From: Lentzea albida
Lineage (GTDB): Bacteria > Actinomycetota > Actinomycetes > Mycobacteriales > Pseudonocardiaceae
Assembly: GCF_900111005.1 (NCBI RefSeq)
Contig: NZ_FOFV01000005.1
Coordinates: 124,001 to 188,000 of the forward strand
DNA: 64,000 nucleotides
Direction of reading: 5' to 3'
Shown here: piece after piece, positions 1 to 64,000 of the stretch
How positions within the stretch are numbered: position 1 is the first letter of the stretch
How the letters are laid out: every line of letters starts with the position of its first letter
Made by a program: the position numbers and the translations under genes
The notes under the pieces: model-generated
Databases searched by the model: none
Seen by the model: the letters and a program-made list of their open reading frames with translations, nothing else
What the model was told of the DNA's origin: nothing

Positions 1-6
1 CCCGGC

Positions 7-396
7 TCAGCGGGCCTCGATCCGGGTGCGGAACCGGGTGTTGCCCTCGATCAGCTCGTCGAGCGCGGCCCGCGCCTCGACGAGCCGGGTGATGTCGGCG
101 GTCAGCCGGTCGCGTTCCCCCACCATGGCGACGAACGCGTCCTCGGCGACCTCCAAGTCGGACGTCTCCACGCACGGCAGCAGGCGGGCGATCACCTTGC
201 TGCCGAGACCCGCGTCGAACAGCCGCCGGATGACCTCGACGCGCGAGACGTCCGTCGCCGCGTAGTGCCGCTGACCGCCGACGGAGCGCGTGCTGTGCAT
301 GAGCCCCTGCTGCTCGTAGTACCGCAGCGAGCGGGCGCTGACCCCGGTCAGCCGGGCCAGCTCACCGATCTTCATCGTGGCGGTGGAGGCGGTCAT
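7..396 (-). CDS. MerR-family transcriptional regulator
   Basis: DNA-binding regulator of 129 aa. The N-terminal winged helix-turn-helix is clear (KIGELARLTGVSARSLRYY, then a GGQRHY wing), followed by a long helix (about residues 75-120) that forms the dimerising coiled coil in this family. There is one cysteine (C75) and no metal-binding cysteine cluster, so a heavy-metal sensor is unlikely; small-molecule sensing is inferred. ATG at 396 gives the full-length family N terminus; ATG at 375 is an alternative. A palindrome lies 26 bp upstream (423-439) and may be its own operator. It has no divergent partner. A second MerR of the same size and type is at 48116-48508. The ligand is unknown. Confidence 0.85.
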   Translation of the reverse strand: MTASTATMKIGELARLTGVSARSLRYYEQQGLMHSTRSVGGQRHYAATDVSRVEVIRRLFDAGLGSKVIARLLPCVETSDLEVAEDAFVAMVGERDRLTADITRLVEARAALDELIEGNTRFRTRIEAR

Positions 397-422
397 GGAT
401 CCAGCGTAACCCGGCACCACCA

Positions 423-439
423 CTGTCCGGAGTGGACAG
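423..439. promoter_or_regulatory. palindrome upstream of merR-type gene
   Basis: CTGTCCGGAGTGGACAG: perfect 6-bp arms CTGTCC/GGACAG around a 5-base centre, just upstream of the MerR start. MerR proteins bind dyads in the spacer of their target promoter, so an autoregulatory operator is plausible. No promoter elements were assigned. Confidence 0.4.
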
Positions 440-480
440 ATGCACGCGGGCCGGACCCCGCGGCCGCGCTCCGGTCCGGC

Positions 481-520
481 GCCCGGCAGGTCGTGCGCGA
501 TCGGGCACGACCTGCCGGGC
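481..520 (-). terminator. long perfect hairpin
   Basis: A 16-bp perfect inverted repeat (481-496 and 505-520) with an 8-base loop. No T-run follows. It lies between the oxidoreductase gene and the MerR gene, both on the minus strand, downstream of the first and upstream of the second. It may be a second terminator or a structured regulatory element. Confidence 0.4.
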
Positions 521-613
521 CTGCCGGTGGTGCCGAGATCCGCCGCCACCGGCCGGACCCCGCCACCACCGGCGCACCGCCGCGCGGCTCGCCCACCGCG
601 CAAGCTCGCGGAA

Positions 614-653
614 CGCCGGTGTCCCGCACCTCGAAGAGCACGGGACACCGGCG
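614..653 (-). terminator. terminator of the flavoprotein operon
   Basis: A 13-bp perfect stem (614-626 with 641-653) begins 8 bases after the stop codon of the oxidoreductase at 662-2098. The position directly downstream of a minus-strand operon supports a transcription terminator. Confidence 0.65.
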
Positions 654-661
654 TGGTGACA

Positions 662-2098
662 TCAGCGGCCGTAGGCCTCGAGCAGCCGCAGCCACACCTC
701 GCTGACGGTCGGGAACGACGGGACGGCGTGCCACAACCGGTCCAGCGGGACCTCCGCGACGATCGCGATGGTCGCGGCGTGCAGCAGCTCGGCGACGTCC
801 GGGCCGACGAGGGTGAAGCCGACGATCACCTTGCGGTCCTCGTCGACGACCATGCGGGCGTGGCCGCTGTAGCCCTCGGCGTGCAGCGAGGAACCGGCGG
901 TGGCGGCGAGGTCGTAGTCGACCACGCGGATGCGCAGCCCGGCGGCCTCCGCGGCGGCCGCGGTGAGGCCCACCGCCGCCATCTCGGGCTCGGTGAAGAC
1001 CACCTGCGGCACCGCGCGCTCGTCAGCGGTCGCCGCGTGGCGGCCCCACGGGCCGACGTCGACGGTCTCGCCCTTGGCGCGGGCCGCGAGGCCGTCACCG
1101 AGCGCACGGGCCTGGTACTTGCCCTGGTGCGTCAGGAGAACGCGGCGGTTGACGTCGCCGATCGCGTACAGCCAGCCGTCGCCGAGAGGCGTGCCGTCCT
1201 CGCCCAGGACGCGCATCGCGTCGTCGACGGTGAGCCAGGAACCCGGCTTCAGGCCGACCGCGTCGAGGCCGATGTCCTCGGTGTTCGGCGTGCGGCCGAT
1301 CGCGACGAGCAGCTCGTCCGCCTCGATCTCCTCACCGCTCTTGAGGGTGATGTGCACGGTGCCGTCGTCATCGCGGCGCACCGAGGCGGCCTCGGCACCG
1401 ACGCGCACGGTCACACCGGCCTCCTGCAGGGCCGCGGTGACGCGCTCGCCGACGAACGGCTCCTGCACGTGCAGCACGCCGTCGCGGGCCAGCACCTCGA
1501 CCGTCGCGCCGAGGCTCGAGAACGCGGTCGCCATCTCCGAGGCCACGACGCCGCCACCGATGATGGCGAGCCGGCCGGGAACCTCCTTCGCCGCAACGGT
1601 CTCGCGGCTCGTCCACGGCTTCGACGCGCGCAGGCCCTCGATGTCGGGGACCAGGGCGCCGCTGCCGGTCGCGACGACGACGGCGTGCCGCGCGGTGAGC
1701 GTCGTGACGCCGTTCTCGCCGGTCACCTCGACGACCTTCTCGCCGGTGATCCGGCCGTGGCCTCGGTACAGCGGGATGCCCGCGGACTCGAGCCAGGCGA
1801 CCTGGCCGTCGTCCTTCCAGTCCGAGGCGAAGGCGTCGCGGCGGCGGAGCACGGCGGCCACGTCGAGCTCGCCCGTCACGGCCTCCCGTGCGCCGGGGAG
1901 CTTCTTCACGGCGCGGAGGGCGGCGGCGCTGCGCAGCAACGCCTTGGTCGGCATGCACGCCCAGTAGGAGCACTCACCGCCGACCAGCTCGCGCTCGACG
2001 ATGGCGACGCTCAGGCCGCCCTGGACCGCGCGGTCGGCGACGTTCTCGCCCACCGGGCCCGCGCCGATGACGACGACGTCGTAGGTTTCCGCAACCAT
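662..2098 (-). CDS. pyridine nucleotide-disulfide oxidoreductase (dihydrolipoamide dehydrogenase/mercuric reductase-like)
   Basis: FAD- and NAD(P)H-binding flavoprotein of 478 aa, class I disulfide reductase fold. Visible features: FAD-binding GAGPVG at residues 12-17; the redox-active CxxxxC pair C43/C48 in GGECSYWACMPTK; a second dinucleotide fold (IIGGGVVASE) near residue 180; a C-terminal dimerisation domain. At the C terminus, where lipoamide dehydrogenases have HPTxxE, this protein reads FPTVSE, so the usual catalytic His of the His-Glu dyad appears to be Phe. The substrate is therefore unlikely to be lipoamide; quinone, mycothiol-type or other disulfide reduction is possible. ATG at 2098 has AAGGAG upstream and starts one base after the stop of the membrane-protein gene, so the two form an operon under operator B1 (2691-2708). 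Confidence 0.8.
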   Translation of the reverse strand: MVAETYDVVVIGAGPVGENVADRAVQGGLSVAIVERELVGGECSYWACMPTKALLRSAAALRAVKKLPGAREAVTGELDVAAVLRRRDAFASDWKDDGQVAWLESAGIPLYRGHGRITGEKVVEVTGENGVTTLTARHAVVVATGSGALVPDIEGLRASKPWTSRETVAAKEVPGRLAIIGGGVVASEMATAFSSLGATVEVLARDGVLHVQEPFVGERVTAALQEAGVTVRVGAEAASVRRDDDGTVHITLKSGEEIEADELLVAIGRTPNTEDIGLDAVGLKPGSWLTVDDAMRVLGEDGTPLGDGWLYAIGDVNRRVLLTHQGKYQARALGDGLAARAKGETVDVGPWGRHAATADERAVPQVVFTEPEMAAVGLTAAAAEAAGLRIRVVDYDLAATAGSSLHAEGYSGHARMVVDEDRKVIVGFTLVGPDVAELLHAATIAIVAEVPLDRLWHAVPSFPTVSEVWLRLLEAYGR

Positions 2099-2099
2099 G

Positions 2100-2666
2100 T
2101 CACAGCTCCTTGGAAGTGCGGCGCAGACGCAGCGCCGAGATGAGGAAGAAGACACCGCCGAGGACCGCGTACCCGGCCACGTTGGTCAGTGAGGCGTCCG
2201 GTGCGCCCGAACCCAGGGCGAAACCCGAACCGGCGAACACCGAGATGCCGCCGCTGAGGATCATCGACCACTGGCCGCCCATCTTCAGGCGGGAGATGCC
2301 GACGGCCAGCTGCACGAGGCCGGCGATGACGGCCCAGGCGCCCCACACGATCAGGACCGCGGGCACTCCGGACGCACCGGCGAAGGCGAGGCCGATCGCG
2401 GCCGCCAGGCTGATCGCGATGTTGAGGTAGAGGCCGTACGGGAGCTGGGTGGCGCGGGAGGCGCGCACGTCGACCACGGCCGCGGCCACGTCGAACAGCG
2501 GGTACAGCACGATCAGGGCGATGCCGAGCGGCCCGAGCGCCCCGCCCGTGGCGAACAGCACGCCCGCCCAGACGATGGCGAAGGCGAACCGCACGAAGTA
2601 CAGCCGGCGCAGCGCCTGCGCCGTGCCGGAGGCGGGTGAGTCGACGGGCGAGTCGACGGTGGTCAT
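2100..2666 (-). CDS. small polytopic membrane protein (DUF308/HdeD-like)
   Basis: A protein of 188 aa with about six hydrophobic segments, arranged as three helix pairs after a short polar N terminus, resembling the DUF308/HdeD fold. The molecular function is unknown. It is the first gene of a two-gene unit with the flavoprotein at 662-2098. A paralog of identical length (188 aa) is at 18260-18826; both share LRRLYFVR near the N terminus, ALVILYPLFDVAAA-like and KMGGQWxMILSGG stretches, and both have a family B operator upstream. That makes coordinated control by the B-type TetR proteins likely. A role in envelope or redox stress is inference from the Ohr and disulfide-reductase genes under the same operator type. 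Confidence 0.7.
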   Translation of the reverse strand: MTTVDSPVDSPASGTAQALRRLYFVRFAFAIVWAGVLFATGGALGPLGIALIVLYPLFDVAAAVVDVRASRATQLPYGLYLNIAISLAAAIGLAFAGASGVPAVLIVWGAWAVIAGLVQLAVGISRLKMGGQWSMILSGGISVFAGSGFALGSGAPDASLTNVAGYAVLGGVFFLISALRLRRTSKEL

Positions 2667-2690
2667 GGCGTTCCTTCCGAGGTACTGACG

Positions 2691-2708
2691 AGACCGAACG
2701 TTCTATCT
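2691..2708 (-). promoter_or_regulatory. family B operator, site B1
   Basis: AGACCGAACGTTCTATCT: palindromic core GAACGTTC with outer AGA/TCT arms. It lies 24 bp upstream of the membrane-protein start. The same motif recurs at 2744, 18983, 21796 (variant), 21848 and 40899. Confidence 0.75.
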
Positions 2709-2743
2709 GAGATGCAGCATGCTCACTTCCGCTCGAAGTGTCA

Positions 2744-2761
2744 AGACAGAACGTTCTATCT
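2744..2761 (+). promoter_or_regulatory. family B operator, site B2 (autoregulatory)
   Basis: AGACAGAACGTTCTATCT, ending 15 bp before the TetR ATG at 2777. The same 15-bp spacing is found between site B6 and the paralogous TetR at 40293-40883, which supports autoregulation by both proteins. Confidence 0.75.
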
Positions 2762-2776
2762 GATAGATTGGACACC

Positions 2777-3382
2777 ATGGAGCACAGCGAAACCCAAGGG
2801 CGACCGTCGGAAGCTCGGTCGCGCCTGCTCGGAACGGCGACCAGGCTCTTCTACGCGGAGGGCATCCACTCGGTCGGCATCGACCGCATCGTCGCCGAGG
2901 CGCAGGTGACCCGCGCCACCCTGTACCGGCACTTCCCCGGCAAGGAGGACCTGGTCCTCGCCTACCTCGCCGAAGCCGGTCGAGCCGTCGAGGCCCTGAT
3001 CGACGACGCGGTCGCCGCCGGGGCGCCCGCGGCCGACACCGTCCGCGCCATCAGCCGGTCGATCGCCCACGGCATCCAGACCTCCGAGTTCCGCGGCTGC
3101 GCGTTCCTCAACGCCGTCGCCGAGTACCCCGACCCCGCGCACCCGGTGCACCGTGCCGTGATCGAGCACCGGCAGTGGTTCCTGGAGGTCATGACGGACC
3201 TGTTGGCGCGCATCAGGGAGGAGCCCGCCGAGCCCGCCGCCCGGCACTTCGTGATGCTGCGCGACGGCGCCATGACCGCCGGCTGCCTGCACGACCCGGA
3301 ACTGGTCTGCGAGACGTTCCTGCGCGGCGTCAACGGACTCCTGCAGGCCCACGCGGTCGACCAGACCGGCAGGTCGGCCTGA
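2777..3382 (+). CDS. TetR-family regulator, paralog B1
   Basis: Repressor-type regulator of 201 aa. The N-terminal TetR helix-turn-helix covers about residues 15-60 (SRLLGTATRLFYAEGIHSVG, then VTRATLYRHFPGKEDL). The C-terminal ligand domain contains FRGCAFLNAVAEYPDPAHPV and ARHFVMLRDGAMTAGCL. These blocks are almost the same in the TetR at 40293-40883, so the two are recent paralogs and probably bind the same operator. ATG at 2777 follows site B2. The gene is divergent from the membrane protein/flavoprotein operon, which carries site B1. The conserved cysteines in the ligand domain could sense thiol-reactive compounds; this is inference from the Ohr and disulfide reductase targets. Confidence 0.85.
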   Translation: MEHSETQGRPSEARSRLLGTATRLFYAEGIHSVGIDRIVAEAQVTRATLYRHFPGKEDLVLAYLAEAGRAVEALIDDAVAAGAPAADTVRAISRSIAHGIQTSEFRGCAFLNAVAEYPDPAHPVHRAVIEHRQWFLEVMTDLLARIREEPAEPAARHFVMLRDGAMTAGCLHDPELVCETFLRGVNGLLQAHAVDQTGRSA

Positions 3383-3385
3383 CCC

Positions 3386-3422
3386 GCGGCCCGGGCGGAG
3401 GACGTGTCCACCCGGGCCCGCG
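3386..3422. terminator. bidirectional hairpin between convergent genes
   Basis: GC-rich inverted repeat (arms around GCGGCCCGGG and CCCGGGCCCGC, one bulge) in the 46-bp gap between the TetR stop and the aldehyde dehydrogenase stop. Confidence 0.5.
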
Positions 3423-3428
3423 CGAGGA

Positions 3429-4871
3429 TCAGAGGTAGATCGACTTGAGCTGCTGGTAGTTGAGCAGCGCCTCCGGGCCGAACTCGCGGCCCATCCCGCT
3501 GGCCTTGACCCCGCCGAACGGCGACGCCGGGTCGACCGTGTAGTGGTTGATCCCGATCGTCCCGGTGCGGATCCGGCGCGCCACCTCGAGACCGCGCTCC
3601 TCGTCGTCCGTCCACACCGAACCGCCGAGGCCGTACTCGGAGTCGTTCGCGATCCGGATCGCGTCGTCCACGTCGTCGTAGGCGACGATCGACAGCACCG
3701 GCCCGAAGATCTCCTCACGGGCGATCATGTCGGCGTTGTCGACGTCGGCGAACACCGTCGGCTCGACGTAGAAACCCCTGTCCAGCCCGGCGGGACGCGA
3801 CCCGCCGACGATCAGCCGCGCACCGTCGGACCGGCCCTTGGCGATGTACCCCTCGACCCGCGAACGCTGCCGCGCGCTCGCCATCGGACCGACCTGGGTG
3901 TTGGGGTCCAGCGGATCCCCGACCGTCAGCCCACCGACCACAGTGGACACGGCGTCGACGACCTCGTCGTACCGGCTGCGCGGCGCCAGCACGCGGGTGC
4001 TCGCGAAGCACGCCTGGCCGTTCGCCAGCAGCGTCGCGTTGACGAACTGCTCCCCGATCGCGATGCCGAGGTCGGCGTCGTCGAGCACGATGGCGGCCGA
4101 CTTGCCACCGAGCTCGAGCGTCACCGGCCGCAGCAACGCGCCGCACGCGGCGGCGATCTGCCGCCCGGCCGCGGTGGACCCGGTGAAGGCCACCTTGTCG
4201 ACACCGGGGTGCGCCACGAGGTAGGCACCGACCTGACGCCCGGCGGGCACGACGTTCACGACACCCGGCGGCAACCCCGCCTCGTCGACGGCCTCCGCGA
4301 ACAGGACCGCGTCGAGCACCGTCTCCGGCGAGGGCTTGAGGACGAACGTGCACCCCGCGGCGAGCCCAGGCGCGTACTTGGTGGCGGACAACAACTGCGG
4401 CGCGTTCCACGGCACGATCGCCGCCACGACACCGATGGGCTCCTTGCGGATGCGAGTGAGCCCACCGGTCATCGCCTGCCGCACCTCTTCGCCGGAGCCG
4501 TCCCGGACCAGGTCGGCGTAGTAGCGCAACAACACGCCGGGCAGCCCGCCCTCGATCCCCTGCGCGAGCGTGATCGTCATGCCGTTCTGCGCGCTGACGG
4601 CCCGCGTGATCTCCGCCGCGCGCTTCTCGAGCGCCTCGGCCAGCCGGTAGAGCGCGTCGGCCCGCCGCCCCGGCTCCCAGCTCGACCAGCCGGTGGGATC
4701 GTCGAACGCCGCGCGGGCAGCGGCAACGGCGGCGTCCACGTCCTGCTCGTTGCCGTCGGGAACGCTGCCGAGGACCTCCTCGGTGCTGGACCCGATCACC
4801 GTGATCCTGGCGGTGGACCGGGGCGCCACCCATTCGCCGCCGATGAACAGCGCGTCGTGGTGCGGATTCAC
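3429..4871 (-). CDS. NAD(P)-dependent aldehyde dehydrogenase
   Basis: Oxidises an aldehyde to the carboxylic acid; 480 aa, the usual family length. Visible motifs: cofactor-binding PWNAPQL and FTGSTAAGR, the general-base Glu in VTLELGGKSAAIV (near residue 250), the nucleophile Cys in NGQACFAST (near residue 285), and the C-terminal EEIFGPVLS and SPFGGVKASG blocks. GTG at 4871 was chosen because GGGAG lies 6 bases upstream and the protein then starts with the typical FIGGEWV. A family A operator is 142 bp upstream (5014-5031), in the same orientation as at the aromatic-catabolism operons, so the gene probably serves the same pathway, for example oxidation of an aromatic or C-C cleavage-derived aldehyde. 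The substrate is not predictable. Confidence 0.9.
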   Translation of the reverse strand: MNPHHDALFIGGEWVAPRSTARITVIGSSTEEVLGSVPDGNEQDVDAAVAAARAAFDDPTGWSSWEPGRRADALYRLAEALEKRAAEITRAVSAQNGMTITLAQGIEGGLPGVLLRYYADLVRDGSGEEVRQAMTGGLTRIRKEPIGVVAAIVPWNAPQLLSATKYAPGLAAGCTFVLKPSPETVLDAVLFAEAVDEAGLPPGVVNVVPAGRQVGAYLVAHPGVDKVAFTGSTAAGRQIAAACGALLRPVTLELGGKSAAIVLDDADLGIAIGEQFVNATLLANGQACFASTRVLAPRSRYDEVVDAVSTVVGGLTVGDPLDPNTQVGPMASARQRSRVEGYIAKGRSDGARLIVGGSRPAGLDRGFYVEPTVFADVDNADMIAREEIFGPVLSIVAYDDVDDAIRIANDSEYGLGGSVWTDDEERGLEVARRIRTGTIGINHYTVDPASPFGGVKASGMGREFGPEALLNYQQLKSIYL

Positions 4872-5563
4872 TTGTCTCCCTAGGGTGCTGGGGTCTCGCC
4901 GCCCCGGTTGCGCCGCCCTTCGCCGGGTGGGCGGGGACCGGTGGGGGACGCCGTCGCGCGGCGGTCGGCGGGAACGCTGGAGCGCGCCGGGCCGTTGGGC
5001 GACGAGCGCGTCGTATGTAACGCTCACTATAGCGGGTGGGGTGGTCGTGCCCCAGTACCGCGATCGTGTGATTGCGCTGCGGCGCAGGCTTTTCCGTCTC
5101 GGGTGGGGAGACGGCGGGTGGGGAGACGGCATGGCGGGTGGCGGTGGTGGTGGCGGCGGTCGTGACGTGTCATGGCGCGGCAGGTGGCGATGGCGGACGG
5201 TGGGAGCGGCCAGCGGTGGACGGCGGTCGTGACGTGGCGGTGGCGGCCGACGGTGGGTGGCGGCGGTGGGTGGCGCGGTGGGCGGCGGTGTCGTGGTGGT
5301 GGTGGTGGTGTCGTGGGGGCTAACGCGTCCCCAGCCAAGACGACCCGCGCTGCGCGGCAGCGCCCCGCGCGACTCGCACCCCAGCGCCGCCCCTCCCGCC
5401 CGATCCCAGCGCCGCCCGCCCCACCGAGCGCGGACACCGCCCGCCCCCACCGGCGCCCACGCCACCCGCCCGCCGCGCCCCTGCGCCGCCCACCCCGCCA
5501 AGCTCCCAGCACCGTCCCCCACCGGTCCCGCAGCTCCAGGCGGGCACCGGCCACACAGGACAG
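4872..5563. other. gene-free GC-rich low-complexity stretch
   Basis: About 690 bp between the aldehyde dehydrogenase start and the esterase stop. It contains family A site A1 (5014-5031) and runs of GGTGGCGG/GGTGGTGG-type short repeats (about 5090-5320). Reading frames across it translate to Arg/Pro/Gly-rich nonsense on both strands. Apart from the operator I see no gene or RNA. Confidence 0.6.
5014..5031 (-). promoter_or_regulatory. family A operator, site A1
   Basis: TATGTAACGCTCACTATA on the plus strand; on the transcribed (minus) strand it reads TATAGTGAGCGTTACATA, so TATAGT can act as the -10 box. It is exactly the same 18-mer as site A3. The distance to the aldehyde dehydrogenase GTG (142 bp) is the longest of the seven sites. 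Confidence 0.7.
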
Positions 5564-6442
5564 TCAGCCGCCCAACCCGAAGAACTCCCCCACCAACTCC
5601 GCCGTGTTCACGTGGTGACTGGTCTTCCCCAACACCCCCGGCACCCGAGCCGGCCCGGGAATCGTGTGCCCACCCCCGTGGACGGTGTACAGCACCACCG
5701 GCGGCCGCCCCTCCTGCCGGTACGACGTGCGCTCCACCTCCGTGGGGTCGCCCGCCTCGACCTGGGGCAGCCGCGAGGTCGTCGGGGTCGCGGTGATGCC
5801 GTTGCGCTCGGCGAAGTACACGGCGGTCTGCGGCGCGGACAGGCTGAGGCCGCCCACCTTGAAGAACTTCCGCTGCCACCAGGGGAAGCCGCCGCCCTCG
5901 TAGGAGACGATCGGGTCCTTCGTGCCGTGGATCAGCAGGACCGGCAGCGGGGTGGGTGACGGGTCCTCGGCGAGGAAGTTGTCGGGGACCGGCATGGTCG
6001 CGGCGAGCACGGCGGCGCCGGCGAGCAGGCCGGGTGCCTCGTGGGCCAGGCGGATGACCATCTGGCCGCCGTTCGAGTAGCCGAGGGCGAACACCTTCTC
6101 GCGGTCGATGCGGTGGTGCTCGCTCAGCAGCTCGACCACTGCTCGGGCGAAGCCCACGTCGTCGATGTTCTCCTTGCGGGCCGGGAAGTAGCTCTCGCTG
6201 CGGGCGTCGTTCCAGTTGCCGCGGTGACCGTCCAGGTAGGCCACCACCGCCTGGCCCGACTCCGCCAGGGCGTCGTACGCGCCGCCGGTGAAGTCGCGGT
6301 GGACGTCGCCCGTCTGGCGGGAACCGTGGAAGACCAGCAGAAGCGGGCGCGCGGCGCCGGGGGTCTCGACGGTGGTGAAGGTCCGGGTCCGCCCGGCTAC
6401 GTCCACGCTCTCGCGCGTCACGGTTGCGGTGGTGGTGGGCAT
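5564..6442 (-). CDS. alpha/beta-hydrolase esterase, PHB-depolymerase/LpqC type
   Basis: Serine esterase of 292 aa related to the polyhydroxybutyrate depolymerase/feruloyl esterase (LpqC) group. Catalytic triad as visible: Ser in FALGYSNGGQM, Asp in LLIHGTKDPIVSY, His in YTVHGGGHTIPG; the oxyanion loop is LLLVFHGSRQTG. Unlike many relatives it shows no signal peptide or lipobox when started at ATG 6442, so a cytoplasmic location is inferred. An upstream ATG at 6493 would add residues with no hydrophobic segment. It is divergent from the SDR at 6631-7209, and the shared intergenic region carries two copies of a CGGAT-N5-ATCCG operator. No regulator gene is adjacent. Confidence 0.75.
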   Translation of the reverse strand: MPTTTATVTRESVDVAGRTRTFTTVETPGAARPLLLVFHGSRQTGDVHRDFTGGAYDALAESGQAVVAYLDGHRGNWNDARSESYFPARKENIDDVGFARAVVELLSEHHRIDREKVFALGYSNGGQMVIRLAHEAPGLLAGAAVLAATMPVPDNFLAEDPSPTPLPVLLIHGTKDPIVSYEGGGFPWWQRKFFKVGGLSLSAPQTAVYFAERNGITATPTTSRLPQVEAGDPTEVERTSYRQEGRPPVVLYTVHGGGHTIPGPARVPGVLGKTSHHVNTAELVGEFFGLGG

Positions 6443-6470
6443 GAGGCTCACGATCCTTTTCGTACGCCAA

Positions 6471-6487
6471 AGCGGATGCGCTATCCG
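6471..6487. promoter_or_regulatory. operator copy 1, CGGAT-N5-ATCCG
   Basis: AGCGGATGCGCTATCCG: each copy is a palindrome with CGGAT/ATCCG arms. It lies 28 bp upstream of the esterase start. The second copy (6505-6521) is its inverted repeat with one mismatch, so the two sites form a symmetrical control region for both divergent genes. Confidence 0.6.
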
Positions 6488-6504
6488 TTTCAAGGTAACA
6501 CAGG

Positions 6505-6521
6505 CGGATAGTGCATCCGCT
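6505..6521. promoter_or_regulatory. operator copy 2, CGGAT-N5-ATCCG
   Basis: CGGATAGTGCATCCGCT, the inverted counterpart of the site at 6471-6487, centre-to-centre distance 34 bp. Confidence 0.6.
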
Positions 6522-6630
6522 TCGGTGTGAGCGCGGGCACCGCGAGGAGTCGCCGTCTCATGGACGCAGCCCGCCCTCCTTTTCCTGCCTTAGCCACAGA
6601 ACTCAGCGCACCTCCCGGAGCGAAGCGACG

Positions 6631-7209
6631 ATGGCAACCGTCCTGATCACCGGAGCCTCCCGCGGCATCGGGCTCGAAACCGCGCGGGCGCTCGTCACCG
6701 CCGGCCACTCCGTCTGGACGGGCAGCCGCGACAAGGCCCGCGGTGAAGCGGCCGCCGCGGCCGTCGGCGGTCGCTTCGTCCAGCTCGACGTCCTCGACGA
6801 CGAGTCCGTAGCGGCGGCGGCCGGCACCGTGGGGGCGCTGGACGTGCTGATCAACAACGCTGGCGTCCTCGAACCGAACGTGCCGCTCCCGGACGTGACG
6901 ACCGCGGAGCTGATGGCCGTCTTCGACACCAACATCTTCGGCGCGGTGCGCACCACCAACGCGTTCCTACCCGCGCTCACCCGGTCGGCGGCCGCGGCGG
7001 TGGTGAACATGTTCACGGCGCAGTACGCCAAAGCGTGTCCGGCTCTGCGCGTCAACTGCGTCAACCCCGGCCTGACCGGCACGGACATGATGAACGGGTT
7101 CGGTCAGCCGCCGGCGGTGGCCGCGGCGGCGATCGCCCGGATCGCCACTGCCGGGCCGGAGAGCCCGACCGGGCGGTTCCTCGGCGCGGACGGCGTCATC
7201 CCCTGGTGA
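6631..7209 (+). pseudogene. short-chain dehydrogenase with internally deleted active site
   Basis: SDR-like reading frame of 192 aa, clearly short for the roughly 235-aa family it resembles. The N-terminal Rossmann half is normal (TGASRGIGLE near residue 8, NNAG near residue 76, DTNIFGAVRTTNAFLP). Then VVNMFTAQYAKACPALRVNCVNPG runs directly from the strand that should carry the catalytic Ser into the helix that follows the YxxxK motif. About 35-40 residues containing Ser, Tyr and Lys are missing, with the frame kept. The rest (PGLTGTDM, GRFLGADGVIPW) is normal. ATG at 6631 has GGAG upstream. Either a decayed gene or a non-catalytic NAD(P)-binding protein; loss of SDR chemistry is near certain. 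Confidence 0.75.
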
Positions 7210-7212
7210 CTT

Positions 7213-7229
7213 CCGTCCACAACGGACGG
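7213..7229. terminator. short hairpin between convergent genes
   Basis: CCGTCC-ACAAC-GGACGG stem-loop filling the 20-bp gap between the stop of the SDR remnant and the stop of the ketopantoate-reductase-like gene. Confidence 0.45.
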
Positions 7230-8171
7230 TCACACCAGCTCGAACACCGGTTCCAGCGCCGCCAGCCTGGGCAGCGCGACGCCGAGCCGCCGCGCTTCGG
7301 CCAGCACGTCCCTCGCGTAGACGCCCGCCGGCTCACGGGTCATGTACCCCGTGCGTTCGGTCTGTTCCAAGACGTGGCTGAAGATGTTCTCCCGGCTCAG
7401 GGCCTGCCTCAGCACGAAGCCGAGCAGTCCCACCGGAACGCGTGACGCGACGGTCGCGCCCAGGCGCGGGGTCCCTCCCCTGGCCTTCAGCAGCGGGATC
7501 ATCTCCCGGATGAGCAGGAACGGCTCCCTGGTGGCACCGGCCGACCTCGCGAAGCCCGCACGGCCGCCCGCCGCCAGCACAGGGGCGAGGAACGCGGCGT
7601 CCACGATGAAGTGGAACCACAGCCAGTCGCGGAAGTCCCGCACCCGCGACACCGAGAAACCCGTGCGCTGGAACAGGTCGCGCACCACCCGGTAGCGGAC
7701 ACCGCGGTTCGAGTCGTCGCAGAACCCCAGGAAGACGTTCTTCAGCAGGGCGCCGTGCAGTTCGGAGCCGATGAAACCGCCGCCGGCGCCGGGGAACCCC
7801 CAGACGACCTGGTCGGCGGGCAGCGGTGAGACCACCGCAGCGGGGTCCGCCCACACGTTGCCGAACACCAGCACGGTCGCGTCGCCGACGTGCGGGGCCA
7901 GCACCTCGACCGCGCCGTCCAGCTGGTCGTGGTTGACGCTGAGGACGATCAGGTCGTACTCGCCGTCCAGGTCCTCGCGCAGGGTGACCGGCCACCGCTC
8001 GTCCACCTCGGCGCCGCGCGCACGGCCGTCCCTGATCCGCAGGTCGACCTCGGGCGGGAGCTGCGCGGCCCTGCCCGGGCGGACGTAGAACTCCACCTGG
8101 TGACCCGCTTCCGCGAAAGCCCACCCGTAGAAAGTCGCGATCGCACCGCGGCCGAAAATAAGAATTCTCAC
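7230..8171 (-). CDS. ketopantoate reductase-family (ApbA/PanE) oxidoreductase
   Basis: NADPH-dependent reductase of 313 aa. N-terminal Rossmann fold with MRILIFGRGAIATFYG (glycines at residues 7-9) and the ApbA-type domain that follows (VLSVNHDQLDGA, FPGAGGGFIGSELHGALLK). The C-terminal helical domain is divergent from housekeeping PanE, so reduction of some other 2-oxo or beta-keto compound is as likely as pantothenate synthesis. GTG at 8171 has GGGGAGA upstream. It starts 28 bp after the P450 stop on the same strand and is probably co-transcribed with it, which suggests a paired oxidation/reduction step. Confidence 0.7.
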   Translation of the reverse strand: MRILIFGRGAIATFYGWAFAEAGHQVEFYVRPGRAAQLPPEVDLRIRDGRARGAEVDERWPVTLREDLDGEYDLIVLSVNHDQLDGAVEVLAPHVGDATVLVFGNVWADPAAVVSPLPADQVVWGFPGAGGGFIGSELHGALLKNVFLGFCDDSNRGVRYRVVRDLFQRTGFSVSRVRDFRDWLWFHFIVDAAFLAPVLAAGGRAGFARSAGATREPFLLIREMIPLLKARGGTPRLGATVASRVPVGLLGFVLRQALSRENIFSHVLEQTERTGYMTREPAGVYARDVLAEARRLGVALPRLAALEPVFELV

Positions 8172-8199
8172 AGCGTTCTCCCCGATCTCGAAAATTCGA

Positions 8200-9381
8200 T
8201 TACCAGGTGATCGGAAGTGCGATGAGGCCGTAGACGGCGCTGAGAGCGCGGAACTCGACCTGGTCCCGCGGGACAGCGAGTGCGAGTGACGGGAAACGGC
8301 GGAAGAGCGCGGGAAAGGCGACGCGCATTTCGAGCCGGGCGAGGGGCGCGCCGAGGCAGTGGTGCACCCCGTGGCCGAAGCCGAGGTGGCCGACCTCGCC
8401 GCGGCGGACGTCGAGCGTGCCGGGGTCGGAGATGAAGTCCGGGTCGTGGTTGCCGGTGTGCAGGCCCACCAGCACGAGGTCGCCGGCGCGGATGGTCTCG
8501 TCGCCGAACTCGACGTCGGTGGTGGCGATGCGCGGGACGCCGTTGTGCACGATCGACAGCCACCGCATCAGCTCCTCGACCGCGGGTTCCACGGCCTCGG
8601 GGTCGTCGCGGACGGCGGCGAGCTGGTCCGGGTGGCCGAGCAACGCCAGGGTGCCCATCGCGAGCATGTTCGCGGTGGTCTCGTGCCCGGCGACGAGGAG
8701 CAGCAGCCCGAGCCCGGCGACCTCCGCCGTCGACAGCTCGTCGCCGTGGTCGCGCACGAGCATGCCGAGCAGGTCGTCGCCCGGCTCCTCCCCGATCCTG
8801 GTCACGAGTCCGACCAGGTAGGCGTGGATCTCGCGCTGGGCGGCGGCGCGCTCGGCGTCCGACAGCCTGAGGTCGAGCATCTTGGCGCTGCGTTCCTTGA
8901 ACTCGCCGCGGTCCTCCCACGGCACGCCGAGCAGTTCGCAGATCACCAGCGACGGCACGGGCAGCGCGAACTCGGCGACGAGGTCGGCCCCCGGTCCCGA
9001 CCGCTCCAGCGCGTCGAGGTGGTCCTCGACGATGCGCTCGACGAGCGGGGCGAGGTGCCTCATCCGCCGCTGGGTGAACTGGCCGGTGAGCATCCGGCGC
9101 AGGCGGTGGTGGTCCGGCGGGTCCATCAGCAGGAGGTTGCCCGCAGGCTCCTCCCCCTCCGCGAAACCGTGCGCCGACGGGACGTTGCTGAACCGGGCCG
9201 AGTCGGCGAGGACCGCCTTCACGTCCGCCTGGCGCGTGACGAGCCACGCCGATCCGCCGGCGGGCCACGGCACCCTCCGGACGCGGTCGCCCGTCAGCAG
9301 TTCGGCCGGCGGAGCGAACCCGTCCCTCCGCATGAACAAAGGAACGTCGGCCGGAGCAGGACCGGTGCGCGTTTCTGCCAC
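8200..9381 (-). CDS. cytochrome P450 monooxygenase
   Basis: Bacterial class I P450 of 393 aa, resembling CYP105/CYP107-type enzymes. Visible: I-helix oxygen-binding LVAGHETTANML, K-helix ExxR in EELMRWL, and heme-ligand loop LGFGHGVHHCLGAPLARLE with the proximal Cys. The N terminus has no membrane anchor. GTG at 9381 was chosen because AGGGGAGA lies upstream and earlier candidates add a family-untypical tail. No ferredoxin or ferredoxin reductase gene is nearby, so electrons must come from elsewhere. It probably forms a two-gene unit with the reductase at 7230-8171 and is separated from hyuB by a strong hairpin (9569-9606). Substrate unknown. Confidence 0.9.
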   Translation of the reverse strand: MAETRTGPAPADVPLFMRRDGFAPPAELLTGDRVRRVPWPAGGSAWLVTRQADVKAVLADSARFSNVPSAHGFAEGEEPAGNLLLMDPPDHHRLRRMLTGQFTQRRMRHLAPLVERIVEDHLDALERSGPGADLVAEFALPVPSLVICELLGVPWEDRGEFKERSAKMLDLRLSDAERAAAQREIHAYLVGLVTRIGEEPGDDLLGMLVRDHGDELSTAEVAGLGLLLLVAGHETTANMLAMGTLALLGHPDQLAAVRDDPEAVEPAVEELMRWLSIVHNGVPRIATTDVEFGDETIRAGDLVLVGLHTGNHDPDFISDPGTLDVRRGEVGHLGFGHGVHHCLGAPLARLEMRVAFPALFRRFPSLALAVPRDQVEFRALSAVYGLIALPITW

Positions 9382-9568
9382 GAGAGATCTCCCCTGGAAT
9401 TCCGGCGGCTCGTTCCGCCGCCCTGTCATCGACTTTATGCACTCAAGTGGAAAACACCGTCCACTTGCGCGGAAGTGAGAACAACGCGTGCGGGAGCGAC
9501 TCACTTCGCCGTTCACGCATCGACCGGCAATGCATTCCTGCCGGAAGGGCGCAGGACCCCGGAACAGC

Positions 9569-9606
9569 GAACTGGCCGGGGGAAGAGGTTCTCCCCCGGC
9601 CAGTTC
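9569..9606 (-). terminator. terminator of the transporter-HyuAB operon
   Basis: Near-perfect 14-15 bp stem (GAACTGGCCGGGGG and its complement) with a short loop, 30 bp after the hyuB stop on the minus strand. The remaining 9382-9568 interval is the P450 promoter region and shows no gene. Confidence 0.7.
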
Positions 9607-9636
9607 ACCGGCGCTGCACCACGCCCAGGAGCAGGC

Positions 9637-11946
9637 CTAGTTCCAGGCTCGGTAGTCGTCGTGCGGCAGCGGGTGGTCCACCGGAACGACTCGCGAGTTG
9701 ACCGCGGTCAGGCAGCCGGGGCACAGCAGCTGGCGGAACACGATCTCCGCGTCGACGTACTCCGACGGGTCGTGCCAGATGTGCGGTCCCGCCTCGGTCG
9801 GCGCCGTCTCTCGCCGGGCGAGGGAGTCGAAGAACGCGCCGCCTTCGAGCGGTCCGATCCGCGTGCTGCAGTGCACGCACACGACCGTGGAGTCCACGAC
9901 GGCGAGGTTGTCGTCGAGCCGGCGGGCCTCGGACAGGTCCGCCACGCTGATCTCCTCGGTGCTCAGCCCCGTCACGCCCGCGTCGGTCGCACGCCGTTGG
10001 CGCAGCCGCACGCGGGTCGCCGCCGTGGCGTCCGCGTCCACCTCGCCGTCCTCCGCGACGACGACGCCGTAGACGTCACGCGCCGCCTCGGCCGAGACGC
10101 GGGCCTGCCGCACGTCCTCGCCGACGCTGTCCTCCTCGCGCAGCAACGGGTCTCCGTACCCACCGCCCGCCTGCCAGTGCAGGTAGAGCGCGTCGCCGGG
10201 GCCGAGGTCCGACTCGCCCTCTGCGGGCAGCACCTCGACCTGCCCGCCGAGCTCGTCCAGACCGGCGGGGATCGACGCCACGTCCGCGAGCTGCGGTCCG
10301 TCGATACCGCGCACGACGAGGTCGAGCTGCGAGTTGCCGGGGTACCCGCCCGCGAGGCCGACGTTCTGGTTCGCCACCTTGCCGTTGCCCGACACGACGA
10401 GCGACATCCGTCCACTTTGGTCCGGGTGCTGGACGTAGCAGACCGAGCCGCTCATGCCGCCGCGCTGCCGGCCGGGGCCGCCCGAGTCCGTCTGCTCGCG
10501 GCGCCACAGGGCGACCAGCGGGTAGAGGTACTCGGTCATTTCGACGTCGGGTGCCCGCGCGGAGGGGATGATCAACCGACCACCGGTGTCGACGCCGTCG
10601 TGGTGCACCTGGGCGCCGTAGCCGCCCGCCATGACGTCGAAGATGGGCGACACGAAGCGCTTGCTCGCCCCGCCGCGAACGTCCACACCGGACACGACGC
10701 AGAGGTCGGTGGTGCCGTTGCAGATGGACTGCACGTCGGTGCGGTGGTCGGGTTCGGCGTCGAGCATCCTCGCGAGGACCTCGGCGACGAGGTTGCCCGC
10801 GCCCCACGCGGGGCCGAACGGGCCCTTGCCGACCGCGGCGGGGAAGGACGCGTTGGTGATCGTGTCCTCGTCGGTGACGATCTCGAAGCAGCGCATCAGG
10901 CCGCCCGCGGCCCACGGGATGTCCCCCGCCAGCAACGGGAGCATGGTGAACACGATGCCGGCGCGCAGGCCCGGGTAGGGGCAGTTGATGATGCCGGTCT
11001 GGCCCGTGGTGCCGCGGAAGTCGAAGACGAGCTTCTCGCCCTCCTTGGTCATCGCGACCTTGATGGCGTGCAGGTTGCGGTCGCCGGTGCCCGACTGCTC
11101 CTGGTAGCCGACCGCGGTCCAGGTGCCGTCCGGCAGGTTCGCGAGCTTGGCCCGCAACCGGCGTTCGGCGTCGTTCATCATCCGGCGCATCACGGCCTTG
11201 ACCGTGTCGGCGCCGTACTTGGTGATGAGCCTCAGGATCTGGTCGCCCGCGTTCTTGTTCGCGGCGATCTTGGCGCGCAGGTCGAGGCCGACCAGGTGGG
11301 GCAACCGCGAGCGGCGCACCCAGGCGTCGGCGATGTCGCGCTGCAGCACGCCTCCGCGCACGACCTTCATCGGTGGTGTGGGCACGGCCTCACCGAAGAC
11401 GTCCTGCGCCGACGGGCTGAACGAGCCGGGGCGCGGGCCGCCGAGGTCGACCTGGTGGGCGATCGCCGTGGTCCAGCCGAACAGCTTGCCGTCGTGGAAG
11501 ATCGGCGCGAGGATCGCGGCGTCGTTCTGGTGCAGGCCGCCGCCGATCCACGGGTCGTTGCACAGGAACATGTCGCCCTCGGCGATGCCGGGGTTGTCGC
11601 TGCGGTTGCGCAACGTCCAGGTGATCGCCAGGTCCATCGAGCCGATGAGGCCGATGTTGTAGGTGCCGACCTGGACCTGCTCGCCGAGCTCGTCGCAGAT
11701 GGAGAAGTTGAAGTCGTTGGACTCGGTCACGACGTGCGAGCCCGACATCCGCCGCAGCGTCTCGCCCATCTCCTGGGTGATCGCCCAGAGGCGGTGCCGC
11801 ACGACCTCGTAGGTGAGCGCGTCGACCTGCTCGTGGTCGTCGGCGATCTGGTGCAGGGGAAGGGAAGGGGAGATCTGCGCCAGCAGCTCCTCCCTCGGCA
11901 TCGGGCGGCTGGTGAACTCGTCCGCGCCGGGGATCCGGGATGTCAT
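9637..11946 (-). CDS. hydantoinase B/oxoprolinase-family subunit with fused C-terminal zinc domain (carboxylase-like)
   Basis: HyuB-type subunit of 769 aa. Residues 1 to about 640 are the hydantoinase B domain (NDFNFSICDELGEQVQ, NDPWIGGGLHQNDAAI, HQVDLGGPRPGSFS, RGGMSGSV, GGGYGDPLLREED). Unusually, the last 75 or so residues carry two CxxC pairs (CVHC and CPGC) in an arrangement like the small gamma subunit of acetone carboxylases. This suggests an ATP-dependent ketone carboxylase (acetone or acetophenone type) rather than a simple hydantoinase. ATG at 11946 overlaps the HyuA stop (ATGA), indicating translational coupling. Last gene of the operon that starts at the AAHS transporter. The substrate is inferred only as a ketone or cyclic amide. 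Confidence 0.8.
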   Translation of the reverse strand: MTSRIPGADEFTSRPMPREELLAQISPSLPLHQIADDHEQVDALTYEVVRHRLWAITQEMGETLRRMSGSHVVTESNDFNFSICDELGEQVQVGTYNIGLIGSMDLAITWTLRNRSDNPGIAEGDMFLCNDPWIGGGLHQNDAAILAPIFHDGKLFGWTTAIAHQVDLGGPRPGSFSPSAQDVFGEAVPTPPMKVVRGGVLQRDIADAWVRRSRLPHLVGLDLRAKIAANKNAGDQILRLITKYGADTVKAVMRRMMNDAERRLRAKLANLPDGTWTAVGYQEQSGTGDRNLHAIKVAMTKEGEKLVFDFRGTTGQTGIINCPYPGLRAGIVFTMLPLLAGDIPWAAGGLMRCFEIVTDEDTITNASFPAAVGKGPFGPAWGAGNLVAEVLARMLDAEPDHRTDVQSICNGTTDLCVVSGVDVRGGASKRFVSPIFDVMAGGYGAQVHHDGVDTGGRLIIPSARAPDVEMTEYLYPLVALWRREQTDSGGPGRQRGGMSGSVCYVQHPDQSGRMSLVVSGNGKVANQNVGLAGGYPGNSQLDLVVRGIDGPQLADVASIPAGLDELGGQVEVLPAEGESDLGPGDALYLHWQAGGGYGDPLLREEDSVGEDVRQARVSAEAARDVYGVVVAEDGEVDADATAATRVRLRQRRATDAGVTGLSTEEISVADLSEARRLDDNLAVVDSTVVCVHCSTRIGPLEGGAFFDSLARRETAPTEAGPHIWHDPSEYVDAEIVFRQLLCPGCLTAVNSRVVPVDHPLPHDDYRAWN

Positions 11947-14060
11947 GAGGGCTGTCCTCCCTGGTAGCGCAGCACGAGGTTGCCGAGGTGGTCGACGGTG
12001 CCGGTGACGCCGCCCGGGACCACGACGACGGTGGTGGGGACCTCGACGATCGCGGGGCCCTGCAGCACGTGGCCCGCGCGCAGCAACGAGTAGTCGTAGA
12101 CGGGGGTGGGGACGAAACCAGCCTGCGAGTCGAGGCAGACGTCCCGTTGGCCGAGGAGCGCCTCGGACGGGTCCTCGCCGTCGCCCCGGGGAACGCGCGG
12201 CAGCTCGACCGGGAAACCGAGGCTCGCCTTGGCGCGCATGCGGTAGGTGATCGCCTGCACGCCGGCCTCGCGGAAGCCGGAGCCGCTGCCGTTGATGCGC
12301 TCGTACTGCTCCTCGAAGCGTTCGAGGACCTCGTCCCCGGTCCTCTCGGTGAACGTCCCGTCCGGTACGGCGGTGGACAGTTCGGTGACCTGCATGGAGT
12401 ACCGCAGGTCGACCTCGCGCTCGAGCACGACGTCGTGGAACTTCACCTTCTGCCGGTCCAGCGCGCGCTGGAGGTCGGCTTCGAGGCGCGCGTAGTGCGA
12501 CTCCAGCACGGTGTGGTCGACCGGGAAGGCCGAGGGGTCGGACAGCTCGGCGCTCAGCGAGACGTCGGAGGCCGCGAGCCCGTAGGCCGAGAACGCCGAC
12601 GCGACGGGACCGAGCGGGACGACGACCTCGCGGACACCGAGGTCCTGGCAGTAACCGGCGCAGTGGGCGGGACCGGCCCCGCCGAACGCGTAGGCGACGA
12701 AGTCGCGCGGGTCGAAGCCCGCCTGCACGACCGCCCGCCGCAGCAGGTCGCCGGCCTGGGCGTTCTGCACCTCGTGGATCGCGATGGCGGCCTCTTCGAC
12801 CGTGAGCCCGAGCGGCTCGGCCACGTGCACGCGGATCGCCTCGCGCGCCAGGTCCATCCGCAACGGCTTGCGGCCGCCCAGAAGTCCGCGCTCGCTCAGG
12901 ATGCCCAGCACCAGGTTGGCGTCGGTGTTCGTGGGACGCGTGCCGCCGTTGCCGTAACAGGCGGGCCCCGGCACGGCTTCCGCGCTCTGCGGTCCGAGGC
13001 GGAGGTTGCCGCCCGCGTCCACCGACGCGAGCGCGCCGCCGCCGGAACCGATGGTGTGCACGCGGATCGTGGCCGCGTTGATCGGGAACTGGTTCACGAT
13101 CGAACCGGGCGCCATGACGGGTTCGCCGTCGACGATCAGCCCGGCCAGGAACGTCGTGCCGCCGACGTCCGTGGTGATCACGTTGCGGTGCCCCAGCTGT
13201 TCGGCCAGGCGCTTGCCACCGATCACACCGCCGGACAGCACCGAGCCGATCGTGGTGATGGCGTGCTCGGGAGCGCGGTCGGCGGTGATGGTGCCGCCCT
13301 CGCTCTGCATGACCAGCAGCGGTCCCCTGAGGCCGCCCTCCTCCAGCTGCTTCTGCAACGGCAGGAGGTAGGTGCGCAGCTTCGGGCCCACCTGGGCGTT
13401 CATGATCGTGGTCGAGGTGCGCGAGAACTCGCGGATGCGCGGGCTCACCTCCGACGACAGCGTCACGTACAGCTCCGGCGCGATCTCGTGGATCAGCTGG
13501 CGGACGCGCTGCTCGTGCGCCGGGTTCTTGAACGACCACAGCAGGCAGACGGCGATGGCCTCCACGCCCTGGTCCACGAGGGTCTGTGCGACGCGGCGGA
13601 CCTCGTCCTCGTCCAGCGGCACCAGGACGTCGCCCGTGTAGTCCACCCGCTCGGTGACCTCGAGCGCCCGGTACTTGGGGATCAGCGGCGCGGGCTTGCG
13701 CTGCCGCAGGGTGTCCTGGATCTCGTGCGCCGACCGGCCGAGCGTGCGGCCCTCGGCGTTCATGATGTAGATCGCGTCCCGGTGGCCCTTGGTGGCGATG
13801 AGGCCGACGTCGGCCACCTCTCCCTGGACGAGGGCGTTGATCGACGCCGTGGTGCCGTGGGCGATGTAGTCGGTCTGCGAGAGGAGCTCTCCGACGCCGA
13901 TGCCGAGCTCGGCGGCGAGGTCCTCGATCGCCTTCATGACACCGACCTCGCGGTTCGGCGGTGTCGTCGGGGTCTTGGCCGAGACGATCCGCCCGGCTCC
14001 GTCGGACGCGACGGCATCGGTGAACGTGCCGCCCACGTCGATGCCCAGTGCGTAAGGCAT
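11943..14060 (-). CDS. hydantoinase A/oxoprolinase-family ATPase subunit
   Basis: ATP-binding HyuA-type subunit of 705 aa. The N-terminal ASKHA-like phosphate loop reads MPYALGIDVGGTFTDAV, with the second nucleotide-binding segment ITTDVGGTTFLAG near residue 305 and GSGGGALASVDAGG, SAEAVPGPACYGNGG and FGGAGPAHC following. These are the hallmarks of the hydantoinase/oxoprolinase and acetone-carboxylase beta-type family, in which the subunit activates substrate by phosphorylation. ATG at 14060 follows CAGGAGA. It lies 20 bp after the monooxygenase stop and overlaps hyuB by 4 bases. Together with the zinc domain on HyuB, a ketone carboxylation is the most interesting reading; N-methylhydantoinase-like hydrolysis is the alternative. 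Confidence 0.85.
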   Translation of the reverse strand: MPYALGIDVGGTFTDAVASDGAGRIVSAKTPTTPPNREVGVMKAIEDLAAELGIGVGELLSQTDYIAHGTTASINALVQGEVADVGLIATKGHRDAIYIMNAEGRTLGRSAHEIQDTLRQRKPAPLIPKYRALEVTERVDYTGDVLVPLDEDEVRRVAQTLVDQGVEAIAVCLLWSFKNPAHEQRVRQLIHEIAPELYVTLSSEVSPRIREFSRTSTTIMNAQVGPKLRTYLLPLQKQLEEGGLRGPLLVMQSEGGTITADRAPEHAITTIGSVLSGGVIGGKRLAEQLGHRNVITTDVGGTTFLAGLIVDGEPVMAPGSIVNQFPINAATIRVHTIGSGGGALASVDAGGNLRLGPQSAEAVPGPACYGNGGTRPTNTDANLVLGILSERGLLGGRKPLRMDLAREAIRVHVAEPLGLTVEEAAIAIHEVQNAQAGDLLRRAVVQAGFDPRDFVAYAFGGAGPAHCAGYCQDLGVREVVVPLGPVASAFSAYGLAASDVSLSAELSDPSAFPVDHTVLESHYARLEADLQRALDRQKVKFHDVVLEREVDLRYSMQVTELSTAVPDGTFTERTGDEVLERFEEQYERINGSGSGFREAGVQAITYRMRAKASLGFPVELPRVPRGDGEDPSEALLGQRDVCLDSQAGFVPTPVYDYSLLRAGHVLQGPAIVEVPTTVVVVPGGVTGTVDHLGNLVLRYQGGQPS

Positions 14061-14080
14061 GTGCGTTCTCCTGGTGGTTC

Positions 14081-15721
14081 TTATCGCTGGTGGGCGGTGA
14101 CGCGTCCGGTGGCCGTGTGCAGGAGCTCGTCGGGGAAGCCGTCCGCGCCGCCCATCCAGGCGACGTGCTGGTCCGGGCGCACGAGCAGCAGTGCCGCGGG
14201 GTACCGGTCCGCGTGGTCCGCGAGCACGTCGTCCGGCAGGTCGACGACGGCGAGCGGCACGCCGGTCTCCCCCGCCGCCCAGACCCACGGTGCCGTGTCG
14301 GCGCTGTTGTCCGTGCGCAGCAAGGTGAAGCCGGGCCCGAGGAGGTCGAGCACCGACCTGCCGTCGTCGAGCCAGCTGTGCGGCAACCGGAACCCGGGCT
14401 GGGCCCTGTCCTGGTAACCGCCCATGCTGATGGCGTCCTGCTCCTCGCCCCCGATCACGAGCGGGGAACCCGCGTAGTGGTAGCCGAAGCTGAAGCCGTC
14501 CGGCGAGTAGCGCGAGGGCTCGGTGATCGCGAGCCGTTCGGCGAACTCCGCGCGGGCCTGCGCGCCCTCGTCGCCGGGCAGGTGGATGTCGGGCGAGAAG
14601 CCGGCGAGCGACTTGCGGGCCTTCGCCCCCACGGCCGCGGCGAACTGCTCCCCCACCGGCCTGCGTTCGAGCTCGTAGGCCCGCAGCAGCTCCGGCGGTG
14701 CCCAGCCCTGGCGGACGGCCGCGAGCATCCACCCCAGCGCCGCCGCGTCCTGGATGCCCGCGTTCATGCCGAACCCTCCCACCGGGATCCAGATGTGGGC
14801 GGCGTCCCCCGCGAGGAACACCCTGCCGTCCTGGTAGCGCTGGGCCACGAGCTGGCGCCCGGTCCAGCGGACGACACCGAGCACCTCGTGTTCGACGTCC
14901 GCGCCGACGGCCTCGCGCAGCAGCTGCTCGGGGTCCTCGGCGTCGGTGTCGTGGTCCGGTGCGAACGCGACGTGGTTGAGCCACAACGCATCCCCGTCGA
15001 TGGCGATGATCGAGGCCTGCTTGCGGCCGTGCGTCCAGTAGGTCCAGGCCCGGTCGCGTGCGGCGATCTCGCCGAGCTCCGGTGACCGGACGAAGGTCGA
15101 CACGAACTTCTGGATCGCCTCGACGCCCTCGTACCGGATGCCGAGCTGACGGCGGACGGCGCTGTGCGCACCGTCGCAGCCCACGACGTACGCGGCGCGC
15201 AGAACTCGTTGCGCGCCTTCGGTTTCCACGACGGCCTCGACGTGGTCGTCGTGCTGGCGCAGCTCGACCAGGCGGGTGCCGCGCTCGATCGACACCGCGG
15301 GCAGGCCGTTCGCGTGCCGTTCGAGGAGGGGTTCGAGGTACAGCTGCGAGATGCGGTGCTGGGGCTCCGGCGTCGGCCAGTCCATCATCCCGGTGCCGGA
15401 GAGCACCTCCCGCGCCGACGGCAGGTCGATGCGGTAGATCTCCTCGCCGACGAGCGTGGTCCGGTACTGGATCGACGTCGGGTAGTACGACGGCAGTCCG
15501 GCGCGCCGGATGTCGTCGGCGATCCCGAGGCGGCGGAAGATCTCCATCGACCGGGCGGAGGTCGTGTTGCAGCGCGGGTTCTCCGCGCGTTCTTCGGACG
15601 CCTCGACGACGTGACACCGCACGCCGCGCTGGGCGAGGTCGATCGCGAGCGTCAGCCCTGTGGGGCCTGCTCCGACGACCAGGACGTCGAGCAGTTCGTC
15701 ACTGCCGGGTTGCTGTGTCAT
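14081..15721 (-). CDS. FAD-dependent aromatic hydroxylase (PheA/TfdB/MhpA-type)
   Basis: Flavoprotein monooxygenase of 546 aa that probably hydroxylates a phenolic ring with NAD(P)H. Visible: FAD-binding VVGAGPTGLTLAIDLAQRG (residues 15-33), the DG fingerprint AAYVVGCDGAHSAVRRQLG, the second FAD motif RVFLAGDAAHIWIPVGGFGMN, and a thioredoxin-like C-terminal domain as in phenol 2-hydroxylases. ATG at 15721 overlaps the hydrolase stop (ATGA). The order transporter-hydrolase-hydroxylase-HyuAB fits uptake and ring activation of an aromatic acid or ketone. A ring-cleaving dioxygenase is not in this operon but is encoded at 19916 and 44011 under the same operator family. Confidence 0.88.
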   Translation of the reverse strand: MTQQPGSDELLDVLVVGAGPTGLTLAIDLAQRGVRCHVVEASEERAENPRCNTTSARSMEIFRRLGIADDIRRAGLPSYYPTSIQYRTTLVGEEIYRIDLPSAREVLSGTGMMDWPTPEPQHRISQLYLEPLLERHANGLPAVSIERGTRLVELRQHDDHVEAVVETEGAQRVLRAAYVVGCDGAHSAVRRQLGIRYEGVEAIQKFVSTFVRSPELGEIAARDRAWTYWTHGRKQASIIAIDGDALWLNHVAFAPDHDTDAEDPEQLLREAVGADVEHEVLGVVRWTGRQLVAQRYQDGRVFLAGDAAHIWIPVGGFGMNAGIQDAAALGWMLAAVRQGWAPPELLRAYELERRPVGEQFAAAVGAKARKSLAGFSPDIHLPGDEGAQARAEFAERLAITEPSRYSPDGFSFGYHYAGSPLVIGGEEQDAISMGGYQDRAQPGFRLPHSWLDDGRSVLDLLGPGFTLLRTDNSADTAPWVWAAGETGVPLAVVDLPDDVLADHADRYPAALLLVRPDQHVAWMGGADGFPDELLHTATGRVTAHQR

Positions 15722-16500
15722 GAGCTGATGAACTCCCCTACCAGGGCGCAGAACTCGTCCGGCCGGTCGATGTGGATCCAGTGGCCGGCCCCGGCGACCA
15801 CCTCCAGCCGGCCGTGGGGCAGTGCGGCGGCGAGGCGCCGCGAGACCTCGACGGGTGAGACCCGGTCGTGCTCCCCGTGCAGCGCCAGCACCGGTGTGGA
15901 GATCGACGCGAGGTCGACGGCGGGTGCGTCGACGGCCGCGAACATCGACCGGAAGGCCTCCTCGGCGCCGGGGCGCAGTGCCTGGCGCACGCGGAAGTCC
16001 GCGAGCTCGTCGAGCAGGTCGCCGTGGACGCTCTCGTCGGCGACGAGCCGCGCGAGGGTGGCGCGCATGGACTCCTTCGTCGGCTCGCCGTAGAACGGGA
16101 CCGCGGCGGGCAGCGGCCCGGTGCCCGCACCGCCCATGACGACCGCGCGGCGGACCCGGTCCGGCGCGATGGCGAGCAGCGCCAGCGCGGCGGCCCCGCC
16201 GGCGGCGGAGTTGCCGACGAGGTTCACCTTCCCGAGTCCGTTGCGGTCGAGCAGGTCGAGGACCTGCCGTGCGCGGGCGTCGGCCCACGCCCGCGGTCCT
16301 TCGAGCCCCTCGGTCCCGGCGGCGGTGACCTGGACGCCGAAGCCGAGCAGGTCCGGCGCGACGCAGTCGAACTCCGCGCGGAGCCGGGTCGTCACCGCCG
16401 CCCAGTTGCTGACGGCGTCGACACCGGGCCCACCGCCGTGGAGCAGGACCAGTGGGAGATCGGCGCCTGTCACGGCGACGTCCTCCGTTGCGACGGACAC
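15718..16500 (-). CDS. alpha/beta hydrolase, C-C bond hydrolase-like
   Basis: Serine hydrolase of 260 aa resembling MhpC/BphD meta-cleavage product hydrolases. Motifs: oxyanion LLHGGGPGVDAVSNW, nucleophile Ser in LVGNSAAGGAAAL, Asp in HGEHDRVSP, His in GAGHWIHIDRP. The GTG at 16500 is preferred because a textbook AGGAGG lies 6 bases upstream, inside what would be coding sequence for the alternative ATG at 16524, and the shorter protein matches the family N terminus. It overlaps the hydroxylase gene by 4 bases and follows the transporter by 67 bp. The substrate may be the ring-fission product of the hydroxylated aromatic, but an ester or diketone hydrolase role cannot be excluded. Confidence 0.8.
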   Translation of the reverse strand: MSVATEDVAVTGADLPLVLLHGGGPGVDAVSNWAAVTTRLRAEFDCVAPDLLGFGVQVTAAGTEGLEGPRAWADARARQVLDLLDRNGLGKVNLVGNSAAGGAAALALLAIAPDRVRRAVVMGGAGTGPLPAAVPFYGEPTKESMRATLARLVADESVHGDLLDELADFRVRQALRPGAEEAFRSMFAAVDAPAVDLASISTPVLALHGEHDRVSPVEVSRRLAAALPHGRLEVVAGAGHWIHIDRPDEFCALVGEFISS

Positions 16501-16567
16501 CCGGAACCTCCTCGTTCGAGACATTTCACCATCACCCGCGCCACCGCCGGACGCACGTCGGAACCGG

Positions 16568-17914
16568 TCAGGCTTCCGCGACCGCACCGGCCTTGACCGG
16601 CGCGCCGACCGCGTTCGGGGTCGAACGCCCGAACCGCGTCAGGAGCAGCACCGCCGCGCCACCGATCAACGCGGGGATCGTGAACACCTGGTACATCGAG
16701 CTCGGCTGCCACCCCGCCTGCACGAGGTAGCCGGCGAACAGCGGTGCCAGCACGGCGCCGAGCCTGCTCACCGCGACCGCCATGCCGAGCGCCGTCGCGC
16801 GGGACTCCGCCGGGTAGATCAGCGGCACGATGACGTTGATGCCCGAGATCGTCCCGTTGAGGAAGAGCCCGAGCACGACGGCGAAGACCAGTGCGATCGC
16901 CAGCGTTCCCAGGGAGAGCGAGAACAGCACGAGCATCACGGCGGCGAGGCCGAAGTACGCCGCGGTCAGCTTCCGCGCCTCCACTTTGGACACCAGCACG
17001 CCGAGCAGCGCCGCGCCCGTGATGCCGCCGAGGCTGAACAGGATGCCGCCGCTGATGCCCTGCTGGTTGGACATGCCCGCCTTCAGCAGGAGGGTGGGCG
17101 TCCAGGAGCTCGCGAAGTAGAACGCGGTCTGCGCCGCGGTGAACGCGAGCCAGACCAGGACCGTGCGGACGGCGTTGCCGCCCTGGAACAGCGACTCCAG
17201 CGCGACCTTGCGCGAACCCGTGTCGTGCGCGGGCAGCTCGTCGACCGGCTGGCGTCCCATCGAGACGAGGATCTTGTTGAACCTCTGCAGCGCGCCGGCG
17301 GGGCGCTTCGCGACCAGGTAGTCCATGGACTCCGGCAGAAACCGCAGTCCCACCAGGAACAGCACGGCCGTCGCGACGGCGCCGAAGACGAACACGGAGC
17401 GCCAGCCCATGGAGCCGACCAGCACACTCGTGGAGAGCCCCGCGATGACCGCGCCGATGCCGTAGCCCGTCGTGATCAGCGCGACGGCCGTTCCCTTGCG
17501 CTTGTTGTTCGAGTACTCGGAGGTGAGCACCGGCAGGCTCGCCGCCATCGTGCCCACGGCGACACCCGTGACGACGCGGGCGGCGAGGAGCTGCCCGAGG
17601 TCCTGGGTGAAGGCCGCCGCCAGCATGCCGAGCGACGCCAGCGCCAGGCTGCCGAGCGTGATCTTGCGGCGGCCGATGCGGTCGGCGAACGGCGCCAGGA
17701 AGAGCGCGCCGATGGCCATTCCGGCCAGGCCACCGCTCAGCAGCACGCCCACCGACGACGGGGACAGGCCCCATTCGCGGGTGATGGCCGGGCCGACGAA
17801 GGACGTGACCAGTAGATCGAAACCGTCGACCACGTTCATGACCAGGCAGAGGGCGACTGCCTGGACCTGAGCGCGACTCATCGGTGAATTTCTGACCTGC
17901 TCGAGAACGTTCAC
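16568..17914 (-). CDS. MFS transporter, aromatic acid:H+ symporter (AAHS) type
   Basis: Twelve-TM major facilitator protein of 448 aa that imports an aromatic acid with protons. The N-terminal LEQVRNSPMSRAQVQAV and TM1 NVVDGFDLLVTSFVGPAI are typical of the AAHS (PcaK/BenK) family; the loop 2-3 motif reads PFADRIGRRKITLGS and the loop 8-9 region and YPAESRATALGMAVAVSRLG are also present. GTG at 17914 has GAGG 7 bases upstream; the earlier ATG at 17995 adds non-conserved residues. First gene of the operon running to hyuB; family A operator A2 is 87 bp upstream. This placement indicates that the inducing substrate, or a relative, is an aromatic acid. Confidence 0.88.
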   Translation of the reverse strand: MNVLEQVRNSPMSRAQVQAVALCLVMNVVDGFDLLVTSFVGPAITREWGLSPSSVGVLLSGGLAGMAIGALFLAPFADRIGRRKITLGSLALASLGMLAAAFTQDLGQLLAARVVTGVAVGTMAASLPVLTSEYSNNKRKGTAVALITTGYGIGAVIAGLSTSVLVGSMGWRSVFVFGAVATAVLFLVGLRFLPESMDYLVAKRPAGALQRFNKILVSMGRQPVDELPAHDTGSRKVALESLFQGGNAVRTVLVWLAFTAAQTAFYFASSWTPTLLLKAGMSNQQGISGGILFSLGGITGAALLGVLVSKVEARKLTAAYFGLAAVMLVLFSLSLGTLAIALVFAVVLGLFLNGTISGINVIVPLIYPAESRATALGMAVAVSRLGAVLAPLFAGYLVQAGWQPSSMYQVFTIPALIGGAAVLLLTRFGRSTPNAVGAPVKAGAVAEA

Positions 17915-18259
17915 GGGAAACCTCGCTTCGTTGCGACGGTCGTTCAGGCCCCGAAAAAGCCCGGCCCGGCACTGTGGTGCCGATCCGGAGCCCACCCTCT
18001 GTATGTAACGCTCACTCTACAACTTGGGGCAGGCGTTGGCCAGCACCAATTGCGACGGCGGCCGTGCGACGACCCTCGGTCGGTGAGCCCCACCGGCAAC
18101 GATCTATCGGTGGACAGAAGGGCCACACCGGCCGTGGCGCCTGAAAGACCTTCTCTGAACAAACGCCGAACGAACAGCGACCGCGGACCGCGGGGCGCCG
18201 GGCGGGGGTTCTGGCGAACCCCGCCACCCGCGCGTCACCGCGTCGTGATCGGGAAGGGC
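17915..18259. other. intergenic region holding operator A2
   Basis: 345 bp between the AAHS transporter start and the stop of the membrane protein at 18260. It holds site A2 (18002-18019). I see no gene in it. Confidence 0.5.
18002..18019 (-). promoter_or_regulatory. family A operator, site A2
   Basis: TATGTAACGCTCACTCTA; on the minus strand TAGAGTGAGCGTTACATA, with TAGAGT as a possible -10. It is the same 18-mer as A6 and A7 when oriented to the gene. Confidence 0.8.
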
Positions 18260-18826
18260 TCAGACCGCGCCGGCCGTCGCGGGGGCCTTCTTCGCGGCGG
18301 AACCGAGGCGGATCGCCGACACGAGGAAGAAGATGCCGCCGAGCGCGGCGTAGCCCGCCACGGAGGTCAGCGCGGCGTTCGGCTGCGAGGCCATCAGGAT
18401 GAACGAGGTGCCGGCGCCCACGGACAGGCCACCACTGAGGATCATGGGCCACTGGCCGCCCATCTTGCGGCGGCCGACGCCGACGACCAGCTGGACGATG
18501 CCCGAGACGATCGCCCACGCGCCCCACACCTGCAGGATGCCGGGGATGCCGGTCGTGCCGCTGGCGATCGCGATGCCGAGGGCCGCGAGCGTGCTGACGG
18601 CGACGTTGACGTACAGGCCCAGCACGTTCTGGGACTGCTTCGAGGAGCGGGCGTCGACGATGGCGGCGGCCACGTCGAACAGCGGGTACAGGATGACGAG
18701 CGTGATGACGATCGGCCCGAGCTCGGACCCGGTCACGCCCACCAGGACGGCCCAGACGAGTGCGAACGCGGCACGGACGAAGTACAACCGCCGCAGGGAC
18801 GACGCGGCAGGACTGGTGGCAGTCAC
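18260..18826 (-). CDS. small polytopic membrane protein (DUF308-like), paralog 2
   Basis: 188 aa, about six TM segments, clear paralog of the protein at 2100-2666 (shared LRRLYFVR, VILYPLFDVAAA, WGAWAIV, KMGGQW-MILSGG and GYAALGGIFFLVSA blocks). GTG at 18826 is supported by AAGGAAA 6 bases upstream. Unlike the first copy it is monocistronic. A family B operator lies 157 bp upstream (18983-19000) and another palindrome at 18928-18951. Function unknown; the parallel control of both copies by the B-type regulators is the main clue. Confidence 0.7.
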   Translation of the reverse strand: MTATSPAASSLRRLYFVRAAFALVWAVLVGVTGSELGPIVITLVILYPLFDVAAAIVDARSSKQSQNVLGLYVNVAVSTLAALGIAIASGTTGIPGILQVWGAWAIVSGIVQLVVGVGRRKMGGQWPMILSGGLSVGAGTSFILMASQPNAALTSVAGYAALGGIFFLVSAIRLGSAAKKAPATAGAV

Positions 18827-18927
18827 GGGATTTCCTTCGGTTCGATGTGGACGGCCCGGCTCATCGCGTCGTTCGCGCGCCAAGACCGAATTCCTTGCCC
18901 CACGTCCGAGGAGACGGACACCGGGGC

Positions 18928-18951
18928 GGTGTATAGAACGATCGCTACACC
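18928..18951 (-). promoter_or_regulatory. imperfect palindrome upstream of paralog 2
   Basis: 24-bp dyad with GGTGTA/TACACC ends and a CGATCG centre. It shares TAGAACG and CGCTACA pieces with the B and A families but fits neither fully. Possibly part of the promoter of the membrane-protein gene or a weak operator. Confidence 0.3.
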
Positions 18952-18982
18952 GGTACTGTATCGACGGCCCGTGACGGAGTCA

Positions 18983-19000
18983 AGACCGAACGTTCTATCT
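18983..19000 (-). promoter_or_regulatory. family B operator, site B3
   Basis: AGACCGAACGTTCTATCT, identical to B1 and B5. It lies upstream of the second DUF308-like gene. The rest of 18827-19169 holds no recognisable gene. Confidence 0.75.
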
Positions 19001-19169
19001 CATCCAGGTGGGTGACGATCGGGCACCGGCCGGTGTCGCCCTTGTGGTCTGAAGCCGAAGCCTCAGTTCCTGTTTCCGTTGCGCGGCAACGACATTCACC
19101 CACCGGATCGTCCCAGTCGCTCTCGGTCACGCGCACCACGGTGTTCCGCGCCCCGGAACGCCTCCGTCG

Positions 19170-19919
19170 TCAGGAGGCGCTCCAGCCCCCGTCGAGGACC
19201 ATCTCGGTGCCGGTGACCGAGTTCGTCTCCGGTGAGCACAGGTAGGCCACCGCACCGGCGACCTCGGCCGGTTCGATCAGGCGCTTGACCGCGGTCTTCG
19301 CGAGCAGCACCTCCGCCAGCACGTCGTCGACGCTCAGGCCGTGCGCCTTCGCCTGGTCCGCCAGCTGGTTCTCCACCAGCGGGGTGCGCACGTACCCAGG
19401 GCACACGCAGTTGCTCGTGACGCCCTTGGCCGCGCCCTCCAGCGCGATCACCTTCGACAACCCCAGCAGTCCGTGCTTCGCGCTGACGTAGGCGGACTTG
19501 TAGGCGCTGGCCCGCAGTCCGTGGACGCTGGCGACGTGCACGATCCGCCCCCAGCCGCGTTCGTACATCCCCGGCAACACGGCGCGGCTCAACAGGAACG
19601 GCGCCTCCAGCATCAGCCGCAGCATGAAGGCGAACCGCTCCGGCGCGAACTCCTCGACCGGCGACACGTGCTGGACCCCGGCGTTGTTGACGAGGATGTC
19701 GGCGTCGAACCGCTTGTCCCCCAAGCTCTTCGTGTCACTCAGGTCGAGCGGCAACGCCTCACCGCCGATCTGCCTCGCCATCCTCTCGGCACCGTCGGCA
19801 TCGACGTCGCAGACGACGACGTGAGCACCGAGCCCGGCGAGCCGGGTGGCCACAGCGGCCCCGATCCCGCTCGCCGCACCCGTGACGAGGGCACGCCGAC
19901 CGGCGAGCGCGCCCGTCAC
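19170..19919 (-). CDS. 3-hydroxybutyrate dehydrogenase-like SDR
   Basis: NAD(P)-dependent short-chain dehydrogenase of 249 aa. TGAASGIGAAVA (residues 13-24), NNAGVQHVSPVEEF, catalytic Ser in VASVHGLRAS and YxxxK in YVSAKHG; the NNAGxQHVxPxEEF and LPGMYERGWGRIVHVASVHG stretches are typical of 3-hydroxybutyrate dehydrogenases. GTG at 19919 overlaps the stop of the extradiol dioxygenase (GTGA), so the two form one operon under site A3. In this context the substrate may be a hydroxylated intermediate of aromatic breakdown rather than 3-hydroxybutyrate itself; that is inference. Confidence 0.8.
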   Translation of the reverse strand: MTGALAGRRALVTGAASGIGAAVATRLAGLGAHVVVCDVDADGAERMARQIGGEALPLDLSDTKSLGDKRFDADILVNNAGVQHVSPVEEFAPERFAFMLRLMLEAPFLLSRAVLPGMYERGWGRIVHVASVHGLRASAYKSAYVSAKHGLLGLSKVIALEGAAKGVTSNCVCPGYVRTPLVENQLADQAKAHGLSVDDVLAEVLLAKTAVKRLIEPAEVAGAVAYLCSPETNSVTGTEMVLDGGWSAS

Positions 19920-20782
19920 GACTTCGCCCCGGCGAAGGGGTTGGTGTCGGTGTGGCGGTGTCCCCAGACGCTGGCCTGGCCGAAGTCGTGGGGGACCCAG
20001 TCGTCGTCGACTGTGATGCCGCCGCAGCCGATTTCGAGGTGGAAGCCGCTGGGGTTCTTGACGTAGAAGGAGATGGCTTTGTCGTTCATGTGGCGGCCGA
20101 GGCTGATGGAGACGGGGACGTTGTTGGCGTGGGCGCGGTCGTGGGCGCGGCCGACGTCGTCGATGGTGGCGTGCTCGAACTCGAGGTGATGGATCGAGGC
20201 GGTGTCCGCCGTACCGAGAGCGATGCTGTGGTGCGTGGAGTTGCAGCGCAAGAAGAACAGGCCGGGTGAGCGGTAGTCGGTGAGCCGGAACTCCAGCACC
20301 GTCTCGTAGAGGTGGCGCAGTTCGGTCAGGTGGGGGGTGGCCAGGACGAGGTGGCCGAGTCCGGTGATGCCGGGACCACCGGTGGGGCGGTCGGCGGCGA
20401 CACGGACCTTGGTCTCGCCGATGGCCAGTTCGACCCGGAACCCGGCGGGGTCGGTGAACCAGCGCAGATGCGTGGCACCCCGCAGGTCGCGTTCGTCGTC
20501 GATGCCCTCGGCCACGGTGTAGCCGGCCACGGTGAGGCGGTGGGTGAGGCGGTCGAGTTCGGCGGGGGTGTCGACCACCCAGCCGATCTCACGCGGAGAG
20601 TCCTCGGTCGACGGGTAGAGCGCGACCCGGTATTTGAACTCGTCCATCTCAGCGAGCGCGATCGTCTCCGTACCCGACTTGGCGTCGGTCACCCCGACAC
20701 CCAGCGTGCGCCACAACAGATCGGTCCACGCGTCGACATCGGTGACGTTCAAGCCGACATAGCCCAGCTTTCTGATACCCAC
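19916..20782 (-). CDS. extradiol ring-cleavage dioxygenase, type I (BphC/2,3-dihydroxybiphenyl dioxygenase-like), copy 1
   Basis: Fe(II)-dependent meta-cleavage dioxygenase of 288 aa with two vicinal-oxygen-chelate modules. Metal ligands visible: His in ITGLGHLVLAT, His in SIHHLEFEH, Glu in GFHLEIGCGG. It cleaves a catechol-type ring next to the hydroxyls; the exact catechol is unknown. GTG at 20782 with GGAGGGG upstream. About 96% identical in protein (11 differences, by eye) to copy 2 at 44011-44877, with identity extending into the ribosome binding site. Operator A3 lies 26 bp upstream. The GTG start and spacing are the same in both copies. Confidence 0.92.
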   Translation of the reverse strand: MGIRKLGYVGLNVTDVDAWTDLLWRTLGVGVTDAKSGTETIALAEMDEFKYRVALYPSTEDSPREIGWVVDTPAELDRLTHRLTVAGYTVAEGIDDERDLRGATHLRWFTDPAGFRVELAIGETKVRVAADRPTGGPGITGLGHLVLATPHLTELRHLYETVLEFRLTDYRSPGLFFLRCNSTHHSIALGTADTASIHHLEFEHATIDDVGRAHDRAHANNVPVSISLGRHMNDKAISFYVKNPSGFHLEIGCGGITVDDDWVPHDFGQASVWGHRHTDTNPFAGAKS

Positions 20783-20808
20783 CAGGTCACCCCTCCGACA
20801 TAGAGTTG

Positions 20809-20826
20809 TATGTAACGCTCACTATA
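20809..20826 (-). promoter_or_regulatory. family A operator, site A3
   Basis: TATGTAACGCTCACTATA, identical to A1; on the coding strand TATAGTGAGCGTTACATA with TATAGT as -10. Confidence 0.8.
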
Positions 20827-20935
20827 CGACTCGTGAGGCCGGCGAGATCTCGCGAACGGGCGAAAGCCGCCTGACGGCCCAACTGCCGGGTGCGGGCCAC
20901 CGGGGGCGAACGGCGCAGCCGTCCCCAACCCCGCT

Positions 20936-21200
20936 GCCCCGCACCGACCGAGCCTTCGGCGGCCGGCGAATCCTGCCCACAACCCCAGCCCCCCAAGGCG
21001 GGGCCCCGGGACGACCAAGCCTTCGGCGGAGAGCCGGTCCACGCCCGCGATCCCAGCCACCCGCCGCCCCGCGACGACCAAGCCTTCGTTGGACAGCCAG
21101 TCCCCACCCACAACCCCAACCACCCGCCCCCGCACCGACAAGACCCTCGGCACACAGCCAGTCCTCACCGGCAACTCCAGCCCCAAGGCGAGCCACCGCC
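20936..21200. repeat. degenerate tandem repeat, about 60-67 bp x 4
   Basis: Four imperfect units each beginning near ACGACCAAGCCTTCGG (copies at about 20946, 21012, 21074 and 21134) and continuing through CCACCCGCC-type sequence. Non-coding in all frames. It fills most of the gap between operator A3 and the Ohr terminator. Confidence 0.5.
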
Positions 21201-21256
21201 CCACCCCACACCGCGGAGCTCCAACCCAGCACCTACCAACCCGCGCACGAAAAAGA

Positions 21257-21284
21257 CCGGGCCGGCGATCCCCCGCCGGCCCGG
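21257..21284 (-). terminator. rho-independent terminator of ohr-like gene
   Basis: 11-bp stem CCGGGCCGGCG/CGCCGGCCCGG, followed on the minus strand by CTTTTT: a classical intrinsic terminator downstream of the gene at 21333. Confidence 0.75.
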
Positions 21285-21293
21285 CCGCTGCGA

Positions 21294-21325
21294 GGCTGCA
21301 CCGGCGTTCCCCCGCCGGTGCAGCC
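21294..21325 (-). terminator. second hairpin downstream of ohr-like gene
   Basis: 13-bp perfect stem (21294-21306 with 21313-21325), 7 bp after the stop codon; forms a tandem pair with the hairpin at 21257-21284. Confidence 0.6.
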
Positions 21326-21332
21326 GCTCCAC

Positions 21333-21761
21333 TCAGGCGACAGTCGCGTCCACGGTGACCGGGATGTTGCCGCGCGTGGCGTTGGAGTACGGGCAGATCT
21401 GGTGCGCGGCTTCGACGAGCTCGTCCGCCACCGCCTGGTCCACACCGGAGAGTTCGACGTGCAGCGCGGCGCTCAGGCTGAAGCCACCCTCGGGCGTCGG
21501 GAGCACCTGGACCTCCGCGACGACCGCGGAGTCGGTGACCTGGACCTTGCGCTGCGCCGCGACGGCCTTCAGCGCCGAGTGGAAGCACGAGGCCCAGCCG
21601 GCCGCGAACAGCTGCTCCGGGTTGGTGGCGCCGCCGGGGCCGCCCATCTCCTTCGGGATCGCGAGCGAGATGTCGAGCAGGCCGTCGTCGGTCCTGGCGT
21701 GCCCTCCGGCCCTGCCGTCACCGGTCGAGGTGGCGATGCCGACGTACAGAGGAGTGCTCAT
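21333..21761 (-). CDS. ohr: organic hydroperoxide resistance protein (Ohr/OsmC family)
   Basis: Thiol peroxidase of 142 aa that reduces organic hydroperoxides. Both redox cysteines are visible: peroxidatic in GWASCFHSALK and resolving in HQICPYSNATRGN, the Ohr-subfamily pattern; length is normal. ATG at 21761. Ohr genes are usually controlled by the MarR-type OhrR; no OhrR is adjacent here. Instead a family B variant operator (21796-21813) lies 34 bp upstream and a perfect one (21848-21865) further out, so TetR-type control is inferred. Divergent from the SDR at 21913. Confidence 0.92.
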   Translation of the reverse strand: MSTPLYVGIATSTGDGRAGGHARTDDGLLDISLAIPKEMGGPGGATNPEQLFAAGWASCFHSALKAVAAQRKVQVTDSAVVAEVQVLPTPEGGFSLSAALHVELSGVDQAVADELVEAAHQICPYSNATRGNIPVTVDATVA

Positions 21762-21795
21762 GGCGGATCCCTTTCACGATCGCGGACGATCCGCG

Positions 21796-21813
21796 ATACC
21801 GAACGTTCTATCG
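21796..21813 (-). promoter_or_regulatory. family B operator variant, site B4
   Basis: ATACCGAACGTTCTATCG keeps the GAACGTTC core and CC/TA flanks but loses the outer AGA/TCT. Upstream of the Ohr gene. Confidence 0.6.
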
Positions 21814-21847
21814 AGCTCCATCGTGCAGACGCGGACGCGCGTTGTCA

Positions 21848-21865
21848 AGACCGAACGTTCTATCT
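21848..21865. promoter_or_regulatory. family B operator, site B5
   Basis: AGACCGAACGTTCTATCT in the middle of the divergent Ohr/SDR region. It ends 9 bp before site A4, placing it over the -35 region of the SDR promoter if TAGAGT at 21875 is the -10. Confidence 0.75.
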
Positions 21866-21874
21866 AAATTCGTG

Positions 21875-21892
21875 TAGAGTGAACGCTACATC
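21875..21892 (+). promoter_or_regulatory. family A operator variant, site A4
   Basis: TAGAGTGAACGCTACATC differs from the A6/A7 consensus at three positions and ends 20 bp before the GTG at 21913, the same distance as A6 from its gene. Confidence 0.6.
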
Positions 21893-21912
21893 CTGATCAG
21901 AGAGGACTTCCC

Positions 21913-22863
21913 GTGCACCGCTGGTCCTTCGACGACATCCCTGCGCTGTACGGGCGCACCGCGGTCGTGACCGGGTCGAGCACCGGCCTCGGGTTCGCGA
22001 TCGCCGACGCCCTCGCGCGGCGCGGAGCCGAGGTCGTGCTGGCCTGCCGTGACGCGGGGCGGGCCGCCGCGGCCGCCGACCGGATCTGGGCGGGCTCGCC
22101 CGGCGCGGTCGTGCGCACGTTGCCGTTGGACCTCGCCTCTCTCGCGTCGGTCCACACGGCGTCCCACCGGCTGCACGACGAATACGGCCACATCGATCTG
22201 CTGGTCAACAACGCGGGCGGGTTCCGCCGGCGGTACTCGCTCACCGAGGACGGGTTCGAGTCGACCATCGGCGTCAACCACCTCGGCCCCTTCGCGTTCA
22301 CCGGACTCGTTCTCGACCTGCTGCAGGACACGCCGGGCGCTCGGGTGGTGACGGTCGCCAGCAACGGCCACCTCAACGGCACGATCGACCCCGCCGACCT
22401 CGACCCCGAGGCGGGCCCGCGGTACCGGTTCGCGAAGGCCTACAACCGGGCCAAGCTCGCCAACCTGCTCTTCGCCCACGAGCTCGACCGGCGGCTGCGG
22501 GCGGTCGGCGCCCCGGCGATCTCCGTGGCCGGTCACCCCGGACTCGCGAGGACCGAGGGCGGGCGCGAGATGAACCGGCTCGTCCAGATCGTGCTCGACC
22601 CGAGGGTCAACCCGCTGATGTGGAAGCTCTCCCAGAGCGCGGAGATGGGGGCGCTCGGCCCGCTCCGCGCCGCCACCGACCCGCTCGCCCGCGGTGGCGA
22701 CTACTACGGCCCGCGCGGCCGCACCGGTCACCCCGAACGGGTGACCTCCTCCAGCCTCTCCCACGACGCCGTCGTGCAGCGCCGCCTGTGGGAGGAGTCC
22801 GAAAGACTGACCGGCGTCACGTATCCGACGAAACGATCACGGAAGAACGAGGCAAGCAGTTGA
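21913..22863 (+). CDS. short-chain dehydrogenase (retinol-dehydrogenase-like)
   Basis: NAD(P)-dependent SDR of 316 aa. TGSSTGLGFAIA, LACRD, NNAGGFRRR, VNHLGPFAFTGLVLDLL, Ser in VASNGHLNG and YxxxK in YNRAKLAN are in order; the LxxHPGLARTE block and a longer C-terminal part match the retinol dehydrogenase/WW-oxidoreductase-like subgroup. GTG at 21913 with AGAGGA upstream. It sits behind a compound promoter with operators B5 and A4, and its stop overlaps the TTG start of the chorismate mutase gene (TTGA), so both are translated from one mRNA. The substrate is unknown. Confidence 0.82.
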   Translation: MHRWSFDDIPALYGRTAVVTGSSTGLGFAIADALARRGAEVVLACRDAGRAAAAADRIWAGSPGAVVRTLPLDLASLASVHTASHRLHDEYGHIDLLVNNAGGFRRRYSLTEDGFESTIGVNHLGPFAFTGLVLDLLQDTPGARVVTVASNGHLNGTIDPADLDPEAGPRYRFAKAYNRAKLANLLFAHELDRRLRAVGAPAISVAGHPGLARTEGGREMNRLVQIVLDPRVNPLMWKLSQSAEMGALGPLRAATDPLARGGDYYGPRGRTGHPERVTSSSLSHDAVVQRRLWEESERLTGVTYPTKRSRKNEASS

Positions 22864-23495
22864 GCAAGAGGACCCGTCGCATCGCGGTCACCGCCCTCAC
22901 GGTGGCCGGCGCGATCTCGCTGACCGTCCCCCAGGCCACCGCGGCCCCGCACGCCGCGACACCGAACGCCGAGGTCGCGAGCAGCGCGGTCACGACCGCC
23001 GGGTCGTTCGGCAGGCTCGGCCCGCTGACCGACCTCGTCGTCGAGCGCCTCCTCGTGAGCGACGACGTGGCGGCGTCCAAGTTCGGCACCGCCTCGCCGA
23101 TCGAGGACCCCGTCCGCGAGGAGCAGGTGCTCCAGCAGGTGCGCGCGCAGGCCGTCGGCGCCGGGGTGGACCCGGAGGCCGCAGCGGTGTTCTTCCGGGA
23201 CCAGATCACGGCGAGCAAGGTCGTGCAGAAGGGCCTGTTCGCACGCTGGACGGCACACCCGGAGGAGGCTCCCACCACGCGTCCCGACCTGGCGCAGATC
23301 CGCGTCCGGCTCGACCAGCTGACCACGGCGCTGCTCGGGCAGCTCAAGGCCACCGAGGGCGTGCGCGCCCAGCACGTCCCGTGCACCGTGCAGCTGGTCC
23401 TGGCCACCACGTCGGCGACCGTCCTGCAGGACCTCGACGGCCTGCACCGCGAGGCACTCGGCTCGGCGGTGCGGTCCACGTGCGCCGCGCGTTGA
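22860..23495 (+). CDS. exported chorismate mutase, AroQ-gamma (MtCM-like)
   Basis: Converts chorismate to prephenate; 211 aa. A Sec-type signal peptide is visible (basic start, hydrophobic VTALTVAGAISLTV, then ATAAPHA, residues 1 to about 30). The mature part matches the secreted M. tuberculosis enzyme: ERLLVSDDVAASKFGTASPI, EDPVREEQVLQQV, FFRDQITASKVVQKGLF, and two Cys (VPCTVQ, STCAAR) that form a disulfide in MtCM. The rare TTG start at 22860 is chosen because GAGG lies 8 bases upstream and it overlaps the SDR stop; no ATG/GTG fits. Why an SDR and an exported chorismate mutase share a doubly regulated promoter is unclear. Confidence 0.85.
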   Translation: MSKRTRRIAVTALTVAGAISLTVPQATAAPHAATPNAEVASSAVTTAGSFGRLGPLTDLVVERLLVSDDVAASKFGTASPIEDPVREEQVLQQVRAQAVGAGVDPEAAAVFFRDQITASKVVQKGLFARWTAHPEEAPTTRPDLAQIRVRLDQLTTALLGQLKATEGVRAQHVPCTVQLVLATTSATVLQDLDGLHREALGSAVRSTCAAR

Positions 23496-23501
23496 CGCAG
23501 G

Positions 23502-24314
23502 TCAGCGCGCGTTCTCGGCGTCGGCCACGCGGTCGAACCCCAGCTTCCGGTTGACCAGGGCACCCAGCGCGGCGGTGCGGCGGCGCGTCAGCACCCGGCC
23601 CACCCACGTCTGCACCCGGTAGAACCACGAACCGGGGTAGGAGGCGTGCCGGCCCTTCGCGAAGTCGTCGAGCGTCCGCGTGGCGATCTTCTCCGGCGAG
23701 TCGGCCGCGTCGCTGATCTTCGCGGTCGTGCCGTCGAGGAAACCCGTCGCGACGGCACCGGGGTGGGCGGCCATCACCCGCACCCCGGTGCCGGCCAGCT
23801 CCTGCGCCAGGGCCTCGCTGAACGACAGGACGAACGCCTTCGTGCCCGCGTAGACGGCCTGGTAGGCCAGGGGCTGGAAGGCCGCCGTCGACGAGACGTT
23901 GATGATCCCGCCCGCTCCCCGCTCGCGCATCCGGCTCCCTATGCGGTGGGTGAGGGTCACCAGGCCGGTGATGTTGAGGTCCACGCTCGCCAGCTGGGCG
24001 TCGAACGGCCGGTCGAGGAACGGGCCGATCGAGCCCGCGCCCGCGTTGTTGAGCAGCAGGTCGACCTCGATCCCGCGGCGCCGCAGCTCGTCGTCGACCT
24101 CGCGCGGACCGTCATGACCCGCGAGGTCGGCGGCGACCACCTCCACCCGGACGCCGTGCGCGCTCCGGATCTCCTCCGCCAGCCTGCGCAACGAGTCGGC
24201 CGACCGCGCGACGAGCACCAGGTCCGCTCCCCTGCGCGCCAGCTCGAGGGCGTAGGCCGCGCCGATCCCCTTCGACGCGCCGGTGACCAGCGCGGTGCTT
24301 CCCGCGAACGACAT
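23502..24314 (-). CDS. short-chain dehydrogenase (DltE-like)
   Basis: SDR of 270 aa. TGASKGIGAAYA (residues 10-21), NNAGAGSIGPF, Ser in INVSSTAAFQPLA and YxxxK in YAGTKAFVLSF; C-terminal extension with RRRTAALGALVNRKLGF. The pattern resembles DltE/YqjQ-type short-chain oxidoreductases of unknown substrate. ATG at 24314 has GGAG 5 bases upstream; GTG at 24320 is possible. Divergent from a MarR regulator; the first of the two MarR operators (24328-24342) lies 13 bp upstream of the start, so repression by the MarR is likely. Confidence 0.8.
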   Translation of the reverse strand: MSFAGSTALVTGASKGIGAAYALELARRGADLVLVARSADSLRRLAEEIRSAHGVRVEVVAADLAGHDGPREVDDELRRRGIEVDLLLNNAGAGSIGPFLDRPFDAQLASVDLNITGLVTLTHRIGSRMRERGAGGIINVSSTAAFQPLAYQAVYAGTKAFVLSFSEALAQELAGTGVRVMAAHPGAVATGFLDGTTAKISDAADSPEKIATRTLDDFAKGRHASYPGSWFYRVQTWVGRVLTRRRTAALGALVNRKLGFDRVADAENAR

Positions 24315-24327
24315 GACCACTCCATTG

Positions 24328-24342
24328 CTTCAAGACTTGAAG
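24328..24342. promoter_or_regulatory. MarR operator copy 1
   Basis: CTTCAAGACTTGAAG, a perfect palindrome around a central A, typical in form for MarR-family sites. An identical copy is at 24363-24377. Confidence 0.75.
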
Positions 24343-24362
24343 TATCTGCCCGAGCGTAGCAA

Positions 24363-24377
24363 CTTCAAGACTTGAAG
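24363..24377. promoter_or_regulatory. MarR operator copy 2
   Basis: CTTCAAGACTTGAAG, identical to copy 1, 35 bp apart start to start; 17 bp upstream of the MarR GTG. Confidence 0.75.
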
Positions 24378-24394
24378 CAAATGACTAGACTGCG

Positions 24395-24847
24395 GTGGTG
24401 GCAGACGCGGAGCTGGAGCGGGCGGTTCGCCTCAACCACGAGATCTTCATGCGCACCAGCGACCGGATCGCGGGCGTCCTCGCCGAGCACGGGCTCACCC
24501 ACGCGACCGCCCAGGTGCTCTGGGCGCTCGACCCCGCCCGGCCCCCGGCGTCGATGAAGGCACTGGCCGCACAGCTCTACTGCAACGCGTCGAACCTGAC
24601 CTTCATGGCGGGCCAGCTCCTCGACCGCGGCCTCGTCGAGCGCGCCGTCGACCGGGACGACCGGCGGTCCCGCGTGCTCGTCCTCACCGAGGAGGGCGTC
24701 CGGGTCCGCGCCGCGGTGCTGAGCGCGACGCTCGGCACCAGTCCCCTGGCAGGCCTCGCCCCCGACCGGCTCGCCGCACTCCTGGAGCTGATGGAGGACG
24801 CGCTCGCCGACACCCGGCGAACCGGCGCTCCCTCCACAGTGGAGTGA
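24395..24847 (+). CDS. MarR-family regulator
   Basis: 150 aa winged-helix regulator. The recognition part reads ASMKALAAQLYCNASNLTFMAGQLLDRGLVERAVDRDDRRSR... with the wing DRDDRRSRVLVLTEEG characteristic of MarR. Two tandem GTG codons (24395 and 24398) are possible starts; there is no clear Shine-Dalgarno, so a leaderless or short-leader mRNA is possible. It is divergent from the SDR at 23502-24314 with two identical operators between them, the standard local autoregulated pair. The inducer is unknown; a lone Cys in the recognition region (YCNAS) could make it redox-responsive, which is inference. Confidence 0.85.
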   Translation: MVADAELERAVRLNHEIFMRTSDRIAGVLAEHGLTHATAQVLWALDPARPPASMKALAAQLYCNASNLTFMAGQLLDRGLVERAVDRDDRRSRVLVLTEEGVRVRAAVLSATLGTSPLAGLAPDRLAALLELMEDALADTRRTGAPSTVE

Positions 24848-24848
24848 C

Positions 24849-24876
24849 CGGAAGGGGGGTGCACCACACCCTTCCG
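24849..24876. terminator. hairpin between marR-type and XRE genes
   Basis: CGGAAGGG/CCCTTCCG stem around a 12-base loop, directly after the MarR stop and 30 bp before the next start; a terminator or an operator of the XRE gene. Confidence 0.4.
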
Positions 24877-24905
24877 CTCTCCCGCCCAACGCCTACGGTG
24901 GGTTC

Positions 24906-25775
24906 ATGAAGCGCGAGAACGACCTGGGCGACTTCCTGCGGGCCCGGCGAGACGCGGTCACCCCCGCCGCCGCGGGACTGCCGGACGACGGCCACCGCCG
25001 GGTGCCGGGCCTGCGCCGCGACGAGGTCGCTTTGCTGGCCGGGGTCAGCACCGACTACTACACGCGGCTGGAACAGGGCAGGGAACGCCGTCCGTCCGAA
25101 CAGGCCCTGCGCGCGATCGCCCAGGCGCTGCGCCTGAACGAGGCCGCCGCCGAGCACCTGTACCGGCTCGGCATGCCGGCACTGACGACGGAGACCGCGG
25201 CGGTGGCCGAGGTCGGCTCGGACCTGCGGCTGCTGATGGCGAACGTCCGGGACCTGCCCGCGTTCGTGGTCGGGCCGGCGCAGGACATCCTCGCGGCCAA
25301 CCCGATGGCCGAGGCGCTCTACTCCGGGTTCGCGCGTTTCGACAACCTGCTGCGGATGATCTTCCTGGACCCGTTCGCGCGCGAGTTCTACGTCGACTGG
25401 GACAAGGCCGCCGAGATCGCGGTGGGCAACCTGCGCGCGCAGTCCGCCACCTTCCCCGGCGACCGGCGCATCGAGGCCGTGCTGGGCTCGCTCAGCGCGC
25501 GCAGCCCGGCGTTCGCGTCGCTGTGGGCGCGCTACGAGATCCGTCCCCGGACGCACGAGGACAAGCGGTTCCGGCACCCCGGGGTGGGTCTGCTGCACCT
25601 GCACTTCGAGGCGCTGGCCGCGACCAGCGCGCCGGGACAGCACCTGTCCGTCTACACCGCCGAACCCGGCAGCGCCACCGAGGACGCCCTCGTGCTCCTG
25701 CGCCGGCTCGCCGAGCGGAGTGAAGTTTCGACCTTCACTGAAGTCACCGAGCAGACCGGGAGCACCGACCGATGA
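24906..25775 (+). CDS. XRE-family regulator with MmyB-like ligand domain
   Basis: 289 aa. N-terminal helix-turn-helix ([26 protein letters not shown], about residues 36-62) followed by the PAS-like MmyB ligand-binding domain ([39 protein letters not shown]). Such proteins typically control a neighbouring oxidoreductase gene and may bind a fatty-acid-like ligand. ATG at 24906. Its stop overlaps the start of the aldo/keto reductase (ATGA), so it is co-transcribed with 25772 and probably 26663, the opposite of the usual divergent layout. A second protein of this class is at 48532-49392. Confidence 0.88.
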
Positions 25776-26647
25776 CCGCCGGGACCTTCGAGATCGCGGG
25801 CAGGCCCGTCGCCCGCCTGGGCTTCGGCGCGATGCGGCTGACCGGCCTCGGCATCTGGGGTGAGCCCGAGGACCGGCGGGAGTGCGTCCGCGTCGTGCGC
25901 CGGGCGGTCGAGCTCGGTGTCCAGTTCATCGACACCGCCGACTCCTACGGCCCGCACGTCAGCGAGGAGATCATCCGCGAGGCGATCCACCCGTACCCCG
26001 CCGACGTCCTGATCGCGACGAAGGTGGGCCTGACCCGCAACGGGCCCGACGTCGTCGACACCCCGCGGGGCAGGGTCCGGCTGGGCCCGAAGGCGTGGCC
26101 TCCCGTGGGCAGGCCCGAGTACCTGCGCGCGCAGGTGCTGCTGAGCCTGCGGCGGCTGGGGCTCGACCAGATCGACCTGTTGCAGCTGCACCGGGTCGAC
26201 CCGCAGGTCCCGCTCGAGGACCAGGTCGGCGAGCTGAAGGCGTTGCGGGACGAGGGGAAGGTCGTCGCGATCGGACTGTCGCAGGTGGACGTCGCCCAGA
26301 TCGAGCGGGCCAGGGCCGTCGTCGAGATCAGCACGGTGCAGAACCGCTTCAACATCACCGAGCGCGACTCGGAGCCGGTGCTGGACCACTGCACCCGCCA
26401 CGGGATCGGCTTCATCCCGTGGGCACCCGTCGCCCAGGGCGGCCTGGCGGCGGGCGACGTGGTCGACCGGATCGCGAAGGCCCACGACGCGACGCCCGCC
26501 CAGGTGGCCCTCGCGTGGCTGCTGGCCCGTTCCCCGGTGGTGCTGCCGATCCCCGGCACGTCGAAGGTGGCACACCTGGAGGAGAACCTGGCCGCCGCGC
26601 GGATCGAACTGACCGCCGCCGAGGTCGACGACCTCTCCGCGGCCTGA
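25772..26647 (+). CDS. aldo/keto reductase
   Basis: NADPH-dependent TIM-barrel reductase of 291 aa, AKR superfamily (oxidoreductase of the YdbC/AKR13 kind). Catalytic tetrad visible: Asp and Tyr in [10 protein letters not shown], Lys in LIATKVGL, His in LLQLHRVDP; the cofactor loop [13 protein letters not shown] is near the C terminus. ATG overlaps the XRE stop. Second gene of a three-gene unit regulator-reductase-hydrolase. Physiological substrate unknown. Confidence 0.85.
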
Positions 26648-26662
26648 CCCGGAGGACGAGCG

Positions 26663-27439
26663 TTGCTGCTCCCCCACGACGAACTCGGCAGCGGCCGACC
26701 GGTGGTGCTGCTGCACGCCCGGCCCGCCGACAGGACTATGTGGCGGCGGCACCTGCCGCTGCTCGCCGCCGCGGGTTTCCGCGCGGTCGCCCTGGACCTG
26801 CCGGGACACGGTGCCGCGGTGCTACCCGCACACCACACCGCCCCACCGGCCGACGACGTGCTGGAAACCTTGGGCCACCTCGGGATCGACCGGTTCGACA
26901 TCGCGGGCAACTCACTCGGAGCGCTGGTGGCGCTGCAGATCGCGGCCGCCGCACCGGACCGGGTGCGGTCGCTCGTCGCCATCGGCTACCGCCGGCACGA
27001 CCAGCCGCAGACCGACGGATTCGCCGCGGCGTTGCGACGCGAACGGGACAGGCTCGCCGCGGACGACCTCGAAGGTGCCGTGCAGGCCGGGGTGCAGGCG
27101 TGGGTGTCACCCGACGCGTCGCCGGCGGTCAAGGAGCACGCCGCGACGATGATGCGCGGCAACCTGCACCTGCGCCGGGCGCACGGAGAACCGCCCCGCG
27201 CCGACGACCCGGACCCGCGGCGGCTGCGGCCGCTGGCCGGGCGGATGCTGGTCGTGGTGGGAGCGCAGGACTTCCCGGACTTCGTCACCGGCGGCGAGGC
27301 GCTGCTCGAGGGCACCGGGGCGGGCGGCCTCGTGGTCGCGCCGGGCGCCGCGCACCTGGTGCCGCTCGACCAGCCGGAGTGGACGTGCGGGCTGCTGCAG
27401 GGTTTCCTGCGGCACAGCCAGGACTCGCGTGAGTCCTGA
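26663..27439 (+). CDS. alpha/beta hydrolase
   Basis: 258 aa hydrolase. Oxyanion region VVLLHARPADRTMWRRH, nucleophile Ser in IAGNSLGALVALQ, Asp in VVVGAQDFPDF and His in PGAAHLVPLDQP. The HG of the usual HGxP motif is HA here (LLHARP). TTG at 26663 is used because GGAGGA lies 8 bases upstream and no ATG/GTG precedes the first strand. It follows the aldo/keto reductase by 15 bp in the same operon. Ester, lactone or peroxidase-type (non-heme haloperoxidase fold) activity are all possible. Confidence 0.75.
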   Translation: MLLPHDELGSGRPVVLLHARPADRTMWRRHLPLLAAAGFRAVALDLPGHGAAVLPAHHTAPPADDVLETLGHLGIDRFDIAGNSLGALVALQIAAAAPDRVRSLVAIGYRRHDQPQTDGFAAALRRERDRLAADDLEGAVQAGVQAWVSPDASPAVKEHAATMMRGNLHLRRAHGEPPRADDPDPRRLRPLAGRMLVVVGAQDFPDFVTGGEALLEGTGAGGLVVAPGAAHLVPLDQPEWTCGLLQGFLRHSQDSRES

Positions 27440-27471
27440 CCGATCGGCGCAACGGTTTCTCCCGTCGCCAA

Positions 27472-27513
27472 GGCACGCGGGTCCGGGACTCACTCGTCCA
27501 GGACCCGCGTGCC
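27472..27513. terminator. bidirectional terminator between convergent genes
   Basis: 13-bp perfect stem GGCACGCGGGTCC/GGACCCGCGTGCC with a 16-base loop, between the hydrolase stop at 27439 and the MFS stop at 27519. Confidence 0.7.
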
Positions 27514-27518
27514 TGCTC

Positions 27519-28922
27519 TCACGCCTCCGCGGGAGTGACGCGCTCGGCCCGCAGCGACAGCAGCGCGGAGACGGACAACAGCACCGCGATGATGACCGAC
27601 ACCGCGGCGATCGCGCGGGTCGACCCGTGCGCAGCGGCCACCGCGTAGAAGGTGCCGCCGATGACCGCGACCGACAGCGCGGCGCTGATCTGGAGGGTCG
27701 CGCTGACCAGACCGCTCGCGAGGCCCGCGAACGCGCGCGGGACGAGGGTGACCGTGATGCGGATGAGCGACGGCAGGGCGAGCCCTTGACCGAACCCGAT
27801 GAGCGCCAGGGGTGCGGCGGCCCACGGGGTCTGGCCCAGCGCGGTGACGAGCCCCGCGAACGCGAGGAAGCCGATGGTCTCGAGGACCAGGCCGGCGGCG
27901 GCGATCCCCCGCGGCACGAACCGCGCGAGGTTCGGCACGACCAGCGGGCCGATCAGGAAGCCGATGCCGAGCGGCAGGATGTCGAGGCTCGCCTGCACCA
28001 GCGTGCGCCCGACGGCCTGCTCGTGTTCCGAGAACACGAGGAAGAACCCGGCGATCGAGTAGAACAGGGCGACCGACACCAGCGCGATCCGCACTCCGGG
28101 CGCGGTGACCGCCTTGGGTGGCACCAGCGGCATGACGCGAGCGCGTGAGCCGCCGGCACCGAGGGCGGATTCGTGGCGCCAGAACCGGATCAGCACGCCG
28201 GCGGCCGCGACGAGCAGCACCAGGCACCACAGGGGCCAGTCCAGGTCGGGCCCCTCGACCAGCGGGACGACGATCCCGGCGAGACCGGTGAGCAGCAGCA
28301 GGGCGCCGGTCCGGTCGAGCCGCTGCGCACCCCCGCTGTGCGGGTCGCGCAGGAAGAAGCCGCCCAGCAGGGCCAGCGCGGCGACGGGGAGGTTGACGAG
28401 GAAGATCGCCCGCCAGCCCAGGCCCCCGATGTCGGCGGTGACGAGGAGTCCGCCCAGGGACTGGCCGATGACGGCGGCGAGCCCGAAGGTCGCGCCGTGC
28501 AGGCCGAGGGCGATCCGCTGCTCACGACCGTCTAGGGCGGCACGGATGAGCGCGAGTGACTGCGGCGCCATGAGCGCGGCGGTGACGCCCTGCAGGACGC
28601 GCCCGGCCAGGAGCGTCCAGGGTCCGGTGGCCACGCCGCACAGCAGTGAGGCGAGCGCGAACCCGACCAAGCCGACGAGGAAGACCCGCCGCCGTCCGTG
28701 CAGATCTCCCAGCCGCCCACCGAGGGTGAGCATCACCGCGTACGTGGCGGCGTAGCTGGCGACGATCTGCCGGCCGAGGGTGTCCCCGCCGCCGAGGTCG
28801 TGCTGGATCGACGGGATGGCGAGGTTGACGATGAAGAAGTCCAGCGGCGGCAACAGCGTGCCGGCCAGCAGCGTGACCACTCCGGCCCACGTGCGGGCCT
28901 GCGTCCTGGTTGTCGAAGTCAT
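27519..28922 (-). CDS. MFS drug:H+ antiporter, DHA2 type
   Basis: Membrane exporter of 467 aa with about 14 predicted TM helices. TM1 reads LPPLDFFIVNLAIPSIQ, with the loop motif GRLGDLHGRRRVFL and motif C-like IGQSLGGLLV; these are features of multidrug or antibiotic exporters (EmrB/QacA-like). ATG at 28922. It is monocistronic; the 190 bp upstream show no regulator gene or clear operator. The exported compound is unknown; antibiotic or metabolite export is inferred from family only. Confidence 0.85.
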   Translation of the reverse strand: MTSTTRTQARTWAGVVTLLAGTLLPPLDFFIVNLAIPSIQHDLGGGDTLGRQIVASYAATYAVMLTLGGRLGDLHGRRRVFLVGLVGFALASLLCGVATGPWTLLAGRVLQGVTAALMAPQSLALIRAALDGREQRIALGLHGATFGLAAVIGQSLGGLLVTADIGGLGWRAIFLVNLPVAALALLGGFFLRDPHSGGAQRLDRTGALLLLTGLAGIVVPLVEGPDLDWPLWCLVLLVAAAGVLIRFWRHESALGAGGSRARVMPLVPPKAVTAPGVRIALVSVALFYSIAGFFLVFSEHEQAVGRTLVQASLDILPLGIGFLIGPLVVPNLARFVPRGIAAAGLVLETIGFLAFAGLVTALGQTPWAAAPLALIGFGQGLALPSLIRITVTLVPRAFAGLASGLVSATLQISAALSVAVIGGTFYAVAAAHGSTRAIAAVSVIIAVLLSVSALLSLRAERVTPAEA

Positions 28923-29114
28923 TGCGCGGCCTTGCTTTCAGCGTGTGCGTCGGTGTGACGGGCGTGTGCCCGCCGCGAGGGGCCGTCCTCGTCGGCTCCG
29001 GAGTGCGTTCACCACACCCGTGCTGTGCGGGGACTGGTCATGACACCGACGGTATGGACGCTTCGACCCGCGTGGGAGGGCGCAGTGCCCCCACCCGGTG
29101 CGCCGCCGGCCGTC

Positions 29115-30155
29115 TCAGGCCACGGGCACCGGCGGGGCGTCGAGGAGACTCCGCTCGCCGTCGACGCCGTGGGCCAGCGCGCCCGCCACGTCCTCGTGGG
29201 GCGTGCCGAGCCGGATCGCGGCGGCCTCGTCCAGCAGCCGGTAGTGGTCGTGACCCAGGTCAACGGACAGCGCGTCGAGGTATCCCTCCAGGTGAGCCGG
29301 CGTGCGGGGGCCGACGATGGGGATCATCGAGGTCCGCGTGCGGGCGGCGCGCTGCCGCAACCAGGCCAGCGCCACCTGCACCGGGCCCGTGCCCACCTCC
29401 TCGGCGACGGCCAGGACGGCGTCGAGCACGGCGTCCCGCCGGGCGTCGTGCTCCACCCCCCTGCCGGTGAGCCGTCCCCGCTCACCGCGCCGGTACTTGC
29501 CGGTCAGCAGGCCGCCCGCCAGCGGGGAGTACAGGACGACGCCGAGCCCGTGGGCGTCCGCCATCGGGATCAGCTCCCGCTCGGCGGAGCGCTCGGCCAG
29601 GCTGTACTCGGTCTGGATGCCCACGAGCGGCGGGCCCCCGGCGAGCTCCGCCCTCACCGCGGCGCCCGCGACCCGCCAGGCGGGGAAGTTCGACAGGCCG
29701 CCGTAGCGGATCTTGCCCGCGCGGACCAGGTCCTCGAAGCCCGCCAGGATCTCCGCGATCGGCGTCACGCCGTCGGGGAAGTGCGGCATGAAGACGTCGA
29801 CGTGATCCGTCTTCAAGCGCCGCAGGCTCTCCTCGATCGAGCGGATCATGGTCTTGCGGCTGTTGCCGGTGGTGCCCGGCCGGACGCGGTCCTGCCTGCT
29901 GCCGCTGTACTTCGTGATCACCACGAAGTCGTCGCGGTCGCGGCCGAGGAACTCGCCGAGCAGCGTCTCCGCCTCGCCGTTCTGGTAGATGTTCGAACTG
30001 TCGAACGTGGTGCCGCCGGCGGCGACGAAGGCCTCGAAGACCGCCTTCGCCCCGTCCACGCCCGCGGCGCCCGGCGCGGACCCGAATCCGGCCGTGCCCA
30101 GCACGTACTCCGAGACCCGCAACCCGCTGTTCCGCCCGAAGGCCTGGTAGCGCAC
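29115..30155 (-). CDS. aldo/keto reductase (aryl-alcohol dehydrogenase-like)
   Basis: NADPH-dependent reductase of 346 aa. Tetrad: Asp/Tyr in TFDSSNIYQNGEAE, Lys in VVITKYSGS, His in VFMPHFPDG; the longer C-terminal part with IPIVGPRTPAHLEGYLDAL fits the AKR9/AKR11 aryl-alcohol/voltage-channel beta group. GTG at 30155 has AGGAGG 6 bases upstream. Divergent from a TetR gene with one palindromic operator in the 70-bp gap, so local repression is likely. Confidence 0.85.
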   Translation of the reverse strand: MRYQAFGRNSGLRVSEYVLGTAGFGSAPGAAGVDGAKAVFEAFVAAGGTTFDSSNIYQNGEAETLLGEFLGRDRDDFVVITKYSGSRQDRVRPGTTGNSRKTMIRSIEESLRRLKTDHVDVFMPHFPDGVTPIAEILAGFEDLVRAGKIRYGGLSNFPAWRVAGAAVRAELAGGPPLVGIQTEYSLAERSAERELIPMADAHGLGVVLYSPLAGGLLTGKYRRGERGRLTGRGVEHDARRDAVLDAVLAVAEEVGTGPVQVALAWLRQRAARTRTSMIPIVGPRTPAHLEGYLDALSVDLGHDHYRLLDEAAAIRLGTPHEDVAGALAHGVDGERSLLDAPPVPVA

Positions 30156-30207
30156 GGAGATCCTCCTGATGACTCGCCATGGGGTACGGTCGTGACGCTA
30201 CTACAAA

Positions 30208-30221
30208 AACGAATGGTCGTT
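30208..30221. promoter_or_regulatory. TetR operator between AKR and tetR genes
   Basis: AACGAATGGTCGTT, arms AACGA/TCGTT around four bases, ending 4 bp before the TetR ATG and 52 bp from the AKR start. The short distance suggests a leaderless or near-leaderless tetR mRNA. Confidence 0.6.
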
Positions 30222-30225
30222 CTTT

Positions 30226-30762
30226 ATGCCGAAGGTCACCCAGGCCCACCTCGACGCACGCCGTCAGCAGATCATCGACGCGGCCCGCGCCCGGTTCGCG
30301 AGCCACGGCTTCGCGCGGACGTCCATGCCCGACCTCGTCGAGGCCTCAGGACTGTCCACCGGAGCGATCTACCGCTACTTCAAGAGCAAGGACGAGATCG
30401 TCGCCGCCATCTGCGAGCAGACGAGCGACACCCTGCCCGGCGAGCTCACGGCCGCCTCCGTCCTCGGCTTCCTCGAGGACGTGCGCACGGCGGCGCGGGA
30501 GCACGACCACGCCCGGCTGGTCGCCCAGATCTACGCCGAGGCCGCCGTCTCCCCCGCGCTCGCCGCCGTCGTCCGGCAGCAGCTCGACGACCTGCGCGCG
30601 GCGGTCGCCGCCCTGCTGCCCGGCCGGTCCGCGGAGGACGCGGCACGGATCGCCGAGGCGTTCGTGGCTCTGTGCAACGGTTATGCGAACCAACTGGCCG
30701 TGCGCGGCGACGTCGACCCCGGCCCGTTCGCGGCGGCCCTGACCGCCGTCATCGAGTCCTGA
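30226..30762 (+). CDS. TetR-family regulator (AKR-linked)
   Basis: 178 aa. Helix-turn-helix at about residues 12-58 (RQQIIDAARARFASHGFART, LSTGAIYRYFKSKDEI); divergent all-helical ligand domain. It probably represses itself and the divergent aldo/keto reductase through the palindrome at 30208-30221. It is short for the family but complete. Its gene is followed after 6 bp by family A site A5, which belongs to the next gene; nothing suggests that this TetR recognises family A, because its own operator has an unrelated sequence. Confidence 0.85.
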   Translation: MPKVTQAHLDARRQQIIDAARARFASHGFARTSMPDLVEASGLSTGAIYRYFKSKDEIVAAICEQTSDTLPGELTAASVLGFLEDVRTAAREHDHARLVAQIYAEAAVSPALAAVVRQQLDDLRAAVAALLPGRSAEDAARIAEAFVALCNGYANQLAVRGDVDPGPFAAALTAVIES

Positions 30763-30768
30763 CCTGTG

Positions 30769-30786
30769 TAGAGTGGTCGTTACATA
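30769..30786 (+). promoter_or_regulatory. family A operator, site A5
   Basis: TAGAGTGGTCGTTACATA, two changes from the A6/A7 sequence, 16 bp before the TTG start at 30803. TAGAGT can serve as -10. Confidence 0.7.
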
Positions 30787-30802
30787 CAGGAGAGGACGGG
30801 CC

Positions 30803-31435
30803 TTGTCCGAGCACGGGAACCCGCTGAAGGTCTACGAGGAGTCGCTCCGGACGTTCGACCGGCTGGTGCACCGGATCCGCGACGACCAGTGGGACGCCTC
30901 CACGCCGTGCACCGAGTGGAGCGTGCGGGACGTGGTCAACCACCTCGTCTCCGAAGCGCTGTGGGTGCCGCACGTGCTCGCCGGCCAGACCACGGCCGCG
31001 GTGGGTGACCGCTACGACGGCGACGTGCTCGGGGACGATCCGGTCGGCGCCTGGGAACGGGCCTCCGCGGCGGCGCACGCGGCGTGGACGGTGCCCGGCG
31101 CGACGACGTGGACCGTGCACCTCTCCTTCGGGGAGACGCCCGCGGTCCACTACTGCTGGCAGATGGCGTGCGACCTGGCCCTGCACGCGTGGGACGTCGC
31201 CAGCGGGATCGGTGCGGCACAACCGATCCCCGAACCCGTCGCGGAGGTGCTGGTGAACGTGACGGCGTCCCGGCTGCGTTCCGTGCAGGGCAGCGCCATC
31301 ATCGGGCCCGGTGTGCCCGTGCCGGACGACGCCCCGGCGGTCGACCGGCTGCTCGGGTTCGCCGGACGCGATCCGCGCGACGGCGTCCGCCCGGCTCAGG
31401 AGTCGAGCCCGGCCACGCGCAGCCACACGACCTGA
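30803..31435 (+). CDS. maleylpyruvate isomerase-like/DinB-fold protein (TIGR03086 type)
   Basis: 210 aa four-helix-bundle protein of the mycothiol-dependent maleylpyruvate isomerase/DinB group. Visible: TPCTEWSVRDVVNHLVSEALW with a metal-ligand-type His, and the second His in DLALHAWDVASGIG; C-terminal FAGRDPR. TTG at 30803 is chosen for the GGAGAGGA upstream and the 16-bp spacing to operator A5. Family members use mycothiol and a metal to isomerise ring-cleavage products or to attach thiols; in this window a role in handling an aromatic ring-fission product is plausible but unproven. The gene overlaps the convergent TetR by 40 bp at its 3' end. Confidence 0.75.
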   Translation: MSEHGNPLKVYEESLRTFDRLVHRIRDDQWDASTPCTEWSVRDVVNHLVSEALWVPHVLAGQTTAAVGDRYDGDVLGDDPVGAWERASAAAHAAWTVPGATTWTVHLSFGETPAVHYCWQMACDLALHAWDVASGIGAAQPIPEPVAEVLVNVTASRLRSVQGSAIIGPGVPVPDDAPAVDRLLGFAGRDPRDGVRPAQESSPATRSHTT

Positions 31436-32016
31436 CAGGTCTCGCACGCCTCGTCGAGCGCCTCGGGGGACACCGCCGAGGCGTGGTAGAAGCTCCGCTC
31501 GACCATCCAGCACAGCGCCCGCGCGAGGGCCTGCGCCCCGTCCGGCCCCCCGTGCGCCGCGACGCCCGCCCGCACCAGGATCTTCGCGATGGCGTCGATG
31601 AAGATGTCCGCCGTCTCCTGCCACAGGGCGCTCAACTCGGGGATCGCCGGGGACTGGTCGATCGCGACGCGCATGATGAGACCGTGCTCGTGCCAGCGGT
31701 CCCTGGTGCGCCTCATGACCGTCGCGATCGCCTCCCGCGGCGCCGCCGGGTCGTCCGCCGCCGCGCGCGACTTCTCCCGCAGCGCCTCGACGGTCCTCGC
31801 GAAGAGGGCGACCAGCGCCTCCTGCTTGGAGTTGAAGTAGAAGTACATCGAGCCGCGGGAGAGCCCCGCGCGTTCCGCTATGTCCGCGGTCGTGAGCGCG
31901 TCGAAACCCTTGACCGCCAGCAGGCCCCCGAGGACTTCAAGGATCTTGAGCTCGCGCAGGTCCCCTTTGGACGGTGCGGCGGAACGACGGCGGCCCGCCC
32001 TGACCGACTCGGGCAT
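31396..32016 (-). CDS. TetR-family regulator (SDR-linked)
   Basis: 206 aa. The DNA-binding part lies at about residues 20-66 (LKILEVLGGLLAVKGFDALT, LSRGSMYFYFNSKQEAL). C-terminal ligand domain with RALCWMVERSFYHAS and DEACETCQVVW. ATG at 32016 with GGAGG upstream; an earlier ATG adds only a glycine-rich tail. It lies 62 bp downstream of an SDR gene on the same strand and is probably co-transcribed with it; the perfect dyad at 32949-32978 upstream of the SDR is the likely operator. Confidence 0.85.
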   Translation of the reverse strand: MPESVRAGRRRSAAPSKGDLRELKILEVLGGLLAVKGFDALTTADIAERAGLSRGSMYFYFNSKQEALVALFARTVEALREKSRAAADDPAAPREAIATVMRRTRDRWHEHGLIMRVAIDQSPAIPELSALWQETADIFIDAIAKILVRAGVAAHGGPDGAQALARALCWMVERSFYHASAVSPEALDEACETCQVVWLRVAGLDS

Positions 32017-32078
32017 CGCCCGTCCACCTCCGCAAGTCATCGGGCACCACCGCGGCCCCCGTCCAGGATGTCACGCGG

Positions 32079-32936
32079 TCAGTTCGACGCGATCTGGTGG
32101 CCGTCCGGGAAGTCCGTCGACCGGGAGAGCTCCTCCCACGCCTCGATGTCCGCGGTCACCGCCGCCCGGCCGTTCGCCACGAGCCTCAGCGCGTCCGAGC
32201 CGAGCACGAGGTGCACCGGCGGCTTCTCCGCGTCGAGCACCGCGAGCACGGCCTCGGCAGCCTTCTGGGGATTGCCCAGCTGGTTGCCGCTGGCGGCCTG
32301 CCGGGCCTCGCGGATCGGCCCGAAGAACTCGTCGTAGTCGGCGATCGACCGCTCGCTGCGGACCATCGAGCGACCTGCCCAGGCCGTGCGGAACGAGCCG
32401 GGCTCGATGATCGTCACCTTGACCCCGAGACCCGCGACCTCCTTGGCCAGCGACTCCATCATGCCCACCACCGCGTACTTGCTGCCGCAGTAGTAGGACA
32501 GGCCGGGAACGGACATCAGCCCGCCCATCGAGCTCACGGCGAAGATGTGGCCCGAACGCCGCTCGCGCATGCCGGGGAGCACCGCGTGGACGGTGGCGGC
32601 GACGCCGAACACGTTGGCCTCGAACTGCGCGCGCAGCTCGGCCATCGAGGACTCCTCGAACACGCCCTCATGGCCGTAGCCGGCGTTCGCGATCAGCACG
32701 TCGATCGGGCCGACGGTCTTCTCGACCTCTCCCACGACGGCGAAGACGGCCTCATCGTCGGTCACGTCCACCTGCCGCGCGTGGGCGCGTCCAGGGGCCA
32801 GGGCCTCGAAATCGGCCAGGTCACCGGCCCTGCGCACGGTGCCGACGACGGTGTGACCGGCCGCCAGCGCGCCCTGCGCGAAGGCCCTGCCGAGCCCGCT
32901 GCTCACCCCGGTGATCAGAAACGTTCGTGTGGTCAT
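32079..32936 (-). CDS. short-chain dehydrogenase
   Basis: Classical SDR of 285 aa. TGVSSGLGRAFAQGA (residues 9-23), ANAGYGHEGVFEE in place of NNAG, Ser in FAVSSMGGLM and YxxxK in YCGSKYAV; EPGSFRTAW and the C-terminal AEAVLAVLDAEKPPVHLVLG are typical of the common actinobacterial oxidoreductase group near 17-beta-hydroxysteroid-type SDRs. ATG at 32936 lies 12 bp from the strong dyad at 32949-32978. Transcribed with the TetR at 31396-32016. Substrate unknown. Confidence 0.82.
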   Translation of the reverse strand: MTTRTFLITGVSSGLGRAFAQGALAAGHTVVGTVRRAGDLADFEALAPGRAHARQVDVTDDEAVFAVVGEVEKTVGPIDVLIANAGYGHEGVFEESSMAELRAQFEANVFGVAATVHAVLPGMRERRSGHIFAVSSMGGLMSVPGLSYYCGSKYAVVGMMESLAKEVAGLGVKVTIIEPGSFRTAWAGRSMVRSERSIADYDEFFGPIREARQAASGNQLGNPQKAAEAVLAVLDAEKPPVHLVLGSDALRLVANGRAAVTADIEAWEELSRSTDFPDGHQIASN

Positions 32937-32948
32937 GCCGTGAAATCT

Positions 32949-32978
32949 ACACCGTGCAGATAAAAATCTGCACGGTGT
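32949..32978 (-). promoter_or_regulatory. long perfect operator dyad
   Basis: 13-bp perfect arms (ACACCGTGCAGAT and its complement) separated by AAAA, directly upstream of the SDR start. Best explained as the operator of the TetR encoded downstream of the SDR. Confidence 0.7.
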
Positions 32979-33279
32979 CGACTATCTCGCCCGTCACACC
33001 CGGCGGTGGCAACGCGCTTGCCGGAACCGCGTGGGAACGGGTAAACCTGGCACCGTGCCCCTCACCGTCCGTCTCGCCCGTGGCCGTCGGCCGCGTGGCT
33101 GCCGCGCGCCCGCACGGCGCGTGCTGGGACGCAGGGTGCGGTACGTGATCGGTTCCGAGGCGGGCCAGGTCAACGGGATGCGATGGCGTCGTGCGCCGCG
33201 CGTCGCGCGGGATCGCTGACTCCCAGACCACTCACGACACCACCCGGGACCGACGGTTCCGGGTCAGGAGCACATCGCC
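32979..33279. other. leader region upstream of trpB
   Basis: About 300 bp without a convincing gene. A 13-codon frame from 33178 (MRWRRAPRVARDR) has a single Trp and no visible antiterminator/terminator pair, so I do not call it a trp leader peptide. AGGAG lies 8 bp before the trpB ATG. Confidence 0.4.
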
Positions 33280-34506
33280 ATGGAGCACGACTTCTTCTTC
33301 CCGGCCGCCCCGGGAAGCCTTCCCAGCGGTGACGGGTACTTCGGCGCGTTCGGCGGCCGGTTCGTCCCGCAGGCGCTCGTCGCCGCCATCGACCAGGTCG
33401 CCGCCGAGTACGAGCGGGCCAAGGCCGATCCCGCGTTCGTCGCGCGGTTCGAGGACCTCCTCGCCCACTACGTCGGCCGGCCGAGCGCCCTCACCGAGGC
33501 GCACCGCTTCGCCGAGCACGCCGGGGGCGCGCGGATCTTCCTCAAGCGCGAGGACCTCAACCACACCGGCTCGCACAAGGTGAACAACGCGCTGGGCCAG
33601 GCGCTCCTGGCCCAGCGGATGGGCAAGACCCGGGTCATCGCCGAGACCGGCGCCGGTTCGCACGGCGTCGCGACCGCCACCGCGTGCGCGCTGACCGGTC
33701 TGTCCTGCACCGTCTACATGGGAGAGACGGACATGCGGCGCCAGGCGGTCAACGTGGCGCGGATGGAACTCCTGGGCGCCGAGGTGGTCCCGGTGACGTC
33801 CGGCTCCCGCACCCTCAAGGACGCCATCAACGAGACGTTCCGCGACTGGGTGGCTCGCACCGGGGACACGCACTACCTGTTCGGCACGGTCGCCGGGCCG
33901 CACCCGTTCCCCGCCATGATCCGCGACTTCCAGCGGGTCATCGGCGTCGAGGCCCGCCGCCAGCTCCTCGAACGGACCGGGCGGCTGCCCGACGCGGCGA
34001 TCGCCTGCGTCGGCGGCGGGTCCAACGCGATCGGCCTGTTCCACGCGTTCCTCGACGACCCGGTGCGCCTGATCGGGTGCGAGGCCGCCGGGCGCGGGGT
34101 CGGGAGCGGCGAGCACGCGGCGTCGCTGACGGCCGGCGAACCGGGAGTGCTGCACGGTTCCCGTTCCTACGTCCTGCAGGACGACGAGGGCCAGATCGTC
34201 GAGGCCTGGTCGATCTCGGCCGGGCTCGACTACCCCGGCGTCGGGCCGGAGCACGCGCACCTGCACACCTCCGGCCGCGCGGAGTACCGCCCGGTCACCG
34301 ACGACGAGGCGATGCACGCGTTCCGGCTGCTCGCCAGGACGGAGGGCATCGTCCCCGCCATCGAGAGCGCGCACGCGCTGGCGGGCGCGCTCCAGGTCGG
34401 CACCGAACTCGGCCCGGACGCGCTCGTCCTCGTGAACCTGTCCGGCCGCGGTGACAAGGACATGGACACGGCGACCGCCCACTTCGGACTGGAGGCCGCG
34501 CGATGA
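33280..34506 (+). CDS. trpB: tryptophan synthase beta subunit
   Basis: PLP enzyme of 408 aa that joins indole and L-serine to L-tryptophan. Visible: [19 protein letters not shown] with the PLP Lys, [28 protein letters not shown] phosphate-binding loop, [13 protein letters not shown] and the Ser in [11 protein letters not shown]. The usual ETGAGQHG reads ETGAGSHG here: the glutamine of the GAGQHG motif is Ser. Length is normal. The gene is translationally coupled to trpA (ATGA overlap) but trpC, trpD, trpE and trpF are not in the window. This is either a second, specialised trpBA set or a dispersed primary one. Confidence 0.93.
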
Positions 34507-35339
34507 GCGGAAACCTGAAGCTCCTCACGGACACGCTCGCGCGGGCACGGCAGGAGGGCCGCGCCGCGCTCGTCACCTACCTGCCGGCCGGTTTTCCCTC
34601 GGTGGACGGCGGAATCGACGCGATCCTCGCCACCGTCGACGCCGGCGCGGACGTCGTCGAGGTGGGCCTGCCGCACAGCGACCCGGTGCTGGACGGCCCG
34701 GTCATCCAGACGGCGGACGACATCGCGTTGCGCGGCGGGGTGCGGATCGCGGACGTGCTGCGCACGGTGCGGGAGGTGCACGCCGCCACGGGCACACCGG
34801 TGCTGGTGATGTCGTACTGGAACCCCGTGTCCCGCTACGGCGTCGAGCGGTTCGCGCGGGAACTCGCCGCCGCGGGCGGCGCGGGCTGCGTGCTGCCGGA
34901 CCTCCCGGTGGCGGAGTCCGCGCAGTGGCGGCGGCAGGCCGCGGAGCACGACCTGGCCACCGTGTTCGTGGTAGCGCCCAGCAGCACGGACGAGCACCTC
35001 GCGGAGACGGTGGCGGCCGGGACCGGCTTCGTCTACGCGTCCGCGCTGATGGGCGTCACCGGCGCACGCGAGTCGGTGGACGAGGCCGCCGCGGTGCTGA
35101 CCCGCCGGCTGCGCACGCTCACCGACCTGCCGGTCTGCGTCGGCATGGGCGTCGCGAACGCCCGGCAGGCAGCGGACGTCGCCGCGTTCGCCGACGGTGT
35201 CATCGTCGGATCCGCCTTGGTGGCAACGCTTCTGGACGGAGACCGGGACGCGCTCACCCGGCTCACCGCGGAGCTGGCCGCCGGCGTGCGGCCGGGCTAC
35301 CCCGCCAGTGCCGTGCCGAGGTTCTCGACCGCCAGGTAG
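34503..35339 (+). CDS. trpA: tryptophan synthase alpha subunit
   Basis: 278 aa TIM-barrel lyase that releases indole from indole-3-glycerol phosphate. Catalytic Glu and Asp are present in [25 protein letters not shown] sequence (Glu in VVEVG, Asp in LDGPVIQ), with [11 protein letters not shown] at the N terminus, [18 protein letters not shown] and the phosphate loop [21 protein letters not shown]. The common GxPFSDPxADG is [10 protein letters not shown] here, a mild divergence. Starts inside the trpB stop codon. Its 3' end overlaps the convergent flavoprotein gene by 43 bp. Confidence 0.92.
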
Positions 35340-36331
35340 GGGTTGAGGTGCGGGTGCCGGCTGCCCACGGCGACGTCCCGCCAGAAGCGCTGCAGCGGGT
35401 TCGCCCGGTCGAACCCGCTCGCGCCGTGCAGGTCGAGCATCCGCTCCACGGCCGTGCGGCAGTCCTGCCCCGCCTCCGCGAGGACCTTGCGCAGGCGGGG
35501 CACGTCCGCAGGGGACAGTTCGGCGGAGTCCGCCTCGCGGGCCACCGCGAGCATGGCGTGCTCGGCGCGGTCGACGAGGTAGCCGGCCTCGGCCAGCCAG
35601 TGCCGGGCTCCCGCCGACTCCCCCATGCGCGTGTACGCGGTCATGAACGGCTTGCGGTCCGAGGCGAACATGGCGGTGACGACGTCGAGCGCTCCCCTGG
35701 CGGCGCCCACGACCGGGCCGAGGACCGTGCTGGCGAACAACATCATGTCGTTCGGGGTGAACGGCGTCGCCCCGGCGATCCGCTCGGCCGGTACCAGGAC
35801 GTCGTCGGCGACGAGGGTGTGGCTGCCGGTGCCGCGCATGCCGGCCGCGGTCCAGGTCCGTTCGACGACGAGTTCGGCCGTGGGCACCAGCGCGAAGGAG
35901 AACGCGCCGTCGACCATCACCGCGAGCCCGGCCCACTCCGCGTCCTCGCAGCCGGAGACGTTCGGCCAGCGCCCGGTGACGCGCACGCCCTCCGGCACCC
36001 GCTCACCGCGGGCGCCGGGCACTCCCGACCCGCAGAAGAGCGCGTCCGGGTCGGCGAAGAACTCGGGCTTCTCGGACCGGTCGAAGACACCGCCGGCGAG
36101 CGTCTTGCTCGTCACGCAGGTGCCGGCCACCCACGCGCTGGACGGACAGGCACGCCCGAGTTCCGCCAACCGGCGCGCGATCGTTTCCACACCGGCCCAC
36201 GCACCACCGTGCGCCTGCGGCGTGCGCAACGCGAACACGCCGTTCTCCCGCAACGCGGCCAGCCCTTTCGGGGCGGGCCGCTCGTTCTTCTCGACTTCTG
36301 CGGCATGCGCGCGCAGGACCTCATTGATCAC
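35297..36331 (-). CDS. acyl-CoA-dehydrogenase-like flavin monooxygenase
   Basis: 344 aa protein of the acyl-CoA dehydrogenase fold, in the subgroup of two-component aromatic hydroxylases (HsaA, KijD3, IacA/IifC-like). N-terminal helical domain (LRENGVFALRTPQAHGGAWAG), central beta domain (GVRVTGRWPNVSGCEDAEWAG; GMRGTGSHTLVADDVLVP), C-terminal four-helix bundle (LDLHGASGFDRANPLQRFWRDVAVGSRH). Such enzymes hydroxylate aromatics with FMNH2/FADH2 from a separate reductase; none is adjacent. GTG at 36331; the Shine-Dalgarno is weak. Divergent from AraC and convergent with trpA. An indole-type substrate is an attractive but unproven idea given the trpBA neighbour. Confidence 0.75.
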   Translation of the reverse strand: MINEVLRAHAAEVEKNERPAPKGLAALRENGVFALRTPQAHGGAWAGVETIARRLAELGRACPSSAWVAGTCVTSKTLAGGVFDRSEKPEFFADPDALFCGSGVPGARGERVPEGVRVTGRWPNVSGCEDAEWAGLAVMVDGAFSFALVPTAELVVERTWTAAGMRGTGSHTLVADDVLVPAERIAGATPFTPNDMMLFASTVLGPVVGAARGALDVVTAMFASDRKPFMTAYTRMGESAGARHWLAEAGYLVDRAEHAMLAVAREADSAELSPADVPRLRKVLAEAGQDCRTAVERMLDLHGASGFDRANPLQRFWRDVAVGSRHPHLNPYLAVENLGTALAG

Positions 36332-36414
36332 CTGATCGACTCAAGCACCGTGCCCGCGGCCCGTGCCATGCGCGAACGCCACCGGTTCATACGCGCTTCA
36401 CTACGATCGCCGGT

Positions 36415-37311
36415 GTGGACCTGATCAGCGAGGTGATCCGCACAGTCCGGGTCGGAGCCGCGCAAGCGCGCCTGATCAGGCAGGACGCCCCGGGCGTCCG
36501 GTTCCCCGCGTTCGCCGGCAGCGGGTTCCACATCGTGCTGCACGGCGTCTGCTGGCTGGTCGGCGACGGCGATCCCGTGTTCCTGCGCCCCGGTGACATC
36601 GTGCTCACGACGGCCGGCGGCGCGCACGGCCTCAGCGAGACGCCGTGCGACCTGGCGGACCTGCCGCTCATCGAGATGGGCGACCTCCCGCCGAACCCCG
36701 GCCCGGCGTCGTTCGAGTTCCTGTGCGGCAACTACCGGCTCGACCACGCCCGCACACCCCGCTACCTCCGCACGCTGCCCGGCCTCATCGCCGTGTCCCC
36801 GGACGAGGAACGCCACCCGGAGACCCGCGCGGTCATCTCCCTGCTCGCCGCGCACGTCACCAAGCCGCAACCGGGCTCGGCCGCCACCCTGCGCGCGTTG
36901 CTGGACCTGGTCCTCGTGCACGTCCTGCGCCAGTGGCACGAGCAGAACACCACCGAGACCTGGCCGGAGGTCGCCCACCCCGGCGTCGCCGCGGCACTGC
37001 GCGAGATCCACGAGAACCCGCACCACCCGTGGACCGTGGGCCGCCTCAGCGAGGCCGCCGGCATGCCCAGGGCGGCGTTCTCGCGACTCTTCACCGCCGA
37101 GGTCGGCGAGGCCCCGATGACCTACCTCACCGGGTGGCGGCTCAGCCGCGCCGCCCAGCTGCTGCGGGAGACCGACGCCTCGCTGGCGCGCATCGCGCCG
37201 CAGGTGGGGTACTCGACGGAGTTCGCGCTGTCGGCGGCGTTCCGGCGGGAGTACGGGGTGTCGCCGGGGCGGTTCCGGTCGGCTGCGGCGGGGCGGGCTG
37301 CGGACACCTGA
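36415..37311 (+). CDS. AraC-family regulator with cupin domain
   Basis: 298 aa. N-terminal cupin-type domain (FHIVLHGVCWLVGDGDPVFLRPGDIVLTTAGGAHG) and C-terminal AraC double helix-turn-helix (about residues 195-295: WTVGRLSEAAGMPRAAFSRLF, IAPQVGYSTEFALSAAFRREYGVSPGRF). Divergent from the flavin monooxygenase at 35297-36331, which is its likely target; cupin_6-type AraC proteins commonly control one adjacent oxidoreductase. GTG at 36415 has no clear Shine-Dalgarno, so the mRNA may be leaderless. Confidence 0.85.
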   Translation: MDLISEVIRTVRVGAAQARLIRQDAPGVRFPAFAGSGFHIVLHGVCWLVGDGDPVFLRPGDIVLTTAGGAHGLSETPCDLADLPLIEMGDLPPNPGPASFEFLCGNYRLDHARTPRYLRTLPGLIAVSPDEERHPETRAVISLLAAHVTKPQPGSAATLRALLDLVLVHVLRQWHEQNTTETWPEVAHPGVAAALREIHENPHHPWTVGRLSEAAGMPRAAFSRLFTAEVGEAPMTYLTGWRLSRAAQLLRETDASLARIAPQVGYSTEFALSAAFRREYGVSPGRFRSAAAGRAADT

Positions 37312-37338
37312 GGCGCGCTTGGGTGAGACGACCCCGGT

Positions 37339-37350
37339 GGAAACGATTCC
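37339..37350 (+). promoter_or_regulatory. LacI-like half-symmetric site
   Basis: GGAAACGATTCC, an imperfect palindrome of the form often bound by LacI-family proteins, 21 bp before the nucleoside hydrolase ATG. No LacI gene is nearby. Confidence 0.3.
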
Positions 37351-37371
37351 CCTCGTCTACCGTGGAGCGCC

Positions 37372-38304
37372 ATGCCGACTCCCGTCATCCTCGACTGCGA
37401 CCCCGGACACGACGACGTCTTCGCCCTCTGGCTGGCCGCGGGCACCCCGGCGATCACGCTGCTCGGCGTCACGACGGTCGGGGGAAACGGCCGCCTGGAG
37501 CACACGACGTTCAACGCGCGGGTCGCGCTGACCGTCGCCGGTGTCGAGGGTGTGCCGGTGGCCGCGGGGGCCGACAAGCCGTTGCGGCGCGAGCTCACGC
37601 CGGCGACCTGGATCCACGGCGACAACGCGCTCGGCGGTCCCGAACTGCCCGAGCCGGCGGTGCCGCTGGACGAGCGCGGGGCGATCGAGCTGATCTCGGA
37701 CCTGCTGGAGGCGTCGCCGGAGCCCGTCACGCTGATCCCGACCGGGCCGCTCACCAACATCGCGATGCTGCTCGAGCAGCGGCCCGACCTTCGCGGCCGG
37801 ATCAAGGAGATCATCTGGATGGGCGGCTCGACGGGGCGCGGCAACGTCGGCGCCTACCCCGAGTTCAACGCCTGGGTGGACCCCGAGGCCGCCGACCTGG
37901 TGTTCAAGTCCGCGCTGCCGCTCACGATGGTCGGCCTCAACATCTCGCACCAGGCCCTGATCACCGAGCAGGTGATCGAGTCGATCGGCGCGATCGGCAA
38001 CGAGACCAGCGCGTTCGGGGTGGAGCTGCTCCGCTTCTTCTGCAGCACCTACGAGGCGGTCCAGAACATGCCCGAGGGGCCGTTGCACGACCCGATCACG
38101 GTGGCGATCGCCATCGACCGGACCGTCGCGACGGTGCGGCGCAGCCACGTCGACGTCGAGACGAAGGGCGAGTTCACGTCCGGCGCCACGGCGGTCGACC
38201 TGCACGACATGCTCGGCAAGGAGCCGAACGCCGACATCGCGATCACCTTGGATGTGCCGAAGTTCTGGCGACTGGTCCGCGAGGCCGTCGCGAACCTCAA
38301 GTGA
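37372..38304 (+). CDS. inosine-uridine-type nucleoside hydrolase
   Basis: Hydrolyses the N-glycosidic bond of ribonucleosides; 310 aa, normal length. The calcium-binding aspartate cluster is at residues 8-15 (DCDPGHDD), with further family blocks VTTVGGNGRLEHTT, PTGPLTNIAMLLEQ, WMGGSTGRGNVGAYPEFNAWVDPEAA and the C-terminal PLHDPITVAIAID with the conserved His-Asp. ATG at 37372 with GGAG upstream. Monocistronic, unrelated in function to its neighbours; salvage of purine/pyrimidine nucleosides is the likely role. Confidence 0.92.
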   Translation: MPTPVILDCDPGHDDVFALWLAAGTPAITLLGVTTVGGNGRLEHTTFNARVALTVAGVEGVPVAAGADKPLRRELTPATWIHGDNALGGPELPEPAVPLDERGAIELISDLLEASPEPVTLIPTGPLTNIAMLLEQRPDLRGRIKEIIWMGGSTGRGNVGAYPEFNAWVDPEAADLVFKSALPLTMVGLNISHQALITEQVIESIGAIGNETSAFGVELLRFFCSTYEAVQNMPEGPLHDPITVAIAIDRTVATVRRSHVDVETKGEFTSGATAVDLHDMLGKEPNADIAITLDVPKFWRLVREAVANLK

Positions 38305-38337
38305 GTCGCGCCGTCCCCTATGGACAGTAGGTTTTCG

Positions 38338-38352
38338 CCTACATGCTGTAGG
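38338..38352 (+). promoter_or_regulatory. TetR operator upstream of tetR-esterase unit
   Basis: CCTACATGCTGTAGG (arms CCTACA/TGTAGG), 8 bp before the TetR ATG. A further GTAGG-N6-CCTAC overlap lies just upstream. Confidence 0.6.
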
Positions 38353-38360
38353 GTGGGTTC

Positions 38361-38945
38361 ATGCGCCCTCCATTAAGCGCCGCCATTGTGATCGCCGACG
38401 CCGCGGCCCTCGCGGACGAGGCGGGGTTCGAGAAGGTGACCCTGTCCGCCGTCGCGCGGCGTCTCGGCGTGCAGGCCCCCAGCCTCTACTCGCACGTCCG
38501 CGACCTGAAAGCGTTGCGGGACGGCATGACCGCGCTCGCACTCGGCGAGCTCGCCGATCTCGTCGCGGCGGCGATCGCCGGACGTTCGGGCCTCGACGCG
38601 TTGCGCGCGTACGCGGCGGTGTACCGGGCGTACGCGCAGGAGTCGCCAGGACGGTGGCAGTCGTTGCAGCGCCGCGCGGGCGAGGCCGTCGTGCGCTCGG
38701 ACGCCGCGCGGAACATGTCCACGCAGGCGGGCGCGGTGCTCAGGGGCTACCCGGTGCCGCAGGACGAGCACGTGCACGCCGTGCGGTTGCTGGGCAGCAC
38801 GATCAACGGGTTCCTGGGCCTCGAGCGCACCGGCAACTTCGACCACAGCTCCCCGGCGCCCGACGTGTCGTGGGACAGGACCGTGGTCGCTCTTGACGCA
38901 CTGCTGCGGGCCTGGCCCGCGCACTCAGGAACGGACAGCTCATGA
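38361..38945 (+). CDS. TetR-family regulator (esterase-linked, WHG-type C domain)
   Basis: 194 aa. TetR DNA-binding region at about residues 8-55 (IADAAALADEAGFEKVTLSAVARRLGV, APSLYSHVRDLKAL) with the YSHV variant of the usual YxHF, typical of the group with a WHG-type C-terminal domain. It is translationally coupled to the esterase gene (ATGA overlap at 38942), so regulator and target share one mRNA controlled by the palindrome at 38338-38352. Confidence 0.83.
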   Translation: MRPPLSAAIVIADAAALADEAGFEKVTLSAVARRLGVQAPSLYSHVRDLKALRDGMTALALGELADLVAAAIAGRSGLDALRAYAAVYRAYAQESPGRWQSLQRRAGEAVVRSDAARNMSTQAGAVLRGYPVPQDEHVHAVRLLGSTINGFLGLERTGNFDHSSPAPDVSWDRTVVALDALLRAWPAHSGTDSS

Positions 38946-40081
38946 TCACCACCCCCTTGACCGACGCGCTCGTGCGCGGCGCCGCCGAACTGGAGGACAC
39001 CGGCCGCGGCCTGCGGCCGCACCGCCTGCCGGGCCGGGTGCGCACCCTGTTCCCCGACCCCCAGCTCATGGCAGCGGAAAGCCAGCCGTCGGGCGTGCGC
39101 GTGGTGATGACGACCGAGGCGCGCACCGTCGAGCTGGACCTCCACCCGACCCGCGTCTCGTACCGGGGCACCTCGCGCCCGCGCGGCAGCGTCGACCTCG
39201 TCGTGGACGGCACGCTGGTCGCCGGCACCCGGCTCGACGGCGGCGACCACGTGGAGATCGACCTCGCCACCGGCACCTCGGAGTTCCACGCGGGGCAGTC
39301 GACCACCGTCCGGTTCGACGGCCTCCCCGGCGGCGACAAGCTCGTCGAGATCTGGTTGCCCCACAACGAAGGCGTGGAGATCGTCGCGCTGCGCACGGAC
39401 GCGCCGGTGCACCCCGTCCCGGCGGAGAAGCGGATCTGGGTGCACCACGGCAGTTCGATCAGCCACGGCTCGAACGCGACCTCGCCGACCAGGATCTGGC
39501 CCGCGGTAGCGGCCCGCCTGGGCGACGTCGAGCTGCACAACCTCGGCTTCGGCGGCAGCGCCCTGGCCGACCAGTTCGTGGCCCGCGTGATCCGCGACCG
39601 GCCGGCGGACCTGATCAGCGTGAAGCTCGGCATCAACGTGGTGAACCTGGACGCGATGCGCCTGCGCGCCTTCGTGCCCGCCGTGCACGGTTTCCTCGAC
39701 ACGATCCGCGACGGCCACCCGGACACGCCGCTGGTGCTGGTGTCGCCCATCTTCTGCGGCACCCACGAGGACACCCCGGGCCCCGGCGAGATGCACACCG
39801 ACGCCGCCGGCACCGTCACGTTCGCGGCCTCGGGCCCGCACGGCCCGGCGCCCCAGCTGACCCTGCGGGTCATCCGCGACGCGTTGCGGTCACTGGCCGA
39901 ACGGCGGGCGGACGACCCGAACCTGCACCACCTCGACGGCTTGCAGCTTTACGGCGAGCAGGACGCCGTCACGCACCCGCTGCCCGACGCGCTGCACCCG
40001 GACACGGCCACGCACGGGTTGATCGGGGAGCGGTTCGCTCGGTACGCGTTCGGGGAGGGTGGGCCGTTCGCGGCGCGGTGA
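38942..40081 (+). CDS. SGNH/GDSL-family esterase with N-terminal beta domain
   Basis: 379 aa. Residues 1 to about 155 form a beta-rich accessory domain (TEARTVELDLHPTRVSYRG); the SGNH hydrolase domain follows with nucleophile block WVHHGSSISHGSN, block III-like SVKLGINVVN and C-terminal DxxH in DALHPD. The arrangement resembles SsfX3-like GDSL proteins that act on small esters or transfer acyl groups in natural-product pathways. No signal peptide. Overlaps the TetR by 4 bases. The next 200 bp carry degenerate repeats. Confidence 0.8.
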   Translation: MITTPLTDALVRGAAELEDTGRGLRPHRLPGRVRTLFPDPQLMAAESQPSGVRVVMTTEARTVELDLHPTRVSYRGTSRPRGSVDLVVDGTLVAGTRLDGGDHVEIDLATGTSEFHAGQSTTVRFDGLPGGDKLVEIWLPHNEGVEIVALRTDAPVHPVPAEKRIWVHHGSSISHGSNATSPTRIWPAVAARLGDVELHNLGFGGSALADQFVARVIRDRPADLISVKLGINVVNLDAMRLRAFVPAVHGFLDTIRDGHPDTPLVLVSPIFCGTHEDTPGPGEMHTDAAGTVTFAASGPHGPAPQLTLRVIRDALRSLAERRADDPNLHHLDGLQLYGEQDAVTHPLPDALHPDTATHGLIGERFARYAFGEGGPFAAR

Positions 40082-40090
40082 GGTGAGAGA

Positions 40091-40250
40091 GGGCGGTGAG
40101 AGAGCCGCTTCCCGCCGCCCTTCGCGTCGCGGTGAGGGAGGGCGGTGAACGAACCGCTCGACTCCGTTGCCTTTCGCGTCGCCGCCCTTCGCGTAGCCGG
40201 CCTTCGCGGGGCGGTGAAAGGGCCGCTCACCGCAGCCCTTCGCAACACGG
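40091..40250. repeat. degenerate interspersed repeat, about 42 bp x 3
   Basis: Units at about 40091, 40140 and 40209 share GGGCGGTGA-N-CCGCT-N-CCCTTCGC. Non-coding; between the esterase stop and the convergent TetR stop. The arms GGCGGTGA and CACCGC can pair, so it may also act as a terminator. Confidence 0.5.
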
Positions 40251-40292
40251 CGAGACAGCCACTCGTCCCCGCCGACCGCCCGCCGGCAGCCC

Positions 40293-40883
40293 CTAAGACG
40301 CGGCGCCCGACCGGTAGGTCAGCAGCCCTTCGACACCGGCGAGGAACGTCGCCCCCACCGCCGCCGGGTCCGTCAGGCACCCCGCCGCCATGGCCCCGTC
40401 GCGCAGCATCACGAAGTGCCGGGCGGCGGCCGCGGCCGACTTCTCCTCGATCTGCGCGAACAGGTCGGTGATGGTCTGCAGGAACCACGCGCGGTGCTCG
40501 AGGACGGCGTTCAGCACGGGGTGCGCGGGGTCGGGGAACTCCGCCGCGGCGTTGAGGAAGGCGCAGCCCCGGAAGCCGGCGGACTCGATGCCCGCGGCGA
40601 TGCCCTGGGCGACGGCCCGCAGCGCCTGGTCGGCGGGCAGGCCGCTCCCGAGGGCCTGCTCGACCTGGTCGCGGTCCATCTGGGCGACGGTCTGGAGGTA
40701 GGCGACGACCAGGTCGTCCTTGCTGGCGAAGTGCCGGTACAGGGTCGCGCGGGTCACCTTGGCCTCGGCGACGATCCTGTCGATCCCGACGGAGTGGAGG
40801 CCCTCCGAGTAGAAGATCCGGGTCGCCGTGGAGAGCAGGCGCGACCGCGCTTCGGAGACCTGACCTCGAACGTTGTGCACCAT
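40293..40883 (-). CDS. TetR-family regulator, paralog B2
   Basis: 196 aa, close paralog of the TetR at 2777-3382: the DNA-binding parts (SEARSRLLSTATRIFYSEGLHSVG; VTRATLYRHFASKDDL) and ligand-domain blocks (FRGCAFLNAAAEFPDPAHPV; ARHFVMLRDGAMAAGCL) are nearly the same. ATG at 40883; operator B6 lies exactly 15 bp upstream, matching paralog B1. No target operon is divergent here: upstream is the terpene synthase remnant. It is therefore either a second sensor for the family B regulon or a regulator that has lost its original neighbour. Confidence 0.85.
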   Translation of the reverse strand: MVHNVRGQVSEARSRLLSTATRIFYSEGLHSVGIDRIVAEAKVTRATLYRHFASKDDLVVAYLQTVAQMDRDQVEQALGSGLPADQALRAVAQGIAAGIESAGFRGCAFLNAAAEFPDPAHPVLNAVLEHRAWFLQTITDLFAQIEEKSAAAAARHFVMLRDGAMAAGCLTDPAAVGATFLAGVEGLLTYRSGAAS

Positions 40884-40898
40884 TGGAGCAATGGTAGC

Positions 40899-40916
40899 AG
40901 ATAGAACGGTCAGTCT
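40899..40916 (-). promoter_or_regulatory. family B operator, site B6
   Basis: AGATAGAACGGTCAGTCT (coding strand AGACTGACCGTTCTATCT), two substitutions in the B core, 15 bp before the TetR start. Confidence 0.65.
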
Positions 40917-41293
40917 ACAGGGTTCACTCCCGCGCTGAGGCGCCCTGCCGGCCGGGTGCTCAACCGCCGTGAGCACCGTCTCAGGTCACGCCGCGGGCAC
41001 CGCCGTCGCGGTGCGCCTGCAGTGTGCGGTGAGGATGACGCTGCAGGTGTGGGCCGCCGAACGCAGGCGCGTCGTCGCGGATCGGCACCACGACGGTGCT
41101 GGAGCCGAGGGTGCCCGCCACGGACTCCACGGCCACGCCTCGGTTTTGACGCGGTCGAGGTGGAGGCGGGCCAGGTCACCGATGCCCGCCTCACGCCTGG
41201 AGGCGCCGAGCGCCGGCAGCACGCTGCCCGCCGCGCTGCGGCGCGCCGGCACGTCGTCGGGAACGCCTGCGCGAGAACGCCCTGCCGCATGCC
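40917..41293. other. degraded sequence upstream of terpene synthase remnant
   Basis: No frame on either strand gives a recognisable protein. If the terpene synthase once had a full N-terminal domain with the DDxxD metal site, it should lie here, but I cannot find it. Confidence 0.4.
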
Positions 41294-42049
41294 GTGCACC
41301 TTCTCGACGCACCGCACCAGTCCTCCCTCCACCACCGACAGCGACACCGGGGCACCGGTCGCCTGCTGGAAGACGTCTCCGCGCGGTTCCACCGGCTCGG
41401 CACCCCCACGCAGTTGCAGCGGATGCACGCCGCCCACTGCGCGTACCTGTTCGGGGTGCGGTGGCAGGTGAGCAACCGCAGCAGGAACGTGTTCCCCCGG
41501 ACTGGACGGGTACCTGCTGATGCGGCGCGGCGCCGTGGGCGTCGGACCGCTGATCGCGGCGCTGGAGTTCGCGCACCGCAACGAGGTCCCCGCGGCCGAG
41601 TGGGACTCCCCCGCGGTGCGGGCGCTCACCGAGATGGTGATCGCAGTGGTGGCCCTGGACAACGACAGGCAGTCGATCGTCAAGGAGCTGCGTCTCGGGC
41701 AGACCGAGCAGAACGTCTTCACCGCGCTCATGGGCGAGGGCCTGTCGCTGGAGGAGGCCATCGCGGAGGCGACGGCGTCGCGCGACCGCGTGTTCTGCCG
41801 CTTCCTGCAGGTGGAGGAGCAGACGAGGCGGGGTGGCAGTGCGGCGTTGCGCCGCTACCCGCAGGGCCTGCGGTGGGCGATCCGCGGGAACGCGGAGTGG
41901 GGGCTCACGATCCCCGGTACCTCGGTGACGGTCCCCTTCCGGAGACCGGGTCCGCTCCCGTCGACGTCGACTGGGCGAAGCACCCCGCTGGGCACGACGG
42001 CCGGCCGGTACCGCCGAGCATTGCGTGGTGGTGGCAGGACCTCTCCTGA
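41294..42049 (+). pseudogene. terpene synthase (class I cyclase) remnant with two compensating frameshifts
   Basis: Three segments in two frames rebuild the C-terminal two thirds of a bacterial class I terpene cyclase: RMHAAHCAYLFGVRWQVSNRSRN (frame 2), then GYLLMRRGAVGVGPL...DNDRQSIVKELRLGQTE...LRRYPQGLRWAIRGNAEWGLT (frame of the ATG at 41520), then RYLGDGPLP...SIAWWWQDLS (frame 2 again). The second metal-binding NSE motif is intact (NDRQSIVKE). Removing one C from CCCCC at 41494-41498 and adding one C to CCCC at 41912-41915 gives one continuous reading frame. The N-terminal aspartate-rich motif is not recognisable. Probably a pseudogene; homopolymer sequencing error could explain the shifts but not the missing N terminus. 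Confidence 0.75.
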
Positions 42050-42070
42050 CCGGAGGGTCCGCTCAAGGCG

Positions 42071-42208
42071 TCAGTCCGTGCCCCTGACGATGACCGATCC
42101 GACCATTTCCGCGTCGTCGAACCACTCGGCCCGCAATGGGGCGCTGCACAGCGTGGGGAATTCGTCGGTCGGGGTTTCGTCGGGCCGCACCTGTTCCCGG
42201 ACGTTCAT
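42071..42208 (-). CDS. 45-aa small protein of unknown function
   Basis: Short frame starting MNVREQVRPDETPTDEF and ending EMVGSVIVRGTD, with GGGAGG 6 bases before the ATG at 42208. It is acidic, has one Cys, and no TM helix. I do not recognise it. It could be a free-standing small protein or a peptide precursor: the N-terminal half is polar, as in leader peptides, but no maturation enzyme is adjacent. Codon third positions are GC-rich as in real genes. It lies between the terpene synthase remnant and the TetR terminator, on the opposite strand to the remnant. Confidence 0.5.
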   Translation of the reverse strand: MNVREQVRPDETPTDEFPTLCSAPLRAEWFDDAEMVGSVIVRGTD

Positions 42209-42309
42209 CGTGGCCTCCCGGATCTCTGGTGAAAACGTCCCACGACGCTAATTCGTCCCCGCTTCGCCGCCAATCTCCCGGTCCGCGAGCCGGAACGCCC
42301 GCAGAACCG

Positions 42310-42349
42310 GAACGGCCCGTCCCGGACACATGTCCGGGACGGGCCGTTC
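42310..42349 (-). terminator. terminator of TetR gene
   Basis: 19-bp perfect stem (42310-42328 with 42331-42349), 20 bp after the stop codon of the TetR at 42370. Confidence 0.7.
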
Positions 42350-42369
42350 TCGTCGTGACCGGCGGGACG

Positions 42370-43005
42370 TCAGGCCCCCGCGACGCCGCGCGCCTTCGCG
42401 AGGCTGCGGACCAGCGAGAGGAACGCGCCGACCTCCGAGCTGTAGGAGACGCCGTCGAAGCTGTTCGACACGGCGAGGCCGTCGGTCAGCGCCCGCCCGA
42501 GCACCGCCAGCTCCTCCACCAGGGCTTTGTCCTCCTCCGCACCGTCCGGCGCGAAGATCGGCGTGAGCGCGTCCACCCAGGACCCGTGGGCGTTGTCCCG
42601 GATGCGGCGCACGGTCGCCCGGACCGCCTCGGCGTCCTTCTGCGGGCCGACGGCGACGGCGACGAGCAGGCGGAGGTAGTCCGGCCGTTCGTCGAGGGAC
42701 TTGCACGCCGCGGTGAACCACGTCTCCAGCCGCTCGATCGGGGCCAGGTGGTCGAAAGCCGACGGGCTCGGGAACAGCGCGTGCAGTTCCTCGAACGTGC
42801 GCTCCAGGAGTGCCGCGAGCACACCGAGCTTGTTGCCGAAGTGGTAGTAGATCGAACTCGCCGGAAGTCCCGACTTCGCGCACAGGTCCGAGACGGCCAT
42901 GCCGTCGTAGCCCTTTTCGCCGATGAGAGCACGAGCCGCGTTCAGAATGTCGTCGCGACTGCTCAAACCGGCGGCAGTCGGCGCGGAGCCGGATTCCCTC
43001 ACCAT
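42370..43005 (-). CDS. TetR-family regulator, candidate regulator of family A operators
   Basis: 211 aa. DNA-binding region at about residues 17-62 (DDILNAARALIGEKGYDGMA; LPASSIYYHFGNKLGVL); ligand domain with HLAPIERLETWFTAACKSL and a C-terminal TetR_C-like part (ALTDGLAVSNSFDG). Divergent from the meta-cleavage hydrolase/dioxygenase operon, whose promoter carries site A6. All other TetR genes in the window either have a different local operator (30208, 38338, 60561), a linked dyad (32949) or family B sites, so by elimination this protein is the best candidate to bind family A. ATG at 43005 has no strong Shine-Dalgarno. Confidence 0.82.
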   Translation of the reverse strand: MVRESGSAPTAAGLSSRDDILNAARALIGEKGYDGMAVSDLCAKSGLPASSIYYHFGNKLGVLAALLERTFEELHALFPSPSAFDHLAPIERLETWFTAACKSLDERPDYLRLLVAVAVGPQKDAEAVRATVRRIRDNAHGSWVDALTPIFAPDGAEEDKALVEELAVLGRALTDGLAVSNSFDGVSYSSEVGAFLSLVRSLAKARGVAGA

Positions 43006-43152
43006 GAGGCCATATTAAGTGGACCTTGCCGGAGGTCTGTCAACGGGCGACCGGAGTGTCGGCACCACCGGCCGGCGGCGGGCCTGGGCACGAATGGAAC
43101 GCTGCCCAGGCACGACTTCCGCCGGACTCTGGATACGATCTTCCCACCGATG

Positions 43153-43170
43153 TAGAGTGAGCGTTACATA
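43153..43170 (+). promoter_or_regulatory. family A operator, site A6
   Basis: TAGAGTGAGCGTTACATA, 20 bp before the hydrolase ATG and about 150 bp from the divergent TetR start. Within it GTGAGCGTTAC is an imperfect dyad (GTNA-N3-TNAC). Confidence 0.8.
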
Positions 43171-43190
43171 CACACGATGGGAACCGCACC

Positions 43191-44006
43191 ATGACGAGCA
43201 CAGTGGATGTCGGAGACGCGGAGCTGGCCTACACCGACACCGGTACGGGTCATCCGGTCGTGTGGTTGCACGGCTCCGGGCCGGGCGCCACCGGGATGAG
43301 CAACTTCGGCGGGAACCTGCCCGCGTTCGGGGACTTCCGCAACATCGTGGTCGACCTGCCCGGCTGGGGCGGTTCCAAGCGGCCGGAGACCGACGAGCCG
43401 CTGATCTTCCACGCGGCGGACCGGGTCGTCCGCGCGCTGGAGGGCTTCGGGATCGAGCGGACCCACCTGGTCGGCAACTCCTACGGTGGCGCCGTCGCGA
43501 TGCGGATCGCCATGCGCTACCCCGAGCTCGTGGAGCGGGTCGTCCTCATGGCGCCGGGCGGGGTGCTGCCGACCGACGCCCCGCCGTGGCCCGTCGGGCT
43601 GGAGCACCTCTTCGGGTACATGGCCGCGAAGAACCCGTCCCGTGAGGAAATGGCGAAGTTCGTCCGCCTCATGGTCTACGACGAGACGCTGGCGACCGAG
43701 GAGCTCATCGACGAGCGGTACGAGTCGAGCCTGCGGGCCCACCCCGAGCTGCCGATCCCGCCGAACTTCGGCGACCTGACGCCGGACCTCCGCCTCATCA
43801 GCGCGCCGACGCTGCTGGTGTGGGGACGCGATGACCAGACCGTTCCGCTGGCGTGGGCGCCCAGGATCCTGCACGGCATCCCGAACGCGGAGCTGCGCGT
43901 CCTCCCGAACTGCCGCCACTGGGTCCAGTACGAGCGCGCGCCCGAGTTCAACCACATCGTGCGCGAGTTCCTCGAGGGTGGCGTGGCCGCCGCGGCGAAG
44001 GGGTGA
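43191..44006 (+). CDS. meta-cleavage product hydrolase (MhpC/BphD-like)
   Basis: C-C bond hydrolase of 271 aa that splits the 2-hydroxy-6-oxo-dienoate made by an extradiol dioxygenase. Motifs: VVWLHGSGPGATGMSNFGGN (the HGSGPG oxyanion block of this family), nucleophile Ser in LVGNSYGGAVAM, Asp in LVWGRDDQTVP, His in LPNCRHWVQYERA. ATG at 43191. Its stop lies 4 bp before the dioxygenase start, so cleavage and hydrolysis enzymes are made together. Controlled by A6 and probably the divergent TetR. Confidence 0.9.
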   Translation: MTSTVDVGDAELAYTDTGTGHPVVWLHGSGPGATGMSNFGGNLPAFGDFRNIVVDLPGWGGSKRPETDEPLIFHAADRVVRALEGFGIERTHLVGNSYGGAVAMRIAMRYPELVERVVLMAPGGVLPTDAPPWPVGLEHLFGYMAAKNPSREEMAKFVRLMVYDETLATEELIDERYESSLRAHPELPIPPNFGDLTPDLRLISAPTLLVWGRDDQTVPLAWAPRILHGIPNAELRVLPNCRHWVQYERAPEFNHIVREFLEGGVAAAAKG

Positions 44007-44010
44007 CCTG

Positions 44011-44877
44011 GTGGGTATCAGGAAGCTGGGCTATGTCGGCCTGAACGTCACCGATGTCGACGCGTGGACCGATCTGCTGTGGCGCACGCTCGGTGTCGGG
44101 GTGACCGACGCCAAATCGGGTACGGAGACGATCGCGCTCGCTGAGATGGACGAGTTCAAATACCGCGTCGCGCTGTATCCCTCCGGCGTGGACTCGCCGC
44201 GTGAGATCGGCTGGGTGGTCGACACCCCCGCCGAACTCGACCGCCTCACCCACCGCCTCACCGCGGCCGGCTACACCGTCGCCGACGGCACCGATGACGA
44301 ACGCGACCTGCGGGGTGCCACGCATCTGCGCTGGTTCACCGACCCCGCCGGGTTCCGGGTCGAACTGGCCATCGGCGAGACCAAGGTCCGCGTCGCCGCC
44401 GACCGCCCCGCCGGCGGACCCGGCATCACCGGACTCGGCCACCTCGTCCTGGCCACCCCCCACCTGACCGAACTGCGCCACCTCTACGAGACGGTGCTGG
44501 AGTTCCGGCTCACCGACTACCGCTCACCCGGCCTGTTCTTCTTCCGCTGCAACACAACCCACCACAGCATCGCCCTCGGCACCGCCGACACCGCCTCGAT
44601 CCACCACCTCGAGTTCGAGCACGCCACCATCGACGACGTCGGCCGCGCCCACGACCGCGCCCACGCCAACAACGTCCCCGTCTCCATCAGCCTCGGCCGC
44701 CACATGAACGACAAAGCCATCTCCTTCTACGTCAAGAACCCCAGCGGCTTCCACCTCGAAATCGGCTGCGGCGGCATCACAGTCGACGACGACTGGGTCC
44801 CCCACGACTTCGGACAAGCCAGCGTCTGGGGACACCGCCACACCGACACCAACCCCTTCGCCGTCAAGGATTCGTAG
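44011..44877 (+). CDS. extradiol ring-cleavage dioxygenase, type I, copy 2
   Basis: 288 aa, same family and ligands as copy 1 (His in GLGHLVLAT, His in SIHHLEFEH, Glu in FHLEIGCGG). By eye 11 residues differ from copy 1, clustered at YPSGVDSPRE, RLTAAGYTVADGTDD, DRPAGG, FFFRCNTTHHS and the last four residues. GTG at 44011; GGGGTGACCTG before it is shared with copy 1, where it no longer encodes the end of a hydrolase. This suggests that the hydrolase-dioxygenase arrangement is ancestral and copy 1 was derived from it. It makes the substrate for the hydrolase encoded just upstream. Confidence 0.93.
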   Translation: MGIRKLGYVGLNVTDVDAWTDLLWRTLGVGVTDAKSGTETIALAEMDEFKYRVALYPSGVDSPREIGWVVDTPAELDRLTHRLTAAGYTVADGTDDERDLRGATHLRWFTDPAGFRVELAIGETKVRVAADRPAGGPGITGLGHLVLATPHLTELRHLYETVLEFRLTDYRSPGLFFFRCNTTHHSIALGTADTASIHHLEFEHATIDDVGRAHDRAHANNVPVSISLGRHMNDKAISFYVKNPSGFHLEIGCGGITVDDDWVPHDFGQASVWGHRHTDTNPFAVKDS

Positions 44878-44960
44878 TCCTCAACCCAAGACCCGCCGCC
44901 GCCACGCCGCGCCCAGCGGAGTGGCGAGCGGCGGCACCAACAAGCCGTGGTGACGGGAAC

Positions 44961-45467
44961 GTGATCCGCGGTAGCTCCCTGCTGAAGCTCACACGGAACA
45001 CGGCCCTACTGCGGCTCAACGAGATCATGCGGGCGGTGCGGTCGGGCACACCCCGGCTGGTGCTGGTCGAGGACAGACCCGGCCCCGGCCGGTCGACCGT
45101 GGTCGACGACTGGCTCGACGCCGGCTCGCCGCTGCCCCTGGTGTTCCGTGCCCGCTGTCTCGCCCCCACCGCGGGCAGGACCTTCGCCGTGCTGGGCGTG
45201 CTGCTGTGGGCGTCCAAGATCTCCGAGAACCAGTGGAGCGGGGAGCGCCGCCTGCTGACCGCGGCCGCCCACAGCGCGTGGATCGACGACTTCGCCAAGT
45301 GCGCGTATCAGGCCGTGGACGCGATCAGCCCTTCGAGGGCGTCGATGCGCATGTGCCCCTCACCCCAACGCTTGACCCTGACAATGACGGCACTGTTCAG
45401 ATTAGCGAGCACACGACTCAGAACCCTTTGTGCGCAAGACTTTCCGAGATTAAGCTCGCGTTCCTGA
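44961..45467 (+). pseudogene. fragment resembling the N terminus of a LuxR/LAL-type ATPase regulator
   Basis: A frame from GTG 44961 starts like the ATPase domain of large LuxR-type regulators (ALLRLNEIMRAVRSGTPRLVLVEDRPGPGRSTVVDDWL), but the Walker A lysine is replaced (GPGRST instead of GxGKST). Similarity fades after about residue 110 and the frame ends at 45467. Such regulators are about 900 aa, so this is a truncated remnant. Assignment is weak. Confidence 0.35.
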
Positions 45468-45565
45468 TCCACCGCGTCCCCTGTATGAGCGTCGAGGACC
45501 TCCAGCGCCACCGGGGTCGCGGCAGCTCGGCCCCTCACGCCAGGCGGACGGCCCCACCCTCGCAC
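45308..45565 (-). CDS. possible 85-aa protein of unknown origin
   Basis: Minus-strand frame with visibly lower GC than its surroundings (about 45340-45500) and a plausible composition (VALEVLDAHTGDAVDQERE; QRVLSRVLANLNSAVIVRVK). Not recognised. It may be a fragment of an acquired gene rather than a functional protein; it overlaps the LuxR-type fragment on the other strand. Confidence 0.25.
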   Translation of the reverse strand: MRGWGRPPGVRGRAAATPVALEVLDAHTGDAVDQERELNLGKSCAQRVLSRVLANLNSAVIVRVKRWGEGHMRIDALEGLIASTA

Positions 45566-45574
45566 CGGTACGGC

Positions 45575-45768
45575 TCAGCTCCACGGCGAGCGCAGCGGGT
45601 CGAAGGGCCGGAGCTCGGGCAGGAGGGCTCCGGTCATCACCTGCCGCGTCAGCAGTGCGCCGGTGACCGGCCCGAGGATGAGGCCTCACATGCCGTGGCC
45701 GCCGGCGACGTGCACACCGTCCATCAAGGACGGACCGATCGACGGCAGCCCGTCCGGCGCCCGGCAGT
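45575..45768 (-). pseudogene. C-terminal fragment of a DAO-type FAD oxidoreductase
   Basis: Minus-strand sequence reading PDGLPSIGPSLMDGVHVAGGHGM, then an in-frame TGA (45686-45688), then GLILGPVTGALLTRQVMTGA...RPFDPLRSPWS and a normal stop at 45575. This is the last 60 or so residues of a D-amino-acid dehydrogenase/glycine-oxidase-like protein. It does not match the C terminus of the intact oxidoreductase at 45922-47205, so it is not a tandem duplicate. Broken by truncation and a premature stop. Confidence 0.65.
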
Positions 45769-45914
45769 TCCACCGCGCGCTGCTCGACCACGGCGTCGAG
45801 TCGGCGCTCGTCGTGTACCCGGCTGAGGGGCACGGGATCCGCGCGTTCCCCGCCGTGATCGACCAGTGCACGCGCGTGCTCGACTGGTTCGGCCGGTTCA
45901 TGCCGGCCCGGTGA
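45756..45914 (+). pseudogene. C-terminal fragment of an S9-type peptidase/acylaminoacyl hydrolase
   Basis: Plus-strand frame reading GARQFHRALLDHGVESALVV YPAEGHGIRAFPAV and ending FGRFMPAR-stop: the last 50 or so residues of a prolyl-oligopeptidase-family hydrolase, including the catalytic-His motif EGHG. The rest of the gene is missing; upstream the frame is meaningless and abuts the opposite-strand DAO fragment at about 45756. Confidence 0.65.
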
Positions 45915-45921
45915 GCCTCCG

Positions 45922-47205
45922 TCAGCCCATCACCGTTCCCGTGCTCGCGGCGTTCGTGCTGCGGCGCCGGGAGAACGCGCCGAGGTCGATCTCCAGCCCC
46001 GTGCGCGGCGCGAGGAACCGCACGGGTTCCGCGTCGTGGTCGGCGCCGTTCTCGACCCGGCCGATCAGCTCGGCCATCAACTGCCCGACGACCGGGGCGT
46101 TCTTGAACTGGTTGCCGCTCGTGCCGATCGCGACGTAGAAGCCGTCGAGACCGGTGCGGTCGTAGATCGGCGTCCAGTCGTCGGCGACGTCGTAGACGCC
46201 CACCACGCCCCGCGGCCGGTTCGGCACCGGGAGGTGCGGCAGCCGCCGGGCGGCCCGCGTCACCTGCGCCTCGAACACGGCGGCCGTCGGGTGGACGCCG
46301 GCCTCGTCCGGGTCGTCCGCCCACTGCAGGGGGTCGCACTCCGGCTCGGTGCCGCCGACGAGCAGCCCGCCGCCGACCTCACCGCGGAAGTACGTGCCGA
46401 GGTCCATGTCGGCGACGGCCGGTCCGTCATATCCCTGCGGCACCTGCACGTGCGCGACCTCCTGCCGCATCGGACGCACGCCGACCGCGAAGTCGGACCC
46501 CACGCCCGCCAGCCGGTTCAACGCACCCGACCACGGACCGGCCGCGTTCACGAGCACCGCGCAGCCGAGCCGGCCGCCGTCCGCCAGCCGCACCCCGGTC
46601 ACCCGCCCGCCGGACTCGTCGACGGCCACGACCGTGCTGCGGAACCGGAACTCCGCGCCGTGCGCGGCGGCCGCGGCCGCGAGGTTGACCGCCGCGAGCG
46701 CGGGATCGGAGACGTAACCCGCGTCCGGTGTGAACACGCCCCCGAGCGACTGCTCCGAGTCCGCCCAGAACGCCTCGTCGTCGAGCCGCTTCGGCGGCCA
46801 GTGACGGCCCACGTCGATCCCGGGCACCCCTTCGGCCAGCATCGCGCTGTCCCACTCCGCGTAGGGGACGCCGATCTCGTCGAACAAGGGCAGCCAGGCC
46901 TTCCGCGGGGCGGCGTCGACGTCCAGCATCACCAGGCCGGTCCGGCGGAACGCCGCCAGGTCCCCCACTTCGTGCCCGAGGTGACCGGCCCAGTCGAGCC
47001 AGCACCAGTACGACTCCCAGGCCGTGGCGACACCGGCATGGGTCGAGAAGTTGAACCGGACGACCGCGCTCGACGCCGACGTCGACCCCTGCCCCGCCCC
47101 CGGCGCCCGGTCCAGGACGACCACCCGGTGCCCCGCCCGTGCCAGTTCGAGCGCGATCGACGACCCGATCACGCCGGCCCCGATCACGACCGCGTCGGTC
47201 TTCAT
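45922..47205 (-). CDS. FAD-dependent oxidoreductase of the DAO family (sarcosine/glycine oxidase-like)
   Basis: 427 aa flavoprotein oxidising an amine or amino acid. FAD-binding VVIGAGVIGSSIALELARAG at residues 6-25, STSASSAVVRFNF (flavin attachment/loop region), and the C-terminal GVVGVYDVADDWTPIYDRTGLDGFYVAIGTSGNQFKNAPVVG. ATG at 47205 with GGAGGGAGA upstream. Monocistronic; it is bordered downstream by a 1-kb stretch of gene fragments. Substrate could be an N-methylated or secondary amine; unknown. Confidence 0.85.
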   Translation of the reverse strand: MKTDAVVIGAGVIGSSIALELARAGHRVVVLDRAPGAGQGSTSASSAVVRFNFSTHAGVATAWESYWCWLDWAGHLGHEVGDLAAFRRTGLVMLDVDAAPRKAWLPLFDEIGVPYAEWDSAMLAEGVPGIDVGRHWPPKRLDDEAFWADSEQSLGGVFTPDAGYVSDPALAAVNLAAAAAAHGAEFRFRSTVVAVDESGGRVTGVRLADGGRLGCAVLVNAAGPWSGALNRLAGVGSDFAVGVRPMRQEVAHVQVPQGYDGPAVADMDLGTYFRGEVGGGLLVGGTEPECDPLQWADDPDEAGVHPTAAVFEAQVTRAARRLPHLPVPNRPRGVVGVYDVADDWTPIYDRTGLDGFYVAIGTSGNQFKNAPVVGQLMAELIGRVENGADHDAEPVRFLAPRTGLEIDLGAFSRRRSTNAASTGTVMG

Positions 47206-47318
47206 GCGCGTCTCCCTCCGTCAGGCCGCTCATTCCAGTCTCGTGACGGGGCACGCCGGGCACAGCAGACCGATGTCGCGCGTCCAGGCCGCGGGGGACG
47301 ACATGTGTTTCGGGCGGG

Positions 47319-48011
47319 TCAGCCGTAGAGCACGGCCGGGTCACCGCCGAGCGCGGCCTTGACGAAGCGGCTGGCGTCGTCGACGAGCACCTCGACCAGA
47401 CCGTCCCGCACGCCGTCGAGGCTCGCCCGCGCCACCTCGGCCGGGGCGATCTTGGGCACGTCGCTGCCGGCCATCATGTCGGTGTCGGCCGCGCCCAGGT
47501 GCACGCCCTGCACGAGGACCTTCCGGTCGGCGAGTTCCACGCGCACGCCGTTGGTCATGTTCCACTCGGCGGCCTTGGCTACCGAGTAGGAGCCCGAGCC
47601 CTGGGGCGTGGCGGCCCAGGACAGCACCGACAGCAGGTTCACGACCGCTCCCCCGGTCAGGGACGGGGCGAAGGCGCGGATGACGCGCAACGTGCCGAAG
47701 AGGTGGGTCTCCAGGTCCCGCCTGACGTCGTCGAGGTCGGCGGTCAGGAGGTCGGCGCCGGTCGCGATGCCCGCGTTGTTCACCAGCAGCGTCACGTCCG
47801 GTGCCGCCGCGGCGGCCGCCGCGATCGACTCCTCGTCGAGGAGGTCCAGGTGCAGCGGCGTGATGCGCGGGTCGGTCACCTCGACGAGTTCCGGACGGCG
47901 GGCCGCGGCGTAGACCTTGGCCGCGCCGCGGGCCAGCAGCTCGTCGGTGAAGGCCCTGCCGATGCCCCGGTTGGCGCCCGTGACCAGCGCGATCGATCCA
48001 GCGATGTCCAT
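47319..48011 (-). CDS. short-chain dehydrogenase (MerR-linked)
   Basis: SDR of 230 aa. TGANRGIGRAFTDELL (residues 11-26), NNAGIATGADLL, Ser in LLSVLSWAATP and YxxxK in YSVAKAAEWNM. Family length and order are normal; this is the C-terminal-complete version of the group to which the broken SDR at 6631 belongs. ATG at 48011. Divergent from a MerR gene; the perfect dyad at 48072-48089 lies between them, so the MerR probably activates or represses it. Substrate unknown. Confidence 0.82.
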   Translation of the reverse strand: MDIAGSIALVTGANRGIGRAFTDELLARGAAKVYAAARRPELVEVTDPRITPLHLDLLDEESIAAAAAAAPDVTLLVNNAGIATGADLLTADLDDVRRDLETHLFGTLRVIRAFAPSLTGGAVVNLLSVLSWAATPQGSGSYSVAKAAEWNMTNGVRVELADRKVLVQGVHLGAADTDMMAGSDVPKIAPAEVARASLDGVRDGLVEVLVDDASRFVKAALGGDPAVLYG

Positions 48012-48071
48012 GCCCGTTCCCTTCGTCGTGCGGAAGGAGCAGGTCTCCGTCCGGCGTGGCCTACGCTAAAA

Positions 48072-48089
48072 CTTGACGTTGACGTCAAG
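48072..48089. promoter_or_regulatory. MerR-type operator/promoter dyad
   Basis: CTTGACGTTGACGTCAAG: 7-bp perfect arms CTTGACG/CGTCAAG around TTGA. The TTGACG in the left arm can be a -35 box. 26 bp before the MerR ATG and 60 bp from the SDR start. Confidence 0.7.
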
Positions 48090-48115
48090 GGCAAGCCGGA
48101 GAGACGAGGACCACG

Positions 48116-48508
48116 ATGCGGATCGGCGAACTGGCCGGGCGGGCCGACGTCAGCACGCGTGCCCTGCGCTACTACGAGGAGCAGGGTCTGCTGGAGTCCG
48201 GCCGCACCGTCAGCGGCCAGCGCGTCTACCCGGAGTCGGCCGTCGACCGCGTGCGGCTCATCCAGGAGCTCTTCACGGCCGGGCTCAGCAGCCGCCTCAT
48301 CGTCACGCTGCTGCCGGCCATCGACGCCCGCCGCATCGATCCCGAACTGCTGCAACGCCTCGTCGGCGAACGCGCCGCCATCGAGGCGAAGCTCGTCGGC
48401 CTGCAGGCCGCGGCCCGCCGGCTGGACCTGCTCATCGACCTCGCCACGCACCCGGACACGACGTCGTGCCCGGCTTCGCTGGAGCAGGGCGCGGCTCAGC
48501 CGGTCTAG
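48116..48508 (+). CDS. MerR-family transcriptional regulator (SDR-linked)
   Basis: 130 aa. Winged helix MRIGELAGRADVSTRALRYY and GQRVYPESAVDRVRLIQ, followed by a dimerisation helix (RIDPELLQRLVGERAAIEAK). Same size and pattern as the MerR at 7-396 (both have RLIVTLLP/KVIARLLP before the helix). One Cys near the C terminus and no metal site. ATG at 48116. Divergent from the SDR at 47319; a local pair with the dyad at 48072-48089 as operator. Confidence 0.87.
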   Translation: MRIGELAGRADVSTRALRYYEEQGLLESGRTVSGQRVYPESAVDRVRLIQELFTAGLSSRLIVTLLPAIDARRIDPELLQRLVGERAAIEAKLVGLQAAARRLDLLIDLATHPDTTSCPASLEQGAAQPV

Positions 48509-48531
48509 GTGGCGGTGCGCGCTGCTCCGCG

Positions 48532-49392
48532 TCAACTCCTCGAGCGGCGGTTCTGGTGCAGCACGCCGAGGAGTGCGAGCTTCTCCGCCTCCGCGGTGCC
48601 GGGCTCGGCCGTGTACACCATGAGCACCGGCCCCGGGCCGCCCGGCAGCGGGTACGTGGCCCAGTCCAGGGTGATCTCGCCGATCTCCCGGTGGCGGAAC
48701 GTCTTCGTGCCCTGCACGGGCGCGCGCACGTCGTAGCGGTCCCAGAGCCGGCGGAAATCCGTGCTGCGGATGCTGAGCTCGCCGACGATCGCCGTGCCGC
48801 GCGGGTGTGACGGGTCGGCGGCGACCGTCGCCCGCAGCATGCCGAGGTACTCCACGGCGGTGCTTTCCCAGTGGGCGCACCGGAAACGCACCTCGGGGTC
48901 GAGGAACAGCGCCATGAGCATGTTGCGTTGCGGGGGCTGGGCGTCCGAGGGGTCGCCGAGCAACGCCTCCGCCATGTCGTTCCACGCCAGCACGTCCAGG
49001 TGCCTGCCCAGGACGTACGCGGGCGTGCTGAGGGAGTGCAGCAGGTGGCGGGTGGCGTCCGGGACTACCTCCTCGTCGCCGCGGACCTCCGGCGCGCCCC
49101 GGCGCACGGCGTCGGCGAGGGCGAACAGGTGGCGGCGTTCCTCCTCGTCGAGCTTCAGGGCGGTGGCGAGGGCGTCCAGCAGGTCGTCGGAGGGCCGCAC
49201 CTCCCTGCCCTGCTCCATGCGCTGGTAGTAGTCGGTGCTCAGGCCGGCGAGCAGGGCCAGTTCCTCGCGGCGCAGCCCGGCCACCTTGCGCCTGCCGCCG
49301 GGCTCCAGGCCGACGTCCTGCGGGCGCAGCCTGTTGCGGCGGGCTCGCAGGAAGATGCCGAGTTCGCGGGCGTGCAGGCGGTTGCTGGCCAT
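48532..49392 (-). CDS. XRE-family regulator with MmyB-like ligand domain (SDR-linked)
   Basis: 286 aa. Helix-turn-helix at about residues 38-65 (LRREELALLAGLSTDYYQRMEQGREV), MmyB domain with TPAYVLGRHLDVLAWNDMAEALLGD and ALFLDPEVRFRCAHWE. Divergent from the SDR at 49526-50446; the common arrangement for this class, in which the XRE protein controls one adjacent SDR. A 13-bp palindrome at 49432-49444 lies between them. Related to the protein at 24906-25775 but not a recent copy. Confidence 0.88.
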   Translation of the reverse strand: MASNRLHARELGIFLRARRNRLRPQDVGLEPGGRRKVAGLRREELALLAGLSTDYYQRMEQGREVRPSDDLLDALATALKLDEEERRHLFALADAVRRGAPEVRGDEEVVPDATRHLLHSLSTPAYVLGRHLDVLAWNDMAEALLGDPSDAQPPQRNMLMALFLDPEVRFRCAHWESTAVEYLGMLRATVAADPSHPRGTAIVGELSIRSTDFRRLWDRYDVRAPVQGTKTFRHREIGEITLDWATYPLPGGPGPVLMVYTAEPGTAEAEKLALLGVLHQNRRSRS

Positions 49393-49431
49393 GTCCGCAG
49401 TCTGCCAGCGCCTCTCGGGGCGAAGGTAGGA

Positions 49432-49444
49432 CTGGGATTCCCAG
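49432..49444. promoter_or_regulatory. palindrome between XRE and SDR genes
   Basis: CTGGGATTCCCAG, 6-bp arms around one base; candidate operator of the XRE/MmyB regulator. Confidence 0.5.
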
Positions 49445-49525
49445 GGAAAGGAGTACGACCGAGGTCCGGCGGAGCGTTCCTAGATTCGTCGTCGAAAGTG
49501 GACGACACGCTTGAGGAGCACCGCC

Positions 49526-50446
49526 GTGGAGGACTGGAACGCCGGCCGGATCCCCGGCCAGGACGGCCGCGTCGCCGTCGTGACCGGCGCGAACTCGGGT
49601 CTGGGACTGAGCACCACCACCGAACTGGCCCGGCACGGCGCACGGGTCGTGCTCGCCGTGCGCGATCTGGACGCGGGTGCGCGAGCCGCCGCGGAGATCC
49701 GGAAATCGGCGCCCCGCGCCGAACTCGAGGTGCGCCGGCTCGATCTGGCTTCACTCGATTCGGTGAAGGCGTTCGCGGGCGAACTGGTGGCCGACCACCC
49801 CGTCGTCGACCTCCTCGTCAACAACGCCGGCGTCGTCCTGCTGGGACAGCGCCGCACGACCGCCGACGGGTTCGAGCTCCACTTCGGCACGAACGTGCTG
49901 GGTCACTTCGCCCTCACCGGCCTGGTGCTCGACGCGCTGGAGCGGGCGGAGGCCGCCAGGGTGGTCAGCCTGAGCTCCCTGTCGCACCAGAACGCCGTTC
50001 TCGACTTCGGCGACCTGATGTCCGAACGGGACTTCGACGCCAGCCGCGCCTACGGCCGGTCGAAGCTCGGCAACACCGTCTTCGGCCTGGAACTGGACCG
50101 CCGCCTGCGCGCCCGGAGGTCGTCCGTCATCAGTGCACTCGCCCATCCGGGGCTCACCAGCACCAACCTGACCCCGCGGGCGTGGGAGGACCGCGGCCTA
50201 CTCGGCCGCGTCATCGCCAGGACCTACCTGCTGCAGACGCAACCGGTCGAGCGCGGGGTCCTCCCCCAGCTCTACGCGGCCACCGCGCCCGGCGTCCGGA
50301 GTGGACAGTTCTTCGGCCCGTCCGGCAGGGGCGAGAAACGTGGCGACGTCGCCGAGGTCCGCCCCAGCGCGGAAGCCGCGAACCCCGCCGTCGGGACCCG
50401 GCTGTGGGCGGCGGCCCAGGACCTGACCGGCGTCACCTACCTCTGA
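49526..50446 (+). CDS. short-chain dehydrogenase (XRE-linked, retinol-dehydrogenase-like)
   Basis: SDR of 306 aa. VAVVTGANSGLGLSTTTELA, LAVRDLDAG, NNAGVVLLG, Ser in VVSLSSLSHQNA, YxxxK in YGRSKLGN, LAHPGLTST and the longer C-terminal tail ending LTGVTYL. GTG at 49526 is preferred to the TTG at 49511 because GAGGAG lies 7 bases upstream. The SDR at 21913 ends in a related RLTGVTYP, so both belong to one subgroup. Followed after 25 bp by the secreted lipase. Substrate unknown. Confidence 0.83.
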   Translation: MEDWNAGRIPGQDGRVAVVTGANSGLGLSTTTELARHGARVVLAVRDLDAGARAAAEIRKSAPRAELEVRRLDLASLDSVKAFAGELVADHPVVDLLVNNAGVVLLGQRRTTADGFELHFGTNVLGHFALTGLVLDALERAEAARVVSLSSLSHQNAVLDFGDLMSERDFDASRAYGRSKLGNTVFGLELDRRLRARRSSVISALAHPGLTSTNLTPRAWEDRGLLGRVIARTYLLQTQPVERGVLPQLYAATAPGVRSGQFFGPSGRGEKRGDVAEVRPSAEAANPAVGTRLWAAAQDLTGVTYL

Positions 50447-50471
50447 TTTCCCGAGTTGCGAAGGAGTTCCA

Positions 50472-51713
50472 GTGCTCACCACTCTGCGGAGAACGTTCAG
50501 CGCGGTACTGGTGGTGGCGATGGCCACCACCACGGCGGTGACCGCTGCCGTCGCGGAACCGGTCACGACGCAGATCACGCGCCCGGACGACGACCCGTTC
50601 TACGACGTGCCGCCTCGCCTGGACATCAAGCGCGACGGCACGGTCCTGCGCTTCCGCCCGCTGCCCGCGAAGGCGCTGGCCGTCCCGGCACCCGCACAGG
50701 TCTGGCAGCTGCTGTACAAGACCCGCGACAACGCCGGGAAGGCCACCGCCACGGTCGCCACGCTCCTGGTGCCGACGGCGCGCTGGACGGGCCCCGGCGA
50801 ACGCCCTCTGCTGTCGTACCAGACGCCCGAGGACGGCCTCGACACCACGTGCGCGCCGTCGTACCTGCTGCGCGCGGGATCGGTGACGTTCGACCAGGTC
50901 TCCGAGAACCAGGCCCGGTTCGACCGCGGCCAGGTCGCGGACGCCGTCCGGCGCGGCTGGACGGTCGTGGTGCCCGACTACGAGGGCCCGGAGTCGCAGT
51001 TCCTCGGCACCTCGGCCGCGGCCCACGGCGTGCTCGACGGCATCCGCGCCGCGCGGTCGTTCCCGCCCGCCCGCGTGGACCGCGACGCGCCCGTCGGGAT
51101 GTGGGGCTACTCCGGCGGCGGGCTCGCCACCGCCGCGGCCGCGCAGAAGCAGTCCCGGTACGCACCGGAGTTGAAGATCAGCGCCATCGTCGAGGGTGGC
51201 GTGCCCGCCGACGTGAACGCGGCCTTCGGCGCCGTCAGCGGTCAGGTGTTCTCCGGCTGGATTCCCTTCGGGCTCGCCGCCCTGCGCAACGCCGAGCCGC
51301 GGTTCGACGTGTACCGGTACGCCAACGAGTCCGCGCGTGCCGCCGCGGACGAGGTCGCGCACGGGTGCGCCGGCGCGGCGATCGTCGCCGGCCCGCACTT
51401 CGCGGAGGTGGAGGACTTCGAGGCGTGGCCGGGCTCTCTCACGTCCGGCGCCTTCCGCGACTTCGCGCACGGGCTCAGCCCCGTGGGGATGGGCGGCACC
51501 CCGACGGCCCCCACGTTGCTGTACCACGGGACCGCGGACGAGCTCCTCCCCCTCGCGGCGGCGCAGGAGCTGTTCCGGCAGTACCGCGCTCGCGGTGCCG
51601 ACGTCGTGATGGTCGAGCACGCGGGCCAGACGCACGGCGGGGAGCAGACGTTCGGTGTCGGCGAGGCGGTTTCGTTCCTGCAGCGGCACTTCGCGGGGGC
51701 GAGCCGGGGTTAG
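50472..51713 (+). CDS. secreted lipase (LIP family)
   Basis: 413 aa extracellular esterase/lipase. Signal peptide at residues 1 to about 28 (basic start, hydrophobic FSAVLVVAMATTTAVTAAV, AxA-type site). Mature part shows the secretory-lipase pattern with the nucleophile in VGMWGYSGGGLATAAAA, Asp in LLYHGTADELLPL and His near QTHGGE, plus the conserved VVPDYEGPESQFL and EGGVPADVN. GTG at 50472 with GAAGGAG upstream. Follows the SDR at 49526-50446 closely, so probably one operon. Ended by a strong hairpin. Confidence 0.88.
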   Translation: MLTTLRRTFSAVLVVAMATTTAVTAAVAEPVTTQITRPDDDPFYDVPPRLDIKRDGTVLRFRPLPAKALAVPAPAQVWQLLYKTRDNAGKATATVATLLVPTARWTGPGERPLLSYQTPEDGLDTTCAPSYLLRAGSVTFDQVSENQARFDRGQVADAVRRGWTVVVPDYEGPESQFLGTSAAAHGVLDGIRAARSFPPARVDRDAPVGMWGYSGGGLATAAAAQKQSRYAPELKISAIVEGGVPADVNAAFGAVSGQVFSGWIPFGLAALRNAEPRFDVYRYANESARAAADEVAHGCAGAAIVAGPHFAEVEDFEAWPGSLTSGAFRDFAHGLSPVGMGGTPTAPTLLYHGTADELLPLAAAQELFRQYRARGADVVMVEHAGQTHGGEQTFGVGEAVSFLQRHFAGASRG

Positions 51714-51732
51714 CCCGCATCGAGACGGTTGT

Positions 51733-51774
51733 GCGAGACCGGCGCCGGCCGCTGTTGCCCGGCGCCGGTCTCGC
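51733..51774 (+). terminator. terminator of the SDR-lipase unit
   Basis: 16-bp perfect stem (51733-51748 with 51759-51774), 20 bp after the lipase stop. The following 51775-51919 has a short Trp/His-rich frame that I do not regard as a gene. Confidence 0.7.
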
Positions 51775-51919
51775 CGAGTCCACGCGGTTGCGCTCCTGAG
51801 CCGTTCACACGACCGGCGCACCGCCCTCCCGTTCGTTCCTCCACGCGCTGATGCAGCGGTGGAGCGCGCACCGCGAGAAGTGGCTGGCCGGGCGTCGCAC
51901 CGACGCGCCGTGACCACGC

Positions 51920-52927
51920 CTAGACCGCCACGGCCTCGATGATGCTCGTGCTCGAAGACGCCATCGGCAGCACGCGCCGGACGTGGAACCCGGCCGCGTC
52001 CAGCAGCGCGTCGAACTGCTCGCGCGTGCGCTCCTGCCCGCCGTTGAGCACGAGCATGACCATGTCGAGGATCTTGCTGGGCGCGGGGTCGTCGCCCGGT
52101 TCGATCACCGACTCGACGACGAGCAGGGTGCCGCCCGCGGGCATCGCCGCGCGCACGCTCTTCAGGATCTCCACGGACTTCTCGTCGCTCCAGTCGTGCA
52201 GCACCCACTTGAGCACGTACACGTCCCCGCCGCGGGGCACCGCCTCGAAGAAGTCGCCGCCGACGACCTCGGCCCGGTCGGCGAGGCCCGCCGCCCGCAG
52301 CACGTCGCCGGTGACCACGTGCGGCTGGTCGAAGACGACACCGCGCAGGCCGGGGTTCGCGGCGAGCACGCCCGCGACGAGCGCGCCCTCGCCGCCGCCG
52401 ACGTCGACCACGGTGCCGAACGGGCTGAAGTCGTAGGCGGCCACCAGGTCGCCGGTCATGTTCTCGGACTCGCGCGACATCACCTGGTTGATCAGGTCGT
52501 TCGCGGCGGGCCGGGTGCCGTGGTACTGCCAGACGGGTTCGCCGAACGCCTTGGTGAACGCCTCCTCGCCGGTGCGGATCGAGTGCGCCATCTCGCCCCA
52601 CGCCGGGTAGAGGACGCCGAGGGTGTGCAGCACGAAGGGCCGCAGCGAGCCGTGGACGTCCGAGCGCAGCGCGTTCGCCTTCGGGGTCGTGGCGAAGGTG
52701 CGCGGCGCGGTCTCGGTGAACAGGCCGACGCTCGCGAGCAGCCGCAGCAACCGGTACAGCGACGGTTCGTGCGTTCCGGTGATCTCGGCGAGCTTCGCGG
52801 TGTCGGCGGGGCCGTTGGCGAGGTGGTCCGGGATCCCGAGTTCCACGGCCACGTGCAGGGCTCTGGAGGTGAGCAGTTCCAGTGCCATGTCGAACATTCC
52901 GGTGCGGTCGATGGGCAGGTCACTCAC
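51920..52927 (-). CDS. SAM-dependent O-methyltransferase (hydroxyneurosporene/aromatic OMT type)
   Basis: 335 aa class I methyltransferase. N-terminal dimerisation/winged helix domain (LLTSRALHVAVELGIPDHLA), SAM loop TVVDVGGGEGALVAGVLA near residue 170, GVVFDQPHVV, and the catalytic His in LKWVLHDWSDEKSVEIL, as in plant-type and actinobacterial phenolic O-methyltransferases. GTG at 52927 overlaps the synthetase stop by 8 bases. Last gene of a three-gene operon; the natural target is a hydroxyl group on the synthetase product, such as a quinone, furanone or terphenyl. Confidence 0.9.
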   Translation of the reverse strand: MSDLPIDRTGMFDMALELLTSRALHVAVELGIPDHLANGPADTAKLAEITGTHEPSLYRLLRLLASVGLFTETAPRTFATTPKANALRSDVHGSLRPFVLHTLGVLYPAWGEMAHSIRTGEEAFTKAFGEPVWQYHGTRPAANDLINQVMSRESENMTGDLVAAYDFSPFGTVVDVGGGEGALVAGVLAANPGLRGVVFDQPHVVTGDVLRAAGLADRAEVVGGDFFEAVPRGGDVYVLKWVLHDWSDEKSVEILKSVRAAMPAGGTLLVVESVIEPGDDPAPSKILDMVMLVLNGGQERTREQFDALLDAAGFHVRRVLPMASSSTSIIEAVAV

Positions 52928-55595
52928 GGGGTGGCTCCTGGGTCGGGGTGAACGCGCGTGCCAGTTCGGCGCGCAGGAGTGCCGCGAACGCGTGGACGTG
53001 CCGCGGGCCGATCATGGTGTAGTGCTCCCCCGGCACGTCGACGTACCGGACGGGCCGCGCGGTGTGCTCGTCCCAGCGCCGCAGTTCGTCGCCGACCCAG
53101 TCCGCGCGGGTGCCGCGCAACGGGTCGGCGCAGAACACGGTCATCGTCCGCACCTCGCCCGCCGGGTGGTAGGTGCGGCCGAGGGTGGTCAGGCCGTCCG
53201 CGAGGTCCGCCCACGCGGTGAGCCCCGGCAGGTCGAGGTCCAGCTCGGCGAGCCTGCCGGGCGGGGCGAGGTCGAGCAGGGCGGCGATCTGCCCGGTCTT
53301 CGGCAGCGGCGCGAGCCGGGCCGGCAGCAGCTCGGCCTGGACCGGGTCCACGAGTTCCAGGAACATCGCCAGGTTCACGGCGGTCTCGACGAAGCCGAGC
53401 TCGTCCATGCGGTACTTGATGTGCGGCGGGAGGTTGAAGCTGGCGAGGAACTCCACCCGCTCGCCGTCGGCCTCCAGCACCTTGGCGATCTCGAACGCGA
53501 CGGCGGCACCGAAGGAGTAACCGGCGAGCGCGTACGGTCCGTGCGGCTGCACGCGTCGGATCGCCTCGACGTAGGTGGCGGTCATCTCGGCGAAGCTGCC
53601 GAACGGTGTCTCGCCGGGGCCGAAGCCGCGGGCGCGCAGGGCGTGGAACGGCCGTTCGCCCGCGAAGTGCTTGGCGAGGTTGACGAACACCAGCACCTCA
53701 CCGATACCGGGGTGCACGCAGAACAGCGGCACGCCGTCGCCGTCGGATTGCAGCGTCACCACGGGGTCGTAGCTTTGTTCCGGCGGTGTCCGCACGACTC
53801 GCGCCAGCTCCCGCACGGTCGGTGCGCGCAGCACGTCGAGCACCGACAGGCCGGCTCCGAACCGGTCCCGCACGGCCCTCGTCAGCCGCAGCACGTCCAG
53901 CGAAGTCCCGCCCAGGTCGAAGAAACCGGTCGTGGCACCGATCCGGGGGACGTCGAAGAGCTCGGCGCAGATCGCGGCCAGGGCGATCTCGACGGGGCCT
54001 TCGGGAGCAACGTGATGAACCGCAGGCGCGGCACTCAGCGCCTCGTGATCCGCGTAGGCACCGGACTCCAGCCGGGCGCGCAGCACACCGCGCCGCACCT
54101 TGCCCAGGCTGGTCCTCACGAACTCCTCACGCGGCACGGCGAGCACGACCGCGGGCCGGAAACCCCAGTGCAGCACCACCCTGTCCCGCACTCTCGCGAC
54201 CACGCGGTGCAGTTCCTCGCCGGCGGCGGTGGCGGCGAAGAGGACCGCGAGCTGCTCGGTGTCGCTCCCCCGCGGCCGGACCGGGAAGGCGGCCGTGAAC
54301 GACGGTGCCACGCCCTCGACCTCCGCGAGAACGGCTTCGAGGTCGTGACTGTAGTGGTTGACACCGTTGACGATGACGCTGTCCTTGCTGCGCCCGACGA
54401 GCGTCAGCCGGCCGTCCTCCACCACCCCGAGGTCGCCGGTGCGCAGCCAGCCGTTGGGCGTGACCGCGGCGGCGGTGGCGGCGGGATCGCGGTGGTAGCC
54501 GCTCGTGACCATCGGGCCGCGCAACCACACCTCCTGGTCGACGACCCGCACCTCCAGCCCCGTCACTGGACGGCCGACGGACGCGAACTCGGCGCCGGCG
54601 TCGGCTTCCGGGAACTCGCGGTTGTACAGCGATCCGGCGCAGGTCTCGGTCATGCCGAACGCGGGCCACAACGCCGTGCGGGCGAGTCCGTGCGGTGCCA
54701 GCAGGTCGAGGAACCGCAGCCCGGTCGCCACCGGGTTCGCCTCACCGCCGGAGACGATCCTGTCCACAGCGGACAGATCGAGGTCTTCGGGGCTCCCGGA
54801 GGCCAGTGCGGCGTTGATCAGCCCCAGCAGGAAGTTCGGCGTGAACGTGGCGGTGACGCGGTGGGCGGCCAGTGCGCGGAGGAACACGAGCGGATCGGCC
54901 AGCACCGGCTCCGGGGTGACGTGCAGCTGGGTCGCACCGCTGGCGACCGGCAGCAGGTGGCCCTCCAGCAGCGCCGCGACGTGGTCGTAGGACACCCAGT
55001 TGAACGTCACGTCGTCCGGCGTCGCGCGATGGGCCTCGGCCTTCGCCCGCATGGACGCGACCAGGTTGGCGTGCGTGAGCCGCACGGCCTTCGCCGTCCC
55101 GGTCGACCCGGACGTCAGCACCAGCAGCGCCAGGTCCTCCGGCCGCACCTGAACGTCCACAAGGGACTCTTCAGCGCTGTCGAGGCCGGCGACGTCGGCG
55201 ACGTCGAGCCCGGCGACCTCGGGCAGGCGGGCGTGCAGCTCCGCGGTGGTGAGCACGAGCGGGCCGTCGAGCAGTTCGGCGACGTGCCGCAGCTGGGCGC
55301 CCCACCGCGCCGGGTCCTCGCGCAGCGGCTTCACCGGGCAGGCCACGAGCCCGCCGAGCAGGCACGCCCACAGCGCGGGCAGGAAGTCGCGCGGTTGTTC
55401 GAGCAGCAGCGCCACCGCCTGCCCGGGGCGCACTCCCCTGTGCCGCAACGCGTGCAGCATCCTGGTCGCCTCCGCGAGCAGCTCCGGGTACGGCATCAGC
55501 GACGGCGCGGCCTCGGGGTCGTCCCCGAGGTAGCCGATGCCGTGCTCGGGATGCCGTTCAGCGGCACGCATCAGCAGGTGCGCGACCGTGGTCAT
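52920..55595 (-). CDS. adenylation-carrier-thioesterase synthetase (atromentin/ralfuranone/polyporic-acid synthetase class)
   Basis: NRPS-like A-T-TE enzyme of 891 aa. Adenylation domain: core LTSGSTGTAKAV (about residue 165), NWVSYDHVAALLEGHLLPV, TPNFLLGLI, GMTETC, WLRTGDLG and the A10 lysine in RTSLGKVRRG. Carrier domain: phosphopantetheine Ser in GFFDLGGTSLDVLRL near residue 575. Thioesterase: VHPGIGE and nucleophile Ser in ALAGYSFGAAVAFEI near 710, then FNLPPHIKYRM, a sequence I associate with fungal and bacterial aryl-pyruvate-dimerising synthetases (AtrA, TdiA, RalA). Such enzymes activate arylpyruvates and join two into quinones, furanones or terphenyls. ATG at 55595 overlaps the MDR stop (ATGA). 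No condensation or PKS domain. Confidence 0.85.
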   Translation of the reverse strand: MTTVAHLLMRAAERHPEHGIGYLGDDPEAAPSLMPYPELLAEATRMLHALRHRGVRPGQAVALLLEQPRDFLPALWACLLGGLVACPVKPLREDPARWGAQLRHVAELLDGPLVLTTAELHARLPEVAGLDVADVAGLDSAEESLVDVQVRPEDLALLVLTSGSTGTAKAVRLTHANLVASMRAKAEAHRATPDDVTFNWVSYDHVAALLEGHLLPVASGATQLHVTPEPVLADPLVFLRALAAHRVTATFTPNFLLGLINAALASGSPEDLDLSAVDRIVSGGEANPVATGLRFLDLLAPHGLARTALWPAFGMTETCAGSLYNREFPEADAGAEFASVGRPVTGLEVRVVDQEVWLRGPMVTSGYHRDPAATAAAVTPNGWLRTGDLGVVEDGRLTLVGRSKDSVIVNGVNHYSHDLEAVLAEVEGVAPSFTAAFPVRPRGSDTEQLAVLFAATAAGEELHRVVARVRDRVVLHWGFRPAVVLAVPREEFVRTSLGKVRRGVLRARLESGAYADHEALSAAPAVHHVAPEGPVEIALAAICAELFDVPRIGATTGFFDLGGTSLDVLRLTRAVRDRFGAGLSVLDVLRAPTVRELARVVRTPPEQSYDPVVTLQSDGDGVPLFCVHPGIGEVLVFVNLAKHFAGERPFHALRARGFGPGETPFGSFAEMTATYVEAIRRVQPHGPYALAGYSFGAAVAFEIAKVLEADGERVEFLASFNLPPHIKYRMDELGFVETAVNLAMFLELVDPVQAELLPARLAPLPKTGQIAALLDLAPPGRLAELDLDLPGLTAWADLADGLTTLGRTYHPAGEVRTMTVFCADPLRGTRADWVGDELRRWDEHTARPVRYVDVPGEHYTMIGPRHVHAFAALLRAELARAFTPTQEPPRE

Positions 55596-56554
55596 GCTCC
55601 CACTCCCAGGCCGGGCACCAGCACGATGCGGCGGGTGAGCCGTTCCGCGTCCCGCCACGACCGCGCGATGTCGGACAGCGGCCGGACCTCGGCGTCCACG
55701 GCCAGTTCACCGGCGGCGACCGGCACGGCCAGTTCGGTCAGTCCGGCGACGACCTCCCCCGCGCCCAGCGACCCCCTGCCGCTGCCGACGAGCTCGATCC
55801 GGCACGATCGCAGCGCGGCCGACGGCAGCACGGCGTCCGGGCCCGCGACCGAGCCGATCTCGACCCAGGTGAGGGTGCGGCGCGGATCGGTGCGGCGGGC
55901 GGCGATGCCCGTCAGGACGGCGGTCGTCGGCGGCCCCCACACGTAGTCGAGCACGACGTCGACGTCCGCGGCCGTGGCGGCGAGCAGGTCGACGTCGTCC
56001 AGTGGCACGACGTCCGTCGCACCGAGCGCGGGCAGCTCCGCGAGCCGGTCCGGATCACGCCCGGCGGCGACCACCCGCCGCGCGCCGAGCAGCGCCGCGA
56101 TCCGCACGGCCATGCGCCCCGAGTTGCCGGTGGCGCCGAGCACGAGCACGTCCCGGCCGCGTTCCACCCGCGTCCGCACGCGCAGCGCGAGCCACGCGGA
56201 CATCGCGGGGTTCATGGTGGCCGCCACGGCGACCAGGTCCGCGCCGGAGGGCAGCAGCACGGTGTGCCGGGCGTCCACGACGACCTGCTCGGCCATCGCC
56301 CCGCCAGCCGCGCCGAGGAGCACGAAGTAGCGCAACCCTCCCGCGGCGTCCCGGCCGACACCGTCGATCCCCGGCACGAACGGCAGGGCGCGGGTGCTGG
56401 TGTAGTGCGTTCCGCCCGCCTGCGCGCGCACGACCGGGTGCAGGCCTGCGGCGAGGACGTCGAGCAGCAGGTCGTGGTCGTCCACAACGGACGGACCGGG
56501 CAGGTCGACGAGCTCGGGAGGCGAGCCGTGCGAGGTGACGGCGACGGCCTTCAT
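55592..56554 (-). CDS. MDR-family NADPH oxidoreductase (quinone oxidoreductase-like, zinc-free)
   Basis: 320 aa medium-chain reductase. Start MKAVAVTSHG; catalytic domain without the structural zinc cysteine lobe; nucleotide-binding VLVLGATGNSGRMAVRIAALLGARRVVAAGRD. First gene of the operon with the A-T-TE synthetase and O-methyltransferase, so it probably reduces the quinone or enone product, or an arylpyruvate-derived intermediate. ATG at 56554; site A7 is 35 bp upstream. No zinc ligands found, so quinone/enoyl reductase activity is more likely than alcohol dehydrogenase. Confidence 0.85.
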   Translation of the reverse strand: MKAVAVTSHGSPPELVDLPGPSVVDDHDLLLDVLAAGLHPVVRAQAGGTHYTSTRALPFVPGIDGVGRDAAGGLRYFVLLGAAGGAMAEQVVVDARHTVLLPSGADLVAVAATMNPAMSAWLALRVRTRVERGRDVLVLGATGNSGRMAVRIAALLGARRVVAAGRDPDRLAELPALGATDVVPLDDVDLLAATAADVDVVLDYVWGPPTTAVLTGIAARRTDPRRTLTWVEIGSVAGPDAVLPSAALRSCRIELVGSGRGSLGAGEVVAGLTELAVPVAAGELAVDAEVRPLSDIARSWRDAERLTRRIVLVPGLGVGA

Positions 56555-56589
56555 CAGATCTCTAGCCTTCGATTCCACGCGAGATTGTG

Positions 56590-56607
56590 TATGTAACGCT
56601 CACTCTA
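56590..56607 (-). promoter_or_regulatory. family A operator, site A7
   Basis: TATGTAACGCTCACTCTA; coding strand TAGAGTGAGCGTTACATA, identical to A2 and A6. Controls the MDR-synthetase-methyltransferase operon. Confidence 0.8.
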
Positions 56608-56725
56608 CGCGAAGGAGCCGCCGAGCCGATTCGTCGACGGCGAGGTCTACCGCACCGAACGAAGGAAGGCCTCGACGAGCTCGCGGGAGTCGAGACCCCT
56701 GTCGTCAAGGCAGGGCAGCATCACC

Positions 56726-57094
56726 ATGAACACCAACGGCGGCCACGAGGTCTACCGCGCCAGCAAGTCGGCCCTGAACCAGCTCATGCGCGGGTACGCC
56801 GCCCGCCACGCCGACGACAAGCGGACCCTGCTGCTGGTCAACCCGGGCTGGGTGCGCACGGGACTGGGCGGGCCGGGCGCGGTGCTGGAGGTCGAGGAGA
56901 GCATCCCCGGCGTGGTGGACACGCTGAAGGCGCGCGCGGGTGAGGGCGGGCTGCACTTCGTGGACTACGAGAACCAGCCGCTGCCCTGGCGAGGAAAGCG
57001 GCAACGGGGGCGGTGCCCAGCCTGTTCCTCCTCCGTGGCCATCACCCTCTCCCTACCAGCGCCCCCTCCCGCTAGCAGCGCCCCCTCCCGCTAG
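56726..57094 (+). pseudogene. C-terminal fragment of a short-chain dehydrogenase
   Basis: The frame keeps the last third of an SDR: GGHEVYRASKSALNQLMRGY (YxxxK), LLLVNPGWVRTGLGGPGA, VVDTLKARAGEGGLHFVDYENQPLPW. The Rossmann half and catalytic Ser are absent, and the frame runs past the usual PW end into low-complexity sequence. 56608-56725 upstream contains nothing recognisable. A remnant. Confidence 0.7.
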
Positions 57095-57114
57095 CAGCGC
57101 GCCCTCCCACCAGC
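57058..57114. repeat. 19-bp tandem repeat x 3
   Basis: AGCGCCCCCTCCCGCTAGC repeated about three times, the last copy diverged, just after the SDR remnant. Confidence 0.6.
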
Positions 57115-57192
57115 ACACCTTCCCTCCACTGGCACCTCTCCTCCGTGGCCAGCACCACACCCCGAAGAGCTGACTCCCCCACCCCACTCGTG

Positions 57193-57225
57193 TGACACTT
57201 TGTCCAGACGCTGACACTTTGTCCA
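57193..57225 (+). promoter_or_regulatory. duplicated operator TGACACTTTGTCCA x 2
   Basis: Direct repeats at 57193-57206 and 57212-57225, 19 bp apart (about two helical turns); each contains the palindrome GACA-N3-TGTC. 14 bp upstream of the regulator GTG; likely autoregulatory. Confidence 0.65.
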
Positions 57226-57239
57226 CGCCAGGAGGCGCC

Positions 57240-57896
57240 GTGCCCCGCACCAGCACCGCGGACGCGGTGTTCGCCGCCCTCACCCCCGTCGTCGAAGGCC
57301 TGGCCGCGACCTTCGGCCGCAGCTGCGAGGTCGTGCTGCACGACTACCGCGACCAGGAGCGGTCCGTCGTCGCGGTCGCGGGCGGCGTCACGGGCCGGCG
57401 GGTCGGGGACGCGATGAGCGAGATCGGCCTGCGCGTGCTCGCCGCCGGGGACGACGCCCGCAACGAGGTCGGCTACGTCACCCGCGCGCAGGACGGGAAG
57501 GTGCTCAAGTGCACGACGCTGCCGTTGCGGGACGTCGACGGGTCGCTGATCGGGGCGTTGTGCGTGAACGTCGACGTGTCGGCGATCAACCGCGCGACCG
57601 GGGTGCTCTCGGACCTGCTCGGGTTGTCCGCGCTGGAGGAGCCGCCCGCCGCCACGACGAACTTCTCCGGTGACCTGGACCAGGTGGTCGAGTCGCTGGT
57701 CGAACGCGCCGAGCGGACGCACGCGGTGCCCGTGACGGCACTGGGCAGGGACGAGCGGCTGGGTCTCGTCCGGTCCCTGCACGAGGCCGGCGTGTTCGCG
57801 TTGCGCGGTGCGCCGGGTCGCGTCGCGCAGCGGCTCGGGATCTCCCGCGCCGGTCTCTACAACGACCTCGCCGAGTTGAAGAAGGACACACCATGA
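57240..57896 (+). CDS. YheO/DauR-type PAS-HTH regulator
   Basis: 218 aa. N-terminal YheO-like PAS domain (LAATFGRSCEVVLHDYRDQERSVV; YVTRAQDGKVLKCTTLPLRDVDGSLIGALCVNVDVS) and C-terminal HTH_22-type domain (FALRGAPGRVAQRLGISRAGLYNDLAELKK). This architecture is that of DauR, which controls D-arginine catabolism in Pseudomonas. GTG at 57240 chosen for AGGAGG upstream. The stop overlaps the next gene (ATGA), so regulator and two enzymes form one mRNA, autoregulated through the doubled operator. Confidence 0.83.
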   Translation: MPRTSTADAVFAALTPVVEGLAATFGRSCEVVLHDYRDQERSVVAVAGGVTGRRVGDAMSEIGLRVLAAGDDARNEVGYVTRAQDGKVLKCTTLPLRDVDGSLIGALCVNVDVSAINRATGVLSDLLGLSALEEPPAATTNFSGDLDQVVESLVERAERTHAVPVTALGRDERLGLVRSLHEAGVFALRGAPGRVAQRLGISRAGLYNDLAELKKDTP

Positions 57897-58825
57897 CCGA
57901 CAGCCCCGTCTTCGTGAGCGAGTCCGAGTCGGCCGCGCTCGTCGACGACGACCTCGCGCTCGCCGCCGCGCGGGAGGCGTTCCTCGCCACCGCGCACGGG
58001 TCGACGTTCCCGGTGGTGATCGGGAGTTCGTCCACGCCGGGCACCCGGTTCACGCTCAAGTCGGGGTCCGCGGGCGACCTCGTGGGCGTGAAGATCGGCA
58101 GCTTCTGGCCGGACAACACCGACCTGCCGCGGCACAGCTCCACGATCGTGCTGCTCGACCCCGCCACGGGCCGGTTGAGGGCCGTGGTCGAGGCGGCGGC
58201 CGCCAACGCCTACCGCACGGCCGCCGCCGACGCGCTCGCCGTGCGGACGTTGGCCCGCGACGACTCCCGCACGCTGACCGTGATCGGCACCGGGCACCAG
58301 GCGCTGCACGAGGCCCGCGCGGTCAGCCGGGTTCGTCCGATCGACCGGGTCCTCGTCGTCGGCAGACGGGCCGACGCTGCGAGGAGGTTCGCCGCCGACG
58401 TCGCCGCCGCGACCGGTCTCCCGGTGGAAGCGGTCGACACGCGAACCGGTGTGGCCGAAGCGGACGTGCTCGTCACGGCCACCACGGCCCGCGAGCCGCT
58501 GTTCGACGCGAGCTGGGTCAGGCCGGGCACGCACGTCTCCGCCATGGGCGTCGACGGGCCGGGCAAGCAGGAGCTCCCGGTCGCGCTCCACGACCGCGCG
58601 AAGCTCTTCTGCGACCTTCCCGAGCAGTCCACCACCATCGGCGAGTTCCAGCACGCGCCGTCCGCCGCGCCCGTCGCGCTCGGGGCCGTGCTGGCCGGCA
58701 CCGCGCCGGGCCGGACGTCGCCGGAGGACGTGACGGTGTTCGACAGCTCCGGCTTCGCCCTGCAGGACCTCACCCTCGCCGCCGCGCTGCTGCACCGCCA
58801 CACCGTGCCAGGAGGCACCGAATGA
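57893..58825 (+). CDS. ornithine cyclodeaminase/mu-crystallin-family dehydrogenase
   Basis: 310 aa NAD(P)-dependent enzyme. N-terminal substrate domain with FTLKSGSAGDLVGVKIGSFWPDNTDLPRHSSTIVLLDPATGRLRAVVE and AYRTAAADALAVRTLAR; Rossmann GTGHQALHEARAV near residue 150; DSSGFALQDL near the C terminus. Members include ornithine cyclodeaminase, DauB-type anabolic dehydrogenases and iminosuccinate reductase (BhcD). Between a DauR-type regulator and a D-serine-dehydratase-like enzyme, a role in D-amino or hydroxyamino acid conversion is likely. Overlaps both neighbours by 4 bases. Confidence 0.85.
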   Translation: MTDSPVFVSESESAALVDDDLALAAAREAFLATAHGSTFPVVIGSSSTPGTRFTLKSGSAGDLVGVKIGSFWPDNTDLPRHSSTIVLLDPATGRLRAVVEAAAANAYRTAAADALAVRTLARDDSRTLTVIGTGHQALHEARAVSRVRPIDRVLVVGRRADAARRFAADVAAATGLPVEAVDTRTGVAEADVLVTATTAREPLFDASWVRPGTHVSAMGVDGPGKQELPVALHDRAKLFCDLPEQSTTIGEFQHAPSAAPVALGAVLAGTAPGRTSPEDVTVFDSSGFALQDLTLAAALLHRHTVPGGTE

Positions 58826-59937
58826 CCACTGTGGACACTCCGGACACGCCGTTCGCCCTGGTCGACGCCGAGAAGCTCGACCGCAACGCCGCACGGCTGC
58901 GCGAGCACCTCGACCGGCTCGGCGTGCCGCTGCGCCTGCACGTCAAGACGGCCAAGTCCGTCGAGGTGGCCGACCGGGTCCACGCGGGCGGGCCCATCAC
59001 GGTGTCGACGCTGGCCGAGGCCGAGCACTTCGCGGCCGCGGGCTACACCGACGTCCTGTACGCCGTCGGCATCGACCCGCACAAGCTGCCGCGCGTCGCC
59101 GCCCTGCTGCGCCGGGGCGTGACCCTCACGGTCCTGCTCGACTCCCTCGCGCAGGCCCGGGCGGTGACCCGGTTCGCGCAGGAGGAGGACCTCCGCGTCC
59201 CGGCGCTGGTCGAGATCGACTGCGACGGGCACCGGGGTGGCGTCACGCCCGCCGACCCGTCCCTCACCGAGATCGGCCGGGCGCTCGGCGACAACCTCGC
59301 GGGCGTGCTCACCCACGCCGGCGAGTCCTACTTCGCTCACACGTCAGAGGCTTTGCACGCGTCCGCGCAGAACGAGCGGGACGTCGCCGTGGCCGCCGCC
59401 GAGGTCCTGCGCGCCGCGGGTCTGCCGTGCCCGGTCGTCAGCGTCGGCTCGACGCCCACCGCGCACGCGGCGACGGACCTGTCCGGCGTCACCGAGGTCC
59501 GCGCGGGCAACTACGTGTTCTTCGACCTCGTCATGGCGGGCATCGGCGTGTGCTCCACCGACGACCTCGCGCTGTCCGTCGTCGTCACCGTGATCGGCCA
59601 CCGGCACGAGAAGAACTGGGTGCTCACCGACGGCGGCTGGATGGCGACCTCGCGGGACCGGGGCACGCAGGCGCAGGCCGTCGACCAGGGCTACGGACTC
59701 GTCGCCGACGTCCACGGCACCCTGATCCCCGGCCTGCTGATGACCGGGGCGAGCCAGGAGCACGGCGTGCTGAGCACCCGCGACGGCAAGCCCGTTCCCG
59801 AACTGCCCATCGGCACGCGTCTGCGGATCCTGCCCAACCACGCGTGCGCCACCGCCGCGCAGCACGAGCGCTACCACGTGGTCAGCGGCACGAACCCGTC
59901 CGTCGACACGACCTGGTCCCGCCTGCGCGGCTGGTGA
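58822..59937 (+). CDS. PLP enzyme of the D-serine dehydratase/D-threonine aldolase family
   Basis: 371 aa fold-type III PLP protein. PLP lysine in LRLHVKTAKSVEVADR (residue 42 or 45), ALVEIDCDGHRGGV, SVGSTPTAH, VRAGNYVFFD, and a C-terminal metal site PNHACATAAQHERYHVV. The HxC pair (NHAC) is the zinc pattern of D-serine dehydratases; D-threonine aldolases usually have HxD. So deamination of D-serine or D-threo-3-hydroxyaspartate is more likely than aldol cleavage. Coupled to the ornithine-cyclodeaminase-like gene; the pair also resembles part of the beta-hydroxyaspartate pathway (BhcC/BhcD families), which is the main alternative. Confidence 0.83.
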   Translation: MTTVDTPDTPFALVDAEKLDRNAARLREHLDRLGVPLRLHVKTAKSVEVADRVHAGGPITVSTLAEAEHFAAAGYTDVLYAVGIDPHKLPRVAALLRRGVTLTVLLDSLAQARAVTRFAQEEDLRVPALVEIDCDGHRGGVTPADPSLTEIGRALGDNLAGVLTHAGESYFAHTSEALHASAQNERDVAVAAAEVLRAAGLPCPVVSVGSTPTAHAATDLSGVTEVRAGNYVFFDLVMAGIGVCSTDDLALSVVVTVIGHRHEKNWVLTDGGWMATSRDRGTQAQAVDQGYGLVADVHGTLIPGLLMTGASQEHGVLSTRDGKPVPELPIGTRLRILPNHACATAAQHERYHVVSGTNPSVDTTWSRLRGW

Positions 59938-59945
59938 CCTGATCG

Positions 59946-60545
59946 TCAGGCGGGTGGCCAGTTCAGCAGGGCGACGTCGGCCACCCGCTGCAGTTCCTCC
60001 TCCGTCGCCCCGCCCGTCGCCTGCACGGAGATCCCGTTCGAGATCGTCATCAGGTAGCGGGCGAGGAGGTCCGGGTCGGCGCCGGCCGGCAGGTCGCCCT
60101 CGTCCACCGCCCGCTGGAACCGGTCGCGCAGGTACTCCTGCCCCAGCGCGCGCCACGCGATCAGGGTGTCGCGCGCGACCACTCCGGTCGCCCCCACGGC
60201 CAGCGCGCCCTGCACCCCGAGACACCCCGGCGGGCAGCCCGGCCGCGTGTTGGCCCGCACCGCGCCGTCGAGGAAGCGGGTCGCGACCTCGCCCGCGGTC
60301 TCCGCCGCCAACGCCTCCAAGACGTAGACGGCCTGGATCTCCGTGTAGCGCTGCAACGCCTTGCGGAAGAGCTCCTCCTTGTTGCCGAAGGCCGCGTACA
60401 TGCTCTTGCGCGAGATGCCCATGCGCTCGGTCAGGTCGGTGAGGCTCGCTCCGTCGTAGCCCTGCTCCCAGAAGACGCGCATCGCCTTCAGGAGCGCCTG
60501 CTCGGCGTCGAACTCCCTCGGCCGGCCCACCTGCGCTTTCTCCAC
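59946..60545 (-). CDS. TetR-family regulator (SDR-linked)
   Basis: 199 aa. DNA-binding part at about residues 8-55 (VGRPREFDAEQALLKAMRVFW; MGISRKSMYAAFGNKEEL); ligand domain with NTRPGCPPGCLGVQGALAVG, a pair of Cys also seen in many regulators of this AcrR-like group. GTG at 60545 is used; GTG at 60530 with GGAG 9 bases upstream is equally possible. Divergent from the SDR at 60636; two copies of a GTGCACCGATCGGTGCAC palindrome lie between them. Confidence 0.87.
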   Translation of the reverse strand: MEKAQVGRPREFDAEQALLKAMRVFWEQGYDGASLTDLTERMGISRKSMYAAFGNKEELFRKALQRYTEIQAVYVLEALAAETAGEVATRFLDGAVRANTRPGCPPGCLGVQGALAVGATGVVARDTLIAWRALGQEYLRDRFQRAVDEGDLPAGADPDLLARYLMTISNGISVQATGGATEEELQRVADVALLNWPPA

Positions 60546-60560
60546 GAGCTCATCGTACGC

Positions 60561-60584
60561 CTTGTGCACCGATCGGTGCACAAG
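60561..60584. promoter_or_regulatory. TetR operator copy 1
   Basis: 24-bp perfect palindrome with core TGCACCGATCGGTGCA and CTTG/CAAG ends, 16 bp from the TetR start. A second core copy is at 60601-60616. Confidence 0.85.
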
Positions 60585-60600
60585 TGCTACGGTCGAAATA

Positions 60601-60616
60601 TGCACCGATCGGTGCA
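60601..60616. promoter_or_regulatory. TetR operator copy 2
   Basis: TGCACCGATCGGTGCA, the same 16-bp perfect core as copy 1, 36 bp centre to centre, 20 bp upstream of the SDR start. Confidence 0.85.
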
Positions 60617-60635
60617 CAACTTCGTGGAGGTCGTA

Positions 60636-61385
60636 ATGCGCAGGCTGGAAGGCAAGACCGCGGTCATCACCGGGGGCGGCACGCGGGGCATCGGCAGGGC
60701 GACCGCCGCCCGGCTGGTGGCGGAGGGCGCGCACGTGTTCATCACCGGCCGCCGCAAGAACGAGCTCGACGAGGCCGTGGAGGCGATCGGGGAGAACGTC
60801 ACCGCGGTGCCGGGTGACATCACGAACCCGGCCGACCTGGACAACCTCTACGAGGTCGTCGCCGCCCGCGGCCAGGGGCTCGACGTGCTGTTCGCCAACT
60901 CGGCCACGGCGTCGTTCGCGACCATCGAGACGATCACCGCCGACGACTTCGACCAGGTCTTCGGCGTCAACGTCAAGGGCACGATGTTCACCGTGCAGAA
61001 GGCGCTCCCGCTGCTCAACGAGGGCGCCTCGGTGATCATCAACGCCTCCACCGCCGCCGACAGGGGCACCGCGGGGTTCGGCGCCTATGCCGCGTCCAAG
61101 GCGGCGCTGCGCACGTTCACGCGGTCGTGGGCGAACGAGCTCAAGGGCCGCGGCATCCGCGTGAACGCCATCTCGCCGGGACCGACCGACACCACCGGGA
61201 TCACCGAGCTCGTCGGCGAGGAGAACGAGAAGGCGTTCAAGGCGGCCGAGGCGGCCAGGATCGCCATCGGCCGGATGGGACACGTCGACGAGGTGGCCGC
61301 CGCGGTGGCGTTCCTGGCCTCGCCCGACAGCAGCTTCATGCTGGGCGCCAACGTCTACGTCGACGGTGGCGAGAACCAGATCTGA
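60636..61385 (+). CDS. short-chain dehydrogenase (TetR-linked)
   Basis: SDR of 249 aa. TGGGTRGIGRATAARL (residues 12-27); the NNAG motif reads ANSAT; Ser in IINASTAADRGTAGFG and YxxxK in YAASKAALRTF; ISPGPTDTTGI and FMLGANVYVDGGENQI at the C terminus. ATG at 60636 with GGAGG upstream; earlier in-frame ATGs lie inside the operators. A common TetR/SDR pair in actinobacteria and proteobacteria, often induced by quinones or aldehydes; the inducer here is unknown. It ends exactly where the convergent LysR gene ends. Confidence 0.87.
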   Translation: MRRLEGKTAVITGGGTRGIGRATAARLVAEGAHVFITGRRKNELDEAVEAIGENVTAVPGDITNPADLDNLYEVVAARGQGLDVLFANSATASFATIETITADDFDQVFGVNVKGTMFTVQKALPLLNEGASVIINASTAADRGTAGFGAYAASKAALRTFTRSWANELKGRGIRVNAISPGPTDTTGITELVGEENEKAFKAAEAARIAIGRMGHVDEVAAAVAFLASPDSSFMLGANVYVDGGENQI

Positions 61386-62234
61386 TCAGTCCGCGAACGC
61401 GTCCACATAGGACCGGACGCACGCGCCGGGGGTCGCCCGGGCCGTGACGAGGTGCCCGTCCACGGCCAGGGGCGGGTCGAGCGGCACCGACACGTGCCGC
61501 TCGGTCCGGTGCCCGGCGACGAGCTCGGCGGGCATCAGCGTCCACGCGTCCGGGTCGCGGCCGACGTCGAACAGCAGGTTGAGCAGGTCGCCCGCGGGCG
61601 GTGCCACCGGGGCCACGGGCACGGCGGCGAGGATCGCGTCGTGCATCGGCGGGTCGACGTCGCGGGCCAGCAGCCGCAGGCCGCGCGGGTCGAGGTCGAG
61701 CAGGCTGATCACGGACTTGCCCGCGGCGGCGTGCTCGGCCGACAGCACCACGTGCAAAGGCTCCGACCAGGCGCGTTCCACGGTCAGCGCGTCGTCGGCG
61801 ACCGCGCCTCGGACCAGGGCGAGGTCCAGCTCGCCGTCGCGGACGGCCGCCAGTCGCTCGGGCACCGGCAGGCTCACCAGCTCTGGCACCGCGGGCCGGT
61901 CGCCCTCGCGCAGGCGGAGCAACGCGCGGTCGAGGCGGGGCGTCACGCACGACGCCACCCCGATGCGCAGCACGGCGGCGTGTTCTCCCGCCACCACCCT
62001 GACGCGCGCCGCCGCGGCCAGCGTCTCCCGCGCCGCGGCCAGCACCCGTTCCCCCGCGGCCGTGAGCCGCACCGTGCGCGAGGTGCGCTCCAGCAACCGC
62101 ACGCCCAGCTCCCGTTCGAGACGGGCGACCTGCTGGCTCACGGCCGGCTGCACGATTCGCAGGCGTTCGGCGGCGCGCCCGAAGTGGAGCTCCTCCGCGA
62201 CCGCGACGAAGTACTGCAAGGCCCTCAGTTCCAC
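61386..62234 (-). CDS. LysR-family regulator
   Basis: 282 aa. N-terminal winged helix (LRALQYFVAVAEELHFGRAAERLRIVQPAVSQQVARLERELGVRLLER) and C-terminal periplasmic-binding-like effector domain. GTG at 62234 gives the canonical VELRALQYF start. Divergent from the F420-reductase-like gene; a T-N11-A-type box (ATCACGACTTGTGAT, 62247-62261) lies 12 bp upstream. It probably controls that divergent gene. Confidence 0.88.
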   Translation of the reverse strand: MELRALQYFVAVAEELHFGRAAERLRIVQPAVSQQVARLERELGVRLLERTSRTVRLTAAGERVLAAARETLAAAARVRVVAGEHAAVLRIGVASCVTPRLDRALLRLREGDRPAVPELVSLPVPERLAAVRDGELDLALVRGAVADDALTVERAWSEPLHVVLSAEHAAAGKSVISLLDLDPRGLRLLARDVDPPMHDAILAAVPVAPVAPPAGDLLNLLFDVGRDPDAWTLMPAELVAGHRTERHVSVPLDPPLAVDGHLVTARATPGACVRSYVDAFAD

Positions 62235-62246
62235 CCGTCCACATCT

Positions 62247-62261
62247 ATCACGACTTGTGAT
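62247..62261. promoter_or_regulatory. LysR box
   Basis: ATCACGACTTGTGAT, dyad ATCAC-N5-GTGAT containing the T-N11-A pattern, between the divergent LysR and reductase genes. Confidence 0.65.
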
Positions 62262-62344
62262 CGCTGCACGTCGGAGTTGGTCGTTGATGGCGTGCGGCGG
62301 CCGGGATGGGATGGCGGTGAGCCACAGGAAACGGAGACTTCGCA

Positions 62345-63082
62345 GTGAACACACCCGTTCTCGGCATCATCGGCACCGGCATGGTGGGCGCGGGCTTCGC
62401 CCGGCTCGCCACCGACGCCGGCCTCGACGTCGTGCTCGGCAACTCGCGCGGCCCGCAGTCGCTGACCGGCCTGGTCGCGGCGCTCGGCCGGCACGCGCGT
62501 GCCGCCACCCCGGCCGAGACCGCGCGGGCCGCCGACATCGTCGTCGTGGCAGTTCCTCTTGCCGCACATGAGGAACTGCCGCGCGCCGAGCTCGCCGGCA
62601 AGGTCGTGGTCGACCCGACCAACTACGTGCCCACGCTGCAGTGGCGCTCCCCCGAGCTGGACTCCGACGAGCTGACGTCCAGCGAGCTCGTGCAGCGCCA
62701 CCTCGCCGAGTCCGCCGTCGTGAAGGCGCTGCACAACATCGGTCCGCGCCACCTGCTGGACCTGCACCGCCCGGCGGGCGCACCGGACCGCACGGCGTTG
62801 CCGGTGCACGGGGACGACGAGGCCGCGAAGAAGGCGGTGGCCGACCTGTTCGACGTGCTCGGGTTCGACACCGTGGACCTCGGCCCGCTGTCCGGGAGCT
62901 GGCGCAGCGAGCCGAACACCCCGCTCTACGCGTTCCCGTACGTCGGCGAGCCGCCCTCCGGTCTGTCCGTGCCCGAACTGGTCGCGTGGGTGCAGAACGC
63001 GCAGGGTGTCACCGTGCCCGCCGCGCGCGTCAGCGAGCTCGCCGCGGCGGCCGTGCGCGGGCCCGCCGGGTTCCGGTTTTAG
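62345..63082 (+). CDS. F420-dependent NADP reductase-like protein
   Basis: 245 aa. N-terminal nucleotide fold LGIIGTGMVGAGFARLATDAG with VVLGNSRGPQSL, the GNSRG pattern of the NADPH:F420 oxidoreductase/pyrroline-carboxylate-reductase-like superfamily (PF03807 type); DIVVVAVPLAAHEELP, VVVDPTNYVP and a small C-terminal domain. It may transfer hydride between NADP(H) and F420, but many members are uncharacterised reductases. GTG at 62345 with GGAG 8 bases upstream. Probably regulated by the divergent LysR. Confidence 0.75.
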   Translation: MNTPVLGIIGTGMVGAGFARLATDAGLDVVLGNSRGPQSLTGLVAALGRHARAATPAETARAADIVVVAVPLAAHEELPRAELAGKVVVDPTNYVPTLQWRSPELDSDELTSSELVQRHLAESAVVKALHNIGPRHLLDLHRPAGAPDRTALPVHGDDEAAKKAVADLFDVLGFDTVDLGPLSGSWRSEPNTPLYAFPYVGEPPSGLSVPELVAWVQNAQGVTVPAARVSELAAAAVRGPAGFRF

Positions 63083-63240
63083 TGGAGTGGCTCAGAACGT
63101 TGCCGGTGTATTCGTGCTCAGACGGGTGTCTCGCGGTGCCGCCCCCACATCCTCGTACTGGTTGTACGGGGGTGTGGGGGCGGTGCCGCGAGGCGCCCCG
63201 CTGAGCGTGGGTACGCCGCCCACGTTCTGAGTCACACCAC
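63082..63240. repeat. inverted-repeat element filling the gap between two stop codons
   Basis: Outer imperfect 19-bp inverted repeats (63082-63100 and 63222-63240, three mismatches) and an inner 20-bp stem with two mismatches (63130-63149 with 63173-63192). The whole 159 bp spans exactly from the last base of one stop codon to the first base of the convergent one. MITE-like or a large bidirectional terminator. Confidence 0.5.
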
Positions 63241-64000
63241 TAGATGCCGAACAACGCCGACGCGTTGCCGGACTTGAACTTCTCCCGGTCGGCGTCCGAC
63301 TCGAACTCGTCGAGGAAGGCGCTGATCCGCTCCCGCGAGGGGTGCTGGAACGGGTAGTCGGTGGAGAAGATCAGCCGGTCGGCGGTGGTCACCGACAGGG
63401 CGTGCCGCAGCAGTGCGGGGTTGAGCATGCCGGAGGTCGTGATGTGGAAGTTCGACCTCAGGTAGTCCGACACCGACCGCTCCAAGCCTGCGACGCGGGC
63501 GAGGCTGTCCGCGCGGTCGAGCCAGAACAGCAGCACCTCACCCCAGTGGCCGAGCACGACCTGGAGGCCGGGGTGGCGGTCGAACGTGCCGCGCAGGACC
63601 AACCGCAGCGCGGCGAGCCCGGCGTCGACGTGCCAGCCCCAGCCGAACGTCGCGAGGGCCAGGTCGGTCATCGGGTCGAAGCCGCGGTAGGAGGCGTCGC
63701 GCAGGGCGTCCGACGGCAGCTGCGGGTGCAGGAAAACGGGCTGCCGCAACGCTTCCGCGGCGGCGAAGAAGCCGTCGTACACGGGGTCGTCGAGCAGGAG
63801 GTCGCCCGAGCGGCCGTAGACCATGGTGCCCACGTGACCGAGGTCGGCGGCGCGCCTGAGCTCGTCGGCGACCTCGTGCGGCGCCGACATCGGCAACGTC
63901 GACAGCGCGCGGAACCTCGCCGGGTGGCGGGTCACGGCCTGCGCGGCGACGTCGTTCGCGAGGCGGCTGAGCCGGACCGCGTCCCCGGCGGGCAACGCCT
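63240..64000 (-). CDS. amidohydrolase-2 family protein, 5' end beyond the window
   Basis: At least 253 residues of a TIM-barrel amidohydrolase of the ACMSD/gamma-resorcylate decarboxylase type; the frame is open to the right edge. Visible: PVFLHPQLPSD with a metal-ligand-type His, VLGHWGEVLLFWLDR, and STDYPFQHPSRERISAFLDEF with the catalytic Asp; typical end GNASALFGI. Members decarboxylate or hydrolyse aromatic acids, which would fit the catabolic theme, but the N-terminal HxH metal motif lies outside the window and cannot be checked. Confidence 0.8.
   Translation of the reverse strand, partial: ALPAGDAVRLSRLANDVAAQAVTRHPARFRALSTLPMSAPHEVADELRRAADLGHVGTMVYGRSGDLLLDDPVYDGFFAAAEALRQPVFLHPQLPSDALRDASYRGFDPMTDLALATFGWGWHVDAGLAALRLVLRGTFDRHPGLQVVLGHWGEVLLFWLDRADSLARVAGLERSVSDYLRSNFHITTSGMLNPALLRHALSVTTADRLIFSTDYPFQHPSRERISAFLDEFESDADREKFKSGNASALFGI

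Follow-up and report, generated by a model that had tools for sequence, protein, structure and literature searches.

Seven genes or gene runs scattered over this locus share one short upstream sequence, TATGTAACGCTCACTMTA, and the question it raises is whether these copies act as operators of a single regulon and, if so, which regulator reads them. A preliminary description had listed seven sites and named the TetR-family protein encoded at 42370-43005 as the candidate. We followed up both points in the window (the whole 64,000-base stretch of DNA analysed), in the complete genome and in related genomes.

Sites in the window, the genome and relatives

Searching the window for TATGTAACGCTCACTMTA with up to three mismatches returned seven matches, which are precisely the sites listed beforehand, each at its reported position (Table 1). 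Chance would supply 0.01, the mean over 100 dinucleotide shuffles of the window, in which the maximum was one match. Five sites are exact copies, and those at 30769 and 21875 carry two and three mismatches, respectively. A gene lies downstream of all seven, the direction of the site agrees with that of the gene in 7/7, and every site, read towards its gene, starts with TATAGT or TAGAGT, as had been claimed of a -10-like beginning.

The scan of the complete genome (9.44 Mb) that had been proposed as a check gave nine matches at up to two mismatches, six inside the window and three outside it, and none for a reversed-pattern control. The seven window sites are real and their list was incomplete, with further sites on contigs C15, C21 and C40. 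Allowing three mismatches raised the count to 11, seven of them in the window; here C22:812807 may be a chance match, since the reversed pattern also gave one hit at this level. Eight of the nine sites found at up to two mismatches have a correctly directed gene downstream, the exception being C40:81597, to which no target was assigned, and so the motif is not strewn over random genome positions, the outcome that the preliminary description had named as contrary to a regulon. Together the shuffles, the genome-wide counts and a draw of class genomes (below) rule out a chance origin of the motif.

Table 1. Coordinates of predicted sites, their target genes and the candidate regulators; positions refer to the window unless a contig is named.
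Feature	Position	Strand	Remark
Predicted operator/promoter site, exact	5014..5031	+	towards aldehyde dehydrogenase
Predicted operator/promoter site, exact	18002..18019	+	towards transporter operon (-)
Predicted operator/promoter site, exact	20809..20826	+	towards dioxygenase copy 1
Predicted operator/promoter site, variant	21875..21892	-	towards SDR / chorismate mutase unit (+)
Predicted operator/promoter site, weakest of the seven	30769..30786	-	towards TIGR03086 / MDMPI_N protein
Predicted operator/promoter site, exact	43153..43170	-	towards hydrolase gene (+)
Predicted operator/promoter site, exact	56590..56607	+	towards MDR / A-T-TE synthetase / O-methyltransferase (all -)
Site, exact	C15:77975		upstream of SDR-hydrolase pair
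Site, 1 mismatch	C21:280804		upstream of BBE-like FAD oxidase and aldo-keto reductase
Site, 2 mismatches	C40:81597		no clear target
Site, 3 mismatches	C22:812807		
Aldehyde dehydrogenase	3429-4883	-	target of 5014
HyuB-type subunit	9637..11943	-	Hydantoinase_B
HyuA-type subunit	11943..14060	-	Hydantoinase_A domains
FAD-dependent aromatic hydroxylase, RebC-like	14081..15700	-	
Alpha/beta hydrolase of transporter operon	15718..16587	-	
AAHS-type MFS transporter	16568..17995	-	TIGR00895, 351 bits; conserved leader
BphC-like extradiol dioxygenase, copy 1	19916..20782	-	followed by SDR 19170-19919
SDR	21913..22863	+	followed by gamma-type chorismate mutase, frame 22620-23495
TIGR03086 / MDMPI_N protein	30773-31435	+	target of 30769
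BphD/HsaD-like C-C bond hydrolase	43191..44006	+	
BphC-like extradiol dioxygenase, copy 2	43831..44877	+	
O-methyltransferase	51920-52927	-	
A-T-TE synthetase (adenylation-PCP-thioesterase)	52920-55658	-	
MDR	55592-56578	-	
TetR-family protein, 211 aa, proposed motif regulator	42370..43005	-	TetR_N PF00440, E 3.8e-13
Second TetR, TetR9 family	40293..40976	-	paralog 2738-3382 (+); assigned to second motif
Second-motif pair	21798..21864	+	21798-21812 and 21850-21864, between divergent OsmC/Ohr and SDR genes

Relatives supplied a better form of the motif, TATGTARCGNTCACTMTA, from which the two imperfect window sites differ by one base each. In gene direction it reads TAKAGTGANCGYTACATA, usually followed by CA, and the alignment of 95 distinct sites gives TAKAGTGANCGYTACATACA. 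Across these 95 sites the first T of the -10 hexamer is kept in 94, the second A in 92 and the last T in 94. The best inverted repeat of the site, TGTAKAG-N4-CGYTACA, has a permutation p of 0.15, so that inverted symmetry is suggestive only and a strict palindrome as the form of the operator is not supported.

Within the genus the motif (up to two mismatches) occurs in 2 of 24 genomes, and within the family (up to one mismatch) in 20 of 390, spread over 6 of 46 genera, with the reversed control at zero throughout. Proteins from 23 stretches around the family sites were clustered together with those of the window's own genome and of G007, the nearest relative in its genus that holds the regulon. 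Of the 20 motif genomes, 19 have a site upstream of the BphD-like hydrolase, and in 17 a site heads the run of transporter, hydroxylase and HyuAB genes. Of the other three, G129 has that run after the pair of hydrolase and dioxygenase, G382 has a three-mismatch site upstream of an alpha/beta hydrolase of the run, and in G191 the site is directed away from HyuAB. A site precedes the SDR / chorismate mutase unit in 8/20 genomes and a BBE-like oxidase in 5/20, the window's own genome being counted in both; the variant window site at 21875 is thus backed by seven other family genomes. G007 has counterparts of only two of the window sites, those at 18002 and 43153. For those at 5014, 30769 and 56590 we found no counterpart, and they look like additions in this strain.

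Candidate regulator of the sites

Orthologs of the TetR at 42370-43005 are present in 21 of the 390 family genomes at 65-86% identity (100% for its own copy), the next best match being at 39%, and its recognition-helix region is nearly invariant in 14 orthologs. Motif and ortholog occur together in 19 genomes, an association with a Fisher p of 5e-29 that ignores both kinship and linkage, most sites being linked to the gene. The pairing is not mere linkage, because a single contig of G129 carries the TetR at 1.74 Mb and the site at 7.27 Mb, a distance of about 5.5 Mb; a weak three-mismatch site lies near the TetR there as well. G191, one of the 20 genomes with the motif, has no ortholog of the TetR, and the motif is missing from two of the 21 TetR genomes, G132 and G358; the G132 match spans residues 1-156 only and has no regulon gene around it.

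The same picture emerged when genomes were chosen by the regulator. When named genomes were scanned with an alignment of the TetR, 41 loci came up, of which 35 reach at least 64% identity; a site at up to two mismatches is present in the fetched stretches of 27 of these 35 (13/13 loci repeating family genomes, 14/22 others). None of the six weaker TetR relatives had a site in its fetched stretch, nor had any of 27 control TetR loci, which are short and total 90,830 bases. Whole-genome searches of 21 genomes from other families, selected by TetR alone, found the motif (up to one mismatch) in 19, the two without it being G405 and G410; counting G132 and G358, in which a repeat search also gave none, the tally is 19/23. 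Among 394 genomes drawn evenly from the class, three have the exact motif: the window's own and two in which the match coordinates are identical to those in TetR-bearing Streptomyces. The regulon is distributed over Lentzea, Amycolatopsis, Pseudonocardia, Streptomyces, Nonomuraea, Kribbella and other actinobacteria. Comparison across genomes thereby lends support both to the claimed regulon, with a predicted operator over the -10 box, and to the TetR at 42370-43005 as its putative regulator.

Could another regulator encoded nearby read the motif instead? The candidates are TetR9, an IclR and the TetRs at 30226 and 31396, and we regard this as unlikely. In favour of TetR9, its genes adjoin several sites, all but one of the 20 motif genomes have it, and among the 23 TetR9-family genes of the fetched stretches 4 have the motif near their start. 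Against this, 218 of the 390 family genomes have TetR9, as has every one of the 24 genomes in the genus, of which just two hold the motif, and 19 of the 23 genes have a different, second motif near their start. We therefore rejected TetR9, widespread without the motif and paired with another. IclR was rejected as well, its close ortholog (at least 88% identity) being present in only 2/20 motif genomes and the others reaching at most 47%; the TetRs at 30226 and 31396 appear in the fetched loci of only four and three genomes.

It also should be considered that the TetR at 42370-43005 might bind the motif as an activator. Some TetR proteins activate transcription, and the motif is absent from the TetR's own promoter in most loci, so that this protein is not a typical self-repressed TetR and no repression of its own gene through the motif is visible. 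However, an operator over the -10 box and transcription start is expected to block polymerase, which makes activation very improbable here. An alternative sigma factor promoter devoid of any operator role would account for the conserved TAKAGT, the constant orientation and the -35-like elements (by two patterns picked by eye, TRGYCA-like in 31 of the 95 sites, TTGAN in 15 and neither in 49), but sigma makes no contacts some 14 bases downstream of the -10 box, as far as the conserved stretch GANCGYTACATACA extends, and the motif tracks the TetR across families, leaving this reading with hardly any credence.

The best explanation is very probably a conserved regulon for aromatic catabolism in which the TetR at 42370-43005 acts as repressor at these operators; that it binds and represses, and what its ligand and the pathway's substrate may be, we infer from sequence comparison. 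The operator would span the TAKAGT hexamer at -10 together with the position where transcription is expected to begin, such that bound TetR would keep RNA polymerase off until an aromatic substrate or pathway intermediate released it. Counting against this explanation are the genomes that have only the motif or only the TetR, the weak inverted symmetry of the site, the absence of the motif from the TetR's own promoter in most loci, and the 46 of the 90 sites with TATAGT or TAGAGT that match neither -35 pattern.

Predicted target genes and a probable second operator layer

With the repressor released, the AAHS transporter would take up the substrate, which FAD-dependent hydroxylation by the RebC-like enzyme, HyuAB (acting on an amide, ureide or ketone) and the alpha/beta hydrolase would convert; the extradiol dioxygenase would then cleave the ring, followed by C-C hydrolysis. 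The hallmark of meta-cleavage, an extradiol dioxygenase and a C-C hydrolase in one unit, is present at 43191-44877. The conserved targets would thus amount to meta-cleavage of an aromatic acid, a substrate suggested by the enzyme families. Some relatives also have a DmpG-like aldolase and an FAA-hydrolase-fold protein adjoining the TetR or sites, and some an isochorismatase-fold protein that comes nearest to biuret amidohydrolase and RutB and falls under both cut-offs. Because of HyuAB, together with this last protein, there is a hint that the aromatic ring of the substrate may bear a cyclic amide or ureide.

This strain would have wired additional units to the switch: the aldehyde dehydrogenase, the SDR-hydrolase pair on C15 and the MDR / A-T-TE synthetase / methyltransferase operon. 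The BBE-like oxidase on C21, common to some relatives, would be on the switch as well. The closest solved structure to the A-T-TE enzyme is McyG, which loads phenylpropanoids; a natural-product-like operon (51920-56578, minus strand) would sit behind a catabolic switch.

Some details of the window bear on annotation. The true start of the transporter is probably a GTG at about 17914, and that of dioxygenase copy 2 is probably at about 44010. The end of the transporter leader (about 17915-17935, minus strand), GTCGCAACGAAGCGAGGTT, is near-identical between genera and, judged by eye, could form a small hairpin enclosing the ribosome-binding site. We considered an RNA element in this leader, and by eye the conserved part is a short ribosome-binding-site stretch only. 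The two extradiol dioxygenase copies each have their own exact site, one with and one without a hydrolase. The window also encodes two MmyB-like (MLTR_LBD) regulators, at 24906-25775 (+) and 48532-49392 (-).

A second TetR and putative operator layer overlaps the regulon; it was absent from the preliminary description and is unexpected. The second motif, ACCGAACGTTCTATC, has eight matches in the window, one place contributing a match on each strand, where chance would supply 0.82; genome-wide there are 12 at up to two mismatches, with none for the control. Its window positions are 2693, 2746, 18932, 18985, 21798, 21850 and 40900, and those on other contigs C19:73018, C19:76642, C21:284138 and C21:284190. 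The copies are mostly paired 52-53 bp apart upstream of TetR9, OsmC/Ohr and DUF308 genes; among second-motif neighbours within 150 bp, 41 of 50 are spaced 49-55 bp and 24 exactly 52 bp. This motif is probably the TetR9 operator. In the 15 loci with a called TetR, OsmC is its immediate upstream neighbour eight times, and in six of these eight a second-motif pair at 52-53 bp precedes OsmC, so that TetR9 may control the TetR in such loci; in the window the OsmC and TetR 42370-43005 genes are apart. A gap of 10 bp separates the site at 21875 from the second-motif copy at 21850-21864, which is why the SDR / chorismate mutase promoter probably receives both regulatory inputs.

As a tentative extension, and one that we hold to be rather less than even in likelihood, the two layers might form a stacked two-TetR circuit around an as yet undescribed pathway for an aromatic acid bearing a lactam or ureide. 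TetR9 would act through GAACGTTC pairs (~52 bp) on itself, on Ohr/OsmC and, in many Amycolatopsis-type loci, on the OsmC-TetR operon, while the TetR would repress the catabolic units; the inputs would meet at SDR-chorismate mutase, and the A-T-TE operon would have been wired in by this Lentzea strain.

Comparison with known systems

No published account of the regulon or of its operator cores was found among titles and abstract beginnings in the open-licence literature, and to that extent the regulon, with its regulator, operator and targets, is apparently undescribed. A catabolic regulon thereby gains a proposed regulator, operator and targets, and its conserved operon defines an aromatic pathway. 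With a short operator that is strongly conserved and placed at the promoter, the system could, given a ligand, serve as a sensor.

The enzymes resemble biphenyl-type meta-cleavage (BphC/BphD) and MhpABC-like systems in the FAD hydroxylase, extradiol dioxygenase, C-C hydrolase and aromatic acid transporter and, in some relatives, the DmpG-like aldolase, but differ in having HyuAB inside the operon and in that all of them fall under the NCBIfam equivalog cut-offs. In NCBIfam the two Hyu subunits match caprolactamase CapAB and acetophenone carboxylase best, yet HyuA scores 503 bits (CapA) and HyuB 206 (CapB) where the cut-offs are 1000 each; with scores so far below, the HyuAB substrate is probably not that of CapAB.

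KstR and KstR2 govern TetR-repressed catabolic regulons of actinobacteria, and the likeness lies in a TetR whose many dispersed operators would overlie the promoters of genes for ring-cleaving catabolism, as well as in BphD- and BphC-like targets reminiscent of HsaD and HsaC. However, the TetR at 42370-43005 scores 19 bits against the KstR equivalog cut-off of 280, on which we rejected its identity as KstR, and the hydrolase (225 against 400) and dioxygenase (182 against 450) likewise stay under the cut-offs for HsaD and HsaC. Among the regulon targets we saw no steroid side-chain genes, and the motif is unlike the KstR consensus. A TetR-controlled catabolic regulon is a known type of system, of which the conserved example presented here is new.
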